IMG/VR virus record: IMGVR_UViG_3300042988_000341
Location: 24,578 to 88,577 of that record
Reading direction: 5' to 3' (one strand)
From: a virus
DNA length: 64,000 bases
Shown: positions 1 to 64,000 of the stretch, piece after piece
How the letters are laid out: every line of letters begins with the position of its first letter
Position numbering within the stretch: the first letter of the stretch is position 1
The notes under the pieces: generated by a model
Database searches by the model: none
What the model was told of the DNA's origin: nothing
The model's input: only the letters and a program-made list of their open reading frames with translations
Made by a program: the position numbers and the translations under genes

Positions 1-3000
1 ATACAGCAGGCACTAATGTATATCTATTACCTGAACCAGTAATGGTCATGGATAGCGGTCGTGGCTATACAAGTCTTCCTGTTATTTCGGCTTACTTCGA
101 CACTACTGAATATCCATACGGTCCAAGAACGCCAGCAGTATTCACTCCGGTGCTATCAGAGACAAAGCTAGTTAGCGTGACACTGACTAATGCCGGCGAC
201 GGATACCCCGTACTGCCTGAGATTAGAGTAGGTGCTAGTAGCATTAGTGGCTTAATCTACACAAATCAAATCGACAGTACACTAAATCAAATTAGTATCG
301 CGGGTCACCCGTTTGTTGATGGTGATTGCGTTGTTGTCAGTGATATTGAAGATGATAGCACGACAAAGAGTCTAAAGAATAATCAGTATTATTACGTTAA
401 GAGCATTGATGAAAACACCATCTCTCTATATAGAACATACAAAGAGGCAATCAACGGTTATACTACAGTCGAAACATTCCTATCATTCAGTGATACAGCA
501 AATAATATCATTACGTTCGACAGCGCGACGAATATAGATAAACTACCATTTGTCACTGGCGACAAAATCAAGATCGTCTACGCATCAAAGCCAGCCTCTC
601 CTGAATACTACTACGTAGAGAATTTAGGAATAGATGGCGTACTTAACGGTGCTCCTAAGATAGCTATCTATTCTACTAAAGAAAAGGCCATGACCGGCTA
701 TTCTAACGACAGAATTACACCATCCGGTTCAGGCTCAATATCTAATACGCCAAGAACAGATTCTACTAGAATCGCTCTATTAGATAATGTAACTGCCACA
801 ATCGCAGTCACTGCCCGCGTAAGTATCTTCACTGATAATCTACCAGTAAGAGAGATGAAAGTTAATATGAAGTTCGATAGAACATCGTATCTAAGCTACG
901 CTAAAGACTGGAATGCTGAGACTGGACTATTCAGTGATGCTGGTTGGGGCACGGGCCTCTGGGGTCAGGGAATTTATTATTCAAAGAATGATCTAGCAGT
1001 ATATGACGGCGTTCTATATCGCGCCAATAGAAATCTAAACACAACTGAACTCGCCGACACCTTTAATCTAGCATACTGGACAGAAGTAGATAGTGGAGAC
1101 GGCGAACTAACAGCCGCCGATAGAATCGCTGGTTTCTATAAACCAACTGGTAGTATGGCTGGCTTTACAATGACCGATATGAGCCAGTTAATGACCGGCG
1201 TAACAAACCCATATCCAGTTGTTAAGAACTTACCATTTAGTGATACTAAGACGTATGCCTTCTTGGCAGGTCAAGTAGATTTAGATACTGATACTATTCA
1301 ACTAAGAGAAACTGCTCCAGAAGTAGTTACTTACGTCGAGCGCATTACTGGAACTAGTAACAATGAGATTAGTTTAACCGCATTACCTGCTGCCACCTCA
1401 GTAGACAAGACTCTGTTCACACTTAAATCTACAGACAATGTGCGTATTGGCGACAGAATTAAATTTGACGGAGCATTATTTGGCAACATCGTTAGTAACG
1501 GTATTGATTCAGAAGTAACTCTGAAAAATAAGAACTATGTTGTATCGTTTATTAACTCATCAAAAGATGTAATCAGCATCAGTGACACGTTCACTAATGG
1601 TTCTATCGGTAATAGTATCTCGTTGACTACAAGTAATGGGTACATGACAATTAAGCCTGTGGAATACACTACTAGTAACATCTATGCTAACGGTATTGTA
1701 TCATTGAATACTACTGACTTTGTGTCAGTTGGTGACTCAGTACGCTTTAGTAATGTATCAGTAACGGTTGATGTTAATCGAACATATTCTAGTACTAACC
1801 CTGCTACGCCAAGTCAATTACTAGTTAGCTCTACGGCCAATATTGCTCCAGGCATGAAGATTGAGTTTAGTGGCGATGTCAGCGCAGCAAACATTAGTAA
1901 TGTTACTCCTTACTACGTAAAACAAGTTATTGATACCAATAATATCACAATATCGGATGCGTTGATGGGACCAGTTCACCCATTGACTTCTAGTGTGTTA
2001 GCGGCAACTGCTAAAGTCACTGGCTCATTTGGTAAGTATGACGTACAGACTGCTACTAAAGTGTCAGCAAACGGATACATCACTGTGTCTAATACTGCTT
2101 CATATGCTAATGGCATGAACGTATGGTTTACTGGCACAAATGCTTCACCTGTATTCGGAGGATTAAATACAGCAAACGGCGGCACTAACTTACAGAGCGC
2201 TGACTATACTTTAACAGTACAGTCGGCCACAGAAATTACATTGAGTTATTCAGGAACACCGATAACAGTATTGACTGCTGGAACCGGTAAGATGACTGCC
2301 GTGGTTGAAGCTAATGGTATCGTCGCTGACACTAACTATTTCGTTACGAGTGTCGCTAACAGTAATATAACTCTAAGTACGACACTTGGTGGCACAAGCA
2401 TTACTACTATGCCTATCTCTGGAACAATGTTAGCTGATAGTAGTCAGTTCTATGTAACAGAAGTTACCGCGGATACTAACAATCTAACACTCAATTCTAT
2501 TGACGCTGTTAAATCATTATCTATTGGTGATGAAATTTACTTTACCGGTAACGCTATCGGTGGCTTAGTTCCGTTACAAACATACACAGTTAAATCATTA
2601 GACTATGTAACTAACAAAGTTACTCTAACAGATACTACTGGTTTATTTGGAGACACCCCATCATCTACGGAACGTATGTCATTATGGCGCGTCAAGTCAT
2701 CTGTTAAGACATCATACGCTAATGGCGATATGGTCAAAGTAGTATACACATTCCCAACAAGCAAAACGACTGAATACTATTATGTCACTGTCATTGACGA
2801 TACTACTATATCTCTACGCACCACTGACAATTCTATCGTTACTATTCCAGACGGCGCCAGCGGCACAGTTGTTAAACCACAAACGATTGTTGCTTTAACT
2901 GATCCTATCTCTTATTCTGTGGGCACGGCGTTACAGATGTTGTTCGAGCAATCTAGTAATCCAACTAATTTTGGGTTAACTAACTATCGTACTTACTGGG

Positions 3001-6000
3001 TAGGGATCATCGATAGTCGTCGTGCCGGAGTATATTTAAGTAAGGATGATGCCGAGAATGATACGAACAGAATTCCTCTTCTAAGTCAAAACGGCGGCCA
3101 ATTCTTATATGGTAGTAACTACGATACTATCATCAAGGCACCTAACGGCACTGCTGCCACCCAATATGACATCGTTGGCGCACCCTTCGAAAGTGGATAT
3201 TCTCCAGAAGAACTAGTAGCAGGCATTGTTACTGATGGTATCAACTTCACAGTAACTACTCGTCCTGGCTCAACATGGGATCCTCTTTCGATTGCTAGTG
3301 GTACTAACTCGTCAAACTTCGGCGGGACGGGCTTCAATATGGTCAGACTGATTAGACAAGCACCTTCTACTAGCTTATACTATTCAGATGGGTCAAAGAT
3401 GTTCAGTGATTCTACTACGGGTATTCAATTTAAGGATATCGTAGTTAATCCAATGTCTATATCTGTTTATGGCAACACTAGTATGCCTGACGGTAAAGAC
3501 GGACAAACTAGATTGACGCCAGGTGATGATTACACAGTTGACTGGATCAACGAGGTAATATATGTAATTGGTAGTGCTGTTGCGGCGTACACCTCATTTG
3601 ATCTTGTGATATACGAAGCGGGCAACGGAAGTCATCTAATTCGTAGCAGTAGTAAATACTTCCCTATAAAGAAAGTACAAGACAATAAAGATAAATCATC
3701 TGGTATTACATATCACAGCGAAATACATTTGGACGTACCTTACTGTTACGTTGAAACGCCAAACGAAACTAACTATTGGCTATCTACGTTAGTATCAGTT
3801 GGTAGTATTACTACAGATATGAAGGCATTAACATATCTGACTAACACTACACATCCGGAATATAGTTCAAGTGGTCACTATACTATTGAGCCACTTCGAC
3901 CATATGATCAAGTAAACGACCCATACAATCCAGCAAAAATTGTATTCACCGAAGAATATGATAATGCCACTGATTACGCCTCATTTGTATTGACTACTAA
4001 TGTGATTGGCATGTTCGTTGTTTCTACAGAAGACATCAATAGCAGTTACTACGTGGATGGTATCGAATACGTTGACTTTGTTGTACCGATCACGGATCTA
4101 GCATACGCTCGAAGTAAACTAGACCTACAATTAAATGGCACTAATGTATCAAACTACACAGTAGTAAATCCAACCGATGTCGAACTAGCGTCCAATAAAG
4201 GTTTCGCCACAATTACATTTAAGTTAAGTGATCTATCCTTATATGATAACATCAAAGTAACTTACGGAAGTAATGGTGCTTCTACTCCGTTAACCCAGCG
4301 AGTAGCAAAGGCAGAAGGTCTACCAAAGGACTTTATTGAGCCAGTGACAACTAAATTAGGCAGTGTCTCGATTACTAGTACAGGTGGAGTATTCTCATGT
4401 ACATCATCGGTGACACTGAAGGTTGGAGATATTATGAGTGTTAGTGGGTTATTATCCGGCACAGGTTCAATCGCAGGCTATGTTAATCCTACTACATATT
4501 ACATTATTGCCACTAATGGCACAACTAACTTTACTCTATCTACTACGTCCGGCGGCACAGCCGATGTTGTGACTACCCTAGGTTCGACTACAGGTCTGTC
4601 ATTTAATGTAGTTCAGGACTATACAGTTCCTAGATTATGTTACACGTTGAATAGCTTCCTTGGAGATGATAACTACAGTTCTATTAAGGTGACCGAAGTT
4701 AAAGCAGATGGGTACTTCTACGGTTCTTCTAGTATTCAAATGAAAGTCAATGATACGGTTACTATTACTGGTGAGTTAATCGGCACTGCGACCATCACTG
4801 GATATCATTCACCTATTAAGTACTATATTGCCGATACTGACGGCTATAGTAAATTCAGTTTAACCTCATACTTTGGTGGTATACCAGACGTGACGGTCAC
4901 CCCAGGAACTACTGTCGGTTTGACGTTCAGTATTGAGAATAACTTAGTAGTAGAAATCGATGGCGTTCGCGTAGATGGCCCATCACCTACCCAAATATAT
5001 CGTAAGATTATTCAAGTTGACAAAGACGAATTAAAAATTTCTTACCCTACCCCAGTTTACGGTATTAGTGAATTCGATATCGAGTTCTTTACAGTGCTGG
5101 TAAACGGTTCGGAAATCCCTCAATTTAACCCAGTGGCCCCAACTGAAATCTACTGGAACTTAAATTACGATTTCGCTAACGGTAAGTTCTATCAAATGGA
5201 CGCTGACTTCATTAACGATGCCTTCAATACGGTAGTAACAGAAGACGACTTAGCAACTGGTGCTTGGGGCTTCTTTGACGACGGCACACCATTCGATAAT
5301 CAATCATCATTTAACGTTGTTCTTAACCCTAATTTTATTAAATTAAAAGACAACGATATTATTACATTATCTTATCAAGTGCCGGGTCAAGTACCACCAG
5401 ATACATTCACAATTGAAGTAGATGAAGATAAGTTAGGAGGCACATTGAATGTATTGAATACGGGTTCAGTATTTAAGACAGGCACCTCTAAAGTAGCGAT
5501 TACTACATTCGGTAGAACAACGGGTCAAAGTTTATTAACTCAGCGTGTAACTGATGCTACCGTTAATTTAATTCCTAGACTATCTTCGTTAGAAGATTTG
5601 TCAGGCGCTCGTATCCCTGGCATCAAGTTCAGTCTTACCAGCCCGCCGCTGATAACGCTAGATACTGTTCATAGCTTGACTAACAAGAGTCCTCTACAGC
5701 AAGTCATGATTCACGGAACATCTGCCAGTACTTTAGATGGCCGACGCTTCTACGTAAGTAGCACTAACTATTATGATATGTCTACAGTACAAGACTCAAG
5801 TAAGCAGGTGTATTTGTACAACGTAGATGAGCCATCTAATACGAATTTGACCAATCGTTGGGATACTTCTTCTGCGTCTCCGTTCACCGCACTGACTGGC
5901 ACTAGTTATATTCAGTTATTGAATGCCGTGAATAGTGGTGATTCAACTCTATCTATTAACCCGTTAGTAATCACTCAACCTGACGGTTACAAGTTAACGG

Positions 6001-7724
6001 ACGTTAGTAGACTGTTCGTTAGTATTATCTATTCACCGGATGCTCCAGGTCCATATATTGGCCATCGTGAATATGTTCCTACTAATTTATTGAGTTTCAC
6101 TCAATTCGGTGACGTTAGTACCTTACTAATTCAGAAAGCTATTGCTCCTGGTGATCAAGTATTGATTACTAGTATGGTGCCTACTACAAGCCCAGACGAG
6201 AATAAGTTTAGAATTAATAACACGTGGAACACAGTAAGTGGTGTGCCTAATACGCCTAAGTTACATCGTGAAAATCAATTCACTAGAACTTATGTAACAG
6301 AAGTGATCAATGACATTAACACTGGTGAATTGTCTTCATTCAGAGTTAATAATCCACAAGCCCTAGTTAAGACAGCAGTATTCAGCGGTAGCGACTCAGT
6401 GTCCGGCGCAAGAGATGTGGTAATGGATCCAGAATCTGGTATCTACTACTGTTTAGTGGATAATGTTAATAACAGACAAGTATCCGACATCAAGATAACT
6501 ACTGTTGCTGGTGTAGCAATCACTGGCTTTGAATCAATTGCTACTTCTAACACCACAACAGTAAAGATTATCTTCTCTAGTAATCCAGGAGTAACTAAAG
6601 TAAATGTAACTATCTCTGCTGGCAACACTCTAATGATTAACGGCGAAGAACTACAATTCTCTTCTATTGTACTAGAACAAAGTAATCCAAGTTATGGACT
6701 AATCTCTGGCTTTAAGCGCGGTCGTAATTCAACTGGTGCTAAAGAAATCAAACTTTATGATATAGTTCAGGGTGTACTAGATGAGAACATCAGTGATGCT
6801 GGCAACGCATATAAGAACTGGTATAGTAACAATATCAAGACTGCTATTACTGCCAATGCTACTGGCGGAACATACACATTCACATATCCTACTGGAGTTA
6901 ATAGTGATGGTTCTACCGCTAGTGATGTTATTGGCTCAGTAGTAGCAAAAGATACAATCGCATTCATAACTAAGAAAACTCATGCTAACGGCAAAACATA
7001 CACGGATTACGTATCTTCTACCGAGACAGCTAACATTATCTATACTAATGCTAGCACCGAAGAATATGTATACGCTACCTATGCTAGTACTGGCGGCAGT
7101 GATACTACCATGACTATGGTATCTACTGCTGGTATTACTAAGGGAATGTATGTTTCTGGCAAAGGCATTACAGCCGGTACAACTGTCACTCAAATATTCG
7201 GCAGAGTTATCACGTTAAGTAGTGCTGTTACTCAACCAGAAGGCGAGTACTCGTTCTATAATATTCCTACAGCAAACGTATTCAACTTTAATATCGACGC
7301 TGACAATAATATTAGAAAGATTGCGGTCGGTAGTACTGTATCGTTCAAGCATGATGGTAATCTAGTCACCATAGATACAATCGACGCTAACGGCAATATA
7401 GTTATTCAGAATGCGTTTACTGTTACTAACAGCTACGCTAATACTCAAGGCGGGCTAGTTTCTATTGCTAATTCTACTACCTGGACTATCGAAACTGCAG
7501 AAAGCCCAGCAGCCAGAGTCGGTGACGAGATTACGACCCAATACCATGACTTTGATATCGCTAATAGCTATCAATCAGGAAATACTTGGATAATTAAGAC
7601 ATCTGAACAGCATTCATTAGTAGCTGCCGATACTACAGTATATCTAACTCATAGTCTTGACCTGCCGCTACAGCTTGATGGCAATAGCACGATTGCTGAT
7701 TTCTTGAATAAGCAGGTTAGATAA
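1..7724 (+). CDS. giant beta-repeat tail fibre/adhesin, 5'-truncated by window
   Basis: The reading frame is open from base 3 with no stop, so the first ATG at 42 is internal and the true start lies upstream of the window. About 2,570 residues are visible. They are very rich in Thr, Ser, Asn, Gly and Val and poor in Cys. A loose module of about 70-80 residues recurs: a GD-x-I/V-x-F strand, a YYV strand, an NxITLS strand and a terminal ATGTM/SGTM strand. This is typical of phage fibre beta domains. Similar modules occur in the 1,962-residue protein at 45527. The position at the head of a fibre cassette supports a virion adhesin or structural role. No enzymatic domain was recognised. The exact role (long fibre, baseplate fibre or scaffold) is inference. 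Confidence 0.75.
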   Translation, partial: TAGTNVYLLPEPVMVMDSGRGYTSLPVISAYFDTTEYPYGPRTPAVFTPVLSETKLVSVTLTNAGDGYPVLPEIRVGASSISGLIYTNQIDSTLNQISIAGHPFVDGDCVVVSDIEDDSTTKSLKNNQYYYVKSIDENTISLYRTYKEAINGYTTVETFLSFSDTANNIITFDSATNIDKLPFVTGDKIKIVYASKPASPEYYYVENLGIDGVLNGAPKIAIYSTKEKAMTGYSNDRITPSGSGSISNTPRTDSTRIALLDNVTATIAVTARVSIFTDNLPVREMKVNMKFDRTSYLSYAKDWNAETGLFSDAGWGTGLWGQGIYYSKNDLAVYDGVLYRANRNLNTTELADTFNLAYWTEVDSGDGELTAADRIAGFYKPTGSMAGFTMTDMSQLMTGVTNPYPVVKNLPFSDTKTYAFLAGQVDLDTDTIQLRETAPEVVTYVERITGTSNNEISLTALPAATSVDKTLFTLKSTDNVRIGDRIKFDGALFGNIVSNGIDSEVTLKNKNYVVSFINSSKDVISISDTFTNGSIGNSISLTTSNGYMTIKPVEYTTSNIYANGIVSLNTTDFVSVGDSVRFSNVSVTVDVNRTYSSTNPATPSQLLVSSTANIAPGMKIEFSGDVSAANISNVTPYYVKQVIDTNNITISDALMGPVHPLTSSVLAATAKVTGSFGKYDVQTATKVSANGYITVSNTASYANGMNVWFTGTNASPVFGGLNTANGGTNLQSADYTLTVQSATEITLSYSGTPITVLTAGTGKMTAVVEANGIVADTNYFVTSVANSNITLSTTLGGTSITTMPISGTMLADSSQFYVTEVTADTNNLTLNSIDAVKSLSIGDEIYFTGNAIGGLVPLQTYTVKSLDYVTNKVTLTDTTGLFGDTPSSTERMSLWRVKSSVKTSYANGDMVKVVYTFPTSKTTEYYYVTVIDDTTISLRTTDNSIVTIPDGASGTVVKPQTIVALTDPISYSVGTALQMLFEQSSNPTNFGLTNYRTYWVGIIDSRRAGVYLSKDDAENDTNRIPLLSQNGGQFLYGSNYDTIIKAPNGTAATQYDIVGAPFESGYSPEELVAGIVTDGINFTVTTRPGSTWDPLSIASGTNSSNFGGTGFNMVRLIRQAPSTSLYYSDGSKMFSDSTTGIQFKDIVVNPMSISVYGNTSMPDGKDGQTRLTPGDDYTVDWINEVIYVIGSAVAAYTSFDLVIYEAGNGSHLIRSSSKYFPIKKVQDNKDKSSGITYHSEIHLDVPYCYVETPNETNYWLSTLVSVGSITTDMKALTYLTNTTHPEYSSSGHYTIEPLRPYDQVNDPYNPAKIVFTEEYDNATDYASFVLTTNVIGMFVVSTEDINSSYYVDGIEYVDFVVPITDLAYARSKLDLQLNGTNVSNYTVVNPTDVELASNKGFATITFKLSDLSLYDNIKVTYGSNGASTPLTQRVAKAEGLPKDFIEPVTTKLGSVSITSTGGVFSCTSSVTLKVGDIMSVSGLLSGTGSIAGYVNPTTYYIIATNGTTNFTLSTTSGGTADVVTTLGSTTGLSFNVVQDYTVPRLCYTLNSFLGDDNYSSIKVTEVKADGYFYGSSSIQMKVNDTVTITGELIGTATITGYHSPIKYYIADTDGYSKFSLTSYFGGIPDVTVTPGTTVGLTFSIENNLVVEIDGVRVDGPSPTQIYRKIIQVDKDELKISYPTPVYGISEFDIEFFTVLVNGSEIPQFNPVAPTEIYWNLNYDFANGKFYQMDADFINDAFNTVVTEDDLATGAWGFFDDGTPFDNQSSFNVVLNPNFIKLKDNDIITLSYQVPGQVPPDTFTIEVDEDKLGGTLNVLNTGSVFKTGTSKVAITTFGRTTGQSLLTQRVTDATVNLIPRLSSLEDLSGARIPGIKFSLTSPPLITLDTVHSLTNKSPLQQVMIHGTSASTLDGRRFYVSSTNYYDMSTVQDSSKQVYLYNVDEPSNTNLTNRWDTSSASPFTALTGTSYIQLLNAVNSGDSTLSINPLVITQPDGYKLTDVSRLFVSIIYSPDAPGPYIGHREYVPTNLLSFTQFGDVSTLLIQKAIAPGDQVLITSMVPTTSPDENKFRINNTWNTVSGVPNTPKLHRENQFTRTYVTEVINDINTGELSSFRVNNPQALVKTAVFSGSDSVSGARDVVMDPESGIYYCLVDNVNNRQVSDIKITTVAGVAITGFESIATSNTTTVKIIFSSNPGVTKVNVTISAGNTLMINGEELQFSSIVLEQSNPSYGLISGFKRGRNSTGAKEIKLYDIVQGVLDENISDAGNAYKNWYSNNIKTAITANATGGTYTFTYPTGVNSDGSTASDVIGSVVAKDTIAFITKKTHANGKTYTDYVSSTETANIIYTNASTEEYVYATYASTGGSDTTMTMVSTAGITKGMYVSGKGITAGTTVTQIFGRVITLSSAVTQPEGEYSFYNIPTANVFNFNIDADNNIRKIAVGSTVSFKHDGNLVTIDTIDANGNIVIQNAFTVTNSYANTQGGLVSIANSTTWTIETAESPAARVGDEITTQYHDFDIANSYQSGNTWIIKTSEQHSLVAADTTVYLTHSLDLPLQLDGNSTIADFLNKQVR

Positions 7725-7726
7725 GA

Positions 7727-7734
7727 GATAAATA
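7727..7734 (+). promoter_or_regulatory. late-promoter-like octamer GATAAATA
   Basis: GATAAATA overlaps the end of the upstream fibre gene. It ends exactly 5 nt before the ATG at 7740. If used like the T4 late TATA box (about -13 to -6), transcription would begin on the A of that ATG. It may mainly serve 7906 onward. Confidence 0.45.
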
Positions 7735-7739
7735 TAACT

Positions 7740-7892
7740 ATGACAGAACAGGATAAATCAGAAGCCGCGCCCAATCATGTTAGAACTCCAGAACGAGTTC
7801 CTAACGAAACTGCCGGTTTCTATTTCTCTAGTTTTTTAAAAATTACAGACCCGGACTCGGGCAAAGTTCTAGTACAAACTAGAGCCGATTAA
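7740..7892 (+). CDS. 50-residue protein resembling the N-terminus of the next gene
   Basis: This is a short ORF between two structural genes, starting 5 nt after a GATAAATA box and ending before the Shine-Dalgarno of 7906. Its C-terminal half has the motif DPDSGKVLV. The protein encoded next carries DPNSGEVLV at the same kind of position in its N-terminus. The two therefore look like a full-length gene and a truncated or minimal paralogue. No Shine-Dalgarno was seen. Its function is unknown. It could be a remnant of a duplication or a small virion component. Confidence 0.55.
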   Translation: MTEQDKSEAAPNHVRTPERVPNETAGFYFSSFLKITDPDSGKVLVQTRAD

Positions 7893-7905
7893 TAAAGGAA
7901 TACAA

Positions 7906-8523
7906 GTGGAACAACTCACAACAGTAAGCGTCAAGGGACACATTAAGATTTTCGACCCAAATAGTGGAGAAGTTCTAGTGGATAAAGACAACGCCATTAA
8001 TTATGAGAATATTTCTCTAGCTATTGCTAATACCCTGAGCAATCGTGGCGTTGGCACAATCTATCAGATGGCATTCGGCAATGGCGGCGCCTCTGTGGAT
8101 AGTACTGGCTTGATTACATATCTTCCGCCTAACGTAAATGGCGTAAATTCAGAGTTATATAATCAAACATATGCTAAGAATGTGGATGATAATCTAATCA
8201 GTAATCAGGACCCAACTCGTAATAAAATGACGGTTAGTCATGTTAGTGGCAAAACTTACAGTGATATTCTAATCAGTTGCTTACTTGATTACGGTGAGCC
8301 CAGTGGACAATACGCATTCGATAATGCTACTGACAGTGATAGTGAGTTTGTATTCGATGAGCTTGGTCTCAAGTGTAACTATGGCAGTGATGGCACTAAT
8401 ACTCTAATTACTAAACTAATCAGCCACGTAGTATTCCACCCAGTACAAAAATCACTAAACAGACAGATTCAGGTTGATTACACTATTCGTGTACAAGCAA
8501 TCACTAACTTAGTAACAGTGTAA
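7906..8523 (+). CDS. conserved T4-like phage virion-associated protein
   Basis: The 205-residue protein starts at GTG, 5 nt downstream of AAAGGA. The N-terminal stretch contains DPNSGEVLVDKDNAINYEN, a signature I associate with structural proteins of marine and freshwater T4-like phages. The rest is a soluble beta-rich protein ending with a strand-like YTIRVQAITNLV. It sits between the giant fibre gene and two fibre genes, so a baseplate or fibre-attachment role is likely but not shown. The upstream 50-residue gene repeats the first part of this protein. Confidence 0.6.
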   Translation: MEQLTTVSVKGHIKIFDPNSGEVLVDKDNAINYENISLAIANTLSNRGVGTIYQMAFGNGGASVDSTGLITYLPPNVNGVNSELYNQTYAKNVDDNLISNQDPTRNKMTVSHVSGKTYSDILISCLLDYGEPSGQYAFDNATDSDSEFVFDELGLKCNYGSDGTNTLITKLISHVVFHPVQKSLNRQIQVDYTIRVQAITNLVTV

Positions 8524-8532
8524 GGAATATAA

Positions 8533-10461
8533 ATGGCAAATTCATATCAGATTAACTATTACGGTAGTAACGGCAATGCCACAATGCAACTAGAAGTTGG
8601 TTACGCCGCCGCATTTGGTCTAGGTAGCGCTAATACTCATGATCTTTCCAATACACTAGCTAACACACATGGCTTAGTATTAATGGGACGTAACTATACC
8701 AGTAATACTGCTATTGATGGTCATGGTAAAGTTACAAATCAAAACTATGTTAGATTAGCTGAGAACTTTGCCAACACCTATACCAATCATAGTAACGCTA
8801 ATCTTTATCCTCAGTTCATTACTGGTCAATTAGTATATGAAACTAGTCCTGCGCCAAATAAGAGAGCTAATACTCTATACCTATTCACTAGTACTGGAAA
8901 TTATTCCACTGCCAGTAAAGTTGAGATTTTAAGTAGTGATAACCCACCCACCAAGATTTCTTGGGGCAGTAACAGCCCTACAGTGGAAAGTAACGTTGCA
9001 GTGACAAGTCAAGACGGCAATGTAGCTATCGGCGTTAATGGTACAGCAAACGTAGTAACTATCGCTAGTACTGGCAGTTCTAATAGTGGTAATATTACGT
9101 TCAATATCGGCACTAATTTCTCATATGATTATGTATACGGCGGCATAGGTAACGTAACCTCTGATCGCTTCTATGCTAATGTCGCTAGTAATGGTTCCGG
9201 CCAATTTTATGGCAACGGTTATACACTAGAGAATTTAAATGGTGGTAACGTAGACGGTGAAGTTAAGTTTGCTAACGTGGCTAATAATGTAGCTGGTGGC
9301 AACGTAAGTGGTCAAGTAGGCAATGCTAATTTAGCATGGCGAGTTTATAACAACAGTCAACCTAATATTACTAGCGTTGGTACACTAACTTCTTTATCTA
9401 TATCTGGCGCTATTAACAGTACATTAACTGGCGCCTCACCATTCAATTTGGCATCTACTAGTCTTGTCGCAAACTTGAACGCGGAGCTCTTAGGCGGGTT
9501 CCCCGGCTCTAAAGCTGCGGTAGCTGATACTGCCGTAATCAGAGATACTAACGGCAGTATCACCGGTAACGGCATCATTGCTAATACGGTGGCAGGTCAG
9601 CTTACAGACGGAGATCAGCCAAATATTACATCAGTTGGTACATTAAATGGACTTACTGTTGGCGGCACTGGTATTGACGGTATTCTAATGACCGGCAATC
9701 AGCCTTTTATTACTACACTAGATAACGTATCGGTATCTGGCAACATCACTGTTACTGGCAATATTGTTGGCACAGTAGCAGCAAGTGCTACTAGTAATAT
9801 CGGCGGCGGCAATGGCGTATTTACTACAAGTGTGGTTTCTCCTACCGGCAGCTTTACTACCACCGTAGAAGCACCATCAGCTAACATAACTAACGTATTT
9901 GCTACTACTGGTAATATTACTACAGTAAATTCAACCACTGGTAATATTACTACAGTAAATGCCACGACGGTAAACGCAACAACTGTTCATTCGTCTTCGT
10001 TAACAACTGGCGCTACTGCTACGACAGGCACAATCACCGGCACATGGACACTAGCTGCTGGCAGTACCCTACAGTCAACCTATGCTGACTTGGCAGAATA
10101 TTATTCAAGTGAATTAGACATTCTGCCAGGTACAGTAGTAGAATTTGGCGGCACAGAAGAAGTACAGATGTGCGACACTCGTAATAGTACTAGAATAGCT
10201 GGCGTAGTATCTACTGATCCCGCGTATGTCATGAACCAAAAGATTGGACAATCTGTGCCTCGGGTGCTAGTGGCACTTATCGGCAGAGTGCCATGTCATG
10301 TATTCGGCACTTGCCAAAAGGGCGACATGATGGTAGCAGCCGGCGGCGGCTACGCTATGGTTAATAATAACCCAGCGATGGGTTCAGTGATTGGCAAAGC
10401 ACTAGAAGACAAACTGACTAGTGGTATCGGCACCATTGAAGTGGTAGTTGGCCGACTATAA
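8533..10461 (+). CDS. tail fibre with C-terminal DLAE-type domain
   Basis: The 642-residue protein has three parts. The N-terminus (about 1-130) includes GRNYT and ITGQLVYET. The middle is a low-complexity Gly/Asn/Thr/Val beta-helix-like region with many short repeats (GNITTVN, VTSVGTL-type). The compact C-terminus (about 520-642) begins TYADLAEYY. N- and C-terminal parts align by eye with the next gene, while the middle diverges, as expected for fibres. The C-terminal domain resembles chaperone/autoproteolytic (Peptidase_G2-like) fibre tips in general layout, but I could not identify a catalytic Ser with certainty. The start follows GGAAT at suitable spacing. Confidence 0.7.
   Translation: MANSYQINYYGSNGNATMQLEVGYAAAFGLGSANTHDLSNTLANTHGLVLMGRNYTSNTAIDGHGKVTNQNYVRLAENFANTYTNHSNANLYPQFITGQLVYETSPAPNKRANTLYLFTSTGNYSTASKVEILSSDNPPTKISWGSNSPTVESNVAVTSQDGNVAIGVNGTANVVTIASTGSSNSGNITFNIGTNFSYDYVYGGIGNVTSDRFYANVASNGSGQFYGNGYTLENLNGGNVDGEVKFANVANNVAGGNVSGQVGNANLAWRVYNNSQPNITSVGTLTSLSISGAINSTLTGASPFNLASTSLVANLNAELLGGFPGSKAAVADTAVIRDTNGSITGNGIIANTVAGQLTDGDQPNITSVGTLNGLTVGGTGIDGILMTGNQPFITTLDNVSVSGNITVTGNIVGTVAASATSNIGGGNGVFTTSVVSPTGSFTTTVEAPSANITNVFATTGNITTVNSTTGNITTVNATTVNATTVHSSSLTTGATATTGTITGTWTLAAGSTLQSTYADLAEYYSSELDILPGTVVEFGGTEEVQMCDTRNSTRIAGVVSTDPAYVMNQKIGQSVPRVLVALIGRVPCHVFGTCQKGDMMVAAGGGYAMVNNNPAMGSVIGKALEDKLTSGIGTIEVVVGRL
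9907..9960 (+). repeat. 24-bp direct repeat in fibre gene
   Basis: ACTGGTAATATTACTACAGT plus AAAT occurs twice, at 9907-9930 and 9937-9960, with a 30-bp period. It encodes repeated TTGNITTVN units. Further degenerate units follow (TTVNATTV). This is a likely slippage site that changes fibre length. Confidence 0.8.
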
Positions 10462-10466
10462 TACAC

Positions 10467-10474
10467 GATAAATA
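10467..10474 (+). promoter_or_regulatory. late-promoter-like octamer GATAAATA
   Basis: GATAAATA lies 21 nt before the ATG at 10496, leaving room for a leader with TAAGGA (10481-10486). It is the same octamer as at 7727, 40347, 43896 and 61960. Confidence 0.5.
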
Positions 10475-10495
10475 AACGAATAAGGATAAATTGAG

Positions 10496-12430
10496 ATGTC
10501 ATATACATTAAATTACGGAAAAGACGGCAACACCTCGCTAACGGTACCTGATGGACAATCAGGAACAGTTGCTAACTTAACATTCCCTGGTAGAAACTTT
10601 AGTGGCTATGGCAGCCCAGTAGATCAAAACTTCTTGTCTATTGTTGAAAACTTTACTAGTGCTAACGTACAGGGACCTCAAAACCCAATCACTGGTCAAT
10701 TATGGTATGATGTGGCTAATACTGAATCTACCAATCAAGGCTTAAAAGTATTTGATGATACTGGCAGCAGCGCTAATCTTATCCCGCATACTGATTGGAC
10801 TAATCTCGTAACTTTTGATAAACCAGCAAACGTATATGCCAATGGCATGCCTTATGACATTAACCCAAAGGATATCTCTGGCGTAGGCACGTTGAGTGCT
10901 ACTACTGGTAACTTTACTGCGTTGAAGGCTAATACTGGTAATTTTACCACGAATGTCACATCCCCTTTGGGAAATTTCACATCAATGTTCGCAGGGAATA
11001 GCACCAGTAACGTAGTAATTAGCAATGCTGGGGTTACCATTAACGGAGGCACGTTATCATTACCCACCGCAACAATTACTGGCAATTTAACTACAGGTAA
11101 TCTCTATGGAGGGAATCTAGTAGAAGCGAACTTTGGACAATTCAATAATGATGTATTAATTAAGGGCAATATTGTAGTTCAGGGAACTACCACCACTGCG
11201 TCATCTAATAGCTTTACTGTAGTAAACCCAATTATTAGTTTAGGAGGCGCCAATGGAGCAAACCTCACCGCCAATGATGGCAAAGATCGCGGCCTACACT
11301 TAGTATATTATAACAGCACACAAAAAGACGCATTCATTGGATATAAAAATCCTAACGCAGCAGCACAAGGAAATGGCGCGAACTTTGCAGGCGAATTCAT
11401 AATCGCAAGCAGTGCTGATTTTGCTACTACCACTGATGTTGCTGGTATTACCACATTAGGCAATCTAAGAGCAGGTAACGCAAATTTCTCCGGCGGCACG
11501 GTCACTGCGACAACGTTCAGCGGTAATCTCGCCAATGGGACCAGTAAAGTAAGTATCCCAGCACTTGACGGTAACGTTAATATTAGCTCGGGCGCTAACG
11601 CGAATGTGTTGGTAGTTGCTCCTACCTACGTAACAATCACAGGAAGCGCCGCTACAACAAACAGCACTGGCGCCCTACGAGTTGCTGGCGGCGTAGGTAT
11701 CACCGGTAACTTATATGTCGGTGGAAGCATCGTCGGTAGCATCGGTAGCACCTCAAGTAATATTGCTGGCAACCAAGCCAACGTCAACAAAATCATCGCT
11801 TCTACTGGCGATATTACCTCTCTAGCCACAGGCACTGTCACTACTACCAGTACAGCAACTCTTAACCAACTTCTAGTTAATACTAGTGCTCAAGTTGGTA
11901 GCTTCGTATCAAATACAAGCGTGGAGACTGCTACTCTGAAAGTTACCAGTGGAGCAAACATCGTTGGCACACTAACGGCCACTACAATCTCGGCAGGAGC
12001 AGCAAATACTACAGCCGGCACTATCAACGGAGCGTGGTCACTCACCGCAGGTTCAACCTTAGAAGCCACCTACTCAGCCGACTTAGCTGAGCGTCATCAC
12101 GCTGACGATATCTATCCTACAGGCTCTGTAATGACCGTAGGAGGAATCAATGAAATCACCGGTGCTTCTACCACATCTAAAGTGCTAGGCGTAGTTAGTG
12201 ATGACTGGGCATACTTAATGAACGGTGGTGCGGGCCCACAAGAGACCCACCCAGCTGTTGCTTATGTGGGTAGAGTTCCTGTTCGTATTGTTGGTCCAGT
12301 AAATAAACATGACGAAGTAAGTCCATTCGCTAATGGCGTAGCCACTTCTAGTAAGGAAAACTCTTTTGGATGGGCACTAGAAACTAATCTAGATATCGGT
12401 GAAAAACTAGTACTGTGTATCGTCAAGTAA
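10496..12430 (+). CDS. tail fibre paralogue with C-terminal DLAE-type domain
   Basis: The 644-residue protein is a paralogue of the preceding gene. Shared N-terminal features include NYGKDGNTSL, GRNFSGYG, a VENF segment and ITGQLWYD. The C-terminus again opens with a TYSADLAE segment and contains GVVSDDWAYLMN and VGRVPVRIVG, matching GVVSTDPAYVMN and IGRVPCHVFG of the neighbour. The middle is Ala/Gly/Asn/Thr-rich and includes VVNPIISLGGANG and a TNSTGALRVAGG-type repeat that is common in phage fibre shafts. Conserved ends with a divergent shaft suggest duplication followed by diversifying selection. Host-binding specificity is inferred. Confidence 0.7.
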   Translation: MSYTLNYGKDGNTSLTVPDGQSGTVANLTFPGRNFSGYGSPVDQNFLSIVENFTSANVQGPQNPITGQLWYDVANTESTNQGLKVFDDTGSSANLIPHTDWTNLVTFDKPANVYANGMPYDINPKDISGVGTLSATTGNFTALKANTGNFTTNVTSPLGNFTSMFAGNSTSNVVISNAGVTINGGTLSLPTATITGNLTTGNLYGGNLVEANFGQFNNDVLIKGNIVVQGTTTTASSNSFTVVNPIISLGGANGANLTANDGKDRGLHLVYYNSTQKDAFIGYKNPNAAAQGNGANFAGEFIIASSADFATTTDVAGITTLGNLRAGNANFSGGTVTATTFSGNLANGTSKVSIPALDGNVNISSGANANVLVVAPTYVTITGSAATTNSTGALRVAGGVGITGNLYVGGSIVGSIGSTSSNIAGNQANVNKIIASTGDITSLATGTVTTTSTATLNQLLVNTSAQVGSFVSNTSVETATLKVTSGANIVGTLTATTISAGAANTTAGTINGAWSLTAGSTLEATYSADLAERHHADDIYPTGSVMTVGGINEITGASTTSKVLGVVSDDWAYLMNGGAGPQETHPAVAYVGRVPVRIVGPVNKHDEVSPFANGVATSSKENSFGWALETNLDIGEKLVLCIVK

Positions 12431-12439
12431 GGATCAACA

Positions 12440-13387
12440 ATGACATATTCAGTAGGCGGACTAGTACAAGCAGCAGATATCAACGGCTTTATCACTGATA
12501 ACGCCGACACTATCAACGAGATATGGGGCACCGGCACCGATGATTCTGGTTATGGCCAGACCGCAGTTACTGCTGGAATTAACGTAGGCGATACTATTAA
12601 CCACACGCCATGGGATACTCTAGTTACAAGATTAGCATCGGCAGCCGCCCATCAAGGCACAACTGCTACTGCTAGAGTGGCCCCAGCCACTGGCGACACT
12701 GTGGCTATTCTGGCAGCTCTAGGAGCAGATATTACTACTGTTATTACTAATCGTCGTAACGCAGCAACTCAGGGCAGTACTACTACAACTACTAGTACCA
12801 CGACCAGCACTTGGTCTAACAGTCTTACATTTAACATATCAGTGGCACTGGGTTCAAACAACCAAGCAAGATACTTCTTTAATTGTGGAGGTCAAATTGG
12901 TATCTCCCTATCCCATACCGGCAATCACAGCGGTAACGGAGCTGACATTGACTCTCTAATAAGAGATATTTGCTCTGACTTAGGAACTATTTGGCTAAGT
13001 AGTGGAACATGTACTCTAGCTGGTACTGCCTACACTGGCACTACAAAAGTCGGCGGTTCGAACGCAGGCGGCGCAACAATCGGAACTGGCACTGGGTTCT
13101 ATCAATTGTCGTCTACCGCAGCACAGATAGCTAGACAAACTAGTGATACTACTATTATGGGGTGGCAAAATAACGCGAACTACTCTGCGGGTTCGTTTGT
13201 GACAATTACTGCTAGTTATAATAGTGCTGGCACATTAACATTTGTTGTTACTATTGATGAAGTTCCTAACGGAGCTGTAGTTCAAACTGGCACGACCGCT
13301 ACTCTTACTGTTCGTCCGCCAGAAACCACTAACTTAACTGCTAGTTGGGCAGTGGGTACCGTATCTGTTACTAATACTCCAGCGTAA
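12440..13387 (+). CDS. fibre-associated structural protein, paralogue 1 of 3
   Basis: The 315-residue protein is the first of three tandem paralogues. It has an N-terminal IQ/VQxADINGF segment, then a GTGxxDSGYGQ motif, a TWDTLV/TWKxLI segment followed by AAHQGT, and a central ARYFFNCGGQIGIS motif leading to ICSDLGTIWLSS. Pro and Cys are few and Thr and Ser many. The C-terminus is strand-like (TLTFVVTIDEVPNGAVVQTG). Position after two fibre genes suggests a small tail or fibre tip protein. The start is preceded by AAGGATCA. Confidence 0.65.
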   Translation: MTYSVGGLVQAADINGFITDNADTINEIWGTGTDDSGYGQTAVTAGINVGDTINHTPWDTLVTRLASAAAHQGTTATARVAPATGDTVAILAALGADITTVITNRRNAATQGSTTTTTSTTTSTWSNSLTFNISVALGSNNQARYFFNCGGQIGISLSHTGNHSGNGADIDSLIRDICSDLGTIWLSSGTCTLAGTAYTGTTKVGGSNAGGATIGTGTGFYQLSSTAAQIARQTSDTTIMGWQNNANYSAGSFVTITASYNSAGTLTFVVTIDEVPNGAVVQTGTTATLTVRPPETTNLTASWAVGTVSVTNTPA

Positions 13388-13412
13388 CAGTATAACATTG
13401 TAGTATAGAATA

Positions 13413-14390
13413 ATGTCATACCGTAACACAGGCAAAATTCAATCAAGCGATATTAATGGCTTTTTGAATAACAATACACCAAACCTTAACCGACTATTAG
13501 GAGTGGGTACAGGTGACAGTGGTTACGGTCAACCTGAAATTCCTGGTGTTAGAACAGGAGAAAAAATCTCCAATGTCACCTGGAAAAAGTTAATAGACGG
13601 AATCACTAAGGTAGCCGCCCATCAGGGTACCAGTGTCGCTAGTATGGTTAATACCGCAATACCGGTGGAACCAGCAGATGATACCAAGATTAGAATTATC
13701 GCAAACTCAGTAGATACTATTATCGCTACTAATCTAGTTGCGATTAACACTAATCGACGAAATGCCGCTAGTCAAACTACCCTACCTCCAACAACTAAGA
13801 CCATAAATGGAACATGGGCAGGCGGCACTGAATCAGTATCATTTACTATTAGTTTTGATGGAGCTAACGTTACGGAAAAGCATAACAGAGCTAGATACTT
13901 CTTTAATTGCGGAGGTCAACTAGGTGTATATGCCAGACATGACGCAGGTACCGGATATACAATTAATAAGCTCATCAGCGAGATTTGTAGCAATATGGGA
14001 ACTATTTGGCTAAGTAGCCCTACAGGAACAAATACCGTAAAACTATCAAACGCAGTATATACTGGAGTTCACAAAGCTGGCGGCAGCTTTGGCGGGGGTA
14101 GCGATACTGCCACTGGTTATGGATTCCATAGTCCATGGGTAAACTCAGACACCACAGTACACACTCAGCTAGGTTCATCGGCCTACGGTGGTGGTAATAA
14201 TACACAATACAGTAGTACTTCTAATGGTAAAGTTAAGGTTCGCTACAATGGTGCGGGAAGCATCACTGTTACTGTTTCGCTTCAAACCGGCTCAACTATC
14301 GCGGTATCAAAAGGTACAGCAATCACTTTGCTGGTTAAAACAGGCAACTCTAATTTAACTGAAAGTTGGGGCGTGATAACTATTAGTTAG
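13413..14390 (+). CDS. fibre-associated structural protein, paralogue 2 of 3
   Basis: The 325-residue protein matches the preceding gene along its length: SSDINGFLNNNTPNLN, GDSGYGQ, VTWKKLIDGI, AAHQGTS, ARYFFNCGGQLGVY, ISEICSNMGTIWLSS. It differs most in the loop region after the ARYFFNCGG core, where host-contact variation would be expected. There is no strong Shine-Dalgarno directly before the ATG; the 25-nt gap from the previous stop holds none. Confidence 0.65.
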   Translation: MSYRNTGKIQSSDINGFLNNNTPNLNRLLGVGTGDSGYGQPEIPGVRTGEKISNVTWKKLIDGITKVAAHQGTSVASMVNTAIPVEPADDTKIRIIANSVDTIIATNLVAINTNRRNAASQTTLPPTTKTINGTWAGGTESVSFTISFDGANVTEKHNRARYFFNCGGQLGVYARHDAGTGYTINKLISEICSNMGTIWLSSPTGTNTVKLSNAVYTGVHKAGGSFGGGSDTATGYGFHSPWVNSDTTVHTQLGSSAYGGGNNTQYSSTSNGKVKVRYNGAGSITVTVSLQTGSTIAVSKGTAITLLVKTGNSNLTESWGVITIS

Positions 14391-14401
14391 AGAATACATA
14401 T

Positions 14402-15403
14402 ATGACATATCAATCAGGCTCGTTAGGTAAAATACAAAAAGGAGATATTAATGGTTTCCTGAATACTAACACGCCCAACTTTAATGGATTATGGAGTACT
14501 GGTAGTGGAGATAGTGGCTATGGCCAGACAGCTATTTCTGCTGTAGCTACTGGTGACAAGATTAAGACCACTACTTGGAAGAACTTAATCGATTACATCA
14601 CTAAGATGGCTAATCATCAGGGTAGTACTATTACTAGTATGAGTAACACCTTAGCTCCTACTGTTCCAGCTACTGGAAAAACTATTCGTATCATCGCTGA
14701 TAATATCAACACGGTGATCACTAACAATTTAACAACGTTAACTACCAACAGATTAAACTCCGCCGTACTTAATCGCAGTACTAACTCCACAACTAAAACG
14801 CATGGTAGCACTTGGAGTAATTCATTAACTGCTACATTTACTATTACGTTTCCAAGTCATGATGCGGCAAGATATTATTTCAATGCCGGCGGGCAGATTG
14901 GCATTCAAGGCAGTCATCCTTATGTTGCTGGCTATAATATTAACGGCCTAATTAGTGAAATTTGTAATGATATTGGTACGATATGGATGTCTAGTCCTAC
15001 CAGCGGCACAGTTAGTATAGAAGGCAGTAACTGGCATGGCATCGAACAAAAATCCAGCACTGGAGCAGGCAGCTCGGTAAATATTAGTACTAACCATGGC
15101 TTCTATGCCTGGACCAACACTAGTACCCCGGTCATCACACAAAAGGGCTCCACTAGTTTTGTAGGTTCATGGACTGGTACAAACTACACATCAGGAACAT
15201 ATGGACAAGTATCAGTCAAGTATGATGGTGCTGGCGTAGTTACAGTGACCTATCTACTAGACGAAGTGCCAGATGGTAGCGCCGCAGCTGCCAATACCTC
15301 GGTTACATTAATCCTTAAACAGCCAACTACCACCTATCTTACTAATAGTTGGGGTGTTATCGGCTCAACACTAACAGTATCTGGCTCAATCGCCGCCACA
15401 TAA
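14402..15403 (+). CDS. fibre-associated structural protein, paralogue 3 of 3
   Basis: The 333-residue protein is the third tandem copy: KGDINGFLNTNTPNFN, GDSGYGQTA, TTWKNLIDYI, NHQGST, ARYYFNAGGQIGI, ISEICNDIGTIWMSS. The Cys of the FNCGG core is Ala here, so it is not a universally needed ligand. The C-terminal half again ends with a TYLLDEVPDGS segment like copy 1 (TIDEVPNG), while copy 2 lacks it. Copies 1 and 3 may therefore be closer at the C-terminus and copies 2 and 3 at the N-terminus. Confidence 0.65.
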   Translation: MTYQSGSLGKIQKGDINGFLNTNTPNFNGLWSTGSGDSGYGQTAISAVATGDKIKTTTWKNLIDYITKMANHQGSTITSMSNTLAPTVPATGKTIRIIADNINTVITNNLTTLTTNRLNSAVLNRSTNSTTKTHGSTWSNSLTATFTITFPSHDAARYYFNAGGQIGIQGSHPYVAGYNINGLISEICNDIGTIWMSSPTSGTVSIEGSNWHGIEQKSSTGAGSSVNISTNHGFYAWTNTSTPVITQKGSTSFVGSWTGTNYTSGTYGQVSVKYDGAGVVTVTYLLDEVPDGSAAAANTSVTLILKQPTTTYLTNSWGVIGSTLTVSGSIAAT

Positions 15404-15426
15404 AATTCTACTACTACAGTACAGCT

Positions 15427-15434
15427 TCTAAATA
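15427..15434 (+). promoter_or_regulatory. late-promoter-like octamer TCTAAATA
   Basis: TCTAAATA sits 15 nt before the ATG at 15450, with TAGGAG (15438-15443) in the leader. It lies at the head of the enzyme island and is the best candidate promoter for the block running to 25434. Confidence 0.45.
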
Positions 15435-15449
15435 TCATAGGAGCAAATA

Positions 15450-15761
15450 ATGTCAACAAAAGTATTAGTAGATAACATCAAGCATAGATTTAATCATAAT
15501 GAATCAAAGCTATACCTCAAAGAAAAATATACCAATAAACTAACTATAGCTCATAGTGGCGGTATGTTTGCAATTACACCACAGTTAATCTCATTTCTCC
15601 GTGAGCCTACCAATGATACTAACTATGAAATCTTAATAGATATCTATGGTAATCCAGTGGAGGTAGATCGCCAGGAGTTATTAACATTGGCAGCACAGAC
15701 CTACAGTGAGGTCATGTCCGAGTGGCACACTGAATATACTGAACTACAGGCAAAGAGATAA
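15450..15761 (+). CDS. conserved hypothetical phage protein
   Basis: The 103-residue soluble, charged protein is likely alpha/beta, with a central segment of strands (FAITPQLISFL, YEILIDIYGNPVEVDR) followed by a helix ending in QAKR. A good TAGGAG precedes the start. Its stop overlaps the next start (TAATG), coupling it to the first glycosyltransferase-like gene. I recall similar short proteins near tail genes of T4-like phages but cannot assign a function. Confidence 0.55.
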   Translation: MSTKVLVDNIKHRFNHNESKLYLKEKYTNKLTIAHSGGMFAITPQLISFLREPTNDTNYEILIDIYGNPVEVDRQELLTLAAQTYSEVMSEWHTEYTELQAKR

Positions 15762-16567
15762 TGTCAGGATTAACCAGAGGTGTAGTAATCATAGCGCATA
15801 ACACTATGAAGGACGACTACTATCGTATGGCAGTCGCAGTCGCCCAACGTGTCCAGCGCTTCCTCAATCTACCCACAACTATTATCACAGACGAGACTAC
15901 TCTGGCGTCACATGGCGCTGGGGATTACAAGTTCGACCATACCATTGTGGTCGAACCCGATCGTAATAATCACCTTAAGAACGCAGTGTGGATCAATAAG
16001 AACAGATATCGAGTATATGACCTTACACCGTATGACGATACTTTAGTACTAGATACTGATTATATGATTAATAGCAGCAGACTCCTCCAAATTTTTGAAC
16101 AACCCAGTGACTTCTGCTGTTATCGTACCGCTAGATATATTGGCACAGGCAATGCTACCAATGAAATGATTGGTAAAAACTCCCACTCTACATACTGGGC
16201 AACAGTGATGCGATTTACCAGGACAGAACGCACTAGAGACCTATTCGAAATGATTAAGTTGATACAGGAGAATTATGTATATTATGCTGAATTACATGGA
16301 TTCCTACCGTATACCTATCGCAATGATCATGCCCTAACAATCGCCCTCCACACGGTAAATGGACACATGGAGATAGCCACCGACTTTATTATTGGCGAGC
16401 TCCAACATATCGGCTCAGATGGTCTGGTAGAGCGAGTTGATGATACTACGTATAATATCAAGTGCGATATTAGTATTAGAGGCAGACTAAAGAAGTCAGT
16501 AATCACTGTTAAGGATCAAGATTTTCACATGCTGAATAAGGACAACTATATGAGTTTAATCGTATGA
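15761..16567 (+). CDS. GT-A-like glycosyltransferase
   Basis: The 268-residue protein opens with a strand GVVIIAHN and a helix containing AVAVAQRV. A second strand follows (TTIITDE), then YDLTPYDDTLVLDTDYM at about residues 86-102. LDTD (D98, D100) fits the DxD nucleotide-sugar/metal motif of GT-A enzymes, placed after the expected beta-alpha-beta core. Later it has RNDHALTIALH, resembling the acidic base region of such enzymes. It pairs with the next gene, a clear relative, with a 4-nt overlap. The donor and acceptor are unknown. Low-similarity GT-like folds that lack activity cannot be excluded. Confidence 0.6.
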   Translation: MSGLTRGVVIIAHNTMKDDYYRMAVAVAQRVQRFLNLPTTIITDETTLASHGAGDYKFDHTIVVEPDRNNHLKNAVWINKNRYRVYDLTPYDDTLVLDTDYMINSSRLLQIFEQPSDFCCYRTARYIGTGNATNEMIGKNSHSTYWATVMRFTRTERTRDLFEMIKLIQENYVYYAELHGFLPYTYRNDHALTIALHTVNGHMEIATDFIIGELQHIGSDGLVERVDDTTYNIKCDISIRGRLKKSVITVKDQDFHMLNKDNYMSLIV

Positions 16568-17367
16568 GCATCAAAGATACCCAAGGATACGTAATAATGG
16601 CAGTTAATACTACGCAAGTAGATTATGTCCATCTAGCCACAGTTCTCCGTGATAGTATTCACCGAGTTATGCCAGCTGCCCTAGTATCTATTATTACCAA
16701 TGTGGATATAGTAGATGATGGGTGGGACAAGATCATACCCATCGTGGATATGGATACGACTGATTGGAAATTAGCCAATGATTGGCAAGTATATGAATTA
16801 TCTCCATACACTAGAACTATAAAACTAGAAGCTGATATGTATATTCCTAGAGATATTACATACTGGTGGGATATTCTTAAAGATAGAGACCTCAATATTT
16901 GTACTACTATTAGAGATTACCGTGGAGTTATATCTAATGATAGGTCATATAGACGAACATTCGTGGACTCTGGTATACCTCAAACATATAACGCTATCAC
17001 CTATTTTAAGAAGTCCCAATTGGCCAGTGAATTCTACGCAGCAGTCAAGAACATTTTTGAGAACTGGAGCGATTATCTACCACTGCTGAAATTCAGTACG
17101 GAAGTACGTGCCACTACCGATGTGGTATATGCTCTAGCATCTATGGTGGTCGGTGAGGAGAATACAACACTACCGTCATTCAAAGAATTCTCCATGGTTC
17201 ATATGAAACGTGCTATTAACAACTTAGAAACAGAAGTATGGCATGATGAGCTAGTATATGAGGTATATCCAGATACTATGAGAATAAACACGTATCCTCA
17301 GTTATACCCCGTACATTATCATAACAAAGACTTTGCGTACAAGATTGTAGAGGAACTCAATGATTGA
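16564..17367 (+). CDS. GT-A-like glycosyltransferase, paralogue
   Basis: The 267-residue protein follows the same plan as the gene before it: strand GYVIMAVN, helix, strand VSIITNVDI, then YELSPYTRTIKLEADMYI. The DxD position reads E89-A90-D91, a conservative change that still offers two acidic ligands. The start overlaps the previous stop by 4 nt (ATGA), so the two are probably translated together. Tyr and Trp are abundant. It may form a heterodimer with its neighbour or use a different sugar donor. Confidence 0.55.
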   Translation: MSIKDTQGYVIMAVNTTQVDYVHLATVLRDSIHRVMPAALVSIITNVDIVDDGWDKIIPIVDMDTTDWKLANDWQVYELSPYTRTIKLEADMYIPRDITYWWDILKDRDLNICTTIRDYRGVISNDRSYRRTFVDSGIPQTYNAITYFKKSQLASEFYAAVKNIFENWSDYLPLLKFSTEVRATTDVVYALASMVVGEENTTLPSFKEFSMVHMKRAINNLETEVWHDELVYEVYPDTMRINTYPQLYPVHYHNKDFAYKIVEELND

Positions 17368-17752
17368 TCTTAATAACTTAACGCCAGAACAACAGTTAGA
17401 GCTAGCCCAAGCATTACAGGTAGCTTTATCTACAATTCAGCCACTACCTCAACCAGAATACAGAGTATATTACAGCAGTGATGGTAAGGTGATCACCTAT
17501 ACCACCGAAGATTTACCCGGTGACTATTTAGTAATTACTCTTGAAGATTACCAGCAAGCTAGGCATGATGCCGTAATCATAGGTGGTAAATTAATATATA
17601 CGCATGTTCGCCGGCATGTAACTAAGTTAGTCAAAACTAAAAATAATACTCAAGGGTTTGCTGCTAGTAAATATGACATTAGTGTAGTCGCACAAGGTAG
17701 CTACCCAGATGTCAATCATTACCAAGTACAAGCCAATGAAATTAAACGATAA
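17360..17752 (+). CDS. hypothetical protein
   Basis: The 130-residue protein overlaps the preceding stop by 8 nt. The N-terminus is a Gln/Leu-rich helix (LTPEQQLELAQALQVAL). The rest is beta-rich with IYTHVRRHVTKLVKTK, a basic stretch. No recognised domain or signal. It is probably a helper or a small virion protein co-expressed with the island. Confidence 0.45.
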   Translation: MIDLNNLTPEQQLELAQALQVALSTIQPLPQPEYRVYYSSDGKVITYTTEDLPGDYLVITLEDYQQARHDAVIIGGKLIYTHVRRHVTKLVKTKNNTQGFAASKYDISVVAQGSYPDVNHYQVQANEIKR

Positions 17753-18674
17753 GACCCAGGAAGAAGTATTAGAAGTTATAGAGATAGATGAACTTGACAT
17801 AGTATACCTATCATATGATGAACCACAGAAAGAAGACTTCTGGATCAAACTAAAGAACATGGCTCCATGGGCTACTAGAGTAGATGGAGTTCGAGGTAGT
17901 GATGCTGCTCATAAGGCAGCTGCCGCCGCGTCCAATACTGAACGATTCATTCTAGTGGATGGTGACAATATGTTAGAAGAGCACTTCCTGGACGAGTGCC
18001 TAACTATCACCGCTAGTAATCGGGATGCTCAATTCCGTTGGCGGGCCAAGAACTGTATCAATGGCCTCCACTATGGCAATGGTGGCGTATCATGTTGGAC
18101 CAGATCCTATATCAACAATATGCGTACTCACGAGGCCAGTGATCCCACTAATACTCGAACTAACATTGAGTTCTGCCTGGATCCTAATTATTGGCCTATG
18201 CATAACTGCTACTCTACCACCTACCCTAACTATACTCCTCAACAGGCATGGAGAGCAGGATTCCGTGAAGGTGTAAAGATGTGTAATCGCGATGGTCCAA
18301 TGCCTGCTAGCGCCAGCACCTTCCTCCAACATGTATGGCCAGGCAATCTCCAGAATCTCCACATATGGCAAACCATCGGGCGTGACGTAGAGAATGGTCA
18401 GTGGGCTATACTAGGAGCTAGACTAGGCACACACTATCTAATGTTACGTGACTGGGACTATAGAGAAGTACAGGACTTTAGCTGCTTAGACCGACTATGG
18501 GAGCTACATAAGAATGATGATGAGCACGTAGCTCACGAGTTGATGCTAGACTTAAACAGGGCACTAGGCACTACGATAGTGGAGCTAGACGCAAGTGCCT
18601 CTAAATTCTTTAAAGATTACGTTAGTGTAAAATGGCGCAATACTGATATTATGAACAGAGAAACATATGAATGA
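17709..18674 (+). CDS. glycosyltransferase-like protein with DGDN motif
   Basis: The 321-residue protein has a GT-A-like core: strand LDIVYLSYDE, helix, then RFILVDGDNM, where D84-G85-D86 fits a DxD site. Later blocks are CINGLHYGNGGVSCW and the region around QQAWRAGFREGVKM and WQTIGRDVENGQWAILGA. The same blocks occur in the same order in the C-terminal half of the protein at 28267, so the two are homologous. The start used here overlaps the previous gene by 44 nt and has AAGG upstream. A second ATG at 17736 would remove nine residues and reduce the overlap. Confidence 0.6.
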   Translation: MSIITKYKPMKLNDKTQEEVLEVIEIDELDIVYLSYDEPQKEDFWIKLKNMAPWATRVDGVRGSDAAHKAAAAASNTERFILVDGDNMLEEHFLDECLTITASNRDAQFRWRAKNCINGLHYGNGGVSCWTRSYINNMRTHEASDPTNTRTNIEFCLDPNYWPMHNCYSTTYPNYTPQQAWRAGFREGVKMCNRDGPMPASASTFLQHVWPGNLQNLHIWQTIGRDVENGQWAILGARLGTHYLMLRDWDYREVQDFSCLDRLWELHKNDDEHVAHELMLDLNRALGTTIVELDASASKFFKDYVSVKWRNTDIMNRETYE

Positions 18675-20241
18675 ACAACGAATAAATGTTAGTGATATTC
18701 ACTGGTTCAGAACAGGAAACAAGTCTGATCATGGCCGAAATGTTGAGTCAATTAAGCAATTACTTGGTCAAGTTGGTCCAGGGTTCTGCTTAGCTAAGTT
18801 CAGCCAGGTCACTATGCATCTAGGTCAAGGTACAGTTCATAGTTGTCACCACCCTAGAGTTCATCATATACCACTAGAGGAACTCAAAGAATCCCCAGCA
18901 GCCCTGTTTAATAGCAGGTACCTACAGGGATTAAGAACTGAGATGAAGGCAGGTGAACGTCCATCGGAGTGTGGATACTGCTGGAGAATTGAAGATGGTC
19001 AGGGTACTGGCACTAGTGATAGGTTCCTCAAAAGTATGACTGAATGGTCAGTACCACACTATGATATTGCTATTAATAGCACTGATACTACTATACACTA
19101 TCCGTCCTATCTAGAGGTTGACTTTAGTAATGTCTGTAACTTTGAATGTATCTACTGTGGTCCAGAGTTCAGTAGTAAGTGGGTAGAGAACATCAATCGT
19201 CATGGTCCAGTTATTATGCTTAGAAATACTGATGGCTTGACTGGACAACAGGGATACAAGTCAGACTATGCTACTATGCACTACAAGAACAAGGATCATA
19301 ACCCACATCTAGAGGCGTTCTGGCAATGGTGGCCAGAGATGGTCGGTCATCTCAGAGTATTCCGCATTACTGGTGGTGAGCCATTAATGAGTCGAGAAAC
19401 ATTTAAGATGATGGATTACTTTGCTGAGAACCCGCACCCAGATATAGAACTAAACATCAATAGTAATCTAGGCGTACCACAGAAACTATGGGATGAATTC
19501 ATCTCTAAGGTGGAGAAGCTAGATAGGAACAATCTAACGGTATATACCTCAGTGGACGCATGGGGCGCTAGAGCTGAATACATTCGAACTGGCTTAGACT
19601 TCCAGTTATTCCAACAACGATATATCCAGCTATGTGAATTGGGTATTAAAGTTAATACTATGTGTACATTTAACATTCTAAGTGTTACTAGTATCTTAGA
19701 TTACCTTAAGTGGATAATTGAGATGAAGCGTAGATTCAACTATAATGCGTACTATGCTGACTTAGAGCAGAAATTTGGCTTTAAGTGGTCAACTCAGGCT
19801 ACAGTTAATAAACCAATTAAGGTAGGTATAGACATGCCGTATCTACGTCACCCACTACACTTAGACGTACTGGCCACAATCAACCAACAGTTAATTCAAG
19901 ATTATTTAATCCCAGCATTCAAATTTGTACAGGAGAATCAGAGTACCACGATTGTTACTGAGGATGGCACTGAACTAAGCTCCTGTACGGGGTTCGAAGC
20001 ACATGAGGTAGCAATGTTTACTAGAATCGTTACTGACATCTTAGATAGATGGAGAACCAGAGATGGTGAACGTGTTAGACACGAACGAGCCAAGCTATTT
20101 GACTTCCTAACTGAGATCGACGAGCGCCAGGGCTCTAGCTTTAGAGATACATTCCCTGAGATGGAATCTCTATGGCAACGTTGCGAACTAGATATCGATA
20201 GTTATTATAACCCTGGTCCTCTAACACTAACTAATATATGA
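18667..20241 (+). CDS. radical SAM protein, twitch/SPASM-like, 1 of 4
   Basis: The 524-residue protein has a Cys-rich N-terminal region (FCLAKFSQ, VHSCHHP, CGYCW) that can hold an auxiliary Fe-S cluster. It is followed by the radical SAM core with CNFECIYC (C157, C161, C164) and the SAM-binding RITGGEPLMSR. An extra C-terminal region of about 150 residues is specific to this copy. The order, auxiliary Cys before the core, matches phage twitch-type radical SAM proteins. Such enzymes usually modify peptides or sugars through a 5'-deoxyadenosyl radical. It overlaps its neighbours by 8 and 4 nt. The substrate is not indicated by sequence. Confidence 0.8.
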   Translation: MNEQRINVSDIHWFRTGNKSDHGRNVESIKQLLGQVGPGFCLAKFSQVTMHLGQGTVHSCHHPRVHHIPLEELKESPAALFNSRYLQGLRTEMKAGERPSECGYCWRIEDGQGTGTSDRFLKSMTEWSVPHYDIAINSTDTTIHYPSYLEVDFSNVCNFECIYCGPEFSSKWVENINRHGPVIMLRNTDGLTGQQGYKSDYATMHYKNKDHNPHLEAFWQWWPEMVGHLRVFRITGGEPLMSRETFKMMDYFAENPHPDIELNINSNLGVPQKLWDEFISKVEKLDRNNLTVYTSVDAWGARAEYIRTGLDFQLFQQRYIQLCELGIKVNTMCTFNILSVTSILDYLKWIIEMKRRFNYNAYYADLEQKFGFKWSTQATVNKPIKVGIDMPYLRHPLHLDVLATINQQLIQDYLIPAFKFVQENQSTTIVTEDGTELSSCTGFEAHEVAMFTRIVTDILDRWRTRDGERVRHERAKLFDFLTEIDERQGSSFRDTFPEMESLWQRCELDIDSYYNPGPLTLTNI

Positions 20242-21539
20242 ATAATAATATGAATAATAATAAAACAATATGCGCGGTACCCTTTGTTAGTACCATGATT
20301 AACACTGATACTACAGTTAGATACTGCTGTATGGTAGCTAAATGGACTAATAGCAGAGTCACCAAAGATGATGGCTCATCATATACATGTAGAGATAACT
20401 TTACTACTGATTCCTGGAATAGTCAGTATATGCGAAACTTACGAGTGTCTATGTTACGAGGTGAAACTATTACTGGCTGCGACACTTGTTACAAACAAGA
20501 GGAAGACGGCAGAACTAGTAATAGACAGCACAGTATCATGGAGTGGAATTGGCGCATAGGCGAGGACCAACTGCGCGACATCTTTAAACATGCTGAGGCC
20601 AACGATGGCCATCTCGATATGCCGCCGGTATACCTGGACCTACGACTAGGTAATCTGTGTAATCTTAAATGTCGTATGTGTAACCCGTGGAATAGTAGTC
20701 AAATTGTCAGAGAGCACAAGGACAGCTTGGTTAATAACCCCGAATACATTCGAGTATGGGAGAAGACTTTTGGTAAATTCCCAGAGAAGGTTATGGATGA
20801 ACAAGTATGGTTCGATGGTGATGTTCTATGGGATCAAGTAATATCATTAATCCCTGTACTAAAGAAAGTATACATGACTGGAGGCGAGCCTACCTTAATC
20901 AAAAACAACTTTAAGTTCATGGAAGAATGTATCAAACAAGGTAGAACAGACATTGCCCTGTTCTTTAACACTAACTGCACTAATATCAACAGACAGTTCT
21001 TAGGACTAATTAGTCAGTTCGATGAAGTAAGTATCAACGCTAGTATGGATGGTATCGGTATAGTTAACGATTATATCCGCGCCCCTAGTAAGTGGGAACA
21101 AATCAGCACTAACATCGAGCGATTGGCTGAACTACCAAACGTTAAACTGGGAGTTACTCCTACGATACAGGTGTATAATGTCTATAATATAGTGGCCATG
21201 ATCAAATGGGTAGAGCATATTCGAACTAAGTACGAACGAGATATCTTTATTGACTTCCTCATCAACCAGCATCCACTACACCTGAACACCAATATATTGC
21301 CTCAACACATTAAAGATGAGGTTATCGCGGAGGTGGTAGATTTCAAAGATAATCATATGGCTAATCATCATCCAATGACTATCAACAGTTTGACTGGACT
21401 AATAGGACATTTAAAAACGCCCACTCCTCCTAATCATCAAGAGCAACTAGAGCGCTTCAAGGTATATACCAGGGCACTGGATACAGAACGTGGTCAATCA
21501 TTGATTGATGTAGACGCAAGATTAACAGGATTATTATGA
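20238..21539 (+). CDS. radical SAM protein, twitch/SPASM-like, 2 of 4
   Basis: The 433-residue protein has auxiliary Cys in ICAVPF, RYCCM and GCDTCYKQE at the N-terminus. The radical SAM triad is CNLKCRMC (C141, C145, C148), preceded by LDLRLGN and followed by the SAM-contact segment YMTGGEPTLIK. The first codons form a small duplication (MNNNMNNN), so an in-frame second ATG at 20250 is possible. Translation is coupled to both neighbours by ATGA overlaps. It is closest in plan to copy 3, including the RxxMLRGE and SMxW spacer features. Confidence 0.82.
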   Translation: MNNNMNNNKTICAVPFVSTMINTDTTVRYCCMVAKWTNSRVTKDDGSSYTCRDNFTTDSWNSQYMRNLRVSMLRGETITGCDTCYKQEEDGRTSNRQHSIMEWNWRIGEDQLRDIFKHAEANDGHLDMPPVYLDLRLGNLCNLKCRMCNPWNSSQIVREHKDSLVNNPEYIRVWEKTFGKFPEKVMDEQVWFDGDVLWDQVISLIPVLKKVYMTGGEPTLIKNNFKFMEECIKQGRTDIALFFNTNCTNINRQFLGLISQFDEVSINASMDGIGIVNDYIRAPSKWEQISTNIERLAELPNVKLGVTPTIQVYNVYNIVAMIKWVEHIRTKYERDIFIDFLINQHPLHLNTNILPQHIKDEVIAEVVDFKDNHMANHHPMTINSLTGLIGHLKTPTPPNHQEQLERFKVYTRALDTERGQSLIDVDARLTGLL

Positions 21540-22801
21540 TTGACATTAATAAACTTTGTGTGCAGCCATGGATGCACCTAGCCAGCTTTAATAATGGCCA
21601 GGTGCCTCTATGTTGCGTTGCTCAACCAGAGCAAGGTATTAATTTAAATACCCAAACGCCGATCCAAATATGGAATAGCCAACAGTTTAAAACTGCTAGA
21701 TTGCAGTTCTTAGCCGGTGAACAACCACCACAATGTAGTGCTTGTTGGCGCGAAGAGGCGGCTGGAGTTAAAAGTCACCGCCAGATTGAGAATACAATGT
21801 GGTCGCGAATCCTGGGTCCAGAGTATCTACAAGAGTTAATTGCTAGTACTGGCGAAGATGGCACTCTTGATAGAAACCCAATTACCTTAGATTTGCGTAT
21901 AGGTAATACCTGTAATCTACAGTGCGTTATGTGTAGGCCGCATGATAGTAGCAGATGGCTAGCTGATAGTCGGAAACTAGCCCAATCATTGACTAGTCCT
22001 GGTGCTCGTGGTGATTGGGAATATAAGGCTACCAGTATCAAGTCAACTGATTGCTTTGACTGGTTCTCTAGACTAGAAACTCAGAATGCCCTGGGCGAAT
22101 TCATGGGAGATATTCAGAGAATTGTCTTTGGCGGCGGCGAGCCACTAATGCTTAAAGAACACTTAGAGTTTATTACTAGACTGGTAGAGTCAGGTCACGC
22201 TGGGAACATTACCCTGGGCTATCATACTAATGGCACTCAATTAACTGAACGATTCATTGAGTTATGGAGTCACTTTAAAGCAGTAGAGTTAATGATTAGT
22301 GTGGACGACTGGGGACAACGTAACGACTACGTAAGATACCCTAGCAGTTGGTCAACTTTGCTAGCTAACCTAGACAGACTAGATAATACTGCTGACAATA
22401 TTAAGGTTAATATCTTGGCTACAGTACATGCTATGAATATCTACAATCTACCTGAGTTCGCCCAGCAGGTCTTAGACCGAGGATGGTCCAAGATAGGTAG
22501 CAGAAATCACGGTCTGTTCTTTGTGGGCACCACCCACTGGCCTCAATATATGAGTACTCAAGTACTACCTGCCACAATTAAAGATCAGGTAGCTAGTCAT
22601 TGGGCTAAATTTCCTGCTATAATGGAGCATCCTCAGTGGCGGAACAGAATTCACCAACAACTAGAGTTCATGCTGAGTAGAGATGAGTCTAGTAGATTCC
22701 CGGACCTCGTTGATTATATCGACCGTCTCGATGACATTAGGCCCATCAAGTTCAAGGATCTATACAGTGAATACTATCAACTCCTTCGAGGCACACAATG
22801 A
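21536..22801 (+). CDS. radical SAM protein, twitch/SPASM-like, 3 of 4
   Basis: The 421-residue protein has N-terminal auxiliary Cys (LCVQPW, PLCCV, CSACWREE), then IWNSQQFKTARLQFLAGE, a segment typical of this twitch family. The core carries LDLRIGNTCNLQCVMC (C126, C130, C133) and VFGGGEPLMLKE. It is coupled by ATGA overlap to both neighbours. The full motif set argues for an active enzyme rather than a decayed copy. Confidence 0.82.
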   Translation: MIDINKLCVQPWMHLASFNNGQVPLCCVAQPEQGINLNTQTPIQIWNSQQFKTARLQFLAGEQPPQCSACWREEAAGVKSHRQIENTMWSRILGPEYLQELIASTGEDGTLDRNPITLDLRIGNTCNLQCVMCRPHDSSRWLADSRKLAQSLTSPGARGDWEYKATSIKSTDCFDWFSRLETQNALGEFMGDIQRIVFGGGEPLMLKEHLEFITRLVESGHAGNITLGYHTNGTQLTERFIELWSHFKAVELMISVDDWGQRNDYVRYPSSWSTLLANLDRLDNTADNIKVNILATVHAMNIYNLPEFAQQVLDRGWSKIGSRNHGLFFVGTTHWPQYMSTQVLPATIKDQVASHWAKFPAIMEHPQWRNRIHQQLEFMLSRDESSRFPDLVDYIDRLDDIRPIKFKDLYSEYYQLLRGTQ

Positions 22802-23811
22802 AACACGAAATCGGCGAAAGTGATATCATATTCATGAGTAAGACGGAGATATCTAAGCACACTGCTGAGTATCTACACTCCAATGGTCCTAACTCATGGA
22901 AGGACTGGTGGTGCAGCGCTGGATTAAGGTCCCTGTACATCAGTCATGATGGGTTAATCTATAGAGGCACGTGTCAGGTAGACGGCGTGATTGGTAGTAT
23001 CTATAACACCGGTAGTCCTAGAGCAGTAGAACTAAGTCAATGGGTTAAATGTACCGCGGATACATGTATGTGTGCTCCCGATATGAGAGCTCCTAAAGTA
23101 GTTAATATTGAAAATAGCAACATTGTTGGCATGACCCATCAATATTTGCCTAAGGCGTACTGGGTTAATAACGCAGAAGTGGATCTGGTCAATGACCCAT
23201 ATGTTACATATAGCCAGGCCCATGAGGAGTTTAAACTAGTCATATGGGAACTAGGTCGACGCTGTAACTATGATTGTTGGTATTGTGGTCCAGATGCCCA
23301 TAATACATACGAGAGTCAAAAGACCCTAGGTTCACTATTAGCGGCGGTCCGCCAACTACAGATTATATGGCTTAATAGTCAACCAGCCAAGTTTGTATTC
23401 GCTGGTGGCGAATCAACATTCAACCCAGACTTCATGGAGTTTGCTAATCATCTACACAAGGACGGTCACAGAATTCATACAACTACCAATGGCAGTCATA
23501 CCACCGCGTACTACACTGAACTAGCTAGGATATCTGATATCTCATTTAGCGCTCACCTCAGTTATCTTGAGACTCCAAACATCGCAAAGAAGTTTATAGC
23601 AAACGTAGCAGCAGCAACCATCAACGCGGGATTAAACTATATCGAGGTCAGAATCATGCTCCAACCAGGTAAATTACTCCAGGCCCAGGAGCTCCATACT
23701 CGCTTAATAGAAGTTACTCCACGTGTTACAGTCGATCTCCTACATAACGAAACTAAGACTACCATTGAATATACCGCCCAAGAAGTCCAATGGGCTACCA
23801 GTCATCAATAA
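22798..23811 (+). CDS. radical SAM protein, divergent, 4 of 4
   Basis: The 337-residue protein has an N-terminal block WCSAGLRSLYISHDGLIYRG with CTADTCMC that differs from copies 1-3 but again offers extra Cys before the core. The radical SAM triad is CNYDCWYC (C156, C160, C163), after the WELGRR segment. The glycine-rich site reads FVFAGGEST. The protein is shorter at its C-terminus. It starts in a 4-nt overlap with copy 3 and ends 2 nt before a 34-residue ORF. It may act on a different substrate or at a different step from the others. Confidence 0.8.
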   Translation: MKHEIGESDIIFMSKTEISKHTAEYLHSNGPNSWKDWWCSAGLRSLYISHDGLIYRGTCQVDGVIGSIYNTGSPRAVELSQWVKCTADTCMCAPDMRAPKVVNIENSNIVGMTHQYLPKAYWVNNAEVDLVNDPYVTYSQAHEEFKLVIWELGRRCNYDCWYCGPDAHNTYESQKTLGSLLAAVRQLQIIWLNSQPAKFVFAGGESTFNPDFMEFANHLHKDGHRIHTTTNGSHTTAYYTELARISDISFSAHLSYLETPNIAKKFIANVAAATINAGLNYIEVRIMLQPGKLLQAQELHTRLIEVTPRVTVDLLHNETKTTIEYTAQEVQWATSHQ

Positions 23812-23813
23812 CT

Positions 23814-23918
23814 ATGCTTAAAACACTAGCTAATCTCCTGTACTATGGCCCACTACTATGGTACAAACAACGCAAGAAACTCAAAGAGCTCCGTCGTCAA
23901 GACCCATTTACCTATTAA
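23814..23918 (+). CDS. 34-residue basic amphipathic peptide
   Basis: This is a tiny ORF squeezed between the last radical SAM gene (2-nt gap) and the sulfotransferase gene (2-nt gap). The first half is hydrophobic (TLANLLYYGPLLWY). The second half is strongly basic (KQRKKLKELRR) and ends DPFTY. The tight spacing on both sides argues that it is a real gene. It could be a membrane-binding anchor. Because it follows four radical SAM genes, it is also a formal candidate for a modified peptide. No leader cleavage motif is evident. Confidence 0.55.
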   Translation: MLKTLANLLYYGPLLWYKQRKKLKELRRQDPFTY

Positions 23919-23920
23919 CT

Positions 23921-24682
23921 ATGAATACAATCATTATTAACGCCCATACCAGAACAGGCAGCGAACTTCTACTAGCTATTCTTCGTAGTCGAGGGTACTA
24001 TACACTAGGTGAAATTGTTACTAACTCGGTGCCACAATCATTCATCACTAATCACAGGCGGGACCCCAACTTCGAACACGAATACTTTGAACAGTTTAAT
24101 CGTGGACTAAGATATCTACTTAACGATACTAATGCGCCTAATAAGGTAGTTAAAGTAATGATCAACCATCGCCATGCTATTAGGCCATATATCTACCAAT
24201 ATGCTACCAGTCAAATACTACTACATCGTCAGGATATGTTTGCTAGTCAGATTAGTCATGGAGTAGCTATGGCCAGTGGCCAATGGATTAAATGGGGCTC
24301 AAATCAACCATTGGAGTGGAAGTCATTGGCTACTCCATTCACTGGCACGTTAGATGCCCAGAACTTCGAGCAACGTCTCCAGTGGAGAATCTCGGACTAT
24401 GAAGAATTACTTGAATCGACACCACCGTATACCAGAGTAGTTATGTACGATGAACTAGTAGAATATGCCCGGGCTAAGCCCCACTCTCTATATACTATAC
24501 CAACTGATCCACCAGTGATTAGTAATATCGAGGAGCTCCAGGACATATATTACAGGTATCTGCCTAGAGTCGAGGCTATTAATGGACGAATCACAGCAAT
24601 CAAAACCTCTGCATGCAATAGTTTAGATAGTACAGATAGTACAGATACCACGTTCGCCCAATACTTAGATAGCCTATGTTAA
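23921..24682 (+). CDS. sulfotransferase-like protein
   Basis: The 253-residue protein is counted from the ATG at 23921. A longer frame open from 23858 would run over the small upstream gene. The N-terminus IIINAHTRTGSELLLAILRS has the 5'-phosphosulfate-binding-loop pattern (RTGSELL). QILLHRQDMFASQISH at about 96-111 fits the 3'-phosphate region of PAPS sulfotransferases. The length is typical of the family. The C-terminus has a short STDSTDT repeat. The acceptor is unknown; a glycan made by the upstream glycosyltransferase-like enzymes is one possibility. It overlaps the SGNH gene by 7 nt. Confidence 0.65.
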   Translation: MNTIIINAHTRTGSELLLAILRSRGYYTLGEIVTNSVPQSFITNHRRDPNFEHEYFEQFNRGLRYLLNDTNAPNKVVKVMINHRHAIRPYIYQYATSQILLHRQDMFASQISHGVAMASGQWIKWGSNQPLEWKSLATPFTGTLDAQNFEQRLQWRISDYEELLESTPPYTRVVMYDELVEYARAKPHSLYTIPTDPPVISNIEELQDIYYRYLPRVEAINGRITAIKTSACNSLDSTDSTDTTFAQYLDSLC

Positions 24683-25434
24683 CCACCAGATACCATCAAA
24701 CAGACTCCGAGGAGCTGCTGGCCTACAATATGGAGCATCAGCCCGCTAGCTGGCGCTGGCATAAGGAGACGTTTGACTATACCTTTAACAGTCGTGGGTG
24801 GAGAATGAATAAGGAGATCGAGGACGTTGATTATTCTAACTATCTCCTGTTCCTAGGGTGTAGCTATACTGTGGGCATTGGGCTGCCAGTAGAAGAAACA
24901 TTCCCCGCAATTATTGCCCAGCAGACTGGCAGGGACTATATTAATGCTGCCCAAGGTGGCACCAGTACCTATTACTCATGGCATACATGTATTGACCTTA
25001 TCGCCACCCTGCCAGGGGCACCTGGTGCCATTGTTATTAACTGGCCAGCTCTCCACCGCAATATGTATTGGCAGGCTAACGGTCAGCCTGTCCATTGTAG
25101 TCCACGTTTGATGAATAATGTGCCCGCCGAGTTTAAAACAGGGTTCACTAGTCACTGGATGAATGAGACTGACCTGGTCAATAAATTTAATAAGGCCAGG
25201 CTGAGTCTCCAGCTGTTATGCGCGGCCAAGAATATTCCACTATGGGATTTCACTCAATTTGATACTCCTGTACAGCAGCAGACTGGTGTGCCGCTGATCA
25301 TGGCCGATACTGGCAGTAGTGACTCTAATGGTCGGTGGGCCAGAGATATTCAGCGTGGTAGTCAGTGGACCGCGCATCTTGGTCCCGACCATCACCAGTA
25401 CGTGGCCAATCGATTCCTCGCGAACTTTTCATAA
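24676..25434 (+). CDS. SGNH/GDSL-like hydrolase
   Basis: The 252-residue protein has block I as LLFLGCSYTVGIG, with candidate nucleophile S63. A Gly in the AAQGGTSTYY region and the strand AIVINWPALHRNMYW fit later SGNH blocks. Near the C-terminus, HLGPDHHQYVANRF can supply the Asp and His of the triad. No signal peptide is seen, so it acts in the cytoplasm or as part of the particle. Family members act as esterases or acyltransferases, often on glycans. It is the last gene of the left arm of the island; a 128-nt gap follows. Confidence 0.65.
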   Translation: MLTTRYHQTDSEELLAYNMEHQPASWRWHKETFDYTFNSRGWRMNKEIEDVDYSNYLLFLGCSYTVGIGLPVEETFPAIIAQQTGRDYINAAQGGTSTYYSWHTCIDLIATLPGAPGAIVINWPALHRNMYWQANGQPVHCSPRLMNNVPAEFKTGFTSHWMNETDLVNKFNKARLSLQLLCAAKNIPLWDFTQFDTPVQQQTGVPLIMADTGSSDSNGRWARDIQRGSQWTAHLGPDHHQYVANRFLANFS

Positions 25435-25536
25435 CTTTATTTTTCTACTTACTCGTCCCAACTGCGTTGCAAATACTTTTTAGTGGTGGACGGCTAAAAT
25501 AGCTAATAATCGCCTAATTAACGGTATTTTTCACTG

Positions 25537-25544
25537 AATAAATA
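25537..25544 (+). promoter_or_regulatory. late-promoter-like octamer AATAAATA
   Basis: The 128-nt gap before the carbamoyltransferase gene contains AATAAATA 18 nt upstream of its ATG. No clear Shine-Dalgarno follows; the leader is AT-rich. Nothing else was recognised in the gap. Confidence 0.45.
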
Positions 25545-25562
25545 TAAAGAACTTTATCTACT

Positions 25563-27026
25563 ATGAACTACATTGGAATATCTTGTGGCTACCATGATGC
25601 TGCTATTACCGTTATTGACGGTACTGGTAATATAGTGTATGCTGGTCATGCTGAGCGGTATGGTGGTGGTAAACATACTCCACACTTGAATAGTGGCATT
25701 ATTAATGCTGCTATGGCTAGTATCAATACTAGTACTGATAGTTATAGTCTACATTATTATGAGCGTCCACTAGTTAAATGGTTACGCAGATGGTGGGCTG
25801 GTGAGAGGCCATCGTGGAGGAGTATAGATATAGGTAGTATTATTGGTACGCAGAATATGGCTCTACTTGGTTATGATAGTAGGAAGATTAATACTTATAA
25901 TCATCATCTTAGTCATGCGGCTGCTGGCTTCCAAACTAGTCCATATATGGATGCTACTGTGGTTATTATTGATGCTATTGGTGAGTTTGAATGTGTTACT
26001 ATATGGAAGGCAGGGTGGGATGATGGTAGGGCAAAATATACGAGATTGTATACTAGATATTATCCGAATTCGATCGGACTCTTTTATACTGGAATTACTA
26101 GAAGGTGTGGCCTACGCCCATTAGACGAGGAGTATATCTTAATGGGTATGGCTGCCTATGGTGTTCCTAGATATGTTGAGGAGATGAGGCGGTTATTAGA
26201 TATGAATTTACATCGTGGTTGTGATTGGTTCTTGCCTGATGCTGATATCTATGACTTGGCTGCTAGTGCACAGGTGCTGGTGGAGGAGCTAATAGTGGAG
26301 GTGGTGGAGATTGCTAAAAAAATTGGAGCTAGCTCCAATTTAGTATACGGTGGTGGTCTAGCATTAAACTGTAGGGCGAATAGATTGCTGGGTGATTATT
26401 ATTCTAATGTATGGATTATGCCTAATCCTGGTGATGCTGGTAGTAGTTTAGGCGCGGCCGCTCTAGGTTATGGTGGCCGAATTAAGTTTAATAATTGCTA
26501 TTTGGGCACTAATATTAGTGGACAGTATCCGGTTACGGAGTTGTTGGAGGAGTTATTATCTACTGGTATAGTTGGAGTAGCATCAGGTAGGGCGGAGTTT
26601 GGTCCACGAGCCTTGGGTAATAGAAGTTTATTAGCTGACCCTAGAGGTAAGGATATTCGAACTAGGGTGAATAATATTAAACAACGCCAGCAATTTAGAC
26701 CATTTGCTCCTGTTATCTTAGAGGAGCATGCCGATATGTACTTTGATCTGGTACCGGGTGTTAATAGTCAATATATGCAGGTAGTGGCTAGATGTAGAGT
26801 GCCAGAATTATTCCCTGCTATTGTTCATTATGATGGTACCAGTAGAGTTCAAACAGTAGCGGCAGATGGTTCTGGCATCCGACTATTATTGGAGGCATGG
26901 TACGAGAGGACAGGTTGCCCTATGTTATTAAATACCTCGCTGAATATTCGAGGTAGGCCTATGGTTAATACCCAGGAGGATGCTGCTCAGTTTGAGGCTG
27001 AATATGGTGTTCGGGTATTAAGTTAA
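25563..27026 (+). CDS. NodU/TobZ-family O-carbamoyltransferase
   Basis: The 487-residue protein has an N-terminal Kae1-like domain with ISCGYHDAAITVID, HHLSHAAAGF (H114 and H118 as probable iron ligands) and VVIIDAIGEFE (D137). GGLALNCRANRLL and PNPGDAGSSLGAA follow. The C-terminal domain has GRAEFGPRALGNRSLLADPR and FRPFAPVILEE, both diagnostic of the carbamoyltransferase C-domain. It should transfer carbamoyl from carbamoyl phosphate via carbamoyl-AMP to a hydroxyl group, usually on a sugar or secondary metabolite. The stop overlaps by 4 nt the end of the convergent 27023 gene. Gene length is near the lower end for the family. Confidence 0.88.
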   Translation: MNYIGISCGYHDAAITVIDGTGNIVYAGHAERYGGGKHTPHLNSGIINAAMASINTSTDSYSLHYYERPLVKWLRRWWAGERPSWRSIDIGSIIGTQNMALLGYDSRKINTYNHHLSHAAAGFQTSPYMDATVVIIDAIGEFECVTIWKAGWDDGRAKYTRLYTRYYPNSIGLFYTGITRRCGLRPLDEEYILMGMAAYGVPRYVEEMRRLLDMNLHRGCDWFLPDADIYDLAASAQVLVEELIVEVVEIAKKIGASSNLVYGGGLALNCRANRLLGDYYSNVWIMPNPGDAGSSLGAAALGYGGRIKFNNCYLGTNISGQYPVTELLEELLSTGIVGVASGRAEFGPRALGNRSLLADPRGKDIRTRVNNIKQRQQFRPFAPVILEEHADMYFDLVPGVNSQYMQVVARCRVPELFPAIVHYDGTSRVQTVAADGSGIRLLLEAWYERTGCPMLLNTSLNIRGRPMVNTQEDAAQFEAEYGVRVLS

Positions 27027-27595
27027 ACGCCGCATACTACTAGATGAATACGCTCCTCTAGCCCGCCATTATATACCCAGTGAACTTCCCTAGTATCTAA
27101 TTCATACCAATGATTATCTAGTGGAAGATGATAACAGCTAGCGGTAGTAGGTAGTTCACTTCTGTCTAGGTTCATATCAGTGGTAGCATGTGCTACCTGT
27201 GCTCCTGGATTAGTTTTTAATACTAGATGATATCTGACCTCGGCGTCCTTATGTACACTTAGGCCAGTTTTAGGTGGTAATCTCATAAATCTAATTCTAC
27301 CTAGCCTAATATCAAGATGTTCTTGTAACTCCTCAATACAACGGCGAACTGTCCAGGTATTATCAATATTCCACTGGGTGAAGTCTACCTCGTGCGCTCT
27401 GTAACCACCAATACTTGATGAATATAAACTACCAGTGCCGTCTCTCCAGCAATCTATACTGGTTGGTTGAGAATTTAATGCTAGTTGATTCATGTCCTGC
27501 CATACATCAGCTAGTATTTTATTATCTAATAGTTGCTGTAAATCAGCTAGTACAGCCTGGGCAGGCGCGGTTAAATTTAATTTTTTAAGAAACAT
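27023..27595 (-). CDS. 2-oxoglutarate/Fe(II) oxygenase, Asp/Asn hydroxylase-like
   Basis: The 190-residue protein has GLSVHKDAEVRYHLVL, giving H115-x-D117, and a distal EVHWVYNGG with H172, the HxD...H facial triad of Fe(II)/2OG enzymes. ERIHLVVCG gives R182, suited to bind the 2-oxoglutarate carboxylate. The layout fits the aspartyl/asparaginyl beta-hydroxylase group. A paralogue lies at 29728 with near-identical core motifs. It directly follows the methyltransferase gene on the minus strand (stop then ATG with no gap). Confidence 0.72.
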   Translation of the reverse strand: MFLKKLNLTAPAQAVLADLQQLLDNKILADVWQDMNQLALNSQPTSIDCWRDGTGSLYSSSIGGYRAHEVDFTQWNIDNTWTVRRCIEELQEHLDIRLGRIRFMRLPPKTGLSVHKDAEVRYHLVLKTNPGAQVAHATTDMNLDRSELPTTASCYHLPLDNHWYELDTREVHWVYNGGLEERIHLVVCGV

Positions 27596-28237
27596 TTATT
27601 TTCTCCAAATTGCCATGTATCTAGTATATTCAGCAGTAACGAATTCACCAGTATAATAGGGAGCTTCCACCCTATTCTGAACTAGGAAGTCGCTAATATC
27701 AGTGGAGCACCTAATATGCTCCTCGCACTCAAAGTAGTTGTTGCCCTGTACTACAATTAAGGTACCAGTTGGAATATTATCCAACCAGGTATCATAAGTT
27801 GCCTGTAGAACATGCTCAGTGGAAGTATTAATTACGATATCTGGTCTAATATCAGATTGGTATTGATAGGTAGCCATATCTGCGGTCACCGCCTTAAATC
27901 GCCAATCGTCCATCTCGTGAATTTTATTTACTTGATCTGCTATAGGCTCACACCAGGAATCTAAGTCAATACTGCGTATCTTCCTAACATTAATATCAGA
28001 TTGAATTATCATATTAGCTAGAATTCCTATCCACCCACCAAAGATATAGATATTTTGAGGAGCGCCCGCCATAACATACTCACTGAGATGATTAACCAAC
28101 CAACCCTTAGATGCTAATTGACCCCACCATAAGGCATCTAATGCCCTAGTACGCTCCTGGTGACTGTCAATATTACGAATAGCATTCATCCATTGAGCTA
28201 TCTCTAAATTACTGATCTTAAACTCTGATTTATTCAT
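27596..28237 (-). CDS. SAM-dependent methyltransferase-like protein
   Basis: The 213-residue protein has IYIFGGWIGILANMI as the glycine-bearing SAM loop and RSIDLDSWCEP, whose acidic residue after the second strand fits ribose binding. PDIVINTSTEHV and IPTGTLIVVQGNNY occupy later strand positions. The glycine motif GGWIG is divergent from classical GxGxG, so activity is likely but not certain. The ATG lies 5 nt after TATAAATA on the minus strand, without a Shine-Dalgarno. Confidence 0.6.
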   Translation of the reverse strand: MNKSEFKISNLEIAQWMNAIRNIDSHQERTRALDALWWGQLASKGWLVNHLSEYVMAGAPQNIYIFGGWIGILANMIIQSDINVRKIRSIDLDSWCEPIADQVNKIHEMDDWRFKAVTADMATYQYQSDIRPDIVINTSTEHVLQATYDTWLDNIPTGTLIVVQGNNYFECEEHIRCSTDISDFLVQNRVEAPYYTGEFVTAEYTRYMAIWRK

Positions 28238-28242
28238 GGAGG

Positions 28243-28250
28243 TATTTATA
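28243..28250 (-). promoter_or_regulatory. late promoter box TATAAATA, minus strand
   Basis: This is an exact match to the T4 late TATA box on the minus strand. Five nt separate it from the ATG at 28237, so predicted transcription starts on the start codon. It is back to back with the plus-strand box at 28254. Confidence 0.6.
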
Positions 28251-28253
28251 TGG

Positions 28254-28261
28254 TGTAAATA
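28254..28261 (+). promoter_or_regulatory. late-promoter-like box TGTAAATA
   Basis: TGTAAATA is followed by 5 nt and then the ATG at 28267. It mirrors the minus-strand box in the same 29-nt divergent gap. Confidence 0.45.
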
Positions 28262-28266
28262 ACTCT

Positions 28267-29748
28267 ATGATAGAAGATGATGAAGACTACTGGGAAATTC
28301 CTGATAATATCGATAGGAGTTCGTTTGATTTTACTTGGCGTCCTGACCTCTATGAGCCTCCGTATATTCATCAATTCCCTATTAAATCTAATATAGATGG
28401 CGGTCCAAGATATATTGCTGCTGGCGCAACCGATATTAAATATCATACCGAGCCGATTGCTACTATTATTCCAGACTGGAGTAAATGGTGGATACCGGAC
28501 ACCATCGATCGGAATTCATTTGATTTTACATGGGAGCCCGATATCTACGAGCCTCCATATATTCATCAATTCCCTACTAAATGGGCCAATGATGCTGGCC
28601 CTAGATACATAGCTACTGGCGCTACTGATTTTAAATATCACGATGAACCAGTAGCTGATATTAATATTGACTGGAGTAAATGGTGGATACCGGACAATAT
28701 TGATTGTAGTAATTTTGATTTTACATGGGTGCCAGGAAAAACTGATAGGCCATACATATATCAATTCGGTACCCAACATCAAAAGACAGGCGGACCTAGA
28801 TATATTCAACCAGGTAGCAGAAGATTTAAATATGAATCGTCTCAACACGCAATTAAATTACCAGATACTGATAATTGGGTAGTACATCCTGATCTAGAAG
28901 TTATTGACTTTGATTGGAGCTGGCACCCAGACAGTACTGACAGCATTTATAACTATGTTTTTGGCACAAGAGATATACCTCCACAGGAAATAAATTTAAT
29001 TACCTACAAGATGGCTACCGGAGCACCTAGTAAATATTCAGATATTATGGCCAACGCTAGATGGCAGGATCTAGATATTATATTCGTTAGTAATGGTGAG
29101 GTCGGCGAACAGCAACGATATGATAGATTGTGCGAGGTGGCTGGCAGAGAAGTTAAATGGGTACGAGGCGTTAATGGCAGAGAGAATGCCCTTAGCGCGG
29201 CAGCCCAATTATCCACTACCCAATGGTTTATCTTATTCCCTGGTAAATTATGGGCAGATGCGGCGTTTGATTTTAATTTCCAACCCAATCGAACATATGA
29301 GCCTAAGCATTATATTTTTTATGCCAAGAACCCATTAAATGGATTGGAATATGGGCATCAGGCAGCAGTATGTTATAATCGACAATTAGTATTAGAGACT
29401 ATCAACTACGGCCTCGACTTTACCATGAGTAAATTACACGATATTGTGCCAGTATTAAGTGGAGTAGCCCAATATAACAGTAGTGTTATTATGACCTGGC
29501 GCACGGCATTCCGTGAGGTGATTAAATTACTACATGCTGGTGATGCTGAGAGCGCCGCCAGATTAGAAGTTTGGCGAACAGTGGCAGACGGAGAGAATGC
29601 TGAGTGGAGTATAGCAGGCGCTAATGATGCGTTGGATTATTATACGGAAGTATCGGGTGATATATCAAAACTCATGGACACATTTAGTTGGCAGTGGTTG
29701 GAAGAATATTTTAACAGCAAATATTCATTAACAACCGCAGACCACTAG
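28267..29748 (+). CDS. tandem-repeat protein with degenerate GT-like C-terminal domain
   Basis: The 493-residue protein has three 65-residue repeats (about 9-73, 74-138, 139-203) and a partial fourth (204 to about 250). Each has a WxIPDxID start, FDFTWxPD, PPYIHQFPTK-like and GPRYIATGATDFKYH-like segments. The C-terminal half matches the protein at 17709: VRGVNGRENALSAAAQ, WFILFPGKLWAD, AKNPLNGLEYG, WRTAFREVIKLL, NAEWSIAGAND. The DxD of that relative (DGDN) is replaced by PGKL, so transferase activity is probably lost. It is flanked by two oxygenase genes, the nearer of which overlaps its 3' end by 21 nt. Confidence 0.7.
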   Translation: MIEDDEDYWEIPDNIDRSSFDFTWRPDLYEPPYIHQFPIKSNIDGGPRYIAAGATDIKYHTEPIATIIPDWSKWWIPDTIDRNSFDFTWEPDIYEPPYIHQFPTKWANDAGPRYIATGATDFKYHDEPVADINIDWSKWWIPDNIDCSNFDFTWVPGKTDRPYIYQFGTQHQKTGGPRYIQPGSRRFKYESSQHAIKLPDTDNWVVHPDLEVIDFDWSWHPDSTDSIYNYVFGTRDIPPQEINLITYKMATGAPSKYSDIMANARWQDLDIIFVSNGEVGEQQRYDRLCEVAGREVKWVRGVNGRENALSAAAQLSTTQWFILFPGKLWADAAFDFNFQPNRTYEPKHYIFYAKNPLNGLEYGHQAAVCYNRQLVLETINYGLDFTMSKLHDIVPVLSGVAQYNSSVIMTWRTAFREVIKLLHAGDAESAARLEVWRTVADGENAEWSIAGANDALDYYTEVSGDISKLMDTFSWQWLEEYFNSKYSLTTADH

Positions 29749-30306
29749 ATGAATTCTCTCCTGCTCACCGCCGTTATATACCCAATGAGGTTCTCTAGCG
29801 TCTAATTCGTACCAGTGATTATCTTGTGGTATATGATAGCATTGTGCTACCGATGGTAGTTCAATATCACTGTCAGTAGTTACATGATGGGCGAATACAA
29901 CTGCTGGATTAGTTTTTAATACTAGATGATACCGTAATTCATAATCTCGATGAACACTAAGGCCAGTTCTGGGCAATAATCTCATAAACCTAATTCTACC
30001 CAGTTCAATGCCCAGAGTATCTCTAAGTAACTCAAGCTGCTGTCTGACATACCACGACTGATCGATATTCCATCGAGTAAAGTCATTCTCATTGAATAGA
30101 TAAACATCATTCTTATAGTCGTATTTACTGCCGATACAGTCCTGCCATGGATCAATACTATCTGGGCGACTAGTCAAACCTACCTGATTCCTCATATGCC
30201 AGATATTGTCGTTCTCTGACCACGCTGTTTGTGTCTCCAATATAGTGATTAAATCATTATTAATTCTGTTGCTATCACTTGTTATATCTAGCTTCTTTAA
30301 GAACAT
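29728..30306 (-). CDS. 2-oxoglutarate/Fe(II) oxygenase, paralogue
   Basis: The 192-residue protein has GLSVHRDYELRYHLVL, giving H119-x-D121, PHWVYNGG giving H174, and ERIHLVVCG giving R184. Most core residues match the protein at 27023; the N-terminal 80 residues differ, which suggests different substrate recognition. The Shine-Dalgarno AGGAG lies upstream on the minus strand, and a CTAAATA box is found at 30327-30333. Its 3' end overlaps the repeat-protein gene by 21 nt. Confidence 0.72.
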   Translation of the reverse strand: MFLKKLDITSDSNRINNDLITILETQTAWSENDNIWHMRNQVGLTSRPDSIDPWQDCIGSKYDYKNDVYLFNENDFTRWNIDQSWYVRQQLELLRDTLGIELGRIRFMRLLPRTGLSVHRDYELRYHLVLKTNPAVVFAHHVTTDSDIELPSVAQCYHIPQDNHWYELDAREPHWVYNGGEQERIHLVVCGC

Positions 30307-30326
30307 TTAGTGGTTACTCCTGTCGT

Positions 30327-30333
30327 TATTTAG
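30327..30333 (-). promoter_or_regulatory. late-promoter-like box CTAAATA, minus strand
   Basis: CTAAATA on the minus strand, 20 nt before the start of the 29728 gene with an AGGAG in between. Divergent partner of the plus box at 30352. Confidence 0.4.
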
Positions 30334-30351
30334 TTGTTCAAAATCTCTTTG

Positions 30352-30359
30352 TCTAAATA
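30352..30359 (+). promoter_or_regulatory. late-promoter-like box TCTAAATA
   Basis: TCTAAATA is followed by GAGG (30365-30368) and the ATG at 30378. It is identical to the octamer at 15427 that heads the island. Confidence 0.4.
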
Positions 30360-30377
30360 CACTCGAGGTAAATTACA

Positions 30378-30554
30378 ATGAACGATAAAGAATGGTTAGA
30401 CAGAGTACAACAGGCTGCTACAGTATACAACGACAGTAGATTACACACAGACTTCCAGGAAGATGAAGTGCTGAAATTCGTGGAATATCTTTACAAACAG
30501 TATGGATACGAGTATAATAAGCCACAACCACGACAACGAAATACGCCAAGATGA
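30378..30554 (+). CDS. 58-residue hypothetical protein
   Basis: A small acidic-to-basic protein (MNDKEWLDRVQQAATVYNDS) with a helical N-terminus, a Tyr-rich centre and a basic Pro/Gln/Arg tail. GAGG lies 9 nt before the ATG. It overlaps the next start by 4 nt (ATGA), which supports translation. No recognised function. Confidence 0.55.
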   Translation: MNDKEWLDRVQQAATVYNDSRLHTDFQEDEVLKFVEYLYKQYGYEYNKPQPRQRNTPR

Positions 30555-30817
30555 AAGTCACCAACAGCCTAGACTGGGACCAAGTTCGCAATGAATTGAA
30601 GTCTCAACTCAGTCAACTTAGTTACAACAGTGACTTACGTAAGATGCTACGTACAATCGACACCTTAGTAGACGAACTATCACGTCTGGAAGTCGAAGCA
30701 CGACAACACGGTAACAGAGGCAGTTACCAGTCAAAATGTACTACTAAAGTAACAGAAATCAATACTGCTATTGATAATCTTGATAAGTGGATTACAATGG
30801 CCTTACTACTCGAATAA
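30551..30817 (+). CDS. 88-residue hypothetical helical protein
   Basis: Coupled to the preceding gene by ATGA. Composition and hydrophobic spacing suggest two or three helices (KMLRTIDTLVDELSRLEVEA and the C-terminal INTAIDNLDKWITMALLLE). It ends 1 nt before a perfect sigma70 promoter. Probably a small early or middle protein; function unknown. Confidence 0.55.
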   Translation: MKVTNSLDWDQVRNELKSQLSQLSYNSDLRKMLRTIDTLVDELSRLEVEARQHGNRGSYQSKCTTKVTEINTAIDNLDKWITMALLLE

Positions 30818-30818
30818 T

Positions 30819-30847
30819 TTGACAGTAAATCGATCCAGTGCTATAAT
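30819..30847 (+). promoter_or_regulatory. sigma70-type promoter TTGACA-N17-TATAAT
   Basis: Both hexamers are perfect consensus with a 17-nt spacer. Five nt after the -10 comes CTTAGACAC, which also follows the promoter at 33620 at the same distance. It drives 30874 and possibly later genes. Confidence 0.85.
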
Positions 30848-30873
30848 TAACGCTTAGACACTGAAAGACATCG

Positions 30874-31020
30874 ATGAAATACATCCTGATCCTGAAAACT
30901 GGCCGAGTAATGACATTCAACGTCTTGGCGTGTGCTGAGTTGTACACGCAAATCTACGGTGGTACTCTGATCACCTCAATCATCGCTGACGAAGTAGAAA
31001 GTACTACTTCCATTATTTGA
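30874..31020 (+). CDS. 48-residue hypothetical protein
   Basis: Short ORF beginning MKYILILKTGRVMTFNVLA, 26 nt after the -10 of a perfect promoter, with GAAAGA upstream. It is beta/alpha and hydrophobic but not clearly membrane-spanning. Its TGA stop is embedded in the -35 TTGACA of the next promoter. Function unknown. Confidence 0.5.
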   Translation: MKYILILKTGRVMTFNVLACAELYTQIYGGTLITSIIADEVESTTSII

Positions 31021-31045
31021 CAATAAATCAACAACCTGATACAAT
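31017..31045 (+). promoter_or_regulatory. sigma70-type promoter TTGACA-N17-TACAAT
   Basis: The -35 contains the stop codon of the preceding 48-residue gene. The spacer is 17 nt. The leader carries GGAG (31067-31070) before the gene at 31077. Confidence 0.8.
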
Positions 31046-31076
31046 ACTTGTATTGAATGATTAACTGGAGTAAATG

Positions 31077-31283
31077 ATGAACAGCTTTGAAATCGACACC
31101 CAATACGTAGTCAACACCTTCCTCGACTACGGCGAAACTGCCCAATTTGAATTCGGTACCCTGTTCGCTAAGTGCTCAGAAGATACAATCGACAACATCA
31201 TCAATCACTTTACTGACAACTTGAAACTCAAAACACAAGTGTCACAATTCGGCAATCAGTTCGCAATCGACTTCGTAGCCTAA
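31077..31283 (+). CDS. 68-residue hypothetical protein
   Basis: Tandem ATG codons occur at 31074 and 31077. GGAG is 6 nt before the second and only 3 nt before the first, so I use 31077. The acidic protein contains YVVNTFLDYGETAQFEFG and ends FAIDFVA. Its own promoter lies 32 nt upstream. Function unknown; small early phage proteins of this kind often target host factors. Confidence 0.55.
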   Translation: MNSFEIDTQYVVNTFLDYGETAQFEFGTLFAKCSEDTIDNIINHFTDNLKLKTQVSQFGNQFAIDFVA

Positions 31284-31293
31284 GGAGCCAACC

Positions 31294-31563
31294 ATGGAAT
31301 ATACAGTCAACATCTTCAAAGCAGATGGTCGTGCTAAGACAGGTGAACGCCTGTTCGGTACATACACATTTGATCGTAATGACACCGCTTCAATGGACCG
31401 TGAAGTCGCCGAATTGAAACGTGCCTATCCTCCAGGTTACCGCTTTGAGTACTATGAGAAGTACAAGACTGTCAAAAGTCTTATGACTGGTCAATCAGTC
31501 AAAATCGACGCTGATACCCCATGGTGCTGTAACCCCGCATCGGAGTCATTCTGGTCCAACTAA
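31294..31563 (+). CDS. 89-residue conserved phage protein
   Basis: Follows a clear AAGGAG. The N-terminus is beta-like (MEYTVNIFKADGRAKTGERL). The C-terminus is DTPWCCNPASESFWSN, a tail pattern I have seen in short hypothetical proteins of several phages. The paired Cys could bind metal with a partner. No functional assignment. Confidence 0.55.
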   Translation: MEYTVNIFKADGRAKTGERLFGTYTFDRNDTASMDREVAELKRAYPPGYRFEYYEKYKTVKSLMTGQSVKIDADTPWCCNPASESFWSN

Positions 31564-31580
31564 ATTGGATCAACTGACCG

Positions 31581-31610
31581 TTGACAGAAACCACCCACCA
31601 CGCTTACAAT
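31581..31610 (+). promoter_or_regulatory. sigma70-type promoter TTGACA-N18-TACAAT
   Basis: It precedes the MoxR-type ATPase gene, with AGGAG in the leader. TTGGATCAA (31565-31573), the reverse complement of TTGATCCAA found near two other promoters, lies just upstream. Confidence 0.8.
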
Positions 31611-31646
31611 CAATCTATCAAATTTTTTAACTAGGAGTAAATCCCA

Positions 31647-32759
31647 ATGGCATCAGCAGTATCCGACGGCTACACCGTCACCTCTCAACAAGCACGTAAA
31701 GCCCTGCTTACCGCATTCAAAGTAAAGCGTCCCGTATTCTTGTGGGGTCCTCCTGGTATCGGTAAGTCGGATGTAGTTGCCGAGATTACCCAAGAACTAG
31801 GCGGCGCAATGATTGACTTGCGTATGGCCCAGATGGAACCTACCGACATTCGCGGCATCCCCTTCTTCAACAAAGAAGCCGGCAAGATGGACTGGGCTCC
31901 TCCAATTGATTTGCCTGACGCAGAATTCGCCGCCCAACATCCAGTAGTCGTGTTGTTCTTGGACGAAATGAACTCGGCAGCACCATCAGTTCAGGCTGCT
32001 GGCTATCAACTCATTCTCAATCGTCGTGTTGGTAAGTACGTACTACCCGACAACGTGGTAATCGTGGCTGCTGGTAACCGTGACACTGACAAAGGTGTTA
32101 CTTACCGTATGCCTATGCCCTTGGCTAACCGCTTTGTTCACGTTGAAATGCGCCCTGACTTCAACTCATGGCAAGCATGGGCCATTGACAATGGTGTACA
32201 CAATGACGTTGTTGGTTACTTGTCTGGTAACAAGCAAGACATGTACGACTTCGATGCTAAGTCATCGAGTAAAGCATTCGCTACACCACGTAGTTGGGTA
32301 TTCGTGTCCGAATTGTTGAAAGACGAAGACACTATGGACTACGATACCCTGTCAACACTGGTATCTGGCGCTGTTGGCGAAGGCTTGGCTGCTAAGTTCA
32401 TGACCCACCGCCGCTACATGGACAAGATGCCACGTCCTCAAGACATCCTGTCTGGCAAAGTTACCTCGCTTGATACTAAAGAAATCTCTGCGATGTACTC
32501 ATTGACCATCAGTATGTGTTACGAGTTGCGCGAAGTGATGAACAACAAAGAAATCGCACGTGAAAAACTCACTGAAATGGTTGACAACTTCTTGGCATAC
32601 ATGATGAAGAACTTTGAAACAGAGTTGGTAATCATGGGCGGTAAGACAGCACTGACTACTTACCAGATTCCTATGAACCCAATGAAGATGAAATCTTTTG
32701 ACGAGTTTAATAAACGGTTTGGAAAATATATCAGAGCCGCGCACGGCGTAGCTAAGTAA
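31647..32759 (+). CDS. MoxR-type AAA+ ATPase
   Basis: The 370-residue protein has Walker A WGPPGIGKS (34-41) and Walker B VVLFLDEMNSA (about 101-111), with PTDIRGIPFF and an APPIDLPDAEF segment typical of MoxR/RavA-type AAA+ proteins. A sensor-like VIVAAGNRDTD follows. MoxR ATPases usually act as chaperones with a VWA partner, and such a partner is encoded at 33680. An HNH gene on the opposite strand now separates them and abuts this stop codon directly. Arg codons here are mostly CGT/CGC, unlike the AGA-rich island. Confidence 0.85.
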   Translation: MASAVSDGYTVTSQQARKALLTAFKVKRPVFLWGPPGIGKSDVVAEITQELGGAMIDLRMAQMEPTDIRGIPFFNKEAGKMDWAPPIDLPDAEFAAQHPVVVLFLDEMNSAAPSVQAAGYQLILNRRVGKYVLPDNVVIVAAGNRDTDKGVTYRMPMPLANRFVHVEMRPDFNSWQAWAIDNGVHNDVVGYLSGNKQDMYDFDAKSSSKAFATPRSWVFVSELLKDEDTMDYDTLSTLVSGAVGEGLAAKFMTHRRYMDKMPRPQDILSGKVTSLDTKEISAMYSLTISMCYELREVMNNKEIAREKLTEMVDNFLAYMMKNFETELVIMGGKTALTTYQIPMNPMKMKSFDEFNKRFGKYIRAAHGVAK

Positions 32760-33554
32760 TCATCGATCTCGGGATATCTTCTCAAGAAGTGTCTCGAGGT
32801 CTTGACTACATAGTAGACCCTTGCTCTTGTTATCAACGTGCCATAATACTTCTAAGTTATGAACAGATGCTATTACTTCTGGTGGCACGTTGTTATCATA
32901 TCCGTATCTGATACTGACCATATGATCAAGTTGATGCTCTGTCAGCCCAAATACTAAGTTGTTTGGATTGATTAGATGCTTATGTTCACGATAGGTCTGC
33001 CGGGTCAGCGCCATAACCTGAGACTTGTAACTTCTAAACTCAGCACTCTTGGTATGATCTACCCATCTACCGGATTCTTCATTGGTCTCTCTAGTCTTAG
33101 CAATAACCTTCTCTAGGTTTGGCCCGTATAATTCTCGCCTAGTAGCAATCATTCGCTCATCGATAGTTGGGTCATTCGCTCTAGTAGCAGCCATGGTAAC
33201 TGCTGCCTTCTTAGCAAGCTCCTCGTTGTGAAGTGCGTGGATGCTGCCGTAACGCTCTAACATGGTCTTCGCAGTTATCTTCTTGCCCTCTTCACCGTGT
33301 AGATACATCTTATGTCCATAACGCTCTATACAAGTATTCTCTTTGGACTTCGCTACTTCCTCGGTTTGCCAAGGATAATCTGTGCCGTAGTTCTTACGGC
33401 TGGTATCAATCTTACGTTGCTTTACCGCGGGGCAAGCATTGTGGCTCTTGGAGCACTGATGGACGGGTCTACCAGCAAATGGGCCAGAGCGAAGACTGCC
33501 CTTAGTAGTATGAGTTGCTGCCTGACCGCAGCCATGTTCGCATAGAATATTCAT
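32760..33554 (-). CDS. HNH-type homing endonuclease-like protein
   Basis: The 264-residue protein starts with a Cys/His cluster (CEHGCGQAATH, then C and SKSHNACPAV) that may bind zinc. The middle contains several xYG-centred motifs (KNYGTDYPWQ, ERYGHKMYLHG, ERYGSIHALHN, ELYGPNLEK), resembling DNA-binding repeats of phage homing enzymes. The C-terminal QLDHMVSIRYGYDN and VHNLEVLWHVDNKSKG fit an HNH nuclease core. It lies exactly between the ATPase and VWA genes, antisense, which suggests insertion into an operon. Cleavage activity is inferred. Confidence 0.7.
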   Translation of the reverse strand: MNILCEHGCGQAATHTTKGSLRSGPFAGRPVHQCSKSHNACPAVKQRKIDTSRKNYGTDYPWQTEEVAKSKENTCIERYGHKMYLHGEEGKKITAKTMLERYGSIHALHNEELAKKAAVTMAATRANDPTIDERMIATRRELYGPNLEKVIAKTRETNEESGRWVDHTKSAEFRSYKSQVMALTRQTYREHKHLINPNNLVFGLTEHQLDHMVSIRYGYDNNVPPEVIASVHNLEVLWHVDNKSKGLLCSQDLETLLEKISRDR

Positions 33555-33619
33555 AGTACTATTGTATCACTATTACTCACAAAAATCAACACTCATTCAT
33601 CCAATATCCATCGATACGC

Positions 33620-33648
33620 TTGACAGTAACCGATACATCAAGTACAAT
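33620..33648 (+). promoter_or_regulatory. sigma70-type promoter TTGACA-N17-TACAAT
   Basis: It begins TTGACAGTAA as at 30819 and is followed, 5 nt after the -10, by the same CTTAGACAC. It drives the VWA gene at 33680; TAGGACTC lies in the leader. Confidence 0.85.
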
Positions 33649-33679
33649 AGATACTTAGACACCATAATAGGACTCACAA

Positions 33680-34969
33680 ATGACAGCACTGACAGCAACA
33701 AAACAACGAAGCAAGACTAAAGGCAAAAATCAAGATAAACTTGACAAACTGGTAGGTCCTGTTGACAAATCGATTGACGCACAAGCACGTGACCGTCTAA
33801 TCATTGCTCGTACCTCGTTGTTGTTCCGTCATTCATTCTTTGGCAACTTAGCCACTCGTCTCAAACTCATCAATGCTGACGAATGGTTGTCTACGGCCGC
33901 CACAGATGGCCGCAACTTCTACTACAACTCTCGCTTCATTATGTTGCTAACAGCAGGCGAAGTTGAGTTCTTGGTAGGTCACGAAGTACTACACGTAGTA
34001 TACGACCACATGGGTCGCCGTGATGACCGTGACCCACAGATGTGGAACATTGCTGATGACTACGCCGTCAATGCTGACTTGAAAAAGCACAACGTCGGTA
34101 CGTTCATTACCTCAGTGCCATGCTTGTACGAAAAGAAGTATGAAGACATGGGCGCGGAAGCAATCTACGATGACTTGATGAAGAACGCCCAAAACATCGA
34201 TATGAACGACTTACTCGATCAACTTATCGATCAGCACATGGACGACAATGATGGTGACAGCGACGGCGAAGGCGATGGCACAGACGGTAAGAAGCCCGGC
34301 AAGATGTCCGCAGAAGAACGTGAACAGATGCGCCAGGAGATCAAGCAAAACATCATCAACGCGGCTCGTGTAGCAAAAGAAGCAGGTCACGGATTACCTG
34401 GTAATGTCAAGCGAATGATCCAAGACATTACTGAGCCTAAGATGCCATGGCGCGAACTCATTCAAGCCAACCTGTTGTCTACCATTCGTACTGACTACTC
34501 GTTTATGCGCCCCTCTCGTCGCGGCTGGCATACTGATGCTATCATGCCCGGTACTGCTCCTGGTGAAGAAGTAGAAGTCACTGTTGCTATCGATACATCT
34601 GGTTCTATTGGTGACAAGGAAATCAGGATCTTCTTGGGTGAAATTCAAGGCATCATGGACGCATTCTCTGGTTACAAGATCAAGGTAATCTCATGGGATA
34701 CTGGTGTACACGCACCTGCCGAGTTCACCTCAGAGAACTTAGAGAGCATCACTGAGTACGTGCCTGGCGGTGGTGGCGGTACTGACCCTAGCTGTATCTT
34801 CGAGTACCTCAAGGAAGAAGGTGTGGTGCCTAATCGTCTAATCGTCTTAACAGACGGCTACTTCTATGGTAGTTCTGGTGACCCTGACTACTGCGATACA
34901 ACCTGGATCATCTTTGGAAACCCAGGATTCGTGGCACCGTTCGGCACACACGCTCACTATCAAGAATAA
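33680..34969 (+). CDS. VWA-like protein with metallopeptidase domain (MoxR partner)
   Basis: The 429-residue protein has an N-terminal zinc-peptidase-like domain with VGHEVLHVVYDHMGRR (H101, E102, H105) and NIADDYAVNADL. A long acidic linker follows (about 188-205, Asp/Gly-rich). The C-terminal VWA-like domain has VAIDTSGSIGD (D305-S309, MIDAS DxSxS) and LIVLTDGYF. This combination is the DUF2201/VWA-like family found with MoxR ATPases in bacteria and T4-like phages. A role in assembly or remodelling of a complex is inferred. The stop overlaps the next start (TAATG). Confidence 0.82.
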   Translation: MTALTATKQRSKTKGKNQDKLDKLVGPVDKSIDAQARDRLIIARTSLLFRHSFFGNLATRLKLINADEWLSTAATDGRNFYYNSRFIMLLTAGEVEFLVGHEVLHVVYDHMGRRDDRDPQMWNIADDYAVNADLKKHNVGTFITSVPCLYEKKYEDMGAEAIYDDLMKNAQNIDMNDLLDQLIDQHMDDNDGDSDGEGDGTDGKKPGKMSAEEREQMRQEIKQNIINAARVAKEAGHGLPGNVKRMIQDITEPKMPWRELIQANLLSTIRTDYSFMRPSRRGWHTDAIMPGTAPGEEVEVTVAIDTSGSIGDKEIRIFLGEIQGIMDAFSGYKIKVISWDTGVHAPAEFTSENLESITEYVPGGGGGTDPSCIFEYLKEEGVVPNRLIVLTDGYFYGSSGDPDYCDTTWIIFGNPGFVAPFGTHAHYQE

Positions 34970-35196
34970 TGGCTATTGTCAAGCACAGCAATGAAGTTAC
35001 GGTACTAGTATACGCCGATCAATCAGGCGAAGTATATTACCGTAATCAGTTCAATAGTCCTATCGATAGTTCAGAGGCTGCTATCGAGCGTTGGCATAAA
35101 TGGCTTCACGTGTTGAACACTGCTGAACAGTATCCAGGGCTTAGTGAAGCAATCACTGATATTGAAGTTCTATACGAATTGATTAGGCCAGAATGA
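34969..35196 (+). CDS. 75-residue hypothetical protein
   Basis: Starts within the stop of the VWA gene. Contains VLVYADQSGEVYYRNQF and a Trp/Leu helix (IERWHKWLHVLNTAEQYPGL). The next gene starts in a 4-nt overlap. Acidic, soluble, unknown function. Confidence 0.5.
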   Translation: MAIVKHSNEVTVLVYADQSGEVYYRNQFNSPIDSSEAAIERWHKWLHVLNTAEQYPGLSEAITDIEVLYELIRPE

Positions 35197-35522
35197 GAGA
35201 AAGTGAACACGAATACGTTATTATGTGGAACGAGGATGATATTCTCGATCTCATTGATGTCACGGCACACGAACAGTATCAACTCGTACTGATGCTCAAG
35301 GGTGATCCTGCTGCCGATCAGATAGGTAACCCTATGCGGGCTATGGTCATCAGTGCGGTATTAGACGGCAAGCATAACAGAGAAATCTGGCGCTTTAATA
35401 GTAAGCTCGAAGCAGAAGAAATCTGCGACGAGTGGGAAGAAAATCGACAATCGGTTATGGATGAAGTTCGCGAAGCCGGTGAACTCATCTATGACACCTA
35501 TGGAAGAAAAGTAAAATGCTAA
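35193..35522 (+). CDS. 109-residue hypothetical protein
   Basis: Coupled to its neighbour by ATGA. Very acidic, with EHEYVIMWNEDDILDLID at the start and a helical C-terminal half (KLEAEEICDEWEENRQSVM). The N-terminal MWNED resembles short phage proteins of unknown role. No domain recognised. Confidence 0.5.
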   Translation: MRESEHEYVIMWNEDDILDLIDVTAHEQYQLVLMLKGDPAADQIGNPMRAMVISAVLDGKHNREIWRFNSKLEAEEICDEWEENRQSVMDEVREAGELIYDTYGRKVKC

Positions 35523-35920
35523 TTGGAACAAGTCTCGGTCGTTGCCTAGTAAGTATCCTCAACGGCGAAGTTGAGCGTGATAACGTAGCACTCATCATCA
35601 CCCGTACTCGTGCGGCAGATTATGAACGCTTCTTAGCAGTCATTCGGTCATACTTCGATAACGGCAACTACGGAGCATCACAGGCGGCCGGCTATGAATT
35701 CACCGGGCACGAGTGGGAAGAGGTGGAAGGGTTAGCGCATCACTTGTGGCATCAAGGCCGCATTCACCAGCCCCGCACCTTCCGTGACAATGGGTTGTAC
35801 CTGCTACCAGAAATGAAGCACACCCTGTGGATGGAAGTAGTACCGACACTGAACTCGACTAATGAGAGCGTGATGCAAGCATACGAACACTACCAGACCC
35901 TGCGTGACCTGACAAAATAA
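35516..35920 (+). CDS. 134-residue hypothetical protein
   Basis: Overlaps the preceding gene by 7 nt. Starts MLIGTSLGRCLVSILNGEV and carries ALIITRTRAADYERFLAVIR, a strand-helix unit, then a Trp/His-rich middle. This pattern occurs in small T4-like phage proteins near metabolism genes, but the function is unknown. Confidence 0.5.
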   Translation: MLIGTSLGRCLVSILNGEVERDNVALIITRTRAADYERFLAVIRSYFDNGNYGASQAAGYEFTGHEWEEVEGLAHHLWHQGRIHQPRTFRDNGLYLLPEMKHTLWMEVVPTLNSTNESVMQAYEHYQTLRDLTK

Positions 35921-35935
35921 ATTACCATCACTTCC

Positions 35936-35966
35936 TAGTGTTAAATACTACAACTATCTAACACTA
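35936..35966. repeat. 8-bp inverted repeat in 5' leader
   Basis: TAGTGTTA (35936-35943) and TAACACTA (35959-35966) form a perfect stem with a 15-nt loop. The left arm overlaps the GTTAAATA box, and the right arm abuts the Shine-Dalgarno AAGGAG of the 35981 gene, so folding could affect translation. Confidence 0.5.
35940..35947 (+). promoter_or_regulatory. late-promoter-like octamer GTTAAATA
   Basis: GTTAAATA lies 33 nt before the ATG at 35981. It is a weaker match than GATAAATA but keeps the TAAATAC core seen elsewhere. Confidence 0.35.
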
Positions 35967-35980
35967 AGGAGACAGATAAC

Positions 35981-36640
35981 ATGGCACAATTCTTACGTCA
36001 TATCGGGCAAGTCGGAGATCGCAAAGTAGCGGTAATCTTCCGTGAGGTACCTAACGAACCACATATGTGTATCGTTGTTTATTCCCAGCTCTTAAACAGA
36101 AACATCCACGATCCCCTAATGGCAGCAATCGAAAGCCCAAGCGGCCAAGCAGCCAAGGACCTAGGCGATCAACTCAATCGTTCATACACAATGGACGGCA
36201 AGATCATTCTTCAAGTACTTCACCACGAAGGCATGATGAAGAAAGTCAACACCGATCAAGTGATGATGACGCCAGCAGCCAACACAAAAATTCGTCTAAG
36301 CGAATTGAACACAATGTTGGACGAGATGGAAAAGGGCGAGGCAGCAGTTCGCAAGTTGGCTGAGATGGACGCATCACGTGGACTACAAGACCCAGCTGAC
36401 GTAGCTCGTCGTATGCGCGGTGAACAACCATCAACTGATGCTTCTATGGGCGCCCTAGCCGATGATGCTATCGCTAAGAACTTGTTAGTTCAAGCTGAGC
36501 GCATGGCACAAGAAGCTAAAGGCCTAATCGCTGAGAGCGAACGTCTACGTAACGAAGCACAGGGAATGATCGCGATAAATACACCAGAGCCAGCAAAGCG
36601 CGGCCGCGGTCGTCCAGCAAAGGCTCCTGTTAAAGGATAA
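35981..36640 (+). CDS. coiled-coil protein with AT-hook-like tail
   Basis: The 219-residue protein starts at a strong AAGGAG. The N-terminal half (about 1-90) is globular with HIGQVGDRKVAVIFREVP. The middle and C-terminal region is helical and Ala/Glu/Arg-rich, with heptad-like LNTMLDEMEKGEAAVRKLAE and a second helix ending in AQGM. The last residues KRGRGRPAK form an AT-hook-like motif, so DNA binding through the tail is plausible. No family recognised. Confidence 0.6.
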   Translation: MAQFLRHIGQVGDRKVAVIFREVPNEPHMCIVVYSQLLNRNIHDPLMAAIESPSGQAAKDLGDQLNRSYTMDGKIILQVLHHEGMMKKVNTDQVMMTPAANTKIRLSELNTMLDEMEKGEAAVRKLAEMDASRGLQDPADVARRMRGEQPSTDASMGALADDAIAKNLLVQAERMAQEAKGLIAESERLRNEAQGMIAINTPEPAKRGRGRPAKAPVKG

Positions 36641-36645
36641 GCCAA

Positions 36646-36942
36646 ATGTCGCCTGAATTCGTCGAAAAGTGGGAACACATTATTCAAGATGTCGAGAAAA
36701 CGAAGATACCAGTAGAGTTCATTCGTAAACTGGTAGTCAAACTATCTGGTCGCCGTCAACGAACAATCAATGTTCAACAGCTTCTCGATCAGGGTATGGA
36801 ACCAGAAGACATTGAAGAGTTAGTCAGTCAAAAGTTAGAAGAGTATGATGACGATATGATTAGTGTTGAGTTCATTCTCAACATTGAAGGCATTGCCGAG
36901 ATCGTACAACCTGAAACTGACAGCTTACTCAAGGGACTATGA
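36646..36942 (+). CDS. 98-residue hypothetical protein
   Basis: An acidic helical protein. It has a basic patch VVKLSGRRQRTINVQQLLDQ and an acidic helix EPEDIEELVSQKLEEYDDD. It overlaps the dihydrofolate reductase start by 4 nt. Its position is conserved in sense with the nucleotide metabolism genes; function unknown. Confidence 0.5.
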   Translation: MSPEFVEKWEHIIQDVEKTKIPVEFIRKLVVKLSGRRQRTINVQQLLDQGMEPEDIEELVSQKLEEYDDDMISVEFILNIEGIAEIVQPETDSLLKGL

Positions 36943-37400
36943 AAGCAATATTCGCAGTTGACGCTATTGGTGGATTCGGTACAGCTACCGGTCTACCATG
37001 GCCACATTGTGCGGCAGACATGCGCCGCTTCAAAGAACTCACAGTTGATCAAACAGTAGTCATGGGCAGTGGCACATGGCGCAGTGACATGCCTAAGCCA
37101 CTACCAAAGCGCCGCAACATTGTGCTATCTCGTTCGTTAACGGACAATCGCTGTGAAGTATACGCAAGCATTCAACAACTGATGATGAACGTCAAGGAAG
37201 ACGAGAGTGTATGGGTAATCGGCGGCGCTGAGACCCTATGGAAACTTCGTCCGTACATCAACACGGTATATCTAACCCGCTTCAAACTCATCACCAAGTC
37301 AACAGTGACGATGAAGACAGACCTCTTCCTCGAAGGGTTCAATTTATCCAAAACAGAAGATTTTGGTGATCACACGCTTGACATCTACACACGAGCGTGA
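36939..37400 (+). CDS. folA: dihydrofolate reductase
   Basis: The 153-residue protein has typical length. The N-terminal MKAIFAVDAIGGFGTATGLP with PWPHCAADMRRFKELT gives the active-site loop and acidic residue. VVMGSGTWRSDMPKPLP and NIVLSR fit NADPH binding, and VWVIGGAETLW is the conserved GG motif. It regenerates tetrahydrofolate used up by thymidylate synthase, which is encoded at 38122. The order DHFR then TS matches T4 (frd-td). A GIY-YIG gene now lies between them. The start overlaps the preceding gene by 4 nt. Confidence 0.92.
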   Translation: MKAIFAVDAIGGFGTATGLPWPHCAADMRRFKELTVDQTVVMGSGTWRSDMPKPLPKRRNIVLSRSLTDNRCEVYASIQQLMMNVKEDESVWVIGGAETLWKLRPYINTVYLTRFKLITKSTVTMKTDLFLEGFNLSKTEDFGDHTLDIYTRA

Positions 37401-37411
37401 TATCATGGATA

Positions 37412-38092
37412 ATGGTACCTCGAAACAAACTGACTAAAGAAATCGTCAATGAACGTCTCCATCTCGATGGCAGAGGAATTCAGATGATAGGTGATTTTCA
37501 TGGAGTAATGGTCAAAAGTAAATTTTCTTGTACCAAAGATCACGAATGGTTAGCGTTACCGAATGGAATAATGTCAGGAAAAGGATGTCCTCATTGTGCC
37601 GGTCAATTTCCTTTATCTAAAGAAATTATAAATCATCGACTTGCTTTGGCTGATAGAGGAATTCAAATGACGGGTGTCTATTCAAATAACTATACGATAA
37701 CTGAATTTGAGTGCTCATACGGCCATAATTGGCTAGCCCGTCCCAATGGAATAATGTCAGGAAAAGGATGTCCTCAATGCTCATTATATGGATATAAGAC
37801 AAATAAACCAGGGTATCTATATCTTCTAAATTTTGGCGAATTTATAAAATATGGGATAACCAATAATTTGAAACGGAGATTACAGGAGCATAAAAAGAAT
37901 GGAAAATATAGCACGATCCTCACTCAATATTATGACGATGGTAATGTTCCTAAAGATATAGAGAGAAAAATAAAAAATACACTTGGCGGCAAATTTGTAA
38001 CTGAGGAAGTATTTGAAGATGGATGGACTGAGACCCTCAGTATTTCTAAAATCGACGAAGTGCTCAAGATAATTGATCCATTATTGTTGTAA
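37412..38092 (+). CDS. GIY-YIG homing endonuclease with duplicated zinc-finger-like modules
   Basis: The 226-residue protein is counted from the ATG at 37412; an upstream GTG at 37397 overlaps the DHFR stop. Two tandem modules of about 60 residues each contain a C/H-x-W...IMSGKGCPHC unit, consistent with treble-clef zinc binding. The C-terminal GIY-YIG domain is GYLYLLNFGEFIKYGITNN followed by LKRRLQEHKKNG. The gene is more AT-rich than its neighbours and carries a 32-bp direct repeat, in keeping with recent acquisition. Such free-standing genes spread by cutting a nearby target, here probably the DHFR-TS region. Confidence 0.8.
   Translation: MVPRNKLTKEIVNERLHLDGRGIQMIGDFHGVMVKSKFSCTKDHEWLALPNGIMSGKGCPHCAGQFPLSKEIINHRLALADRGIQMTGVYSNNYTITEFECSYGHNWLARPNGIMSGKGCPQCSLYGYKTNKPGYLYLLNFGEFIKYGITNNLKRRLQEHKKNGKYSTILTQYYDDGNVPKDIERKIKNTLGGKFVTEEVFEDGWTETLSISKIDEVLKIIDPLLL
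37562..37776 (+). repeat. 32-bp perfect direct repeat within GIY-YIG gene
   Basis: The two copies, at 37562-37593 and 37745-37776, are identical over 32 bp and 183 bp apart. Both encode the NGIMSGKGCP segment of the duplicated module. Identity at DNA level, while flanking codons have drifted, suggests gene conversion or strong constraint. Confidence 0.85.
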
Positions 38093-38115
38093 TTTCAAAT
38101 TAAGGCTGATATAAT
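38087..38115 (+). promoter_or_regulatory. sigma70-like promoter TTGTAA-N17-TATAAT
   Basis: The -10 is perfect and ends 6 nt before the thymidylate synthase ATG, placing +1 on the start codon. No Shine-Dalgarno lies between. The -35 overlaps the stop of the GIY-YIG gene. Confidence 0.6.
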
Positions 38116-38121
38116 AAAAAT

Positions 38122-39033
38122 ATGAAAATATATCACGAATTATTACAAGACATTCTTCAGAATGGTGAATCAAGAGAGGATAGAACCGGCGTCGGTACTA
38201 TATCTGTTTTTGGCCGCCAGATGAGATTCAACCTTCAAGATGGATTTCCAGCCATCACTACTAAGAAGTTGGCATTCAATGCCTGTAAAGCGGAATTACT
38301 CTGGTTTTTGGAGGGCAGTAATGATGAACGCCGCCTCGCCGAAATAACTCATGGGACCAAAGATGGCACAACTACTATCTGGACCCCTAATGCTCTGGCT
38401 CCATATTGGAAGCCCAAAGCTAAGTTCGATGGAGATTTGGGCAGAGTGTACGGTGTACAGTGGAGACGCTGGCAAAAAGTTGAATTATCTAAGAGGAAAA
38501 CAATCAATGACGATTTTGGTAATAGTTATCGCGGGTCTAATAATGTTACGGTTCAAGAGATTGACCAAGTACGAGAACTCATCGACGGAATCAAAACAAA
38601 CCCGTACGGACGCAGACACATAATCTCAGCATGGAACGTAGCAGACCTAACCGATATGGCCCTTCCGCCGTGTCATATTCTCCAACAATATTATGTGAGT
38701 AAAGATGGTCGACTGAGTTGTCATATGTACCAAAGATCGCAAGACGTATTTTTGGGCGCTCCGTTCAATTATGCCAGTTACGCTCTACTCACCCATATGA
38801 TAGCACATGTATGTGACTTGCAGGTAGGTGAACTAGTAGTATCTACTGGCGACACTCACGTATATGCTAATCACGTAGAGCAAGTCAAAGAGCAACTGTC
38901 TCGTGAACCTTTACCTGCTCCTAAGTTGTGGCTAAATCCGGAAATTAAAGATATCGATAAGTTCACTATGGACGACATCAAGCTGATTGGATACGAAAGT
39001 CATCCACCCATTAAAGCACCGATGGCAGTCTAA
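38122..39033 (+). CDS. thyA: thymidylate synthase (ThyA type)
   Basis: The 303-residue protein has SREDRTGVGTISVFGRQM, FPAITTKKLAF, WFLEGSND, GRVYGVQWRRW and the catalytic LPPCHI with C184. QRSQDVFLGAPFN and THVYANHVEQ follow and bind nucleotide and folate. It makes dTMP from dUMP. It is longer than bacterial ThyA (about 264), largely from an insert near residues 120-150. The ATG lies 6 nt after a perfect TATAAT, so the mRNA may be leaderless. The stop overlaps the next ATG. Confidence 0.94.
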   Translation: MKIYHELLQDILQNGESREDRTGVGTISVFGRQMRFNLQDGFPAITTKKLAFNACKAELLWFLEGSNDERRLAEITHGTKDGTTTIWTPNALAPYWKPKAKFDGDLGRVYGVQWRRWQKVELSKRKTINDDFGNSYRGSNNVTVQEIDQVRELIDGIKTNPYGRRHIISAWNVADLTDMALPPCHILQQYYVSKDGRLSCHMYQRSQDVFLGAPFNYASYALLTHMIAHVCDLQVGELVVSTGDTHVYANHVEQVKEQLSREPLPAPKLWLNPEIKDIDKFTMDDIKLIGYESHPPIKAPMAV

Positions 39034-39368
39034 TGGCTCGTGCGTATCCCACTGACAAGGGCTATCTGGGCGAAGTGCCTGGTAGCCCTACTCATGATGT
39101 AATGGTCATTGATGACGTAGTGTACAAAATCTACAATACTATCGTTCACTCATTTATGATGGGAGACGTAGACGAACCTGACTTGTACGCTGCTCAACCT
39201 CTGTGGGAATGGGAGAACAGTGAGGCTGGTCAGTGGGTTATGGAGAACGCTATCGAGACTCCGATGTGGCACAGACAGGCAGACTACACGACATACGGCA
39301 CTCGCTATGTTATTACAGCGAAACTAAAAGACGTTGACCACACTTACTTTTTGATGAAATACAAATAA
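39033..39368 (+). CDS. 111-residue hypothetical protein
   Basis: Coupled to thymidylate synthase (TAATG). It contains DDVVYKIYNTIVHSFMMGDV and a Trp-rich WEWENSEAGQWVMENA, then YGTRYVITAKLKDVDHTYFL. A family of short T4-like phage proteins near DNA metabolism genes has this build, but I cannot name a function. Confidence 0.5.
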   Translation: MARAYPTDKGYLGEVPGSPTHDVMVIDDVVYKIYNTIVHSFMMGDVDEPDLYAAQPLWEWENSEAGQWVMENAIETPMWHRQADYTTYGTRYVITAKLKDVDHTYFLMKYK

Positions 39369-39376
39369 GGAACACA

Positions 39377-40348
39377 ATGAGAGTATTAGTAACAGGAGGC
39401 CAGGGACTGATAGGCCATCATGTAGTACAACGATTGCTACAACAGGGACATCATGTCACTACGTTAGACAATCTAACCAACTATGGTATCATTCAACAAG
39501 ATGAACTCGACTATCTACTATTAGAACGTAACAAGAAGATGGAACGTGCTACCCATATTGTGGGTGATATCTCTAACGCTAAGACAGTAGATGAGACTAT
39601 CTGTTCATTCGCACCAGAGATTGTCATTCACATGGCATCATTCCCTAGACAGAAGGTAGTCAACAACAACCCAGCACTAGGTAGCAGAGTGATGAGCGAG
39701 GGTCTAATCAACCTCCTAGAGTCCTCTGCTCACTACGATGTAAAGAAGTTCGTGTACATCAGTAGCTCAATGGTCTACGGTGACTTCACGGACGATGTGT
39801 TCGAGGACGCAATATGTAGGCCGCAAGGACAGTACGGCATTCTCAAATTAGCTGGTGAATGGTTAGTCAAAGATTACACACGTAAACATGGCATGCCACA
39901 TGTTATCATCAGACCTAGTGCGGTTTATGGCCCTCTAGATGTAGAGGACAGAGTAGTGTCTAAGTTTATGTTGACCGCTATGCGGGGAGGAGTACTCAAG
40001 GTAAATGGCGCCAACGAGACCCTGGACTTTACATTCGTAACTGACGCCGCAGATGGGATTACCGCAGCAGCCCTATCAAATGCCGCCAATAACAAGACAT
40101 ATAACGTTACTAAATCTCATAGTTGGTCGCTGCTCGAAGCAGCCGAACTAGCGGTCAAAATCGCCGGTCGCGGTACTATCGAATGTCGTGATCGAGACTT
40201 AGACTTCCCATCACGCGGTGCCCTAAACATCAGTGCTGCCAGAACTGACTTCGGATTCGACCCTAAAGTAGACGTAGAAGAGGGCTTCCAACGCTACCAC
40301 GACTGGTTCTCACAATCCACCTACTGGCAGACACGCATCAAAAAGTGA
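39377..40348 (+). CDS. NAD-dependent epimerase/dehydratase (extended SDR)
   Basis: The 323-residue protein has MRVLVTGGQGLIGHHVVQRL (GxxGxxG, NAD binding) and VYISSSMVYGD (Ser of the catalytic triad). YGILKLAGE gives Y153-x3-K157, the SDR active site. The length is right for NDP-sugar epimerases or dehydratases. It would supply a modified nucleotide sugar, and is the only sugar-nucleotide enzyme in the window, so it could feed the glycosyltransferase-like genes at 15.7-18.7 kb. Shine-Dalgarno AAGGAA is in place. Confidence 0.85.
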   Translation: MRVLVTGGQGLIGHHVVQRLLQQGHHVTTLDNLTNYGIIQQDELDYLLLERNKKMERATHIVGDISNAKTVDETICSFAPEIVIHMASFPRQKVVNNNPALGSRVMSEGLINLLESSAHYDVKKFVYISSSMVYGDFTDDVFEDAICRPQGQYGILKLAGEWLVKDYTRKHGMPHVIIRPSAVYGPLDVEDRVVSKFMLTAMRGGVLKVNGANETLDFTFVTDAADGITAAALSNAANNKTYNVTKSHSWSLLEAAELAVKIAGRGTIECRDRDLDFPSRGALNISAARTDFGFDPKVDVEEGFQRYHDWFSQSTYWQTRIKK

Positions 40349-40354
40349 TAAATA
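40347..40354 (+). promoter_or_regulatory. late-promoter-like octamer GATAAATA
   Basis: It overlaps the stop of the epimerase gene. Five nt separate it from the ATG at 40360, so +1 would fall on the start codon of the spanin-like gene, in keeping with late expression of lysis genes. Confidence 0.5.
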
Positions 40355-40359
40355 CGAGT

Positions 40360-40788
40360 ATGTTCATACTCTCCATCACTCCTGACTGGTTCATTCATCT
40401 CCTGCTCATTGCTAGCGCTATTGCGTTGACAGTGGGCATTACTCTTGGTAGCGTCAAACTCATCAAGCAATACACAACCCTACTCAAAGTCTGTGGCTCA
40501 ATCGTACTAGTACTCGCACTGCTACTAGAAGGCGCTCTACTAGACAATCACGTATGGCAAGAACGTGTATTAGAAGTAGAAGCAAAACTAGCTAAGGCAG
40601 AAGCAGAGGCTGCTAAGGCAAACACCACAATCACTGACCGGGTAGCAACTAAGCAAGCCAAGGTCCGAGAAAAGACTGTCATTGTCAAACAATACATTGA
40701 CCGTGAAGTTACCAAGTACGATACTACTTGTGTAATCCCAAAGCCATTCATTCGAGCGCACAACGATGCTGCGGAGCAAGCAAAATGA
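40360..40788 (+). CDS. inner-membrane spanin-like protein (Rz-like)
   Basis: The 142-residue protein is counted from the ATG at 40360; a GTG at 40345 lies inside the promoter-like octamer. Two hydrophobic segments lie at about 11-35 and 42-62, followed by a long Ala/Glu/Lys helix (EVEAKLAKAEAEAAKANTTI) and a C-terminal periplasmic-like region with one Cys. Classical i-spanins have one membrane segment, so this assignment rests on the coiled coil and on the o-spanin-like lipoprotein two genes downstream. Confidence 0.6.
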   Translation: MFILSITPDWFIHLLLIASAIALTVGITLGSVKLIKQYTTLLKVCGSIVLVLALLLEGALLDNHVWQERVLEVEAKLAKAEAEAAKANTTITDRVATKQAKVREKTVIVKQYIDREVTKYDTTCVIPKPFIRAHNDAAEQAK

Positions 40789-41207
40789 AAATCAACGAAA
40801 TCATTACAGAAGCTAAGAAAGCTAATACTAAGACTGCCAGAGCGGCATTCGGCAAGCGCACAAGTTCTAAGACTAAACTAAGTGACAGAGAGCAAGAAAA
40901 AAAGAAAGCAGACAGTGATGATGCTTGGGCGAGACTGATGGCATACATCGAAGCTGAGAAGAAGAATGAAGGCATCTCAGAAAACATGGATCACTCTAAG
41001 GATGGTCGTGCTGTCGAAGAACTCCGTGCTGCCTTAGAGAATAAAAGAAGTCAGTTACAGTCAGCAGATAGCGATGAAGTATACGACATCATTGACGAGA
41101 TTATGACTAGAATCGCAAAGTCACACAGTATCTCAGGTCAGAAGCTACACGATATGTGGGTTGACAAGTACCGAGAAGTTCCTGATACGTGGGTCATGGA
41201 GATATAA
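40785..41207 (+). CDS. MKINE-type protein, possible capsid-targeted, 1
   Basis: The 140-residue protein starts in a 4-nt overlap with the spanin-like gene. The N-terminus is MKINEIITEAKK. The I-T-E|A step resembles the L/I-x-E|A/G sites cut by T4-like prohead proteases in internal-protein leaders. The remainder is highly charged and helical (DREQEKKKADSDDAWARL; YDIIDEIMTRIAKSH). Charged helical content fits proteins packed inside a capsid. The role is inferred only. Confidence 0.5.
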   Translation: MKINEIITEAKKANTKTARAAFGKRTSSKTKLSDREQEKKKADSDDAWARLMAYIEAEKKNEGISENMDHSKDGRAVEELRAALENKRSQLQSADSDEVYDIIDEIMTRIAKSHSISGQKLHDMWVDKYREVPDTWVMEI

Positions 41208-41518
41208 TGAACAACAACGAGAACAAAGAAGTACTAAAAACAGTCACTGGATTCATCATTATCTTGATGCTAGTGGTATTCACACTAACCGGTTGTTCAA
41301 CGGTAGTACCAGTTACCGCTAAGTTCCCTGACGCGCCAGAGCGCATCAAAGTGCCATGCCCTCAACTACAGAAACTAGACGACGGTGCTAAACTAAGTGA
41401 CGTAGCTAATACAGTCACAATCAACTACAGCACATACTACGTGTGTGCTGTAAAGAACGATGCTTGGATCGAGTGGTATGAAGTTCAGAAAAATATATTT
41501 GAAAAGGCAGCAAAATGA
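41207..41518 (+). CDS. outer-membrane spanin-like lipoprotein (Rz1-like)
   Basis: The 103-residue protein starts at the ATG at 41207 within the previous stop. A charged N-terminus is followed by the hydrophobic GFIIILMLVVFTLTGC. LTGC (C30) is a lipobox, so the mature lipoprotein starts at C30. The mature part has Pro-rich VPVTAKFPDAPERIKVPCPQ and a C-terminal helix. This fits an o-spanin that joins an inner-membrane partner to disrupt the outer membrane at lysis. It is not nested within the i-spanin gene. Confidence 0.75.
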   Translation: MNNNENKEVLKTVTGFIIILMLVVFTLTGCSTVVPVTAKFPDAPERIKVPCPQLQKLDDGAKLSDVANTVTINYSTYYVCAVKNDAWIEWYEVQKNIFEKAAK

Positions 41519-41988
41519 AAATCAACGAGGTTCTGTATAAAAAAACTTCATATACATGGAGCAGCCTAAATGAGGGCATGGATCTCGACGATAGAATGGA
41601 ATTATTTGAAGAGTTAAGTGTAACTAATAACTTAACAGAAACAAACAATAATGATTCAGTAGAACAATTTAAACTTCTATGGTCAATGTCGGATGTACCT
41701 GAACGAAATAATAAATATATTGTTGTCCCTACGTGTTTAATGAACAATAGAGTTATGTTATTAGATAAAGTAACAGTTATGGCATTTGTTAGTAGAAATC
41801 AACAAGAAATGACGTTTAGTGATAATGGACAATCAAAAACATATCCTTCTGAATTAATAAGAGAAAGGGCAACATACAATGTCTTTACCTTCGCAACAAC
41901 AGAAAAATATGAGTCATTCCACACGATGGTTGCTATGAGATTTGAATTGTCATTGCCTACTATAAAAGAAATAGAAACGAGAGAGTAA
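41515..41988 (+). CDS. MKINE-type protein, 2
   Basis: The 157-residue protein begins MKINEVLYKKTSYTWSSLNE|G, in which L18-N19-E20 before G21 fits a prohead-protease-like site. The rest is globular with YIVVPTCLMNNRVMLLDKV and a YPSELI segment. Codon use is more AT-rich than in neighbours (many ATA, TTA, AAT). Coupled by ATGA overlap to the lipoprotein gene. Confidence 0.5.
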   Translation: MKINEVLYKKTSYTWSSLNEGMDLDDRMELFEELSVTNNLTETNNNDSVEQFKLLWSMSDVPERNNKYIVVPTCLMNNRVMLLDKVTVMAFVSRNQQEMTFSDNGQSKTYPSELIRERATYNVFTFATTEKYESFHTMVAMRFELSLPTIKEIETRE

Positions 41989-41990
41989 AA

Positions 41991-42674
41991 ATGAAAATCA
42001 ACGAAATCATCAGCGAAGGCAAAACAGGCCCAGGCTTGTGGGCAAACATTCACGCTAAGCGCAAGCGTGGCGAGCGGATGCGTAAGCCAGGCAGTAAAGG
42101 CGCACCTACTGATCAGGACTTTAAAGACGCTGCTAGTGAAGGAGTGGCGAAAACAAATGTATCTAAGTATAAAGACCTAGGTGCCACTAAAGATACTACT
42201 CACTTCATTAAAAATGTAACAACTGGTGAGATTGTTAGTCCGCACCGTAGTAAGCAAGACGCAGAAGATGCTCTAGTTGCTCACTATCGTGGTCCAAGAG
42301 ATGGTAACGAATATAAGATTGTTCGTGCTAGAAAAGAAGGTGTGGCGGAAGACATACTAGAAGAAACTTACAACAACGATGACGAGTTCTTCGAAGCATA
42401 CGGCGTTATGGAATATAACGATGAGATGATTAACGAAGCTGAGTATCAGGGTCACAAAGTCACACTAAACAAACCTATGCAAGGCGATGTAAAAAAGTTC
42501 AAAGTATATACTAAGAACGAAAAGGGCAACGTAGTCAAAGTCAACTTCGGTGACCCTAACTCAACAATCAAAAAGAACAATCCTGCTCGTCGTCGTAGCT
42601 TTAGAGCACGACACAACTGCGATAATCCGGGCCCAAAAACCGGCGCTCGTTATTGGTCATGTAGAAAGTGGTGA
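41991..42674 (+). CDS. MKINE-type protein with conserved phage C-terminal domain
   Basis: The 227-residue protein begins MKINEIISE|GKTG, again with an I-x-E|G step. A basic N-terminal part (HAKRKRGERMRKPGSKG) is followed by an acidic middle with a second INE|A site (MINEAEYQGHKVTL). The C-terminal domain runs from KKFKVYTKNEKGNVVKVNFG through NPARRRSFRARHNCDNPG to YWSCRKW. I recognise this domain from prohead or capsid-associated proteins of T4-like marine phages, but its function is not established. Confidence 0.6.
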   Translation: MKINEIISEGKTGPGLWANIHAKRKRGERMRKPGSKGAPTDQDFKDAASEGVAKTNVSKYKDLGATKDTTHFIKNVTTGEIVSPHRSKQDAEDALVAHYRGPRDGNEYKIVRARKEGVAEDILEETYNNDDEFFEAYGVMEYNDEMINEAEYQGHKVTLNKPMQGDVKKFKVYTKNEKGNVVKVNFGDPNSTIKKNNPARRRSFRARHNCDNPGPKTGARYWSCRKW

Positions 42675-42678
42675 TTAA

Positions 42679-42987
42679 ATGAGTGAACAAAGCGAAAAGG
42701 GACAATTCATCGAGAAGCTAATCTTCGCCCTACTACCACTACTAATCGCTGGTGTAGGCTATCTACTATCAGCAGTAAGCAGACTAGAACACGAAGTAAC
42801 GATACTCAATCAAAAAGCAAGTCTAGTAGTCACGGCAGACAACAAGCAAGCTACGAATACTGGTAGTGAACTAGCACGAGAGAAGTTACGACAAGAGTTA
42901 GAAAAGGAAATTCAACTCAATCGAGATCAAATCCAAGAGAACAAACAGCATATAGCAGTACTCGAAGAACGAATCAAGAAGAAATAA
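42679..42987 (+). CDS. membrane-anchored coiled-coil protein
   Basis: The 102-residue protein has one hydrophobic segment (FALLPLLIAGVGYLLSAV, about 16-33) followed by a long charged helix, SRLEHEVTILNQKASLVV and then LRQELEKEIQLNRDQIQENK. It is the last gene before a bidirectional terminator in a lysis-like group. It could be a holin accessory or an extra spanin component; no family was recognised. Confidence 0.55.
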   Translation: MSEQSEKGQFIEKLIFALLPLLIAGVGYLLSAVSRLEHEVTILNQKASLVVTADNKQATNTGSELAREKLRQELEKEIQLNRDQIQENKQHIAVLEERIKKK

Positions 42988-43011
42988 AAAAGGACCCAGT
43001 GGGTCCTTTTT
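42986..43011. terminator. bidirectional Rho-independent terminator
   Basis: The stem GGACCC (42992-42997), loop AGT and GGGTCC (43001-43006) are flanked by an A run on the left and TTTTT on the right. It therefore works on both strands. It lies between convergent genes ending at 42987 and 43029. Confidence 0.9.
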
Positions 43012-43028
43012 GTTGAATGCTTCGAAAC

Positions 43029-43856
43029 TTACTCACTAGCGTCAGCAGTAGGGTTCTTACAGTACGCACGTTTTTGATTAGTCAACTTACCGTAGTCAAC
43101 TGGCCATTCTTGACCAGGCTGTACTTCACGTGCATTGCTAGGGAAAGTATACTTGACACCAGCTTCTTGCTGAATTTGAGCGATAGGCTTACGGAACTTA
43201 GTCAAGTCATTGCCTAGATTAGGATACGGCTTGACGTGTGGGAACCACCAGCCAGCAACTTCACCCGTCGCGTTATTGATAACAATCTTGTAGAAAGCGT
43301 GTGGGACAACAACACCCTTGCCGATTGTTGGGTTACCAGCACCATAAACACTACCTACGTAAATGGTATATGGTTGATTCAACTGAACCGCCCAACCACG
43401 TACTGATGTCTCTAGCAACTTCCAGATACCACGGTTCAATGAGCCTGCTTGTGGTGCCATGTTAGTCATTAGAAAACTCTCGTACTCAACTTGCTGGTCC
43501 CATGATAGATCACCATCTGGTGCCATGTGGCCACGGTCATAGCCGGTGGCAGCGTAGTCGTCTGGCGTAGCGCCATTAGCGACAAACTGATTAGTAGTAA
43601 AAGCGTTAGTACGTGGGAAACAACCTAGAGCATTCTTAGGTACGAGTTCATAGGTAACGAACTTAGGTAGTTTAGCGGCAGCATCATAGCCGACTAGATA
43701 TGCTTGCTGACATAGCGGTTGAACGCCAGCAGTTTGTGGGAAGCCGTACGGAGCGTGTACTCGACACTGGTCAACCGGGAATGGTGCCCGTTGTGTCCAG
43801 GCAAATGATGATACTGATGCTAATGCCAGTACCAAGGTTACGATTAGTTTATTCAT
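43029..43856 (-). CDS. secreted DNA/RNA non-specific endonuclease (NUC1 family)
   Basis: The 275-residue protein has a signal peptide MNKLIVTLVLALASVSSFA (cleavage near residue 19). The catalytic motif is GYDRGHMAPDGDLSW (D107-R108-G109-H110), and SLNRGIWKLLE supplies the Asn for Mg binding. Cys residues in the mature part could form disulfides, in line with periplasmic location. It would degrade host or competing DNA outside the cytoplasm, or act on DNA released at lysis. A Shine-Dalgarno AAGGAA precedes the ATG on the minus strand. Secreted nucleases are uncommon in T4-like phages. Confidence 0.85.
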   Translation of the reverse strand: MNKLIVTLVLALASVSSFAWTQRAPFPVDQCRVHAPYGFPQTAGVQPLCQQAYLVGYDAAAKLPKFVTYELVPKNALGCFPRTNAFTTNQFVANGATPDDYAATGYDRGHMAPDGDLSWDQQVEYESFLMTNMAPQAGSLNRGIWKLLETSVRGWAVQLNQPYTIYVGSVYGAGNPTIGKGVVVPHAFYKIVINNATGEVAGWWFPHVKPYPNLGNDLTKFRKPIAQIQQEAGVKYTFPSNAREVQPGQEWPVDYGKLTNQKRAYCKNPTADASE

Positions 43857-43875
43857 GATTAAATTCCTTCGTAGT

Positions 43876-43882
43876 TATTTAG
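43876..43882 (-). promoter_or_regulatory. late-promoter-like box CTAAATA, minus strand
   Basis: CTAAATA on the minus strand, 19 nt before the nuclease ATG with AAGGAA in between. Divergent partner of the box at 43896. Confidence 0.4.
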
Positions 43883-43895
43883 CTGATTGGATCGT

Positions 43896-43903
43896 GATAA
43901 ATA
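43896..43903 (+). promoter_or_regulatory. late-promoter-like octamer GATAAATA
   Basis: GATAAATA lies 17 nt before the ATG at 43921. No good Shine-Dalgarno follows. Confidence 0.45.
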
Positions 43904-43920
43904 CACAATACGGTGCCAAA

Positions 43921-44880
43921 ATGAGAATAAACGAAGTCAAATCCCTTAACGATAAAGTACAGCAAGTCAAGAAATTTGCTGCTTGGGCTATCGACCAACT
44001 AGGTATCGAGAATCCACCGGACATTGAGTACGGTACAGATATGAGTAGAGTGCTCAAGCAACGCTCATTCGGCAGTACTAATTCAGCTGGCAAAATCTGG
44101 GCACACTGCTCAAACAGAAACGCAGCAGACGCTATGAGAACACTATGCCATGAATTGTGCCACCACCGTCAATTCGAATTAGGCACTGCTACTAACGACA
44201 TGGACGACGAGCAACGTCTCAAAATCGAAGACGAAGCAAACGCTATCGCTGGTCGTATGCTTAGAGTATACGGCAAACTCGACAAAACAATTTACGAATC
44301 CACTAGCAGTGGCTGGAAGTTTGCTAAGTTTATGGTCACGGAAGATCAAATATTAAACTTCGGTGCGGCATATTACGCTAGGTTAAAACGTGATCGTATT
44401 ACTAATCCCGAAATTCCGTTCAGAGACGGTAATATATTAGCAAGTACTCTTCGTCGATTAGCGGAACACTCCTTGATTGAGTCCAGTCATCCAGCCATTG
44501 CTGACTTGATTAGCTTCCAGAGTTATTTAAAAACTATTGATGGCCGAAGAGGAGTGCGAATGGCCGTGGGATCTAAGGTCGCAGTAATTCAATTTGAACC
44601 ACACACCTCATCTGCGGTGATTGAAGTCCGTGGACACGAGACACCAAAAGAGATATCACAGATTGAGCATAAAGCGGACGGCGTGATTGATTACATTATA
44701 TTCAGTGATGGAACAATGTTCCCCGATGCTGAGTTTACATCAAAAGGCATGGGTGGTGAATACGAAGGACTCACAACGCTATTCTATTCCACTAAGCAGC
44801 AAGCAAGTAACGCAGTTATATTAGCAGCACTTAAAGTACCATCAACTTGGAACTTCAGTACCGTAAATATTAAAGATTAA
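43921..44880 (+). CDS. HExxH metallopeptidase-like protein
   Basis: The 319-residue protein is counted from the ATG at 43921, after a GATAAATA box; a frame open from 43855 would include that box. It begins MRINEV like the MKINE proteins but lacks an adjacent IxE|A/G site. AMRTLCHELCHHRQFELG gives H77-E78-x2-H81, with an acidic helix DEQRLKIEDEANAIAGRML that can supply a third ligand. The C-terminal 190 residues have no match I recognise. Possible roles are processing of virion proteins or of host wall; unproven. Confidence 0.65.
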   Translation: MRINEVKSLNDKVQQVKKFAAWAIDQLGIENPPDIEYGTDMSRVLKQRSFGSTNSAGKIWAHCSNRNAADAMRTLCHELCHHRQFELGTATNDMDDEQRLKIEDEANAIAGRMLRVYGKLDKTIYESTSSGWKFAKFMVTEDQILNFGAAYYARLKRDRITNPEIPFRDGNILASTLRRLAEHSLIESSHPAIADLISFQSYLKTIDGRRGVRMAVGSKVAVIQFEPHTSSAVIEVRGHETPKEISQIEHKADGVIDYIIFSDGTMFPDAEFTSKGMGGEYEGLTTLFYSTKQQASNAVILAALKVPSTWNFSTVNIKD

Positions 44881-44895
44881 ATAAAAGGAAAATAA

Positions 44896-45525
44896 ATGTA
44901 CCACGTAACCCTAGAATTACTCCAACAACTATGCCCTAAGACTAAAAAGTCAGTCTTAGAAGCATACGTGCAGCCACTACAAGAAGTATGTGACTACTAC
45001 GAGATCACTCAAACTCCTGAACGCTTAGCTGGCTTCCTAGCACAAGTAGCACACGAGAGTGGCGCATTCAACTTTGTCAAAGAGAACTTGAACTACGGCG
45101 CTAAAGGTCTAGTCGGCACATTCAAAAAGTACTTCCCTGATGAAGCATCGGCTAAGCCATATGAGCGTCAGCCAGAGAAGATTGCTAATCGTGTTTATGC
45201 TAATCGTATGTCTAACGGTGACGAAGCAAGTGGTGACGGCTATCGCTTCTGCGGCCGTGGCCTAATTCAATTGACTGGCCGTGCTAACTATACTAAGTTC
45301 GCAGAAGACTTAGGCATCTCTATTGACGAATGCGTTGCTTATATGGAAACACCTAACGGCGCGGTAAGTAGTGCTGGTTGGTTCTGGGATAACAACAATC
45401 TAAGTCAATGGTGCGATAAGGGCGACTTTGTTATGCTAACTAAGCGTATCAACGGCGGCACAATCGGCTTAGCTGATCGTCAACATCACTATCAAATCGC
45501 TCTCGACTTACTAAAGCAACAATAA
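44896..45525 (+). CDS. GH19 chitinase-type endolysin
   Basis: The 209-residue protein has FLAQVAHESGAFNFVKENLN, in which E54 and E63 fit the catalytic pair of GH19. YRFCGRGLIQLTGRANY is the family signature. The protein is a single domain without signal peptide or binding domain, as in many Gram-negative phage endolysins. It cleaves peptidoglycan glycan strands. The neighbouring spanin and holin-like genes complete a lysis set. AAGGA precedes the start. Confidence 0.88.
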   Translation: MYHVTLELLQQLCPKTKKSVLEAYVQPLQEVCDYYEITQTPERLAGFLAQVAHESGAFNFVKENLNYGAKGLVGTFKKYFPDEASAKPYERQPEKIANRVYANRMSNGDEASGDGYRFCGRGLIQLTGRANYTKFAEDLGISIDECVAYMETPNGAVSSAGWFWDNNNLSQWCDKGDFVMLTKRINGGTIGLADRQHHYQIALDLLKQQ

Positions 45526-45526
45526 T

Positions 45527-48500
45527 ATGGCATTAACTTGGACAACCCCAGCAGGCAGTATTGGTACATACAAAGAGACGCTACCGATATCGTTTCAGTT
45601 CTTAACATCTTCAACGGATGCTGGTACTGTTACATACTCGCTATCATCCGGCTATCTACCTACTGGCACTACGCTAAGTGCTACTGGTCTGTTGTCTGGA
45701 GTGCCACTTACTAACAACACTGACACCGCTCAAGTGATCTGGTTCGTCGTAAGAGCTAGATTAACTAAGAGTGATAGCTCAACAGAAGATGTATATGAAA
45801 CATTCAATATATCTATTGCTCCGTGGTTAAACTGGGTAACTAAAGCAGGCTCATTAGGTGAGTACGCCGCTTACTCATCACTCAACATTCAGTTACAGAC
45901 TAGAATACCACCGGTACAGATGTCTTATGTTAGATACTCGTTAGTCGCAGGCGCATTACCCGACAACGTAACTCTAAACACTACTACTGGTGTAATCTCA
46001 GGCAAGCCAACTACTACTGATAAATTCAAAGTAAGTACATTCTCAATCAAAGCTACGGGCTATGGGTTCAGCGGCATCGAAGTAGCTCAACAAACACAAC
46101 AGTTCTCAATCACAGTGGGCATGTGGGCAACTCCGCCGATTGGAACTATGGAATCAAACATGCTTGGCCCCTTTACCGGAGGTCAGCCCATTCATCCTGT
46201 TCAGTTCATCTGTAGTCCGGGTTTAAACAATACAATCAAATACGAGATCATCGATCAGTCTCAACTAGCTCTAAGACCTATTACTGCTACATACAACGGC
46301 GTGTCTGGTATAGCGGCAGCAGAGTTAGTGGGCTTACCAGAAGTAGTTGCCGCTGATAGACAGTTCTCGTTCACGCTCAGAGTAACAAAACAGAACTCAG
46401 CGAACGTAACTGTTATCGACGAGAGACGCTTTGTCTACGTAGTACTAGCACGTTCGCAGCCGAAGTGGATTACACCGCCCGGCCAAGTCACTACAACTAT
46501 AACAACTACTACTGGCACAGTAAGTAGTAATAATAAGATAACGGTAGATGATCCAACAAACATCGTATCTGGCCTAATAGTAACTGCGTCATCCATAACT
46601 CAACCAACAACAGTAACCTCAATCACTGGTCAAGTAGTAACTCTATCATCAAACGTCACCAGTAACTCATCGATACCGTACACATTCATCAAAAATACTC
46701 ATACAGAAGGCACATCATTCACCCATGTATTCTCAGCACAGGCAGCAGTACGCGGTGACATCGTGAACTTTGAGCTACTCAACGGTAGTTACCCTGCCGG
46801 TAATCTAGTGCTCACTCAAACAGCAAACAATACAGCTACATTAAGCGGCACACTAGCGCAAGTCAGTGCGAATACAACAACACCGTTTACTATCAGAGCT
46901 ATTGAAAAGAACAATACTACTGTAGTTGGCATCAGTGACAGAACATTTGACATCACAGTAGCCGGACCAACACCGCCGACATTCGCAACAATAACTGGCA
47001 TGCTAGGTGATATGAGTACACGCTACTATGCTGATGTACCGGCAGCATCTATCAGCAATATTACTAACAACGGTAATAGTGTTGTAGTAAGTGTAGCGCC
47101 ATACAACTTGACTAACTACGGCATCACTAACAACACACCGATCTACATTGCTGGCATTATCGGCGGCACTGCTACAACGTTGAACAAGAACATGTATTAC
47201 GTTAGCAACGCTGACAGCAGTAATAGTACATTCGAGTTGTGCTTGAATGCTGGTTCAAACAACACACCAACAAACCCACTAACGCTGCCAAGTATTACTT
47301 ACACAGCCGGCGGCACAGTAGGCAGAGTATCACTAGACAGCACGTACTTTGAAACTCAAATTGTAGCTAACTTAAATGACCCAGATGTAACAGCGATATT
47401 TACACTTGACTCAGGTCTGTTACCGGACGGACTAGAGCTGAGTACTAGTGGTCTTATCTCGGGTTACCCAACTAGTAAACGCACTACGATAGATGATGCT
47501 GGTCTGCCGGTATATTGGGGTGCTGTTGATGTCAATGGTAGCCCAACAACTAAGCTGAGCACATTCACTGTTCGCGTGACAACTCAATCAGGTACTTCTA
47601 CTGCTGAATACAGTATAGCTATTCTTAATCAAGAAGCAGCATGGAGCTTGAATCAATACTTAGCGGGAACTAGTGAAGAGTTCCCGGGTAGAGTGCCAGT
47701 ACTACTCAATACTAGACCACTAACGCAAGTAATCAGTAATACTGATCCATACTTCGCGTACTACTCTACTGATAGTAATATCGGTCGCTACACACAAGAT
47801 AATCAACTAGTGTACAAGATGATCGGTCACAACTTCAACGCCGGTGAAACTGAAAGCGCAGAGTACGGACTTACGTACACTATCACGGGTCTGACTGCTG
47901 GCATTGCAGACAGCGCTAATGCTTTTGCTCCTACTATTGCTACATTCACGGCTAACGATAGTAACGTTGTGATGACGACACTAAATGCTTTGGGTACTAC
48001 AATCTCGTTCATTGGCAGCAATGTTGGTAACACTGTGCTATCAAATGGCGATGCTGCTAACGTAAACACTTATGTCGGTAACACAATGAAGTATTACTGG
48101 TCAGCAGTTCCTAATACAGTGAACACGATTAATTTGTATACCAATAAAGATACTAACATCGCTAACGTAATCACTCATGTAGTTGGCGACTTAGTTACAC
48201 CTACTGCTAACGGCACACTACAAACACTAGATGCTACTATGCTAATAAGTCCGACTTCTAGTAACGTGGCGGCTAACGGCTGGATCAACGGCACACTAGG
48301 CAACATAGGCACTGACATCAACACATACAAGTTCAACGTCACGGTCGCTGCCCCTAACTTAGTAGCGAATATAAACACAACTGCTACTATCAGTAACTAC
48401 AGTAGTATCATCTTAGTGGGTAACACATACGGACTAACAGTGGGCAGACAAGTCAACTTCACTGGTAACTCTGTTGGCAACATCAGTAACAGTGAGACGT

Positions 48501-51415
48501 ACACAATCTCAACGATAGCGGACACCGTTACGCTACCCGCTACCATCACAAAAAACAGCACTAGAATTGCTATCAGCGATACAACGGGCTTAGCAGTAAA
48601 CTCAAAAGTATGGTTTAGTGATGCGCTTGATAATATTAAAGAGGGCACTAGTGCCGCTAACAACTACACAGTGACTGACATATCATCAGGTAATACTATC
48701 ACTGCTACATTCGCCGCTAACACCGCTAATATCTTAGTTGACGATACTACTAGTCTCAAGCTCAATCAACCTATTACGCTAGCTAACACCATTGATAATA
48801 ACTTGACTAACGCTGCTACATACTTTGTTCGTTCAATAAATAATACTATCATTACATCGGCGTCTACTACTGGTAATACAATCACAGTAAACTCAATACA
48901 GGGCTTAGACACAGGCGCTAACATCACTGTCACTAGCTTCACGCCGCGTAGCTACACTAAAGTAGTTACTGCTACAATGACTGCTACGCCCGCTAACTAC
49001 TATGCTAATCTCGATGTCGGCGCTGACGCTAACGTCTATTATTCTGGTAATACGAAAGCTAACTACTCCGGTAACTTAATACTAATAGCACCAGACGCCA
49101 CTAACATTAATACAGAACAATACGCGGTATTCTCTAATGTTGAGTTTGGCAATATCAATGGCACTAATGTCGGTAACTCCACTACTGCTAACGTCAACAC
49201 TATATATACAGTATGGGCAGAACCAACAGTAGCGGGTCAAGCTAGACGTAAAGTTACATTGGTTGATTTAGATGTAACATTCATGTCTAACGCTACAGGC
49301 TCAATGATAGCTAAGTTTATCGAACCCAATGCCGCAGTAACAGTAAACACAACAGCTAACTTCTATCAAGTATCATCGGTATCAGGCTCAACAATCACGA
49401 TTGTAGAAAGTGCTAACGCAAGTAACGAATTCAACGTAAACACTCGTGCTACGATGACATTGACTACCGCAGCTAAGAACAACATCACTATCTCTACTGC
49501 CATCGATAGTAATGCTATGATCAAGTCAACTGCTGCTCTAACGACATCAGCTACGACTAGAAACCCAACGATTACTCTAGCAAACTTAACACCTAACGCT
49601 AACGGCACATTGTCATTAAGCTACACGGCTAAGCACATCACGGTATCATCTAACGGCAACGTCATCATAGCTAACGCTAGTAACACTATGTCGATCTACT
49701 CAACAGATCATCCGCCACTAGTATCCGGACCACATGAATACAAATTCGTGATGTCTGGCACTATCAACGCCGGCATTGGCTGGTCATCACCGGATGGCAA
49801 TCTAGGCACTATCACGTCCGGTAGTACAAGTATGCTTAATATCGAAGCTACATTCGGTAGTGATAGCATCGAAACTACTGCTACGATTACTAACGGCAAT
49901 GCTAACATCGGCGTAGTCAGCGCTAAGAGCTTGCTACAAGGTCAACCTGTTACGTTCACTGGCAACAACGTTGGTAACATCTCTAACGTAGCTACCTACT
50001 ACATCAAGAGTAACGTTACGGATACAAGCACAGCGCTAACAATCAGCAGAACACTAGGCGGCAACGTAGTGACTCCTAACGCTACTGGCACAATGACGCT
50101 ACGTTCAACTGTTAATGATGGTAGATTCAAACTAGTTGACGGCTCACTACCTCCCGGACTCAAGCTACTATCAACCGGCGACATCGTTGGTCGTGTAGCA
50201 TTCCAGCCTACTGAGAACTATCAAACAGCTAACACCGCTACTACATACAACTTCACAGTACAAGCATACAGTAAGAAGTATGCGGAGATCACTAAAGAGC
50301 AGGAGTTCTCAATCACAACGGTACAGAAGTATGTAGAGCCTTATGACAACTTATACGTAAGCGCATTAATCAACGAAGATCAACGCAGTAAAGTAGACAA
50401 TCTACTAGTACACATCTCAGGCACACAGGACAATAGCGTCACTAAGAATATCTATCGTAGTGCTGATGTAAACTTTGGCGTTGCTACAGGTATTAAGTAC
50501 GGTCACATGTACGGCGTGTCATCAAAAGCTAGTGGCACATTCTATGAAGCATACGCCGCAGCTATTGCTAAGAATCACTACTACAAAAATCTAACCTTGG
50601 GTGACTTAAAGACAGCGGTTGCTAGAGATGAGAATGGCAATATCGTATACGAAGTTGTGTACTCACCGATCGAAGACAGCTTAGTCAGTAGTACTGGTGT
50701 ATCAATCAGTAAAGACTTAACATGGGTTAGAGAGATTGTCACTGAGCGCGATGCTGCCGGTGAACCGCTAGTAAGTTACGGCACACTAGTATCACCTAAC
50801 AGTCTCACTAACATGAGACAGCAAGTAGAAGACACAATTGGCAGAATAAACAACAGTGATGTCTTACCGTTATGGATGGTCACACAACAGGCAGACGGCA
50901 ACGTACTAGGCTTTGTGCCTTGCTGGGTACTATGCTACACCCTACCAGGCAAGAGCAGTGTTGTCCTATCAAGTATCTCAACTTACTTAGCAGACAATAG
51001 CTTCTCACTCAATCAAGTCAGCTTCGACATGGATCGCTTCGAAGTAGACAGAGCACTAACGTATACATATGGCGGTACTACCGGCGACACCTGGCCAGAA
51101 TTGACTGCTACATTCACTAACGGTAACACGGCTATCGTAGTCAACAACACAGTGGGCTTAACTAATAATCAACCAGTTAAGTTTGTTGGTACTGCGGTAG
51201 AAGGCGTTAACCTTGATGCTACATACTGGGTCAGTAATGTGGTAGCGAATACTATCTGGGTTAGAAATCAGCAGTATGGCAACGTAGTGAGTACAGCACT
51301 AACACCAAAAGCAAATGGAACAATGACCTTATCTACTGTACCTAAGAGTACGATGGTAGCAGATGATAGTCAGGATACATACGTTATCTTTACACAGAAT
51401 AACATCATCAAGTAA
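45527..51415 (+). CDS. giant tail fibre/adhesin with Ig-like and beta modules
   Basis: The 1,962-residue protein has N-terminal putative-Ig (He_PIG-like) repeats, seen as GTYKETLPISFQF, YSLSSGYLPTGTTLSATGLL, then YSLVAGALPDNVTLNTTTGV with ISGKPTT. The long centre consists of modules with a QPVTFTGNNVGNIS-type strand pair, a TYYIKS strand and ATGTMTL. These modules also occur in the protein at 1. Another pair, QVVTLSSNVTSNSS here and RVITLSSAVTQPEG in the first protein, supports shared ancestry. The C-terminus (DTYVIFTQNNIIK) is compact. It should be a host-contact fibre. Confidence 0.75.
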   Translation: MALTWTTPAGSIGTYKETLPISFQFLTSSTDAGTVTYSLSSGYLPTGTTLSATGLLSGVPLTNNTDTAQVIWFVVRARLTKSDSSTEDVYETFNISIAPWLNWVTKAGSLGEYAAYSSLNIQLQTRIPPVQMSYVRYSLVAGALPDNVTLNTTTGVISGKPTTTDKFKVSTFSIKATGYGFSGIEVAQQTQQFSITVGMWATPPIGTMESNMLGPFTGGQPIHPVQFICSPGLNNTIKYEIIDQSQLALRPITATYNGVSGIAAAELVGLPEVVAADRQFSFTLRVTKQNSANVTVIDERRFVYVVLARSQPKWITPPGQVTTTITTTTGTVSSNNKITVDDPTNIVSGLIVTASSITQPTTVTSITGQVVTLSSNVTSNSSIPYTFIKNTHTEGTSFTHVFSAQAAVRGDIVNFELLNGSYPAGNLVLTQTANNTATLSGTLAQVSANTTTPFTIRAIEKNNTTVVGISDRTFDITVAGPTPPTFATITGMLGDMSTRYYADVPAASISNITNNGNSVVVSVAPYNLTNYGITNNTPIYIAGIIGGTATTLNKNMYYVSNADSSNSTFELCLNAGSNNTPTNPLTLPSITYTAGGTVGRVSLDSTYFETQIVANLNDPDVTAIFTLDSGLLPDGLELSTSGLISGYPTSKRTTIDDAGLPVYWGAVDVNGSPTTKLSTFTVRVTTQSGTSTAEYSIAILNQEAAWSLNQYLAGTSEEFPGRVPVLLNTRPLTQVISNTDPYFAYYSTDSNIGRYTQDNQLVYKMIGHNFNAGETESAEYGLTYTITGLTAGIADSANAFAPTIATFTANDSNVVMTTLNALGTTISFIGSNVGNTVLSNGDAANVNTYVGNTMKYYWSAVPNTVNTINLYTNKDTNIANVITHVVGDLVTPTANGTLQTLDATMLISPTSSNVAANGWINGTLGNIGTDINTYKFNVTVAAPNLVANINTTATISNYSSIILVGNTYGLTVGRQVNFTGNSVGNISNSETYTISTIADTVTLPATITKNSTRIAISDTTGLAVNSKVWFSDALDNIKEGTSAANNYTVTDISSGNTITATFAANTANILVDDTTSLKLNQPITLANTIDNNLTNAATYFVRSINNTIITSASTTGNTITVNSIQGLDTGANITVTSFTPRSYTKVVTATMTATPANYYANLDVGADANVYYSGNTKANYSGNLILIAPDATNINTEQYAVFSNVEFGNINGTNVGNSTTANVNTIYTVWAEPTVAGQARRKVTLVDLDVTFMSNATGSMIAKFIEPNAAVTVNTTANFYQVSSVSGSTITIVESANASNEFNVNTRATMTLTTAAKNNITISTAIDSNAMIKSTAALTTSATTRNPTITLANLTPNANGTLSLSYTAKHITVSSNGNVIIANASNTMSIYSTDHPPLVSGPHEYKFVMSGTINAGIGWSSPDGNLGTITSGSTSMLNIEATFGSDSIETTATITNGNANIGVVSAKSLLQGQPVTFTGNNVGNISNVATYYIKSNVTDTSTALTISRTLGGNVVTPNATGTMTLRSTVNDGRFKLVDGSLPPGLKLLSTGDIVGRVAFQPTENYQTANTATTYNFTVQAYSKKYAEITKEQEFSITTVQKYVEPYDNLYVSALINEDQRSKVDNLLVHISGTQDNSVTKNIYRSADVNFGVATGIKYGHMYGVSSKASGTFYEAYAAAIAKNHYYKNLTLGDLKTAVARDENGNIVYEVVYSPIEDSLVSSTGVSISKDLTWVREIVTERDAAGEPLVSYGTLVSPNSLTNMRQQVEDTIGRINNSDVLPLWMVTQQADGNVLGFVPCWVLCYTLPGKSSVVLSSISTYLADNSFSLNQVSFDMDRFEVDRALTYTYGGTTGDTWPELTATFTNGNTAIVVNNTVGLTNNQPVKFVGTAVEGVNLDATYWVSNVVANTIWVRNQQYGNVVSTALTPKANGTMTLSTVPKSTMVADDSQDTYVIFTQNNIIK

Positions 51416-51421
51416 TTGACT

Positions 51422-51429
51422 AATAAATA
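51422..51429 (+). promoter_or_regulatory. late-promoter-like octamer AATAAATA
   Basis: Lies 23 nt before the ATG at 51453 with AAGGAA in between. An ATG one nt after the octamer is out of frame with the fibre gene and rejected. Confidence 0.45.
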
Positions 51430-51452
51430 CATGAATAAGAGGAATACAAGGA

Positions 51453-53720
51453 ATGAGTAATATCAATACAGGATCAATCGTAGGCAGCTACCCAAGCCCA
51501 GGCGTTAACAATTCTAGCCAGGGCTTTAGAGATAACTTCACTTCGATTAAAAACAACTTAGATACTGCGGCAACAGAGATTACTGACCTACAATCGAAGG
51601 TACTAGTCAAGTCAGCGTTGTCTGGTACTAGTATGGACAATGATATGAACAATGGTATCATTGCTAACGTACAGACCCTGAGCTTTAGAGCTAGTACATA
51701 CAATCTAGGCACTAACTTGAGTGGTACAGTGACGGTTGACTGTACTCTTGGTGATGTTCAGTATGGTACGATGGATGGCAATTCGATTGTGCCTTTAAAT
51801 CTACAGTTCAGTAAGTGGGCTCCTAGTGGTACCAGAGGTGTGATTGACGTTATTATTGATATTGCTGGCGGCAAACAAATTATATTACCTGACAGTGTTA
51901 GTATTGGCTTAGACACCATTGAAGGGCTAGACAGTTCAGCCACATATCCTCTGATTACTATTCCATCCGGCGTTACAAAAGTACACTATCAGTTCGCATC
52001 AGTTGATTGCGGTACAACAGTTGAAATTGTGCCTGTTGATCGCCCAAGACAAACAACACAGATCAAGTATGCTAACTTCATCTTCACTGGTGGTAATATT
52101 GACTTGACTAATGGCAGTACTACAGTTACACTAAACACCGCCACAAATACAACCTATGCCGCATTTACTTCCGATCTAACTAATACAAAACTGATCTTAA
52201 AGTCATCTAATGTAATCATTGGTTCTGGTACATTTATAGATAGTACTACATTCACTCTGTTATCTCCATACAGCGGCACTACTGTTACTGATGTCGAGTT
52301 CATTTACGAATCTTTTAGAGGTGCCGCGGGCGATGTAGTTGGCGATGTACGCACTGATGGTACTGCGCTGTATGTATGTAACACGGTGTTCAGTACTAGC
52401 TCAACTAGTAACATATGGACAACAGTATCAGGTGGCGGTTCATCATCATTTAGTGGTGATTATGATAATAGCAACGTTATCGCCCTACTTAACTCAAATT
52501 CATCGTCTGTTCTGGATATCAAAACAACACGCAACATCAGCGCTGGACAAAATGCGACAATCACGGGCACCCTAACTGCTAATAATATTATCGCTAGTAC
52601 TTTATTGACAGTAACGACTGCTAATGTGACTACTGTTAATGCTACTGGTAACGTATTAGCTGCTAATATAACTGCCAACACTAAGTTAACTACGACGGCA
52701 CTGGATGCTACTGGTAACGTATCATTTACCGGTAATGTAACCTTGGGCACAGTAGCAAATGTACACATCACTGGCGGCAGCGCAAATCAGTATTTAATGA
52801 CAAATGGTCTTGGTGGGTTATCATGGGAAACGGTATCATCTAACGGTGGTGGATCAGGCACAGTAAGCTCAGGCGCTGCTAATCAAATTGCTTTCTATTC
52901 AGGTGCTGGTACCACAGTGGGACAAACTGGTGCTAATTTAACGTGGACAAATGGTAATACATTAACTGTTGTTGGTAATGCCAATGCTACTATATTTAAT
53001 GGCACTACTGGCGCAATCACTACTATCAATTCTACTACGGTAAGTACCGCATCATTAACTGCTACGGGTAACGTAGCGTTGAGTGGCGCAAACGTATCCC
53101 TAGGTAATGTATCAAATCTACGCATCACTGGAGGCTCAAACGGTCAAATGTTAACTACTAATGGTGTTGGTGGTCTAAGTTGGACATCGGCATCTTATGC
53201 AGATTCTAACGTTATCTCGTTATTGGAAACTAGTGGCCGTAGTAATAATATCATCACATCCGGCACTGGCGACTTCGGTGCGATTACTACCAGAACAGCT
53301 ACTGTTAGTGGCAATTTAACATCCGGTAACGTATCAGCATCAAAAGCGAATGTGAATACGATGGGAGTAGCAGGGCAATTAACCACTAATGTGATTAATT
53401 CTAACGTGGCTATCATCAATGGTAATGCTACAGTAAATGGTACACTAACAGCTAATGCTATCGTCACTAATGGTAGTGGTCCAGTCACAGTTACAAGTAC
53501 AAGTTCTATCCAGTTAACTACTGGTAGCGGCTCACAAGTAATTACTAGTAGTGGATTAAAAGTAGGTGGTAATATCTTTACTACGCCTATCACTAGTGGA
53601 ACACCAGTTGGTACCACCGGTACAGCTGGGCAGATTGTGATTGACATCGGCAACAGCAAAATTTGGGTGTGTACGGTGAGTGGATCACCTGGTACATGGA
53701 AGTCAGCAACACTAAGCTAA
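51453..53720 (+). CDS. tail fibre with repeated ITGG-SW modules
   Basis: The 755-residue protein has an N-terminal GSIVGSYPSPGVNNSSQGFRD segment and FTSIKNNL, which I associate with T4-like marine phage structural proteins. The centre carries two copies of a module, VHITGGSANQYLMTNGLGGL and LRITGGSNGQMLTTNGVGGL, each closed by SW, separated by Thr/Asn repeats. The C-terminus is IDIGNSKIWVCTVSGSPGTW, a short beta tip. The GGLSW units are common in shaft or attachment regions. It is followed 4 nt later by the subtilase gene. Confidence 0.7.
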   Translation: MSNINTGSIVGSYPSPGVNNSSQGFRDNFTSIKNNLDTAATEITDLQSKVLVKSALSGTSMDNDMNNGIIANVQTLSFRASTYNLGTNLSGTVTVDCTLGDVQYGTMDGNSIVPLNLQFSKWAPSGTRGVIDVIIDIAGGKQIILPDSVSIGLDTIEGLDSSATYPLITIPSGVTKVHYQFASVDCGTTVEIVPVDRPRQTTQIKYANFIFTGGNIDLTNGSTTVTLNTATNTTYAAFTSDLTNTKLILKSSNVIIGSGTFIDSTTFTLLSPYSGTTVTDVEFIYESFRGAAGDVVGDVRTDGTALYVCNTVFSTSSTSNIWTTVSGGGSSSFSGDYDNSNVIALLNSNSSSVLDIKTTRNISAGQNATITGTLTANNIIASTLLTVTTANVTTVNATGNVLAANITANTKLTTTALDATGNVSFTGNVTLGTVANVHITGGSANQYLMTNGLGGLSWETVSSNGGGSGTVSSGAANQIAFYSGAGTTVGQTGANLTWTNGNTLTVVGNANATIFNGTTGAITTINSTTVSTASLTATGNVALSGANVSLGNVSNLRITGGSNGQMLTTNGVGGLSWTSASYADSNVISLLETSGRSNNIITSGTGDFGAITTRTATVSGNLTSGNVSASKANVNTMGVAGQLTTNVINSNVAIINGNATVNGTLTANAIVTNGSGPVTVTSTSSIQLTTGSGSQVITSSGLKVGGNIFTTPITSGTPVGTTGTAGQIVIDIGNSKIWVCTVSGSPGTWKSATLS

Positions 53721-53724
53721 TCAT

Positions 53725-55644
53725 ATGAGTGATACTAACAAAGTTGTCTTAACAGTTAATAAGGGTGTTGACATAGATGCTCTTATTGAGGAAGTACTTG
53801 CTACTGGTATTACGATATTCGATATCTATCCAGGTAGTAACAGAAACGTAGCATTCACTATGACACGTGAACAGATGGAATTCTGGGAACAAGATGGCCG
53901 AGTGATGGGTTGTCGTTGGGGAACTAAGGCAGAGAATGGTATCGTTGAGAGAACTGCTGCTAGTGTTAATAATCTTGTATTCGGTAGATTACCAGATCAA
54001 ATAACAGATGCTCCTACTAGTTATATGGAATCTAATTGGGGACTATACGAATGTGTTAGTAAAACAACTAGACCATATGGCACTACTGGAAAAGTAGGTT
54101 CTACTATAAATTATACACTTGATGGCACTGATGTTGATGTAATTATACAGGATACTGGTATCGAGTATAACCATTCTGAGTTTAAAGATTCCTTTGGTAA
54201 GAATAGAATTAAAAAAATAAATTGGGACGCCGCAGAAATAGTAACTGGGTTCACCCAAGTTAGTAAGCGTATAGTTACATATAATTTTAATTATGATACA
54301 GTTTTGCCACAGATAGGCTCGTATGTTACGATCACTGGCGTATATTCATGGGAAAATCAGGGCTTCCTACCTGGGCCAAATCCTGGTATTATTCCAAGTG
54401 AATATAATATAGATAGAGTTCTAGTGACCTCAGTCACTAGTACTAGTATAACCGTTGATTATATTACTCCTCGAATCAACAATGTGTCATCTATAGATGG
54501 AGCACTGGTGGCATGGATACAAGAAGGCGAGGTAACGGGCCTGCCAAAGTTCTATACAGACGCTAGTGGTCATGGAACCAATGTTGCTAGTATTGCTGCC
54601 GGTAAAACTTATGGATGGGCTAAGAATGCTAATGTTTACCCCATGCACATAAATTTTGACCAAGATACAGGTGGTATGGATACTGGTGCTAGCTTCGTTG
54701 CTATTAGAATGTTCCATTTAAACAAACCAATTAATTCTAAAACTGGAGTTAAGAACCCAACTATAGTTAATATGAGTTGGGGGTCATTCTATGACCCTAC
54801 TACGGGTTATATAACCTCCGGTAATTGGAGAGGCAATAATTGGACTTTTACGGATACGGAAATTTTAAATAAAGTAGGATTTGTATCATTTAGTGGATTA
54901 TCAGGTCTTCGAAACCCAGATATCGATGCTGAGATACAAGATTGTATTGATGTAGGAGTAATATTTGTTGGAGCAGCGGGTAATAATGGGTATTTGGTAT
55001 CTAATAAAACTGATAGTGACTACAATAATTATGTAACTTTAGTGACAGGAAATAAACTTTACTATCATCGAGGGTCATCGCCAGCTTCAGCGGATAATGT
55101 GATATGTGTAGGGGCTATTGATTATACATATCGTGGCGAGGAAGTGAAACCGAAACCATCTTATTCTCCTGTCAACTCAACAGCCAAAGCATACTTCAGT
55201 TCCTGCGGCCCAAGAATCGATGTGTGGGCACCCGGCGGTATGATATTAGGAGCATGGTCAGCAGCCGGAAGAACATCTCCATATTCGCCAACCGCTGGAC
55301 CATGGCAATATGGTTCGACATCTTACACAAATGCTAAAGAATCCGGTACCAGTCAAGCGTCACCGCAGGTCACTGGAGTATTAGCTTGTCTTCTACAAGC
55401 GAACCCGCACTTTAATCAGTATGATGTTAGACGTTGGATAGCAGAGAACAGTGCTGACGGTAAAGTAGCTAATGTAGCAAATTCATCGAATAATACCACG
55501 GCGTTCTCAACTACAACTTCGTATAACGATCCATATAATCTACAAGGCTCAACCACAAAATACTTGTACATGCCATATGCAACTGACACTAACGGCAACG
55601 TATCAGGCTCAGGCTCATTCTCAGGAGGAGGCTTTTCACTATGA
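53725..55644 (+). CDS. subtilisin-family (S8) serine protease, virion-type
   Basis: The 639-residue protein has the full triad: VIIQDTGIE (D143), DASGHGTNVASIAAG (H283) and ESGTSQASPQVTGVLA (S543), plus the oxyanion AAGNNGY (N420). An unusually long insert separates D143 and H283. It contains strands such as IGSYVTITGVYSWENQGF and VLVTSVTSTSITVDY like those of the fibre modules. The N-terminal 100 residues are unrelated and could dock to the particle. No signal peptide is present. A function in virion entry or fibre maturation is inferred from the context. Confidence 0.88.
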   Translation: MSDTNKVVLTVNKGVDIDALIEEVLATGITIFDIYPGSNRNVAFTMTREQMEFWEQDGRVMGCRWGTKAENGIVERTAASVNNLVFGRLPDQITDAPTSYMESNWGLYECVSKTTRPYGTTGKVGSTINYTLDGTDVDVIIQDTGIEYNHSEFKDSFGKNRIKKINWDAAEIVTGFTQVSKRIVTYNFNYDTVLPQIGSYVTITGVYSWENQGFLPGPNPGIIPSEYNIDRVLVTSVTSTSITVDYITPRINNVSSIDGALVAWIQEGEVTGLPKFYTDASGHGTNVASIAAGKTYGWAKNANVYPMHINFDQDTGGMDTGASFVAIRMFHLNKPINSKTGVKNPTIVNMSWGSFYDPTTGYITSGNWRGNNWTFTDTEILNKVGFVSFSGLSGLRNPDIDAEIQDCIDVGVIFVGAAGNNGYLVSNKTDSDYNNYVTLVTGNKLYYHRGSSPASADNVICVGAIDYTYRGEEVKPKPSYSPVNSTAKAYFSSCGPRIDVWAPGGMILGAWSAAGRTSPYSPTAGPWQYGSTSYTNAKESGTSQASPQVTGVLACLLQANPHFNQYDVRRWIAENSADGKVANVANSSNNTTAFSTTTSYNDPYNLQGSTTKYLYMPYATDTNGNVSGSGSFSGGGFSL

Positions 55645-55874
55645 TCACCCACCCATTCGTAGGCTCATTAGAAGATGTCAACATGGACGAACTAGCGAAC
55701 AAGATAGCAGACTTGAACAAGAAGCTCGCATTCGCTAGTCGTAACGGCAAATATGAAATGGCAGGCCAGATACAAATGGTGCTACAATCATACCGTGCCG
55801 AACTAGACAAGAAGCAACGAGAACTATTCGACGCTACCTCGTCTACGATTCAAGGCAAGATCGACATCAGCTAA
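55641..55874 (+). CDS. 77-residue conserved helical phage protein
   Basis: Starts in a 4-nt overlap with the subtilase gene. ELANKIADLNKKLAFASRNG and QIQMVLQSYRAELDKKQREL form a helical hairpin or coiled coil. Similar short proteins accompany structural genes in T4-like phages, as I recall. The function is unknown. Its stop is followed at once by a palindrome-bearing early promoter. Confidence 0.6.
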   Translation: MITHPFVGSLEDVNMDELANKIADLNKKLAFASRNGKYEMAGQIQMVLQSYRAELDKKQRELFDATSSTIQGKIDIS

Positions 55875-55875
55875 C

Positions 55876-55900
55876 GTCAATTGATCCAAAATCAATTGAC
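55876..55900. repeat. 10-bp perfect inverted repeat overlapping a -35 box
   Basis: GTCAATTGAT, a 5-nt loop CCAAA and ATCAATTGAC form a perfect palindrome. The right arm overlaps TTGACA of the promoter at 55896. It is operator-like; there is no T run, so a terminator is less likely. Confidence 0.75.
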
Positions 55901-55925
55901 ACTACAATCATAACTGTGCTATCAT
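55896..55925 (+). promoter_or_regulatory. sigma70-type promoter TTGACA-N18-TATCAT
   Basis: The -10 ends 6 nt before the ATG at 55932, so +1 falls on the start codon. An overlapping alternative is TTGATC (55881)-N16-TACAAT (55903-55908), giving a leader of about 17 nt. Confidence 0.6.
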
Positions 55926-55931
55926 AGCGCC

Positions 55932-56444
55932 ATGATCAAGGACAACTACGAACAATTCATCTTCACGGAGCAAGAACTCTGTGAAATCTTGTTCGCACGT
56001 CCAGACGCAAAGCTCAAGACAGCACTAACGACGACTAAGATCACTATCGATCCTGACTTAGAGTTAGAGCATACCCCGAATCTCATTGAGTATGTCAACA
56101 CCAGTGAGACACTAGACGAGTTCGACACTAGACTACAAGCAAACTGGCTAATGCCTCAAGCGTATCAGGACTTAGACATTGTCCAGTACATTCTTGATCA
56201 ATGTCAAACAGACGCCCAACTTCAACGAGTGGGCGAAGAACTCCTGCTCTACGTTGACCGTAATCTCCTACCCCTGCTCCAATATTTAAAATACTTAGTA
56301 GACACCCTCCGAGTAAATAAGATAGTATGGGGAGTAGGTCGAGGCAGTTCAGTAGCATCATACGTACTGTTCTTGCTCGGCGTACACAAAATCGACAGCC
56401 TATACTTCGATCTCCCAATCACAGAATTCTTAAAGGAAAATTAA
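55932..56444 (+). CDS. DNA polymerase III alpha-like fragment
   Basis: The 170-residue protein's C-terminal part, VWGVGRGSSVASYVLFLLGV followed by HKIDSLYFDLPITEFL, matches the GRGS region of bacterial C-family polymerases (DnaE: GPGRGSGAGSL...DLLFERFL). The segment that would carry the catalytic Asp residues (PDFDVDF in DnaE) is absent; the protein ends a few residues before it. It cannot be a polymerase alone. It may bind DNA or nucleotide, or bind the host polymerase. The N-terminal 120 residues are acidic and helical. Confidence 0.65.
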   Translation: MIKDNYEQFIFTEQELCEILFARPDAKLKTALTTTKITIDPDLELEHTPNLIEYVNTSETLDEFDTRLQANWLMPQAYQDLDIVQYILDQCQTDAQLQRVGEELLLYVDRNLLPLLQYLKYLVDTLRVNKIVWGVGRGSSVASYVLFLLGVHKIDSLYFDLPITEFLKEN

Positions 56445-56445
56445 T

Positions 56446-56976
56446 ATGGCAATTCATCGCTCAGCAAACGGCAAGTCAGTAGACATGGCAAAACTTCGTG
56501 CTCAGAATCAAAACGTTCGAGCAGTTGGCAACATGAACGTCAACGCAAACGGTGACACACTCGACAGTAACAACAGAGTAATCGATGACAGCACTAATCG
56601 TGTCAATAGAGTGTATGGCAAAACAACGCAAAACATCGGCGCGGCAACTCGTCGCACGGCACCAAAGGCAGCACCAACACCGCCTGCTCCTGCCTCACGC
56701 CCTCAACCACAAGCAGTTACACCACCTCCAGCACCAGCACCAACGCCAGTGCCTGTACCTCAACCAGCACCGCCACCCCCTGCAGCTCCAGATGTAGCGC
56801 CACCTACAGTAGTCGTTCCAACTCCTGCTCCAGTACCGCCGACCGCACCTCAACCTGAGATCGAGCGTAATCCTCTTATCCGTTATCCAGACGAAGATGA
56901 TGAAGACGATATCGTTGACCTAGATGACTACGATACCGAAGAGCCAGTTGGTAAAGAAACTCTAAAAAAGAAGTAA
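56446..56976 (+). CDS. proline/alanine-rich protein with acidic tail
   Basis: The 176-residue protein has a basic N-terminus (HRSANGKSVDMAKLRAQNQN) and a central low-complexity Pro/Ala/Gln/Val region of about 75 residues. The C-terminus is acidic (DEDDEDDIVDLDDYDTEE). The whole is likely disordered, acting as a linker or binding many partners. It starts 1 nt after the polymerase-like gene. No function can be assigned. Confidence 0.55.
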   Translation: MAIHRSANGKSVDMAKLRAQNQNVRAVGNMNVNANGDTLDSNNRVIDDSTNRVNRVYGKTTQNIGAATRRTAPKAAPTPPAPASRPQPQAVTPPPAPAPTPVPVPQPAPPPPAAPDVAPPTVVVPTPAPVPPTAPQPEIERNPLIRYPDEDDEDDIVDLDDYDTEEPVGKETLKKK

Positions 56977-56992
56977 ATTGATCCAAAAGCTA

Positions 56993-57021
56993 TTGTATCT
57001 AACCTCAAATACTGATACAAT
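56993..57021 (+). promoter_or_regulatory. sigma70-like promoter TTGTAT-N17-TACAAT
   Basis: The -10 ends 6 nt before the ATG at 57028. TTGATCCAAAA (56978-56988) lies just upstream and is shared with the promoter at 55896. Confidence 0.6.
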
Positions 57022-57027
57022 AGCTAC

Positions 57028-57396
57028 ATGATCAAATTAGCATTCGAACCCCACAAGATAAACAAGGCTCAACTCAAGCCACTAGGCGATCACGTAATTG
57101 TCATGGACATGAGCTTCAAAGAGCGTATCATTGGTAACATCATCCTGCCTAGTGACGACGGCAAATCATCCGGTATCCGCCCACGCTGGGCACAAGTCTA
57201 CGCAGTAGGCCCTGAACAACACGACATCAAAGTAGACGAGTACATCTTGGTCGAACACGGACGTTGGACCCGTGGTATCGAAGTAGAAGATGAGACGGGC
57301 AAGCACACACTTCGTCGTGTAGACCCAACTTCTATTATGATGGTCAGTGACCAACCACACTTAGATGAGACTATCTCTGACAAGGTCTCAGGCTAA
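57028..57396 (+). CDS. 31: GroES/gp31-type co-chaperonin
   Basis: The 122-residue protein has LKPLGDHVIVMDMSFKERI and GNIILPSDDGKSSGI, the mobile-loop region of Cpn10 proteins. RWAQVYAVGPEQHDIKVDEY and ILVEHGRWTRGI fit the beta barrel. It resembles T4 gp31, which replaces GroES on GroEL to fold the large capsid protein. The N-terminus has extra residues before the barrel. Regulation by an early promoter, with ATG at +1, suits its need before capsid assembly. The stop overlaps the next ATG. Confidence 0.82.
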   Translation: MIKLAFEPHKINKAQLKPLGDHVIVMDMSFKERIIGNIILPSDDGKSSGIRPRWAQVYAVGPEQHDIKVDEYILVEHGRWTRGIEVEDETGKHTLRRVDPTSIMMVSDQPHLDETISDKVSG

Positions 57397-57515
57397 TGTA
57401 CATCACAAACAAATACGGCTCAGTCAAACTCCCGTACGATGGCGAGTTACTAGTCTGGCTACAACAACAGTACCCTAACTCACTTTACAAGGCAGTCGAA
57501 TATGAAATGGCTTGA
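57396..57515 (+). CDS. 39-residue hypothetical protein
   Basis: A short ORF starting inside the co-chaperonin stop (TAATG) and overlapping the next gene by 14 nt. It has MYITNKYGSVKLPYDGELL followed by a short Trp/Gln helix. Tight overlaps on both sides support translation. Function unknown. Confidence 0.45.
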   Translation: MYITNKYGSVKLPYDGELLVWLQQQYPNSLYKAVEYEMA

Positions 57516-57873
57516 TGAACTAGTGCTCAAACGAGCAAACACGCTAATACAGCGACGGATCGATGCCGGCCAAGCAGAGAAAACTAAACAGAATTATGAA
57601 ATGACTAGGAGCACGGCATTGAGTATCAACGGCGGACAATTCTCACCAGGCACAGGCATCAAAGTAGCATCAGGACTAAATCGTGCTGACTTTAACAGAG
57701 ACAAGTCGATGAACTTCACCTTACATCCAGCCATCGGCGGATTCATTCTAGAACTCTCGCACTACGATGCCAGCACTGATCGCTATTCGCAACGATTACA
57801 CATCATCAATGATAGTGACGACATGGGCGATGCTATCTCAAAAATCTTAACATTGGAGTTACTACGTAAATGA
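57502..57873 (+). CDS. 123-residue conserved T4-like phage protein
   Basis: Contains DELVLKRANTLIQRRIDAGQ (basic helix), then NFTLHPAIGGFILELSHYD and RLHIINDSDDMGDAISKILT. This build is familiar from proteins near replication genes of T4-like phages. It overlaps the clamp loader start by 4 nt, so it may act with replication or recombination proteins. No enzymatic motif. Confidence 0.55.
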   Translation: MKWLDELVLKRANTLIQRRIDAGQAEKTKQNYEMTRSTALSINGGQFSPGTGIKVASGLNRADFNRDKSMNFTLHPAIGGFILELSHYDASTDRYSQRLHIINDSDDMGDAISKILTLELLRK

Positions 57874-58799
57874 GCTTTAAAAACAAACTGTGGGTTGAAA
57901 AATATCGCCCATCAAAAGCATCGGACTATGTGTTCGTTGATACACGTCAACAGAAACAAGTAGAAGGCTGGATCAAAGAAGGTAGTTGCCCTCATGTCTT
58001 ATTCGCTGGTGAGCCAGGTACAGGCAAGACAACATTAGCAAAAGTTCTAATCAACGAACTAGGCGTACAGGAGTTCGACGTACTAGAAATCAACGCATCA
58101 CGTGATAACGGTGTTGACTTCATCCGCGAACGTATCGAATCGTTTGTGATGACTATGCCATTTGGAGCATTCAAAGTAGTTCTACTAGACGAAGCTGACT
58201 ATCTCTCACAGCCAGCACAAGCGGTACTTCGCGGTCTAATCGAGCAATACGCAAACGTAGCCCGCTTTATGTTGACTTGTAACTACGTACACAAAGTCAT
58301 CCCTGCGCTTAAATCACGTTGTGAGACATTCATTATCTCTAAGCCTGAGCGCACTGAGTTCACAGCTAGAGCAGCCACAGTACTAGTCACAGAGAACATC
58401 GAGTTCGACTTAGACACACTTGACAGCTATGTTGGTGCTACTTACCCTGACTTGCGTAAGATGCTCAATCAGCTACAAAACAACTCAACCACTGGCAAAC
58501 TGTTGCCTACACAAGCTGGCGTGTCCGATGAAGACAGCACCCTAGTCGAAGCAACTGCCCTGTTCAAAGCAGGCAAAATTCTCGACGGCAGAAAAATCTT
58601 GCTACAATACCTGAGTATGAATCCAGGACAGCTTGACAGCATCTACACATGGTGCTATAATAATCTCGACTTGTGGGGTAAGACACAAGAACAGAAAGAC
58701 GCAGCAATCATCATTATTCGTAATGGTCTTGCTAATCTATCATTAGTCGGTATCCCAGAAATCAGTCTGGCCGCCACACTAATCGAACTTACTCAATAA
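57870..58799 (+). CDS. 44: sliding clamp loader large subunit (gp44-like)
   Basis: The 309-residue protein has WVEKYRPSKASDYVF, Walker A FAGEPGTGKTTLAK (47-54), Walker B VVLLDEADYL (about 103-112) and LKSRCETF with the SRC arginine finger (149-151). These match RFC/gp44-type clamp loaders, and the length agrees with T4 gp44 (319). It loads the sliding clamp onto primed DNA. The small subunit (gp62-like) is not seen in the next genes. It is preceded by an overlapping small gene and followed by a cluster of short genes. Confidence 0.9.
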   Translation: MSFKNKLWVEKYRPSKASDYVFVDTRQQKQVEGWIKEGSCPHVLFAGEPGTGKTTLAKVLINELGVQEFDVLEINASRDNGVDFIRERIESFVMTMPFGAFKVVLLDEADYLSQPAQAVLRGLIEQYANVARFMLTCNYVHKVIPALKSRCETFIISKPERTEFTARAATVLVTENIEFDLDTLDSYVGATYPDLRKMLNQLQNNSTTGKLLPTQAGVSDEDSTLVEATALFKAGKILDGRKILLQYLSMNPGQLDSIYTWCYNNLDLWGKTQEQKDAAIIIIRNGLANLSLVGIPEISLAATLIELTQ

Positions 58800-58808
58800 G
58801 GAAATAAA

Positions 58809-59003
58809 ATGACTAAGAAGTTAACCAGACTAACTAAAGTGAATGAGAGCTTTACTATCAATCGCTATGACAATGGGTTCATGGTCGAGATTGGTGGTAA
58901 AGACAAAGATAGTGATTGGAAGAATTGTAAAATTCTTTGTACCACTAAAGAAGAATTGTTTGAGGTTATCAATGAAGCCTTGACAATGGAAGTAGACAAC
59001 TAA
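58809..59003 (+). CDS. 64-residue hypothetical protein
   Basis: Follows AAGGAAA. Strand-rich: TRLTKVNESFTINRYDNGFM, VEIGGKDKDSDW, KILCTTKEELFEVINEAL. Similar two-sheet-one-helix small proteins are common in T4-like phages. Function unknown. Confidence 0.55.
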   Translation: MTKKLTRLTKVNESFTINRYDNGFMVEIGGKDKDSDWKNCKILCTTKEELFEVINEALTMEVDN

Positions 59004-59014
59004 AAGGAAACAAA

Positions 59015-59212
59015 ATGTCACAAGCACACCAAGAAATCAACACACACTTAGAAGCATATCTAGCAGAACACGAGAAGTTCGAAAAAGGCAATGCGGCAGC
59101 AGGCACTCGTGCTCGTAAAGCACTAGGTGAACTAGCGAAAGCAATCAAGGCTCGCCGCACTGAAATCACCGTCGAAAAGGCAGCCCGCGCAGAAGCAAAG
59201 AAAGCCGCCTAA
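59015..59212 (+). CDS. 65-residue helical, histone-like basic protein
   Basis: The sequence is Ala/Lys/Glu/Arg-rich: HLEAYLAEHEKFEKGNAAAG, TRARKALGELAKAIKARRTE, EKAARAEAKKAA. The TRARKAL...ELAK segment resembles the Hc1-type histone-like motif (KKARKALLELKK) often found in short phage proteins. Nucleic-acid binding is plausible. AAAGGAAA precedes the start. Confidence 0.55.
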   Translation: MSQAHQEINTHLEAYLAEHEKFEKGNAAAGTRARKALGELAKAIKARRTEITVEKAARAEAKKAA

Positions 59213-59213
59213 T

Positions 59214-59432
59214 ATGCAAACGGCCAAAGAAATCTGTGACCACTTCATCAACCGCGCTAAGATGTTGAATGAATTCATCGTCACTACGCCGGTACCTGAA
59301 GACTTCAGGTTCAATGGCCTAGTACCGTTCGACATGATCATCGAAGATAACGTCATCGCCGCCAAGGTATGGGCAGTTGACTTCGATGAAGCATGTAAAC
59401 GATTCGACAACTACATGGATCAATGTAAATGA
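59214..59432 (+). CDS. 72-residue hypothetical protein
   Basis: Starts 1 nt after the preceding stop. Contains PEDFRFNGLVPFDMIIEDNV and a C-terminal AVDFDEACKRFDNYMDQ. Overlaps the next start by 4 nt. The mix of strands followed by a helix is typical of small T4-like phage proteins; no function assigned. Confidence 0.5.
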   Translation: MQTAKEICDHFINRAKMLNEFIVTTPVPEDFRFNGLVPFDMIIEDNVIAAKVWAVDFDEACKRFDNYMDQCK

Positions 59433-59704
59433 GATATTTGCTTATAACATATTTAAGACAGCCGGGTGGCCAGATTGACGAACAAGTCGGCTTCTCTAAA
59501 AAACTGAAACCTCGTGACTTACAAACTTGTAACGTCATCATTGACTACAAGGAACGTAAAGTTCAAAAGTGTATCATCGAGGGCAGTATCGTGCCAACAT
59601 CATTCGAGAACTTACATGAGTACTACAAAGATGTGTACCCAAGTTTAATCGAGCAACTAGAAAAAGTTCAATCAACTGAACCCGAGAGTAAAGATGGACA
59701 GTAA
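59429..59704 (+). CDS. 91-residue hypothetical protein
   Basis: Coupled by ATGA. Begins MRYLLITYLRQPGGQIDEQ, with DLQTCNVIIDYKERKVQKC and YYKDVYPSLIEQLEK later. This pattern is known to me from T4-like phage hypothetical proteins. Overlaps the HAD gene by 11 nt. Confidence 0.5.
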   Translation: MRYLLITYLRQPGGQIDEQVGFSKKLKPRDLQTCNVIIDYKERKVQKCIIEGSIVPTSFENLHEYYKDVYPSLIEQLEKVQSTEPESKDGQ

Positions 59705-60278
59705 CATCATTCTTACAGACGCAGACGGTGTACTACTCAATTGGGAGTGGGCATTCGACTGCTGGATGAACGAGCACGGCTTCAAAAAGCAGAAGGGCAC
59801 AGAGTTCGACTACAGTATTGGCACACGATACGGTATCGACGATGCTCAGGGCAAGAAGCTAATCAAAATCTTCAACGAGAGTGCTGCTATTGGATTCTTA
59901 CCACCACTACGTGACGCTATTCATTACGTGAAGAAGCTACACGAAGAACATGGCTATGTATTCCACTGTATCACATCACTAAGCAAAGACAAGAATGCTC
60001 AGCGTCTACGTAAGATGAACTTAGAGAAGTTGTTTGGTGAAACTGTGTTTGAAGAGATCGTGTGTCTAGGCACCGGTGCTGACAAAGACGAAGCACTTGA
60101 ACCCTATCGTGATTCGGGGTATACCTGGATTGAGGATAAGTGGGAAAATGCCGAAGTTGGCGCAGCGATGGGCTTACGTTCAATCATCGTTGAACACGGC
60201 CATAATATGAACCACACTACTAACATCCCAATCGTCAAAGACTGGAAAACAATCTACGAAATGATCGTAGGACGATAA
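59694..60278 (+). CDS. HAD-family phosphatase, 5'-nucleotidase-like
   Basis: The 194-residue protein has motif I ILTDADGVLLNWEWAFD (D-x-D-G-V), motif II FHCITSLSK, and motif III/IV TWIEDKWENAEVGAAMGL. The cap region is small. The arrangement suits nucleotidase- or polynucleotide-3'-phosphatase-like HAD enzymes of phages. A nucleotide or DNA-end substrate is inferred from its place near replication genes. It ends at a bidirectional terminator. Confidence 0.72.
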   Translation: MDSNIILTDADGVLLNWEWAFDCWMNEHGFKKQKGTEFDYSIGTRYGIDDAQGKKLIKIFNESAAIGFLPPLRDAIHYVKKLHEEHGYVFHCITSLSKDKNAQRLRKMNLEKLFGETVFEEIVCLGTGADKDEALEPYRDSGYTWIEDKWENAEVGAAMGLRSIIVEHGHNMNHTTNIPIVKDWKTIYEMIVGR

Positions 60279-60280
60279 GA

Positions 60281-60302
60281 TAAGGGGCTATATAGCCCCT
60301 TA
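60281..60302. terminator. bidirectional Rho-independent-like terminator
   Basis: TAAGGGGCTA and TAGCCCCTTA form a 10-bp perfect stem with TA at the centre. It is flanked by AT-rich sequence and lies between the convergent HAD and PhoH genes. Confidence 0.82.
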
Positions 60303-60306
60303 TTCT

Positions 60307-61101
60307 TTACTTGTACAAGTTAAGTACTTCACCAATCAATCTATGACGCTGAACGTCCTTGACAGTGAACTCACATACCTCTACACCACGGATAGGATGC
60401 TTGCTCAAACGACGAGTAAGGTCCATCAAGCCATTGTCAACGGCAACTCTGTCTGTCTGCTCAATATCACCGTTGATAACGAACTTACTGCCTTGGCCAA
60501 TACGAGTGAGTAGTGACTTCAATTGTAGCGGACTAGCATTCTGGGACTCATCAAGGATAAGGAAGGTATCTTTGAAGGTACGGCCACGGATCATGCCTAG
60601 CGGAGCGAACTCGATAATCTCCTCGGCGATCATGTGCTCAATCTCTTTGACGGCATAGAATTCACGTAGCACGTCCAAAACTGGGCGAACCCATGGCGCT
60701 AGCTTTGCTGTTAAATCGCCTGGCAAGAAGCCATGTTGTTCACCCTCGATACTAACAGCAGGACGACAGATGACGATACGACTAACTTCTTTATTACGAT
60801 ACGCTTCTATAGCGGCCAATGTAGCGAGATAGGTCTTACCGGTACCAGCAGGGCCACCAGCAATAACTACGTCAGTATTACTATCTTGTAGGGCCAGGAT
60901 GTAATGCTCTTGATTGACTGTTTTGGGAACTAATTTGACTGCTTTGCGTTGTTTTTGTGGATTGAAATTTATTGTATTGGATTCATACTCTCGCTGATGT
61001 GCCTGTTGGCTACGTGATGGATAGTATTCTTGCTCTTTGCGCTTAGCGCTGGTGTTTTTTCTACTCAACTTTAACTCCCTAATGTTTGTTGTGTGGTTCA
61101 T
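60307..61101 (-). CDS. phoH: PhoH-like ATPase
   Basis: The 264-residue protein has Walker A AGGPAGTGKTYLA (83-90), FLPGDLTAKLAPWVRPV, FLILDESQNASPLQ (Walker B) and KFVINGDIEQTD, all standard for PhoH. The N-terminal 60 residues are basic and Gln-rich and replace the KH or other N-domains of bacterial relatives. PhoH genes are common in T4-like phages; the role may be RNA metabolism or phosphate stress, still unsettled. A strong Shine-Dalgarno AGGAGGT (61106-61112) lies on the minus strand just upstream. Confidence 0.9.
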   Translation of the reverse strand: MNHTTNIRELKLSRKNTSAKRKEQEYYPSRSQQAHQREYESNTINFNPQKQRKAVKLVPKTVNQEHYILALQDSNTDVVIAGGPAGTGKTYLATLAAIEAYRNKEVSRIVICRPAVSIEGEQHGFLPGDLTAKLAPWVRPVLDVLREFYAVKEIEHMIAEEIIEFAPLGMIRGRTFKDTFLILDESQNASPLQLKSLLTRIGQGSKFVINGDIEQTDRVAVDNGLMDLTRRLSKHPIRGVEVCEFTVKDVQRHRLIGEVLNLYK

Positions 61102-61151
61102 ATAGACCTCCTATATCAACAACAATATTTACAACATTGGATGTAGCTAAA

Positions 61152-61177
61152 CACACACTCTCTTAAACTAGTGTGTG
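61152..61177 (-). terminator. weak hairpin between HNH and phoH genes
   Basis: CACACAC and GTGTGTG (7-bp stem, 12-nt loop) lie downstream of the HNH gene on the minus strand. Only a short T stretch follows, so termination would be partial. Confidence 0.3.
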
Positions 61178-61187
61178 AGCATAAATA

Positions 61188-61880
61188 TTAAGCTGTGCTG
61201 ATACTGATGCGCCACCCACCACAAGTTTTCCTTACGCCTGATATTACTTTACTGACACTTGCTTCATCTACTCCATGTCTTTTTACGAAATCACTTCTTG
61301 TGGATATCATTATCTCGTTGTTTTTAGTATTCTCAAAGACGTATATGGTAGAGTCATATCTAGGATTATTGGCACCTAATAAATGATGAGTTCCAACTAG
61401 AACTCTATCAGTAGCATGAGATGAGCCGTCTGGTCTACGAAGTAAATGATGAGTTCCAGCTAGAACTCTATCAGAAGATAGTGATGTGCCATCGCTTCTT
61501 TTTAATAAGTGATGTGTGCCAGATTTAACCCGATCACTAGATAATGATGACCCATCTGACCTGGTCATCAACGAATGTTTTCCATTGAGTAACGCGCTTT
61601 GGTTCTGTAATCTCGCTAAGTCGGATAACTCTTCCTTAGACATATTCATGCGTCTTGCTATTAGGTTACAGGCCCCGATATCTCCCTGCGCCAAATGAGC
61701 AGAATAATGATCCTCGATACTCAGTGCTACTAGATTATTTGGAGAATTGTTCAGGTCATTGCCGTCTCGGTGATGGATATCAAAAGACCTTCCAAGATGG
61801 TCCTGCGGTATTGGTCCATGATGGTCTTCATAGATTTTGCGATAAACTGAGGAGTGTGTCCTCTTTTTGCTAAATAACAT
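61188..61880 (-). CDS. HNH homing endonuclease with tandem 22-residue repeats
   Basis: The 230-residue protein has an N-terminal HNH core with SFDIHHRDGNDLNNSPNNLV and EDHYSAHLAQGD. The centre (about 98-171) has four tandem units of about 22 residues, with RSDGSSLSSDRV, GTHHLLKRSDG and LAGTHHLLRRPDG patterns, resembling NUMOD-type DNA-recognition repeats. The C-terminal STRSDFVKRHGVDEASVSKV and SGVRKTCGGW form a helix-turn-helix-like domain. It is free-standing beside phoH. The target is probably nearby phage DNA. Confidence 0.8.
   Translation of the reverse strand: MLFSKKRTHSSVYRKIYEDHHGPIPQDHLGRSFDIHHRDGNDLNNSPNNLVALSIEDHYSAHLAQGDIGACNLIARRMNMSKEELSDLARLQNQSALLNGKHSLMTRSDGSSLSSDRVKSGTHHLLKRSDGTSLSSDRVLAGTHHLLRRPDGSSHATDRVLVGTHHLLGANNPRYDSTIYVFENTKNNEIMISTRSDFVKRHGVDEASVSKVISGVRKTCGGWRISISTA
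61390..61590 (-). repeat. 66-bp-period tandem repeats in HNH gene
   Basis: About three full units and a partial one repeat with a 66-bp period, visible as the recurring AATGATGAGTTCC/CTAGAACTCTATCAG blocks. They are in frame and encode the 22-residue repeats. Not a CRISPR array: there are no unique spacers. Confidence 0.8.
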
Positions 61881-61940
61881 CGCTGATTGCTCCTTTTAAG
61901 CTTTAGAGTAGTTGGGCCTGCCAGCCGCGAACTACACTAT

Positions 61941-61948
61941 TATTTATC
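61941..61948 (-). promoter_or_regulatory. late-promoter-like octamer GATAAATA, minus strand
   Basis: TATTTATC on the plus strand reads GATAAATA on the minus strand, about 60 nt before the HNH gene start. It forms an inverted pair with the box at 61960. Confidence 0.45.
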
Positions 61949-61959
61949 TTCTACGAAGA

Positions 61960-61967
61960 GATAAATA
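61960..61967 (+). promoter_or_regulatory. late-promoter-like octamer GATAAATA
   Basis: GATAAATA lies 22 nt before the ATG at 61990. Only 11 nt separate it from its minus-strand twin. Confidence 0.5.
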
Positions 61968-61989
61968 CATCATACCATGGTAAACTATT

Positions 61990-62649
61990 ATGAGCACAAA
62001 GTCAAGACTAAATGAATCCGAAAAGAAAAAAACATTCATGGATTCACCCGCCTGGGATGAAATCGTACACAACGTCAAGGGACTGATGACCAGTGATGGT
62101 TCTATGTCCACTCTACTTGATTTCGAGCGCGTATTGGACGAAGCCGATATCTACGCATTTAAGAACTGGGAACTAGGTGAACTAGTAGATGGTCCCAAAA
62201 TCAAGCGATATGAAGTCAGTTGTACATTCATGTGGCCATCATCTATCATGCCTGATCCACGCGGCGCCAAGCGCTTGTTGCCATTGGGTTGTAAGTCCCT
62301 GTTCAAAAAAACAAAGATTAAAACGCCGGTCAAGATAAAGACCGCGGACGACTTCAAACCAGGCACACACTATCCTAAGCTAATCGAACGTGAAGTATGG
62401 TTAATCAATATCACTATGCCAAAACAGTTAATGAACGATATTCGTGAAGGCAGTATTGACTTAGCTGATCAGAACATTGATCTTGAGGATCTAGATGATG
62501 CTTACGCCAAAGACTATGATAAAGCAGATGTAAAATCGGAAGGCGAAGAGAACTTTGGTGGAGACATGGGTATGCCCATGGGCGACCTAGGTGGTATGGG
62601 AGCACCAGCTCCAGGTGGAGCTCCAGGCGCAATGCCACCAGCAATGTAA
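61990..62649 (+). CDS. conserved phage structural-type protein
   Basis: The 219-residue protein starts MSTKSRLNE|SEKK, in which L-N-E|S resembles a prohead-protease site. A globular middle follows (YEVSCTFMWPSSIMPDPRGA, YPKLIEREVWLINITMP), then an acidic stretch. The C-terminus is a Gly/Met/Pro-rich tail (GGMGAPAPGGAPGAM). I recall such proteins in T4-like phages near head or neck genes, without a proven role. Confidence 0.5.
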   Translation: MSTKSRLNESEKKKTFMDSPAWDEIVHNVKGLMTSDGSMSTLLDFERVLDEADIYAFKNWELGELVDGPKIKRYEVSCTFMWPSSIMPDPRGAKRLLPLGCKSLFKKTKIKTPVKIKTADDFKPGTHYPKLIEREVWLINITMPKQLMNDIREGSIDLADQNIDLEDLDDAYAKDYDKADVKSEGEENFGGDMGMPMGDLGGMGAPAPGGAPGAMPPAM

Positions 62650-62659
62650 TGGAACAGCT

Positions 62660-63217
62660 ATGACACAAATTCTAACAGAAGGCCTCAAGCACATGGACAT
62701 GGAAGATCAAATGCTTCCATACATCGGCATTGATCAGTACGAATCCAGTATCGGCGAGAATGACGATATGATCACACTAGACTTCTTAGTCAAGGGCAAA
62801 GCACAAGCAGAGGATCTAGCAGAGTGGTTCGAACGTGGATATGATTGGGTCATTGACGCGGACAGTAGTCCCGGTGAAGTCAAAGGTGGCAACTATGTTG
62901 TATTCGTGGAGATGAATCGTAGAATAAAAGTGCCTGCTCGTATCATCGAGATGCTTGACGATCTAAGTACACTAACAGGCTTCGAACTTAAGGACTGGAA
63001 AGCAAAAATCAAAGATCAGGAGTTCACTCCAACAGAAGAACTTATCGGTGATAGATTAGAACTCAGCCCTCACTTATATCGTGAGACTCATCCAGATGAA
63101 CAGGGCGACGACACACTTAATGAGTGGAAGCAAATTGCCGGTGTGCCAATGACTACCGTAGTAAATAAGGATAGTGATGCTATCCGTGCTATCAAGCGTC
63201 AAGCAGGATTAATTTAA
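62660..63217 (+). CDS. conserved phage protein
   Basis: The 185-residue protein is counted from the ATG at 62660, after GGAACA. A frame open upstream overlaps the previous gene and is rejected. It starts MTQILTE|GLKHM, again with an L-T-E|G step. The rest is acidic with YDWVIDADSSPGEVKGGNYV and VFVEMNRRIKVPARIIEMLD, alpha/beta in pattern. The order of this gene with its neighbours is familiar from T4-like marine phages. No biochemical role is known to me. Confidence 0.55.
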   Translation: MTQILTEGLKHMDMEDQMLPYIGIDQYESSIGENDDMITLDFLVKGKAQAEDLAEWFERGYDWVIDADSSPGEVKGGNYVVFVEMNRRIKVPARIIEMLDDLSTLTGFELKDWKAKIKDQEFTPTEELIGDRLELSPHLYRETHPDEQGDDTLNEWKQIAGVPMTTVVNKDSDAIRAIKRQAGLI

Positions 63218-63228
63218 GGAACAAAACA

Positions 63229-63876
63229 ATGCCAACACAAACTATTCTACCAAAAAAAGGTAATCAAGCATTTGCTCTTGATGACGACCATCACGAAGCC
63301 TTAGCTAACGACCCACACATTCACGATTTCCCACAGGGAACTTCATTTGGAGACTTCAATGCCACGACAACCACATCAACAAGCGATGCGTCAACATCTT
63401 TCTCTGCTTCAACAGCAGGGTTCAGTAGCGGCAGTTTCAGCGCGCCAGCAGCAACAGCACCTACCACAAGTTTTGGCGGAGGTGGGGTTGGAAGCCTATC
63501 TTCAACAGCTACTCAAAGCCCAGCAACAGCGCAAATAAACGCCCAGCAAGATCAAAGCAAACTGCTACAATCATCTGGTGGCGCAATGCAAGAAGGCGCT
63601 GAGGCTAGTATCAAAGCCGACGACAAGTTCGGCGACTTCATCAACTCTAAGTGGCGCCCAATGATGGCTGTCATTTATATGTTGACTTGTACTTGTGACT
63701 TCGTAATCTTCCCGGTTCTATGGTCACTACTACAAGCAATGAGCAAAGGTCAAGTCACATCACAATGGATGCCATTGACCTTACAAGGTGCCGGACTATA
63801 TCACATCGCTATGGGTGCTGTACTAGGCTTAGCCGCGTACGGACGCTCACAAGAGAAGATTGCCGGTAAGAGTTAA
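63229..63876 (+). CDS. holin-like membrane protein (3TM type)
   Basis: The 215-residue protein has a soluble, disordered Ser/Thr/Ala/Gln-rich N-terminal half (about 1-130). The C-terminal part has DKFGDFINSKWRPMMAVIYM, a hydrophobic LTCTCDFVIFPVLWSLLQA and LTLQGAGLYHIAMGAVLGLA. This matches the layout of 3TM holins (KWRP...GLYHIAMGAVLG...YGRSQEK). The long disordered N-terminus is unusual for a holin. It could be a structural membrane-interacting protein instead. Confidence 0.6.
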   Translation: MPTQTILPKKGNQAFALDDDHHEALANDPHIHDFPQGTSFGDFNATTTTSTSDASTSFSASTAGFSSGSFSAPAATAPTTSFGGGGVGSLSSTATQSPATAQINAQQDQSKLLQSSGGAMQEGAEASIKADDKFGDFINSKWRPMMAVIYMLTCTCDFVIFPVLWSLLQAMSKGQVTSQWMPLTLQGAGLYHIAMGAVLGLAAYGRSQEKIAGKS

Positions 63877-63894
63877 TCACTCTTCCAATTTCAC

Positions 63895-63923
63895 TTGACA
63901 CACCGCTTCGGCGGTGTTATACT
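63895..63923 (+). promoter_or_regulatory. sigma70-type promoter TTGACA-N17-TATACT with hairpin spacer
   Basis: The spacer holds a perfect hairpin: CACCGC, TTCG, GCGGTG (63901-63916). The -10 ends 8 nt before the dnaJ ATG. Confidence 0.8.
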
Positions 63924-63931
63924 TTACAACT

Positions 63932-64000
63932 ATGGACTATTACAAGACACTAGGAGTAGAGCGTAACGCCACTCCAGAAGACATTAAAAAGGCCTATCGT
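63932..64000 (+). CDS. dnaJ: DnaJ-like J-domain protein, 3'-truncated by window
   Basis: The first 23 residues, DYYKTLGVERNATPEDIKKA followed by YR, are a clear J-domain start (helix I and the turn to helix II). The HPD motif would lie just beyond the window. It is under its own sigma70 promoter. A phage DnaJ would recruit host DnaK. Whether it is a full DnaJ or a short J protein cannot be told. Confidence 0.85.
   Translation, partial: MDYYKTLGVERNATPEDIKKAYR

Follow-up and report, generated by a model that had tools for sequence, protein, structure and literature searches.

A fibre-linked glycosyltransferase and radical SAM cassette in uncultured T4-like aquatic phages, with a possible role in fibre decoration

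Results and discussion

An enzyme-rich island directly follows the fibre genes

The window, by which we mean the whole stretch of DNA that was analysed, comprises 64,000 nt (positions 24,578-88,577) of IMGVR_UViG_3300042988_000341, an 88.6-kb contig from an uncultivated T4-like phage. The contig carries baseplate wedge and hub genes and a gp44-like clamp loader as T4-like markers, and gp23 was present in 17 of 22 related contigs. Upstream of the island, a giant ORF of about 6,080 codons ends at window position 7724 and matches phrog_10938 (virion structural protein); its position and size, and these only, suggest that it is VrlC-like. Next come four genes on the forward strand: fibB (10496..12430), encoding a fibre protein of the FIB family, and three copies of an ADH-family gene, namely adhA (12440..13387), whose fibre-tip-like product is our proposed substrate, adhB (13413..14390; 39% identity to adhA) and adhC (14402..15403; 41% identity to adhA). 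A FIB-family gene also directly precedes ADH in most relatives. The AF2 model of adhA (pLDDT 88) is beta-rich and has 3 relatives in BFVD, all from phages, while no structural match to it was found in the PDB. The position after FIB and the phage-only, beta-rich model suggest that ADH forms the fibre tip.

Directly 3' of these three fibre-type genes, the island genes span 15450-30306, in the order g1, GTa, GTb, g4, GTc, rSAM1-4, sulfotransferase-like, SGNH-like, NodU-type, Hyd1, MT, Rep_GTd and Hyd2. An earlier note, made from the sequence without database searches, had described an enzyme-rich island at this position, and all of the genes that it listed are present. A chimeric assembly is unlikely, because both halves of the island recur, in order, in independent contigs. 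The note had also placed the island directly after fibre genes with late-type promoter boxes. Indeed, the genes run continuously from fibB through g1 to rSAM4, with intergenic gaps of 9-46 nt between fibB and g1 and overlaps of 1-44 nt between g1 and rSAM4, and the fibre genes and cassette core are thus predicted to constitute one late-type operon. The boxes themselves needed redefinition: the exact T4 late box TATAAATA was depleted (1 found versus 5.5 expected) and was dropped as the island's signal in favour of ATAAATA, the sole heptamer enriched before genes (37-fold), and CTAAATA. One or the other lies upstream of fibB (ATAAATA, 28 nt), g1 (CTAAATA at 15428..15434, forward strand, 22 nt before the start codon), the NodU-type gene (ATAAATA), MT and Hyd2 (CTAAATA).

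Glycosyltransferases and radical SAM enzymes of the core

The core, entirely on the forward strand, opens with g1 (15450..15761), which encodes a conserved protein of 103 aa. It is followed by GTa (15761..16567), a GT8-like glycosyltransferase that had no profile match of its own, and whose relatives were likewise without a Pfam match; GTa is assigned by its homology to GTb, and D98 and D100 of its DTD motif are invariant in the family alignment. GTb (16564..17367), also GT8-like, matches phrog_1903 and the profile of glycogenin (GT8; E 5e-5), an enzyme that glycosylates a protein. The small conserved gene g4 (17360..17752) precedes GTc (17709..18674), the most conserved core gene, which has a DGD motif and a confident structure model (pLDDT 89.7). 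Its best PDB matches are GT2-type enzymes of the GT-A fold (TarS, TarP, PcManGT, RmlT and SunS), with a best E of 3e-4 and a probability of 0.97, yet a low TM of about 0.3. At least 591 relatives of GTc were found in IMG/VR, while ADH, g1, GTb, GTc and Rep_GTd had no match among 50,697 GenBank phages, a collection that does include cultured pelagiphages.

Three of the four radical SAM genes, rSAM1 (18667..20241; 282 bits), rSAM2 (20238..21539; 354 bits) and rSAM3 (21536..22801; 357 bits, with PF13186 SPASM in the N-terminal part), score above the curated cut-off of 170 bits for NCBIfam NF033640 ("twitch domain-containing radical SAM protein"). The fourth, rSAM4 (22798..23811), falls below it (26.5 bits), matches only the general PF04055 (E 7e-11) and belongs to another subfamily. 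All four contain CxxxCxxC, a motif found in 459/459 of the long twitch radical SAM relatives, 444/459 of which also have an N-terminal CxxC (auxiliary cysteines). Phage contigs carry between 1 and 14 radical SAM genes, and across loci this number showed no correlation with ADH copy number (r 0.01). The cassette-type family, nearly absent from the bacterial genomes sampled, represents a large reservoir of radical SAM enzymes yet to be characterised. Such phage genes may carry wrong host-metabolism labels (e.g. ahbD) in virome surveys (PMC9301287).

The core is conserved together with one fibre family

The earlier note had named co-occurrence in related phages as the test of its proposal. We therefore consider two samples: 69 independent contigs selected by GTc alone, and 48 loci selected by ADH with at least 4 kb downstream. 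Co-occurrence was conserved in both directions. The GTc-chosen loci contained ADH in 67 cases, g1 in 66, the GT8 pair in 68, g4 in 63 and a twitch radical SAM gene in 67; among the ADH-chosen loci, the GT8 pair and GTc were each found in 47, radical SAM genes in 46 and g1 in 43. Gene order was nearly always ADH-g1-GTa-GTb-g4-GTc-rSAM(n), and since the cassette is so conserved in relatives, chance co-occurrence is excluded. Hundreds of uncultured T4-like water phages appear to carry the cassette after one tail-fibre family, as a near-fixed glycosyltransferase set followed by a variable tail; the phage of the window has one of the richer versions. The genes g1 and g4, which are small, conserved and do not encode enzymes, are part of the cassette unit as well.

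Pairwise distances of F8, FIB, ADH, g1, GTa, GTb, g4 and GTc were mutually correlated (r = 0.65-0.87), while those of the first radical SAM gene correlated with the core and fibre genes at r = 0.16-0.37 only. The core is therefore inherited together with the fibre, and the tail is exchanged between phages. Coevolution of single ADH and glycosyltransferase genes beyond linkage was weak, and a specific GTc-FIB pairing in a mirror-tree analysis (partial r 0.49 overall) was absent inside subgroups and was dropped. In 19 loci chosen by MT, radical SAM genes and the GTc family were each present in 18. Around rSAM2-chosen loci ADH lay within 10 kb in only 10 of 45, radical SAM genes there often occurring without ADH; the radical SAM/NodU/MT part therefore occurs in one or more further settings. 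We note that enzymes acting on the receptor of this fibre would be expected to show such linkage as well.

Variable tail enzymes and their possible substrates

Of the families that the note had assigned by motif, the radical SAM enzymes, GTb, GTc, the NodU-type enzyme and both oxygenases are now backed by profiles or structures. Three tail genes are recognised by motif only: a sulfotransferase-like gene (23858..24682, forward strand; TRTGS loop), an SGNH-hydrolase-like gene (24676..25434, forward; GCSYT motif; family in 6/69 GTc-chosen loci) and the methyltransferase-like gene MT (27596..28237, reverse; conserved G.W.G and an acidic residue). The first had no match in Pfam, PHROG, NCBIfam or PDB sequences, and a distant relative located between GTc and rSAM2 in two loci (L005 and L006) keeps the loop as WRTGS; the other two had no profile support.

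The NodU/TobZ-type O-carbamoyltransferase gene (25563..27026, forward; phrog_1601) encodes both carbamoyltransferase domains (PF02543, E 5e-30; PF16861, E 3e-49), with TobZ, GdmN and decarbamoylnovobiocin carbamoyltransferase as PDB relatives. With 127 bits against the curated cut-off of 1000 bits for the NodU equivalog NF041651, it is therefore a member of the carbamoyltransferase family and not nodulation protein NodU itself. The solved relatives carbamoylate sugars and macrolactams. The island enzyme is a clear relative of these bacterial O-carbamoyltransferases and of NodU, and differs in being phage-borne, fibre-linked and accompanied by glycosyltransferases and twitch radical SAM enzymes. 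Phage glycosyltransferases and NodU-type carbamoyltransferases are also known to act on phage DNA bases, which raises the possibility that the island hypermodifies phage DNA. We regard this as the least probable of the readings considered: the cassette is linked to fibre genes and not to replication, the thymidylate synthase at 38122-39033 is of the ordinary type (TIGR03284, 349 bits), and the NodU-type gene occurs in just 10 of the 69 GTc-chosen loci.

Two Asp/Asn beta-hydroxylase-like oxygenase genes, Hyd1 (27023..27595; PF05118 (Asp_Arg_Hydrox), E 6.5e-7) and Hyd2 (29728..30306; PF05118, E 4.6e-9), both on the reverse strand, flank Rep_GTd (28267..29748, forward). The latter had been taken for a repeat protein; it is instead a degenerate GTc paralogue (hhalign 98.9%, E 3e-17) that has lost the DxD motif and has four repeats of about 65 aa in front. 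In relatives with giant repeat proteins, the repeat units align in register with GTc by hhalign, at an E of 0.07 that is not significant alone, and the repeat-unit model matches the C-terminal GTc domain of these proteins (1e-10 in L161). The position of the hydroxylases would fit a scheme of direct protein modification, in which side chains in ADH or in the repeat protein would be changed by the radical SAM enzymes, hydroxylases, methyltransferase and carbamoyltransferase, and single sugars attached by the glycosyltransferases. Elsewhere, radical SAM/SPASM proteins act as peptide maturases, many maturase models gave weak matches here, and glycogenin, the nearest solved relative of GTb, has a protein as acceptor. 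We nevertheless consider such direct protein modification improbable, as the repeat protein is a glycosyltransferase paralogue and does not look like a peptide substrate, and the best-supported tailoring enzyme, the NodU-type one, points to sugars together with the nucleotide-sugar enzymes of relatives.

In those relatives, the tails encode an epimerase, a GDP-mannose dehydratase-like enzyme, a DegT aminotransferase, UDP-glucose dehydrogenase, dTDP-dehydrorhamnose epimerase and an FkbM methyltransferase, all of glycan type. They also carry AMP-ligase, amidinotransferase-like, desaturase, aminotransferase and carrier-protein-like genes, and there is a strongly conserved marine variant of about 13 genes; both would fit an island that makes a diffusible small molecule, and the note had likened it to a natural-product or surface-glycan pathway. 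A pure natural product is, however, very doubtful, as the core consists of three glycosyltransferases tied to a fibre gene, and in the fibre-linked loci the core is not accompanied by any conserved gene for a carrier, a precursor peptide or export.

Fibre or host surface as the target

The main rival holds that the target is a glycan of the host surface, either O-chain or capsule, which the enzymes modify in the course of infection to keep out other phages or prevent progeny from attaching to debris. Its closest precedent is the "host recognition cluster" (HRC) of pelagimyophages, which, in the parts of PMC7029224 drawn on here, is a region between VrlC and gp14 whose content is argued to modify the O-chain. 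These too are T4-like aquatic phages, the variable region follows a giant virion gene (VrlC there; here the ORF matching phrog_10938, a putative VrlC-like protein in the corresponding position), and tail fibres, GT8-type genes (the HRC being GT8-rich) and radical SAM cassettes are common to both. However, those parts describe the HRC as non-syntenic and variable, in contrast to the near-fixed unit found here, and the ADH-g1-GTa-GTb-g4-GTc-rSAM(n) arrangement does not appear in them. The cultured Vibrio phages KVP40 (T4-like) and K566 likewise carry several radical SAM genes each. In K566, two that exceed the NF033640 cut-off are interleaved with GT8 genes, one of which weakly matches an LPS galactosyltransferase model. 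Compared with those of the cassette, the radical SAM proteins of KVP40 and K566 are about 25% identical, the ADH/g1/GTc core is lacking, and no fibre gene is annotated in the stretches viewed.

Classical gtr modules for O-antigen conversion need membrane proteins, namely a membrane flippase and membrane glycosyltransferases. By a hydropathy scan, a crude predictor, no island protein of the window had a TM-like segment, and cassette-wide such segments were almost absent from the 69 loci (g1 0/67, GTa and GTb 1/138, g4 0/64, GTc 0/76, radical SAM 4/269, variable tail 8/280). Furthermore, 117 sampled proteins, mostly from the variable region, matched 52 Pfam families, and the 25 of these that were listed included neither a flippase nor a ligase. 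The scarcity of TM segments fits a cytosolic protein acceptor. Taken with the near-obligate link between the cassette and a single fibre-tip family and with the overlapping operon and its late-type boxes, this favours the fibre among the targets that the note had named (fibre, phage peptide or host surface), and we judge the host surface to be rather unlikely, though the strongest competitor.

We thus propose, with about even confidence, that the cassette enzymes glycosylate the phage's own fibre in the cytosol and tailor it chemically, and that the finishing enzymes can be swapped. We infer the following course. The cassette would be expressed late, from the operon that it shares with the fibre genes. 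GTa and GTb (GT8-like) and GTc (GT2-like) would build a short glycan in the cytosol on newly made fibre protein, most likely on the ADH fibre tip from the adjacent genes, and g1 and g4 may assist as adaptors or chaperones. The variable tail would then finish the glycan or nearby residues: the twitch radical SAM enzymes by C-H chemistry on a sugar or side chain, the NodU-type enzyme by O-carbamoylation, the hydroxylases by hydroxylation, and, if the assignments of MT, sulfotransferase and SGNH hydrolase hold, the remaining enzymes by methylation, sulfation and acyl exchange. The resulting chemistry could adjust receptor binding, or conceal the fibre from decoys and defences of the host. Since tails pass from one phage to another and the glycosyltransferase core remains with its fibre gene, every phage may have its own fibre-tip chemistry.

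More tentatively, T4-like aquatic phages of a large lineage without cultured members might build chemically diverse glycans on the fibre tips that bind the receptor, using a conserved three-glycosyltransferase core and interchangeable arrays of a largely viral radical SAM family. If so, these phages would vary fibre chemistry as well as fibre sequence. Phage glycosyltransferases beside fibres have been noted before and explained as host-surface modifiers. In the present set, dozens of independent genomes show near-obligate, syntenic linkage to a single fibre-tip family, and whose molecule is modified thereby becomes a testable question.

Freeman et al. are said to have found in 2023 that mycobacteriophage virion proteins (capsid and tail tube) are glycosylated (cited in PMC12619734). 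The proposed likeness to that system lies in glycans on the phage's own virion proteins; in the cassette, phage-encoded glycosyltransferases are genetically linked to a structural gene. To our knowledge, mycobacteriophage virion glycosylation involves no radical SAM array or tailoring tail. Lastly, outside the island, the window encodes an NAD-dependent epimerase/dehydratase (39377..40348, forward strand; PF01370, E 6e-44, and PF16363) that is likely to supply nucleotide sugars, and such a gene was found in the cassette flanks of 13 of the 69 relatives.

Layout and setting of the island

The window comprises bases 24,578-88,577 of a contig, 88,577 bases long, from an uncultivated virus. Upstream of the island lie T4-type baseplate genes (wedge, hub) and an ORF of about 6,080 codons that crosses the left edge of the window, ends at window base 7724 (window 1-7724 and L011:1672 onward) and matches phrog_10938, a virion structural family; a gp44-like clamp loader lies downstream. 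Given these flanking genes, the island seems to occupy the site of the pelagimyophage "host recognition cluster", which PMC7029224 places after VrlC.

The fibre genes fibB (10496-12430) and three members of the fibre-tip-like ADH family (12440-15403) are followed, in order, by g1, GTa, GTb, g4, GTc and rSAM1-4, that is, 2 small conserved proteins, 3 glycosyltransferases and 4 radical SAM enzymes. Intergenic gaps are 9-46 nt until g1, and all junctions from g1 to rSAM4 overlap, by 1-44 nt, so that the run is a tightly packed operon, probably with translational coupling. Behind rSAM4 lie sulfotransferase-like, SGNH-like and NodU-type genes, a Hyd1-MT pair (minus strand), the repeat-bearing GTc paralogue Rep_GTd, and Hyd2 (minus strand). 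ATAAATA is the sole heptamer enriched 5' of genes (37-fold, six sites), and ATAAATA or CTAAATA precedes each of fibB, g1, NodU, MT and Hyd2; with these common boxes, fibres and island look like a single expression class. The exact TATAAATA box was not enriched in the window.

The enzyme island described in the earlier note was confirmed, with corrections. Profiles identified rSAM1-3 (NF033640), rSAM4 (PF04055), Hyd1 and Hyd2 (PF05118) and GTb (glycogenin), while GTc was recognized by its GT-A fold and the NodU-type carbamoyltransferase by profile or fold. GTa was assigned by homology to GTb and Rep_GTd by homology to GTc; the sulfotransferase, SGNH and methyltransferase assignments were made by motif alone.

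Co-occurrence in relatives

Scanning IMG/VR for relatives yielded at least 591 for GTc, at least 548 for ADH, 112 for rSAM2 and 35 for MT. In the 69 GTc-chosen loci left once near-identical contigs were removed, the frequent families were GTa/GTb (68/69), radical SAM genes and ADH (67/69 each), the fibB-type fibre family and g1 (66/69 each) and g4 (63/69); F8, usually immediately 5' of the fibre gene, was present in 58/69. The string ADH-g1-GT-GT-g4-GTc was intact in 51/69 in its strict form and in 65/69 in a relaxed form. The reciprocal, ADH-chosen test matters more, and its sample partly shares contigs with the first: among 48 loci offering 4 kb or more of downstream sequence, GTa/GTb and GTc were each found in 47, radical SAM genes in 46 and g1 in 43. 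The tail after GTc is variable, most loci having 2-6 twitch radical SAMs among the ten genes 3' of GTc; across the 69 loci, NodU occurred in 10, SGNH-type genes in 6 and 13, an epimerase in 13, RS4 in 19, MT in 2 and HYD in 1.

Alternative architectures and giant repeat proteins

Among 45 rSAM2-chosen loci, a GTc-family gene was found in 31, MT in 23, NodU in 22 and ADH in just 10, and the gene strings contain at least 3 further recurrent architectures. One, marine, has about 13 genes: UDP-sugar dehydrogenase-like, oxygenase-like, aminotransferase, radical SAMs, desaturase, radical SAMs, SGNH, NodU, a giant GT-repeat protein and MT. The first half of the window island is the fibre-linked form; the second (NodU, Hyd, MT, Rep_GTd, Hyd) looks like the other architectures, and its NodU-Hyd-MT-Rep order is kept in close relatives (L172, L174/L008, L175). 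The marine pathway (4-5 radical SAMs) has near-identical order in L161, L155, L156, L159, L160 and L164, with no ADH nearby. A further recurrent set, in L192, L196, L200, L202 and L203, combines a ClpP-like gene with GTc (240 aa)-MT-rSAM-rSAM-amidinotransferase-like-rSAM-rSAM; both ClpP and amidinotransferase were named by eye.

In Rep_GTd, the DGD motif of GTc is replaced by PGK, and four repeats are present. Marine members of its family reach about 1,000-1,950 aa, and 16 of 17 have 9-18 tandem GT-core unit matches, the final one inside a full GTc domain (L161:14077-18651, L141:14347-17340 and similar). Such tandem degenerate GT-A units ending in a full GTc form an unusual architecture, worth separate study.

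Distribution in phages and cells

Searching 50,697 GenBank phages (tblastn, E 1e-5) gave no match for ADH, g1, GTb, GTc or Rep_GTd, nor for rSAM1 or MT. Within GenBank phages, rSAM3 matched nothing beyond Vibrio phages K566/K567 and a single-virus fragment of marine origin; searching from a K566 radical SAM reached 40 Vibrio phage records, KVP40 among them, and NodU relatives are widely carried by cyanophages. NF033640 genes (1-14 per contig) were present on every one of 22 large related contigs (71-367 kb), 17 of which carried the T4 capsid gene gp23.

In cellular genomes, GTc found the cassette on eight MAG contigs (L207-L214), labelled Rhodobacteraceae, Neomarinimicrobiota, Rickettsiales, Neisseriaceae, Pacearchaeota or Gammaproteobacteria; since these cassettes mostly adjoin phage fibre genes, they are probably proviruses or viral contigs that binning placed in MAGs. 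At 1e-60, NF033640 was found in 1/240 genomes of one class and 2/149 of one phylum, and 2 of these 3 were MAGs already found with the cassette. Nine distant actinobacterial GTc loci were also recovered, some resembling small operons of GT-like genes. The GTc homologues of L215, L218, L219 and L222 show 26-34% identity, some beside other GT-like genes, and these four loci lack a radical SAM of the NF033640-type cassette family.

A total of 261 viral "ahbD" genes have been reported, their function being doubted (PMC9301287). Cassette radical SAMs such as rSAM3 (window 21536-22801) weakly match AhbD and many maturase models, and the viral "ahbD" auxiliary-gene calls may belong to this family.

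Probable target of the cassette

Between-locus distances of the fibre and GT-core proteins correlated with one another at r 0.65-0.87, whereas the first radical SAM gave 0.16-0.37, a comparison blurred for the radical SAMs by paralogy; from this difference we conclude that the GT core remains with the fibre while the tail is swapped between phages. TM-like segments are absent from the island proteins and almost absent from the cassette proteins of relatives, a pattern easier to reconcile with a soluble acceptor than with a lipid-linked glycan, although LPS is also modified by peripheral soluble glycosyltransferases. Nucleotide-sugar enzymes recur in the tails of relatives, and the window has an epimerase elsewhere (39377-40348). 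The most economical account, in which we infer acceptor, sugar and radical SAM reaction, is that the neighbouring fibre protein would be glycosylated first and then receive locus-specific tailoring. The earlier note had named fibres, a phage peptide or a host-surface polymer as targets; the fibre option is favoured, and that interpretation as a whole is partly supported. Phage clusters for fibre-linked glycosylation or for host recognition are already known as a kind; new here are a fixed core tied almost obligatorily to a single fibre-tip family and the arrays of radical SAM genes. No description of the fixed ADH-g1-GTa-GTb-g4-GTc-rSAM unit was found in the open-licence papers searched.

Other genes in the window

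By eye, a large subtilase-like protein with a GTSQASPQ motif is encoded 3' of fibre genes at 53725-55644, and the protein encoded at 43029-43856 (minus strand) has an apparent signal peptide and a DRGH motif as in DNA/RNA non-specific endonucleases.

Follow-up and report, generated by a model that had tools for sequence, protein, structure and literature searches.

Phage repeat proteins with a predicted GT-A domain in which lysine takes the DxD position

The window (the whole 64,000-nucleotide stretch that was analysed, part of an 88.6-kb virus record) encodes a repeat protein whose C-terminal domain is predicted to adopt the GT-A fold and has a lysine within the position of the metal-binding DxD motif. 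The tandem units in front of this domain are, judging by profile matches, homologous to a segment of the GT domain itself (Table 1). The protein exemplifies a GT-A variant that is widespread in phage sugar islands: part of an enzyme fold has been amplified into long, fast-changing arrays, and one clade (the K clade) has swapped the GT-A metal motif for an invariant lysine. Such a protein would be a sugar enzyme that works without metal or else a scaffold that binds sugar. As paralogues with DxD are present in the same genomes, metal independence can be tested directly against a pseudo-enzyme.

A search with the C-terminal alignment found relatives encoded in at least 593 viral-contig stretches (593 of 600 among the matches listed), on contigs of up to 364 kb. 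The best 80 of these at least 593 loci were retained for analysis. In a set of 84,980 bacterial and archaeal genomes there were three matching loci, each on a metagenome-assembled contig. L170, where the contig with the K-type repeat protein was assigned to a Pacearchaeota MAG, is likely viral. A tblastn search of 50,697 phage records (cultured phages) with the window protein, the 17709 product and the proteins of L002, L115 and L142 found nothing. The best structural matches in BFVD, A0A6J5LK21 (804 aa) and A0A6J5L5L5 (1076 aa), with E about 5e-36 and 24% identity, are uncharacterized proteins of uncultured Caudovirales phages and apparently belong to the same family. We found no description of such a family, or of a phage AspH, in the literature. 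This is apparently a large and so far undescribed family, whose members come from uncultured aquatic phages, often of very large size.

Table 1. Features of the repeat gene and of related or adjacent genes (positions in the window)
Feature	Position	Strand	Remarks
Whole repeat gene	28267..29748	+	493 aa, ATG start; repeat protein with C-terminal GT-A-like domain
Repeat 1	28288..28482	+	residues 8-72
Repeat 2	28483..28677	+	residues 73-137
Repeat 3	28678..28860	+	residues 138-198
Divergent fourth unit	28876..29037	+	residues 204-257 (about); iterated HMM E 1e-14, also found by repeat-only HMM
GT-A-like domain	29056..29745	+	residues 264-493
PGKL at DxD position	29239..29250	+	residues 325-328; Lys327 invariant in the clade
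Paralogue with intact DGDN	17709..18674	+	BLASTP, profile-profile comparison, alignment, tree
Carbamoyltransferase	25563..27026	+	most constant neighbour of the family
PF05118 Asp/Asn hydroxylase-like gene	27023..27595	-	neighbour only in the window's clade
Methyltransferase-like gene	27596..28237	-	homologue near repeat or GT gene in 11 loci; family assignment weak
Second PF05118 hydroxylase-like gene	29728..30306	-	PF05118 match

The C-terminal domain and the lysine at the DxD position

An earlier note on this DNA had described the C-terminal half as GT-like and homologous to the protein encoded at 17709, and both statements are borne out. The region of about residues 264-478 aligns with the 17709 product in BLASTP (E 5e-11, 25% identity), and profile-profile comparison gives E 2.3e-21 with a probability of 99.4. 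In the AlphaFold2 model the ten-residue means of pLDDT are mostly 90-98 over the C-terminal domain. GT-A glycosyltransferases lead its Foldseek matches in the PDB, with the S-glycosyltransferase SunS at E 9.4e-4 and GtrB, ArnC and others slightly above 1e-3. VIA-align superimposes residues of about 266-456 on GT-A transferases and related nucleotidyltransferases with Z of 9.2-11.4, so the predicted domain has a GT-A (Rossmann-like) fold. The fold match of the 17709 product is weak on its own because the model is poorer (pLDDT 76, best VIA Z 8.0).

The predicted fold is thus like that of GT2-like enzymes (SunS, GtrB, ArnC) and also of B4GALNT1. The repeat protein differs from these glycosyltransferases in lacking DxD, in being fused to arrays of truncated GT-related segments and in having no counterpart in the family libraries searched. 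Pfam, PHROGs and NCBIfam hold no family for the window protein, for its relative L001 there is no PHROG either and the only Pfam match falls below threshold, and a PDB sequence search with the profiles of the repeat-protein family and of 17709 gave no match.

The replacement of the DGDN of the 17709 protein by PGKL, also pointed out in the earlier note, is confirmed by alignment, and the lysine recurs in all sampled domains of the clade. Among 130 full-length sampled domains from the retrieved relatives, 89 have x-x-K at the DxD columns and the other 41 have DGD or DAD. The lysine occupies the position of the second Asp in 89 of 89 sampled domains of one phage clade, while the first position varies (F, P, N or W); the variants are FAK (72), PAK (9), NAK (3) and, once each, PGK, WAK, WGK, FPK and NGK. 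The sampling is biased by retrieval: the patterns that fetched K-type loci included KHYIF and [TA]WR[TS]AFRE, not the lysine, and of the six patterns used for the 17709 group one (DNMLEEHF) overlaps DxD itself. In a tree of 95 representatives, built with the DxD columns kept in and rooted at midpoint only, a single change separates the DxD and K groups (support 100/99). The domain is under purifying selection, with NG86 dN/dS of 0.03-0.17 in 11 pairs (one further pair was saturated) and YN00 values of up to 0.18. Local pseudogene decay can therefore be rejected as the cause of DxD loss, since the lysine is found clade-wide, the tree needs one change and dN/dS stays at 0.03-0.18.

Many site residues are common to the repeat protein and its DxD-bearing relatives: E278, N355, N358, Y362, G363, W411, R412, F415, R416, E417 and K420. 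The YG pair and the acid of WRxxFRE, conserved in both clades, are putative counterparts of the glycine loop and of xED. Seven near-invariant polar residues are new in the K clade (N276, R305, K327, K347, H348, H364 and H391). The description of the domain as a dead transferase thus holds as far as the loss of DxD is concerned, but its deadness is not established: the other site residues persist, the lysine is invariant, new invariant residues have appeared and selection is purifying. On the strength of the alignment, a metal-independent transferase seems at least as likely as a dead domain. The same conservation favours a pocket which is kept by selection and would bind a ligand, possibly with catalysis; the clade-specific histidines might also form an alternative metal site.

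GT-A enzymes working without metal are known in GT14, which uses basic residues, and in bacterial GT6, which has NXN (PMC3961637). Like C2GnT-L of GT14 and BoGT6a of GT6, the repeat protein would combine a GT-A fold with the absence of DxD. Basic side chains were proposed to replace the metal in these enzymes, and the clade-invariant Lys, Arg and His could play such a part here. In the described metal-free GT-As, however, the compensating basic residues are located near the C terminus (PMC3961637), whereas the lysine of the repeat protein is at the DxD position itself.

The repeat units and their relation to the GT core

Three 65-residue repeats and a partial fourth had been proposed, and this layout was recovered. 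Direct DNA repeats start at 28297, 28492 and 28687, with a spacing of exactly 195 nt (65 codons) and 75-79% identity, and Tandem Repeats Finder reports a period of 195 with a score of 479 for the gene. The protein repeats begin at residues 8, 73 and 138, and HMM search recovers the divergent fourth unit ahead of the C-terminal domain. A separate 63-bp tandem repeat (2.3 copies, TRF score 164) is located at 61377-61522 of the window.

An HMM built from the 65-residue units alone matches the GT-like modules of relatives without 65-aa repeats, with whole-protein E values of 7e-13 to 4e-7, and so rules out that the repeats have nothing to do with the GT domain. The match starts shortly before the DxD position and its loop and extends to the glycine-loop region; at the level of sequence profiles, the repeats are homologous to this part of the GT domain. 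The repeat-only HMM does not match the 17709 group and is not significant on the C-terminus of the window protein itself (i-E 7.7), so the link between repeats and GT domain runs through the relatives. An iterated HMM also matches the C-terminal segment of the window protein, although iteration can drift.

The number of upstream modules varies from 0 to 33 among 80 distinct relatives, with protein lengths of 359 to 2717 residues, and even close relatives can differ greatly. L087 and L088, whose C-terminal domains are 87% identical, carry 20 and 2 modules, and L001, L090 and L092, which are 88-91% identical, have 2, 3 and 4. The AlphaFold2 pLDDT of the repeats is only about 40-80, so their fold and any role in ligand binding are guesses.

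Neighbouring genes and possible roles

Neighbours were counted within five genes in 62 non-redundant loci, clustered with a length criterion. A carbamoyltransferase is found in 49 loci, a protein of about 386 residues without family in 35, an NDP-sugar epimerase in 34 and a DegT aminotransferase in 33. Less frequent are an SGNH-like hydrolase (20; the label is a reading of the sequence and corresponds to no family match), thymidylate synthase (18), radical SAM (17), APS-kinase-like (16) and methyltransferase-like (6) proteins. The carbamoyltransferase homologue of L001 (L001:1399-2319) has 306 residues, against 487 in the window, and is missing the C-terminal part. At 18667-23811 the window has four consecutive radical-SAM-type genes, the first matching NF033640 (twitch-domain radical SAM) and the fourth PF04055, with the second and third assigned by homology only. 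The methyltransferase-like and repeat genes diverge, with 29 nt between their starts (28237-28267), and the 3' end of the repeat gene overlaps the convergent oxygenase gene by 21 nt (29728-29748).

The flanking genes had been named as two oxygenases and a methyltransferase. Both oxygenases are PF05118 members (E 6.5e-7 and 4.6e-9), but the methyltransferase is less secure, with no significant family match; a distant relative reaches Methyltransf_12 only at E 0.11. That the repeats are a substrate hydroxylated by these oxygenases, as the earlier note suggested, appears very improbable. Two PF05118 genes adjoin the repeat gene in the window and one does in L001 and L090-L092, and the 15 related units of this small clade show a few enrichments of their own, for example in H at columns 28 and 34 and in D at column 37. 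A PF05118 gene adjoins the repeat gene in these loci only, however (4 of the 62 within five genes), and the main candidate sites are conserved equally elsewhere: the FDF aspartate and the following proline reach 95% and 99% in 421 units outside the clade, where a hydroxylase is normally absent, and 100% each in the 15 units within it. Hydroxylation can therefore be rejected as the general cause of the conserved Asp and Pro, which are sufficiently explained by the homology of the repeat to a GT core segment. A Cys-framed EGF-like site is absent, as no unit in the window's clade contains more than one Cys; other kinds of PF05118 substrate are conceivable. Hydroxylation within this clade is possible.

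We tentatively assign the repeat protein to a phage glycan-assembly island, as a sugar-handling protein that carries its own scaffold and works without metal; quite possibly it binds a nucleotide sugar with or without transferring it. Its C-terminal domain, with x-[AGP]-K in place of the metal-binding DxD, would need no metal to bind a nucleotide sugar or a comparable sugar that carries phosphate. The role of the cation would fall to the invariant lysine, together with other basic residues specific to the clade. The bound sugar would be either transferred or presented. The upstream units, as truncated GT-A segments amplified in tandem, would form a scaffold of variable length that keeps a growing glycan or a glycosylated acceptor within reach of the C-terminal site and of the tailoring enzymes encoded nearby (carbamoyl-, amino- and radical-SAM; in the window's clade also hydroxylase and methyltransferase-like). 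A recognition or scaffold role had already been suggested as a possibility and is supported as such. What speaks against sugar handling is that the first DxD position is variable, that the basic residues of known metal-free GT-As sit elsewhere and that the pocket of a non-catalytic pseudo-GT, for example COSMC (PMC7185993), would look equally conserved.

The main rival is a lectin or adhesin of the latter kind, a possible though rather doubtful reading in which each GT-derived unit binds sugar, the array gives avidity and glycans of the host surface or phage decoration are recognised with no transfer. The loss of DxD would fit it, and so would a hypervariable number of units next to a conserved end domain (for example 20 against 2 units where the C-terminal domains are 87% identical), which is the usual pattern of repeat adhesins. 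The usual neighbours are sugar-biosynthesis and tailoring genes, however, and the GT-type pocket is strongly conserved, including the residues common with the DxD relatives. Alternatively, the DxD-less protein could fold, stabilise or position the active 17709 paralogue as a regulatory subunit. COSMC, a chaperone that is related to GT-A enzymes but has no DxD, and its partner T-synthase provide the precedent (PMC7185993); there too DxD was lost while an active paralogue exists. Consistent with this, a repeat protein is also encoded on 19 of the 30 contigs that have a 17709 homologue. Nevertheless, we regard this hypothetical partner role as unlikely: in the window about 10 kb lies between the two genes, long variable arrays would be left unexplained, and COSMC is a eukaryotic GT31 protein with no repeat array. 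We further consider improbable a "polymeric" virus-specific glycosyltransferase whose 0-33 GT-A-derived segments would bind a glycan lengthwise, the repeat number serving as a ruler or template for the glycan held or built and the terminal Lys GT-A domain performing or capping the reaction.

Order of array formation and DxD loss

Relatives with intact DxD bear on how the two features arose. In L002, L037, L171 and L172 at least one domain lies nearer to the K clade than do the domains of the 17709 group. L002:4074-8648 encodes a protein of 1524 residues that has roughly a dozen modules while its terminal WVVDADA is intact; the presence of module arrays can thus be separated from DxD loss. This suggests that DxD was lost after the arrays arose, on a tree in which L002 is a long branch and the root is at midpoint. 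After the array gene of L002 comes a homologue of the methyltransferase-like gene seen in the window. In L037 (7971-9530) and L171 (2985-4634) single ORFs encode two consecutive GT domains, both with intact DGD, and possibly resemble the ancestor of the arrays.

Follow-up and report, generated by a model that had tools for sequence, protein, structure and literature searches.

The leader of gene e (lysozyme) of bacteriophage T4 is among the closest described parallels for the control of the gene considered here. According to section 29 of PMC3014915, the long early transcripts of gene e are poorly translated and its late transcripts are without the 5′ arm of the hairpin. The promoter motif lies in or beside the 5′ arm of this hairpin at the ribosome site, a layout that is also found in 16 relatives of the nuclease gene described below. 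Nucleases carried by phages have likewise been described, as with dns, dns2 and dns3 of Campylobacter, where the text of PMC10893306 on these prophages links non-transformability to the dns genes and the presence of external DNase activity to dns. The CJIE4 member of this group is a NUC1 nuclease with a signal-peptide-like start. The Campylobacter genes differ from the present one in belonging to prophages with a transformation phenotype, and the CJIE4 protein is 27.8% identical to it over 56% of the query. For Yersinia phage YerA41, the account of the particle in PMC7354516 gives endo- and exonucleases among 63 particle proteins. No tested function for a phage-borne exported nuclease was evident among the open-licence papers listed.

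The window, the whole stretch of 64,000 nucleotides that was analyzed, comes from a linear virus record of 88,577 bases (IMGVR_UViG_3300042988_000341) with several T4-type traits, namely a gp55-like late sigma, a gp47-like protein and a clamp loader. A Megablast search of window positions 30001-55000 against phages gave no match. The gene under study encodes a putatively exported nuclease that resembles the NUC1 family (Serratia nuclease, Anabaena NucA, EndoG and EXOG) in its PF01223 profile, its catalytic positions and its predicted EndoG/EXOG/NucA fold, and is unlike the known NUC1 enzymes in forming its own viral lineage, with four invariant cysteines and a modified active-site motif in most members. 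What is new here is the timing evidence for this exported nuclease gene.

Table 1. The nuclease gene and the features around it, in positions of the window.
Feature	Position	Strand	Remarks
i-Spanin-like protein	40360-40788	+	Weak Rz-like matches; best lysis match E 0.0034
o-Spanin-like lipoprotein	41207-41518	+	phrog_456, Rz-like, E 1.4e-6; LysC, 0.018
Small coiled-coil protein, single hydrophobic stretch	42679-42987	+	Convergent neighbour; Rz-like matches only at E 0.018 and 0.068
Stem-loop, bidirectional terminator-like	42987-43011	both	T-runs read on both strands; between convergent genes
Putatively exported NUC1-family (Endonuclease_NS) nuclease	43029-43856	−	ATG start; 275 aa; exact ORF
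DRGHMA catalytic motif	43521-43538	−	Residues 107-112 of the nuclease
Predicted Sec-type signal peptide	43800-43856	−	MNKLIVTLVLALASVSSFA, then W; residues 1-19, SFA before W20
Shine-Dalgarno-like AAGGAA of the nuclease	43864-43869	−	Read from the leader
Late-promoter-like motif GCTAAATA of the nuclease	43876-43883	−	Imperfect match to TATAAATA
Late-promoter-like motif GATAAATA of the divergent gene	43896-43903	+	Read in the intergenic gap
Putative metallopeptidase, MRINEV start	43921-44880	+	Divergent neighbour; profile matches below cut-offs
Endolysin	44896-45525	+	phrog_181, E 2.8e-72

The Nuclease and Its Relatives

The initial annotation had described a secreted NUC1 nuclease with an intact DRGHMA site, and the observation as a whole was confirmed as real. 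The protein matches the Pfam profile PF01223 at E 5.1e-38 (131.4 bits against a cut-off of 23) and the PHROG family phrog_14168, 'nuclease', at E 3.1e-33, its sequence is like those of the solved EndoG, NucA, EXOG and Serratia nucleases, and the DRGHMA motif can be read intact. R82, D107, H110, N141 and E149 are invariant in 43 aligned rows, the window among them; H110, N141, E149 and R82 align with NucA, the histidine being catalytic in NUC1 enzymes and the asparagine and glutamate their metal-site residues. The profile score, together with the conserved histidine and the metal-site asparagine and glutamate, places the protein in NUC1 by sequence. A structure model built from the 43 rows, with a mean pLDDT of 76.8 and values below 50 at residues 107-119, the active-site stretch, was matched by Foldseek to EXOG and EndoG (E about 5e-11, TM about 0.55-0.69), which points to a beta-beta-alpha metal fold. 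The four cysteines that are invariant in the same 43 rows (C31, C49, C79 and C266) would suit a disulfide-bonded exported enzyme.

A scan of IMG/VR found 331 of 332 stretches to be related to the window nuclease, and the set studied comprises the best 80 of these 331, at 70-79% identity. Seventy-seven sequences were delimited, 56 of them distinct and the window included, with the starts of the relatives set at the methionine nearest the expected length. L004 and L078 are part of the leader, signal-peptide and tree counts, from which L063, L068, L076 and L079 are left out, as the patterns missed them. Exactly one family match was present in each of 16 records searched. DKGH, in which the arginine of DRGH is replaced by lysine, is found in 74 of the 77 sequences, and DRGHM in the other three (the window, L004 and L070); since most relatives read DKGH, a search with DRGH alone matched only three loci, two of them at the nuclease. 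In the rows shown, DRGH (within residues 107-112) is paired with NMAPQ (within residues 131-136) in the same three sequences. In almost all rows with DKGH the partner is NMSPQ, and the two sites may have changed as a pair at the active site. A search for bacterial relatives, keyed on conserved peptides, found one related stretch among 23, at 40% identity on a 10 kb contig of an Actinomycetota MAG, a count that is no proof that bacteria have no relatives.

More distant members of the family are annotated in Klebsiella phages Muenster, RaK2 and K64-1, Yersinia phages GN1 and YerA41, Xanthomonas phage XaC1 and Sinorhizobium phage Phosso, and the annotated phage NUC1 genes encode proteins 29.6-36.2% identical to that of the window. 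Eight distant homologues from the phage collection were translated, and seven, including those of GN1, YerA41, Muenster, XaC1 and Phosso, have by eye a signal-peptide-like start; in the eighth, probably not from a phage, the start is longer and includes a hydrophobic stretch, also by eye. An Acinetobacter 'phage', MD-2021a, was set aside, as its neighbours look chromosomal. The Muenster homologue is annotated as periplasmic and has TAAATA at −28, and seven of the eight distant homologues, with GN1, YerA41, XaC1 and Phosso among them, have no TAAATA within 60 nt before the start. No lysis gene is annotated near the annotated phage NUC1 genes in the stretches examined. YerA41_018, 35.5% identical to the window protein and annotated 'phage particle associated protein', would by gene-number offset be g167, which Table 3 of PMC7354516 lists as middle-expressed and present in particles. 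This homologue is thus apparently middle-expressed and particle-associated, which counts against a simple story.

Predicted Export Signal

Signal peptides were judged by a pattern of our own and by hydropathy. All 77 sequences have K or R at residues 2-4 and A, G or S directly before the mature start W[TNE]QR, and the least hydrophobic signal core among them still scores 2.1; the window's small-x-small site and hydrophobic core agree with the clear signal peptide noted at the outset. Mean identity is 43% in the signal peptide versus 81% in the mature part, and the median dN/dS is 0.46 (331 pairs) versus 0.098 (598 pairs). These values indicate strong purifying selection on the nuclease in the 77 measured sequences, and letters that drift while a property is kept give the leader peptide the look of a selected export signal. 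The in silico support for export is strong, and the protein, a putatively active enzyme, is presumably secreted in the infected cell. An exported nuclease would be kept away from the host chromosome until lysis, so that the earlier argument to this effect follows.

Late-Promoter-Like Motifs and Leader Hairpins

The 64-nt gap between the nuclease and metallopeptidase genes has two late-promoter-like motifs pointing outward, and divergent late-like motifs were found in L004 as well. The nuclease motif of the window, GCTAAATA with TAAATA at −25, falls short of NATAAATA. Of 54 distinct nuclease leaders, 38 carry TAAATA at a distance of 20-45 nt ahead of the start (29 of 44 co-directional with the upstream gene, 7 of 8 divergent and both of the two without an upstream gene), and 16 do not. 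The leaders of other genes in the same loci, used as controls, have it in 95 of 699 cases, giving an odds ratio of 15 and a Fisher value of 4e-19, where p-values are nominal because the sequences are related, and where crude ORF starts in the controls depress the control rate. The window's own record encodes a gp55-like late sigma, which matches T4 gp55 at E 6e-5 and phrog_12791, 'sigma factor for late transcription', at E 3.1e-73; T4 gp55 as a query had matches in 5 of 9 records searched. A motif in most leaders of the family, with an imperfect copy in the window, suggests that the nuclease gene would be transcribed late. In the same record, outside the window (L096, 116-2211), a gp47-like (SbcD-like) gene adjoins the gp55-like sigma gene on the same strand.

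Leaders were also searched for a hairpin, defined as a stem of at least 8 bp around the ribosome site. Such a stem is found in 16 of the 38 nuclease leaders with TAAATA and in none of the 16 without it, compared with 14 of 95 motif-bearing controls (p 0.001 versus the nuclease) and 64 of 604 controls without the motif. The 16 hairpin leaders are all called co-directional (16 of 44, from six upstream gene clusters) against none of 8 divergent leaders (one-sided p 0.04), with one of the 16, L024, being doubtful: its co-directional upstream ORF may be spurious, because the next gene is of a kind that lies divergent in other loci, and the split would then be 15 to 1. The same script gave an 11 bp stem for T4 gene e, with motifs at −32 and −19, and a 12 bp stem without a motif for T4 ipI. 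In an RNA model with an assumed start point, the ribosome site opened clearly in the late transcript for only 6 of 29 co-directional leaders and for 2 of the 6 divergent ones; the model gave no value for T4 gene e. Hairpin control of translation, which is proven in T4 for gene e and only predicted here, is likely in some relatives only. The window's own leader has no long hairpin, but rather a 6 bp stem of a size reached by shuffles about half the time, and does not have the layout of gene e-type translational silencing.

Surroundings of the Gene

A bidirectional terminator had been reported opposite the nuclease gene. The terminator scan put the stem on the minus strand only, and found four terminator-like sites against 4.7 expected from shuffles; with the scan at shuffle level, the call therefore rests on the position, on the T-runs of both strands and on the presence of the stem in L004, which support the claim where the scan count does not.

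The spanin assignments in Table 1 are weak, and a protein of L015 related to the i-spanin-like protein also has weak matches to Rz-like families. The small coiled-coil protein is an unproven holin-like or spanin-like candidate. The two spanin-like genes and the endolysin gene all lie within about 2.3 kb of the nuclease, so that its description as next to the lysis genes holds for the window. It does not hold for the family: counting homologues of this window's spanin and endolysin genes only, 17 of 80 loci have one no more than 3 kb away, and among the loci with 3 kb of sequence on both sides the figure is 8 of 45.

The position of the nuclease among lysis genes is not conserved, and the neighbours themselves vary widely. 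Contig ends apart, 28 upstream-neighbour labels were found over 81 records, and on a tree of the 56 distinct mature sequences, 27 labels (one of them 'contig end') changed at least 33 times; since these labels depend on crude ORF calls and on single-linkage clustering, the true number of contexts may be lower. Given these varied contexts and few lysis-gene neighbours, the nuclease gene has the look of a cassette, often equipped with a promoter of its own, rather than of a fixed part of a lysis cluster. An HNH endonuclease gene (cluster 6, its PHROG match checked for L005) occurs near the nuclease in 14 loci, two genes upstream in L002, L005 and similar ones, and might help to move the cassette.

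Four neighbour proteins in the window (40785-41207, 41515-41988, 41991-42674 and 43921-44880) start with MKINEI, MKINEV or MRINEV. These tags resemble the MKTYQEFIAEA start of the T4 internal proteins ipII and ipIII, which likewise adjoin gene e. A strict tag pattern recovered two of these window ORFs, those at 40785 and 41991, and the remaining two were recognized by eye. Across the 80 loci the pattern matched 81 ORF starts, compared with one in the reversed sequence. The tagged proteins may be packed in the phage head.

Elsewhere in the window, positions 18667-27026 read as a large modification cluster, with four radical-SAM proteins in tandem, of which three pass the Pfam cut-off, the first falls just below it and one has a SPASM domain. 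A carbamoyltransferase and an Asp/Asn hydroxylase-like gene (27023-27595, minus strand) follow, and the ORF at 29728-30306 (minus strand) is by eye similar. A subtilase-family protease (Pfam E 5.7e-33) is encoded at 53725-55644, and the long repetitive ORFs before it look structural by eye.

Possible Roles of the Nuclease

The best explanation, to which about an even chance is given, is that a late-made, Sec-exported NUC1 nuclease, expressed from a T4-type late promoter, clears host nucleic acid at lysis. The promoter would fire the nuclease gene along with the lysis and structural genes, and the product would pass to the periplasm, where the phage genome and the cytoplasmic chromosome are out of its reach. 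At lysis, it would meet the spilled host DNA and RNA and degrade both, and the degradation of this viscous debris would free the virions. Export and late production would together restrict it to nucleic acid that lies beyond the cytoplasmic membrane, and to the time from late infection on. Clearing debris would explain export, late timing, the silence of read-through transcripts and the unfixed position of the gene. Against it count the 16 of 54 leaders that are motif-free, the imperfect motif of the window and the weak linkage to lysis genes.

Superinfection exclusion, in which the periplasmic nuclease destroys the DNA of later phages as it crosses the envelope, as is said of host periplasmic endonuclease I and T4 DNA, is unlikely. 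It is made less likely by the fact that T4 Imm, Sp and other such exclusion proteins are made early, whereas under late-like motifs and lysozyme-like hairpins the cell would stay unprotected through much of the cycle. The export signal does fit, and, in what PMC6832632 says of the T-even phages, exclusion blocks secondary genomes at translocation, which would leave their DNA within reach of a periplasmic enzyme. Exclusion would thus explain export, but not timing, and the evidence leans to a role at lysis because of the late-like motif (imperfect in the window), its presence in most relatives and the gene e-like hairpins of some.

The other explanations that were weighed do less well. It is quite unlikely that the gene is a moron whose product breaks down external DNA as a phosphorus source or prevents natural transformation, for which the Campylobacter genes with their non-transformability and external DNase (PMC10893306), the NUC1 homology of the CJIE4 nuclease and the wide variation of nuclease neighbours can be cited; those precedents are prophages, which control of DNA uptake fits better, and late-like control leaves little time to feed the cell. 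A nuclease that leaves with or on the virion is very unlikely. The annotation of YerA41_018 and the nucleases among the YerA41 particle proteins (PMC7354516, in its account of the particle) speak for it, but a signal peptide directs the protein away from capsid assembly, particle association may be carry-over from the lysate, and the YerA41 homologue is a distant one. The least probable of the explanations is a modulator of lysis timing, where the nuclease would erase the periplasmic DNA of secondary phages, a proposed signal for lysis inhibition of the T4 type, and so keep lysis from being delayed. Such DNA is named as a possible signal in the discussion of lysis inhibition in PMC6832632, late production suits the moment of holin control and the window nuclease is near lysis genes, yet that closeness is not conserved in the family, and broad nuclease specificity would make for a blunt tool.

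A broader reading, which is doubtful, would be that a widespread T4-type class times nucleic-acid clearance with lysis, by means of a mobile, self-contained nuclease cassette that is late-only in the manner of lysozyme and partly hairpin-locked, and that possibly erases a lysis-delaying signal of periplasmic DNA. Phage lysis is usually described as the breaking of three envelope layers. An exported nuclease with late timing, present in 331 stretches and under strong purifying selection in the 77 sequences measured, would suggest that handling the released nucleic acid pays too. The layout of the leader makes this timing directly testable, and timing would help to choose between exclusion and a role at lysis wherever else a phage gene is annotated as a periplasmic nuclease.
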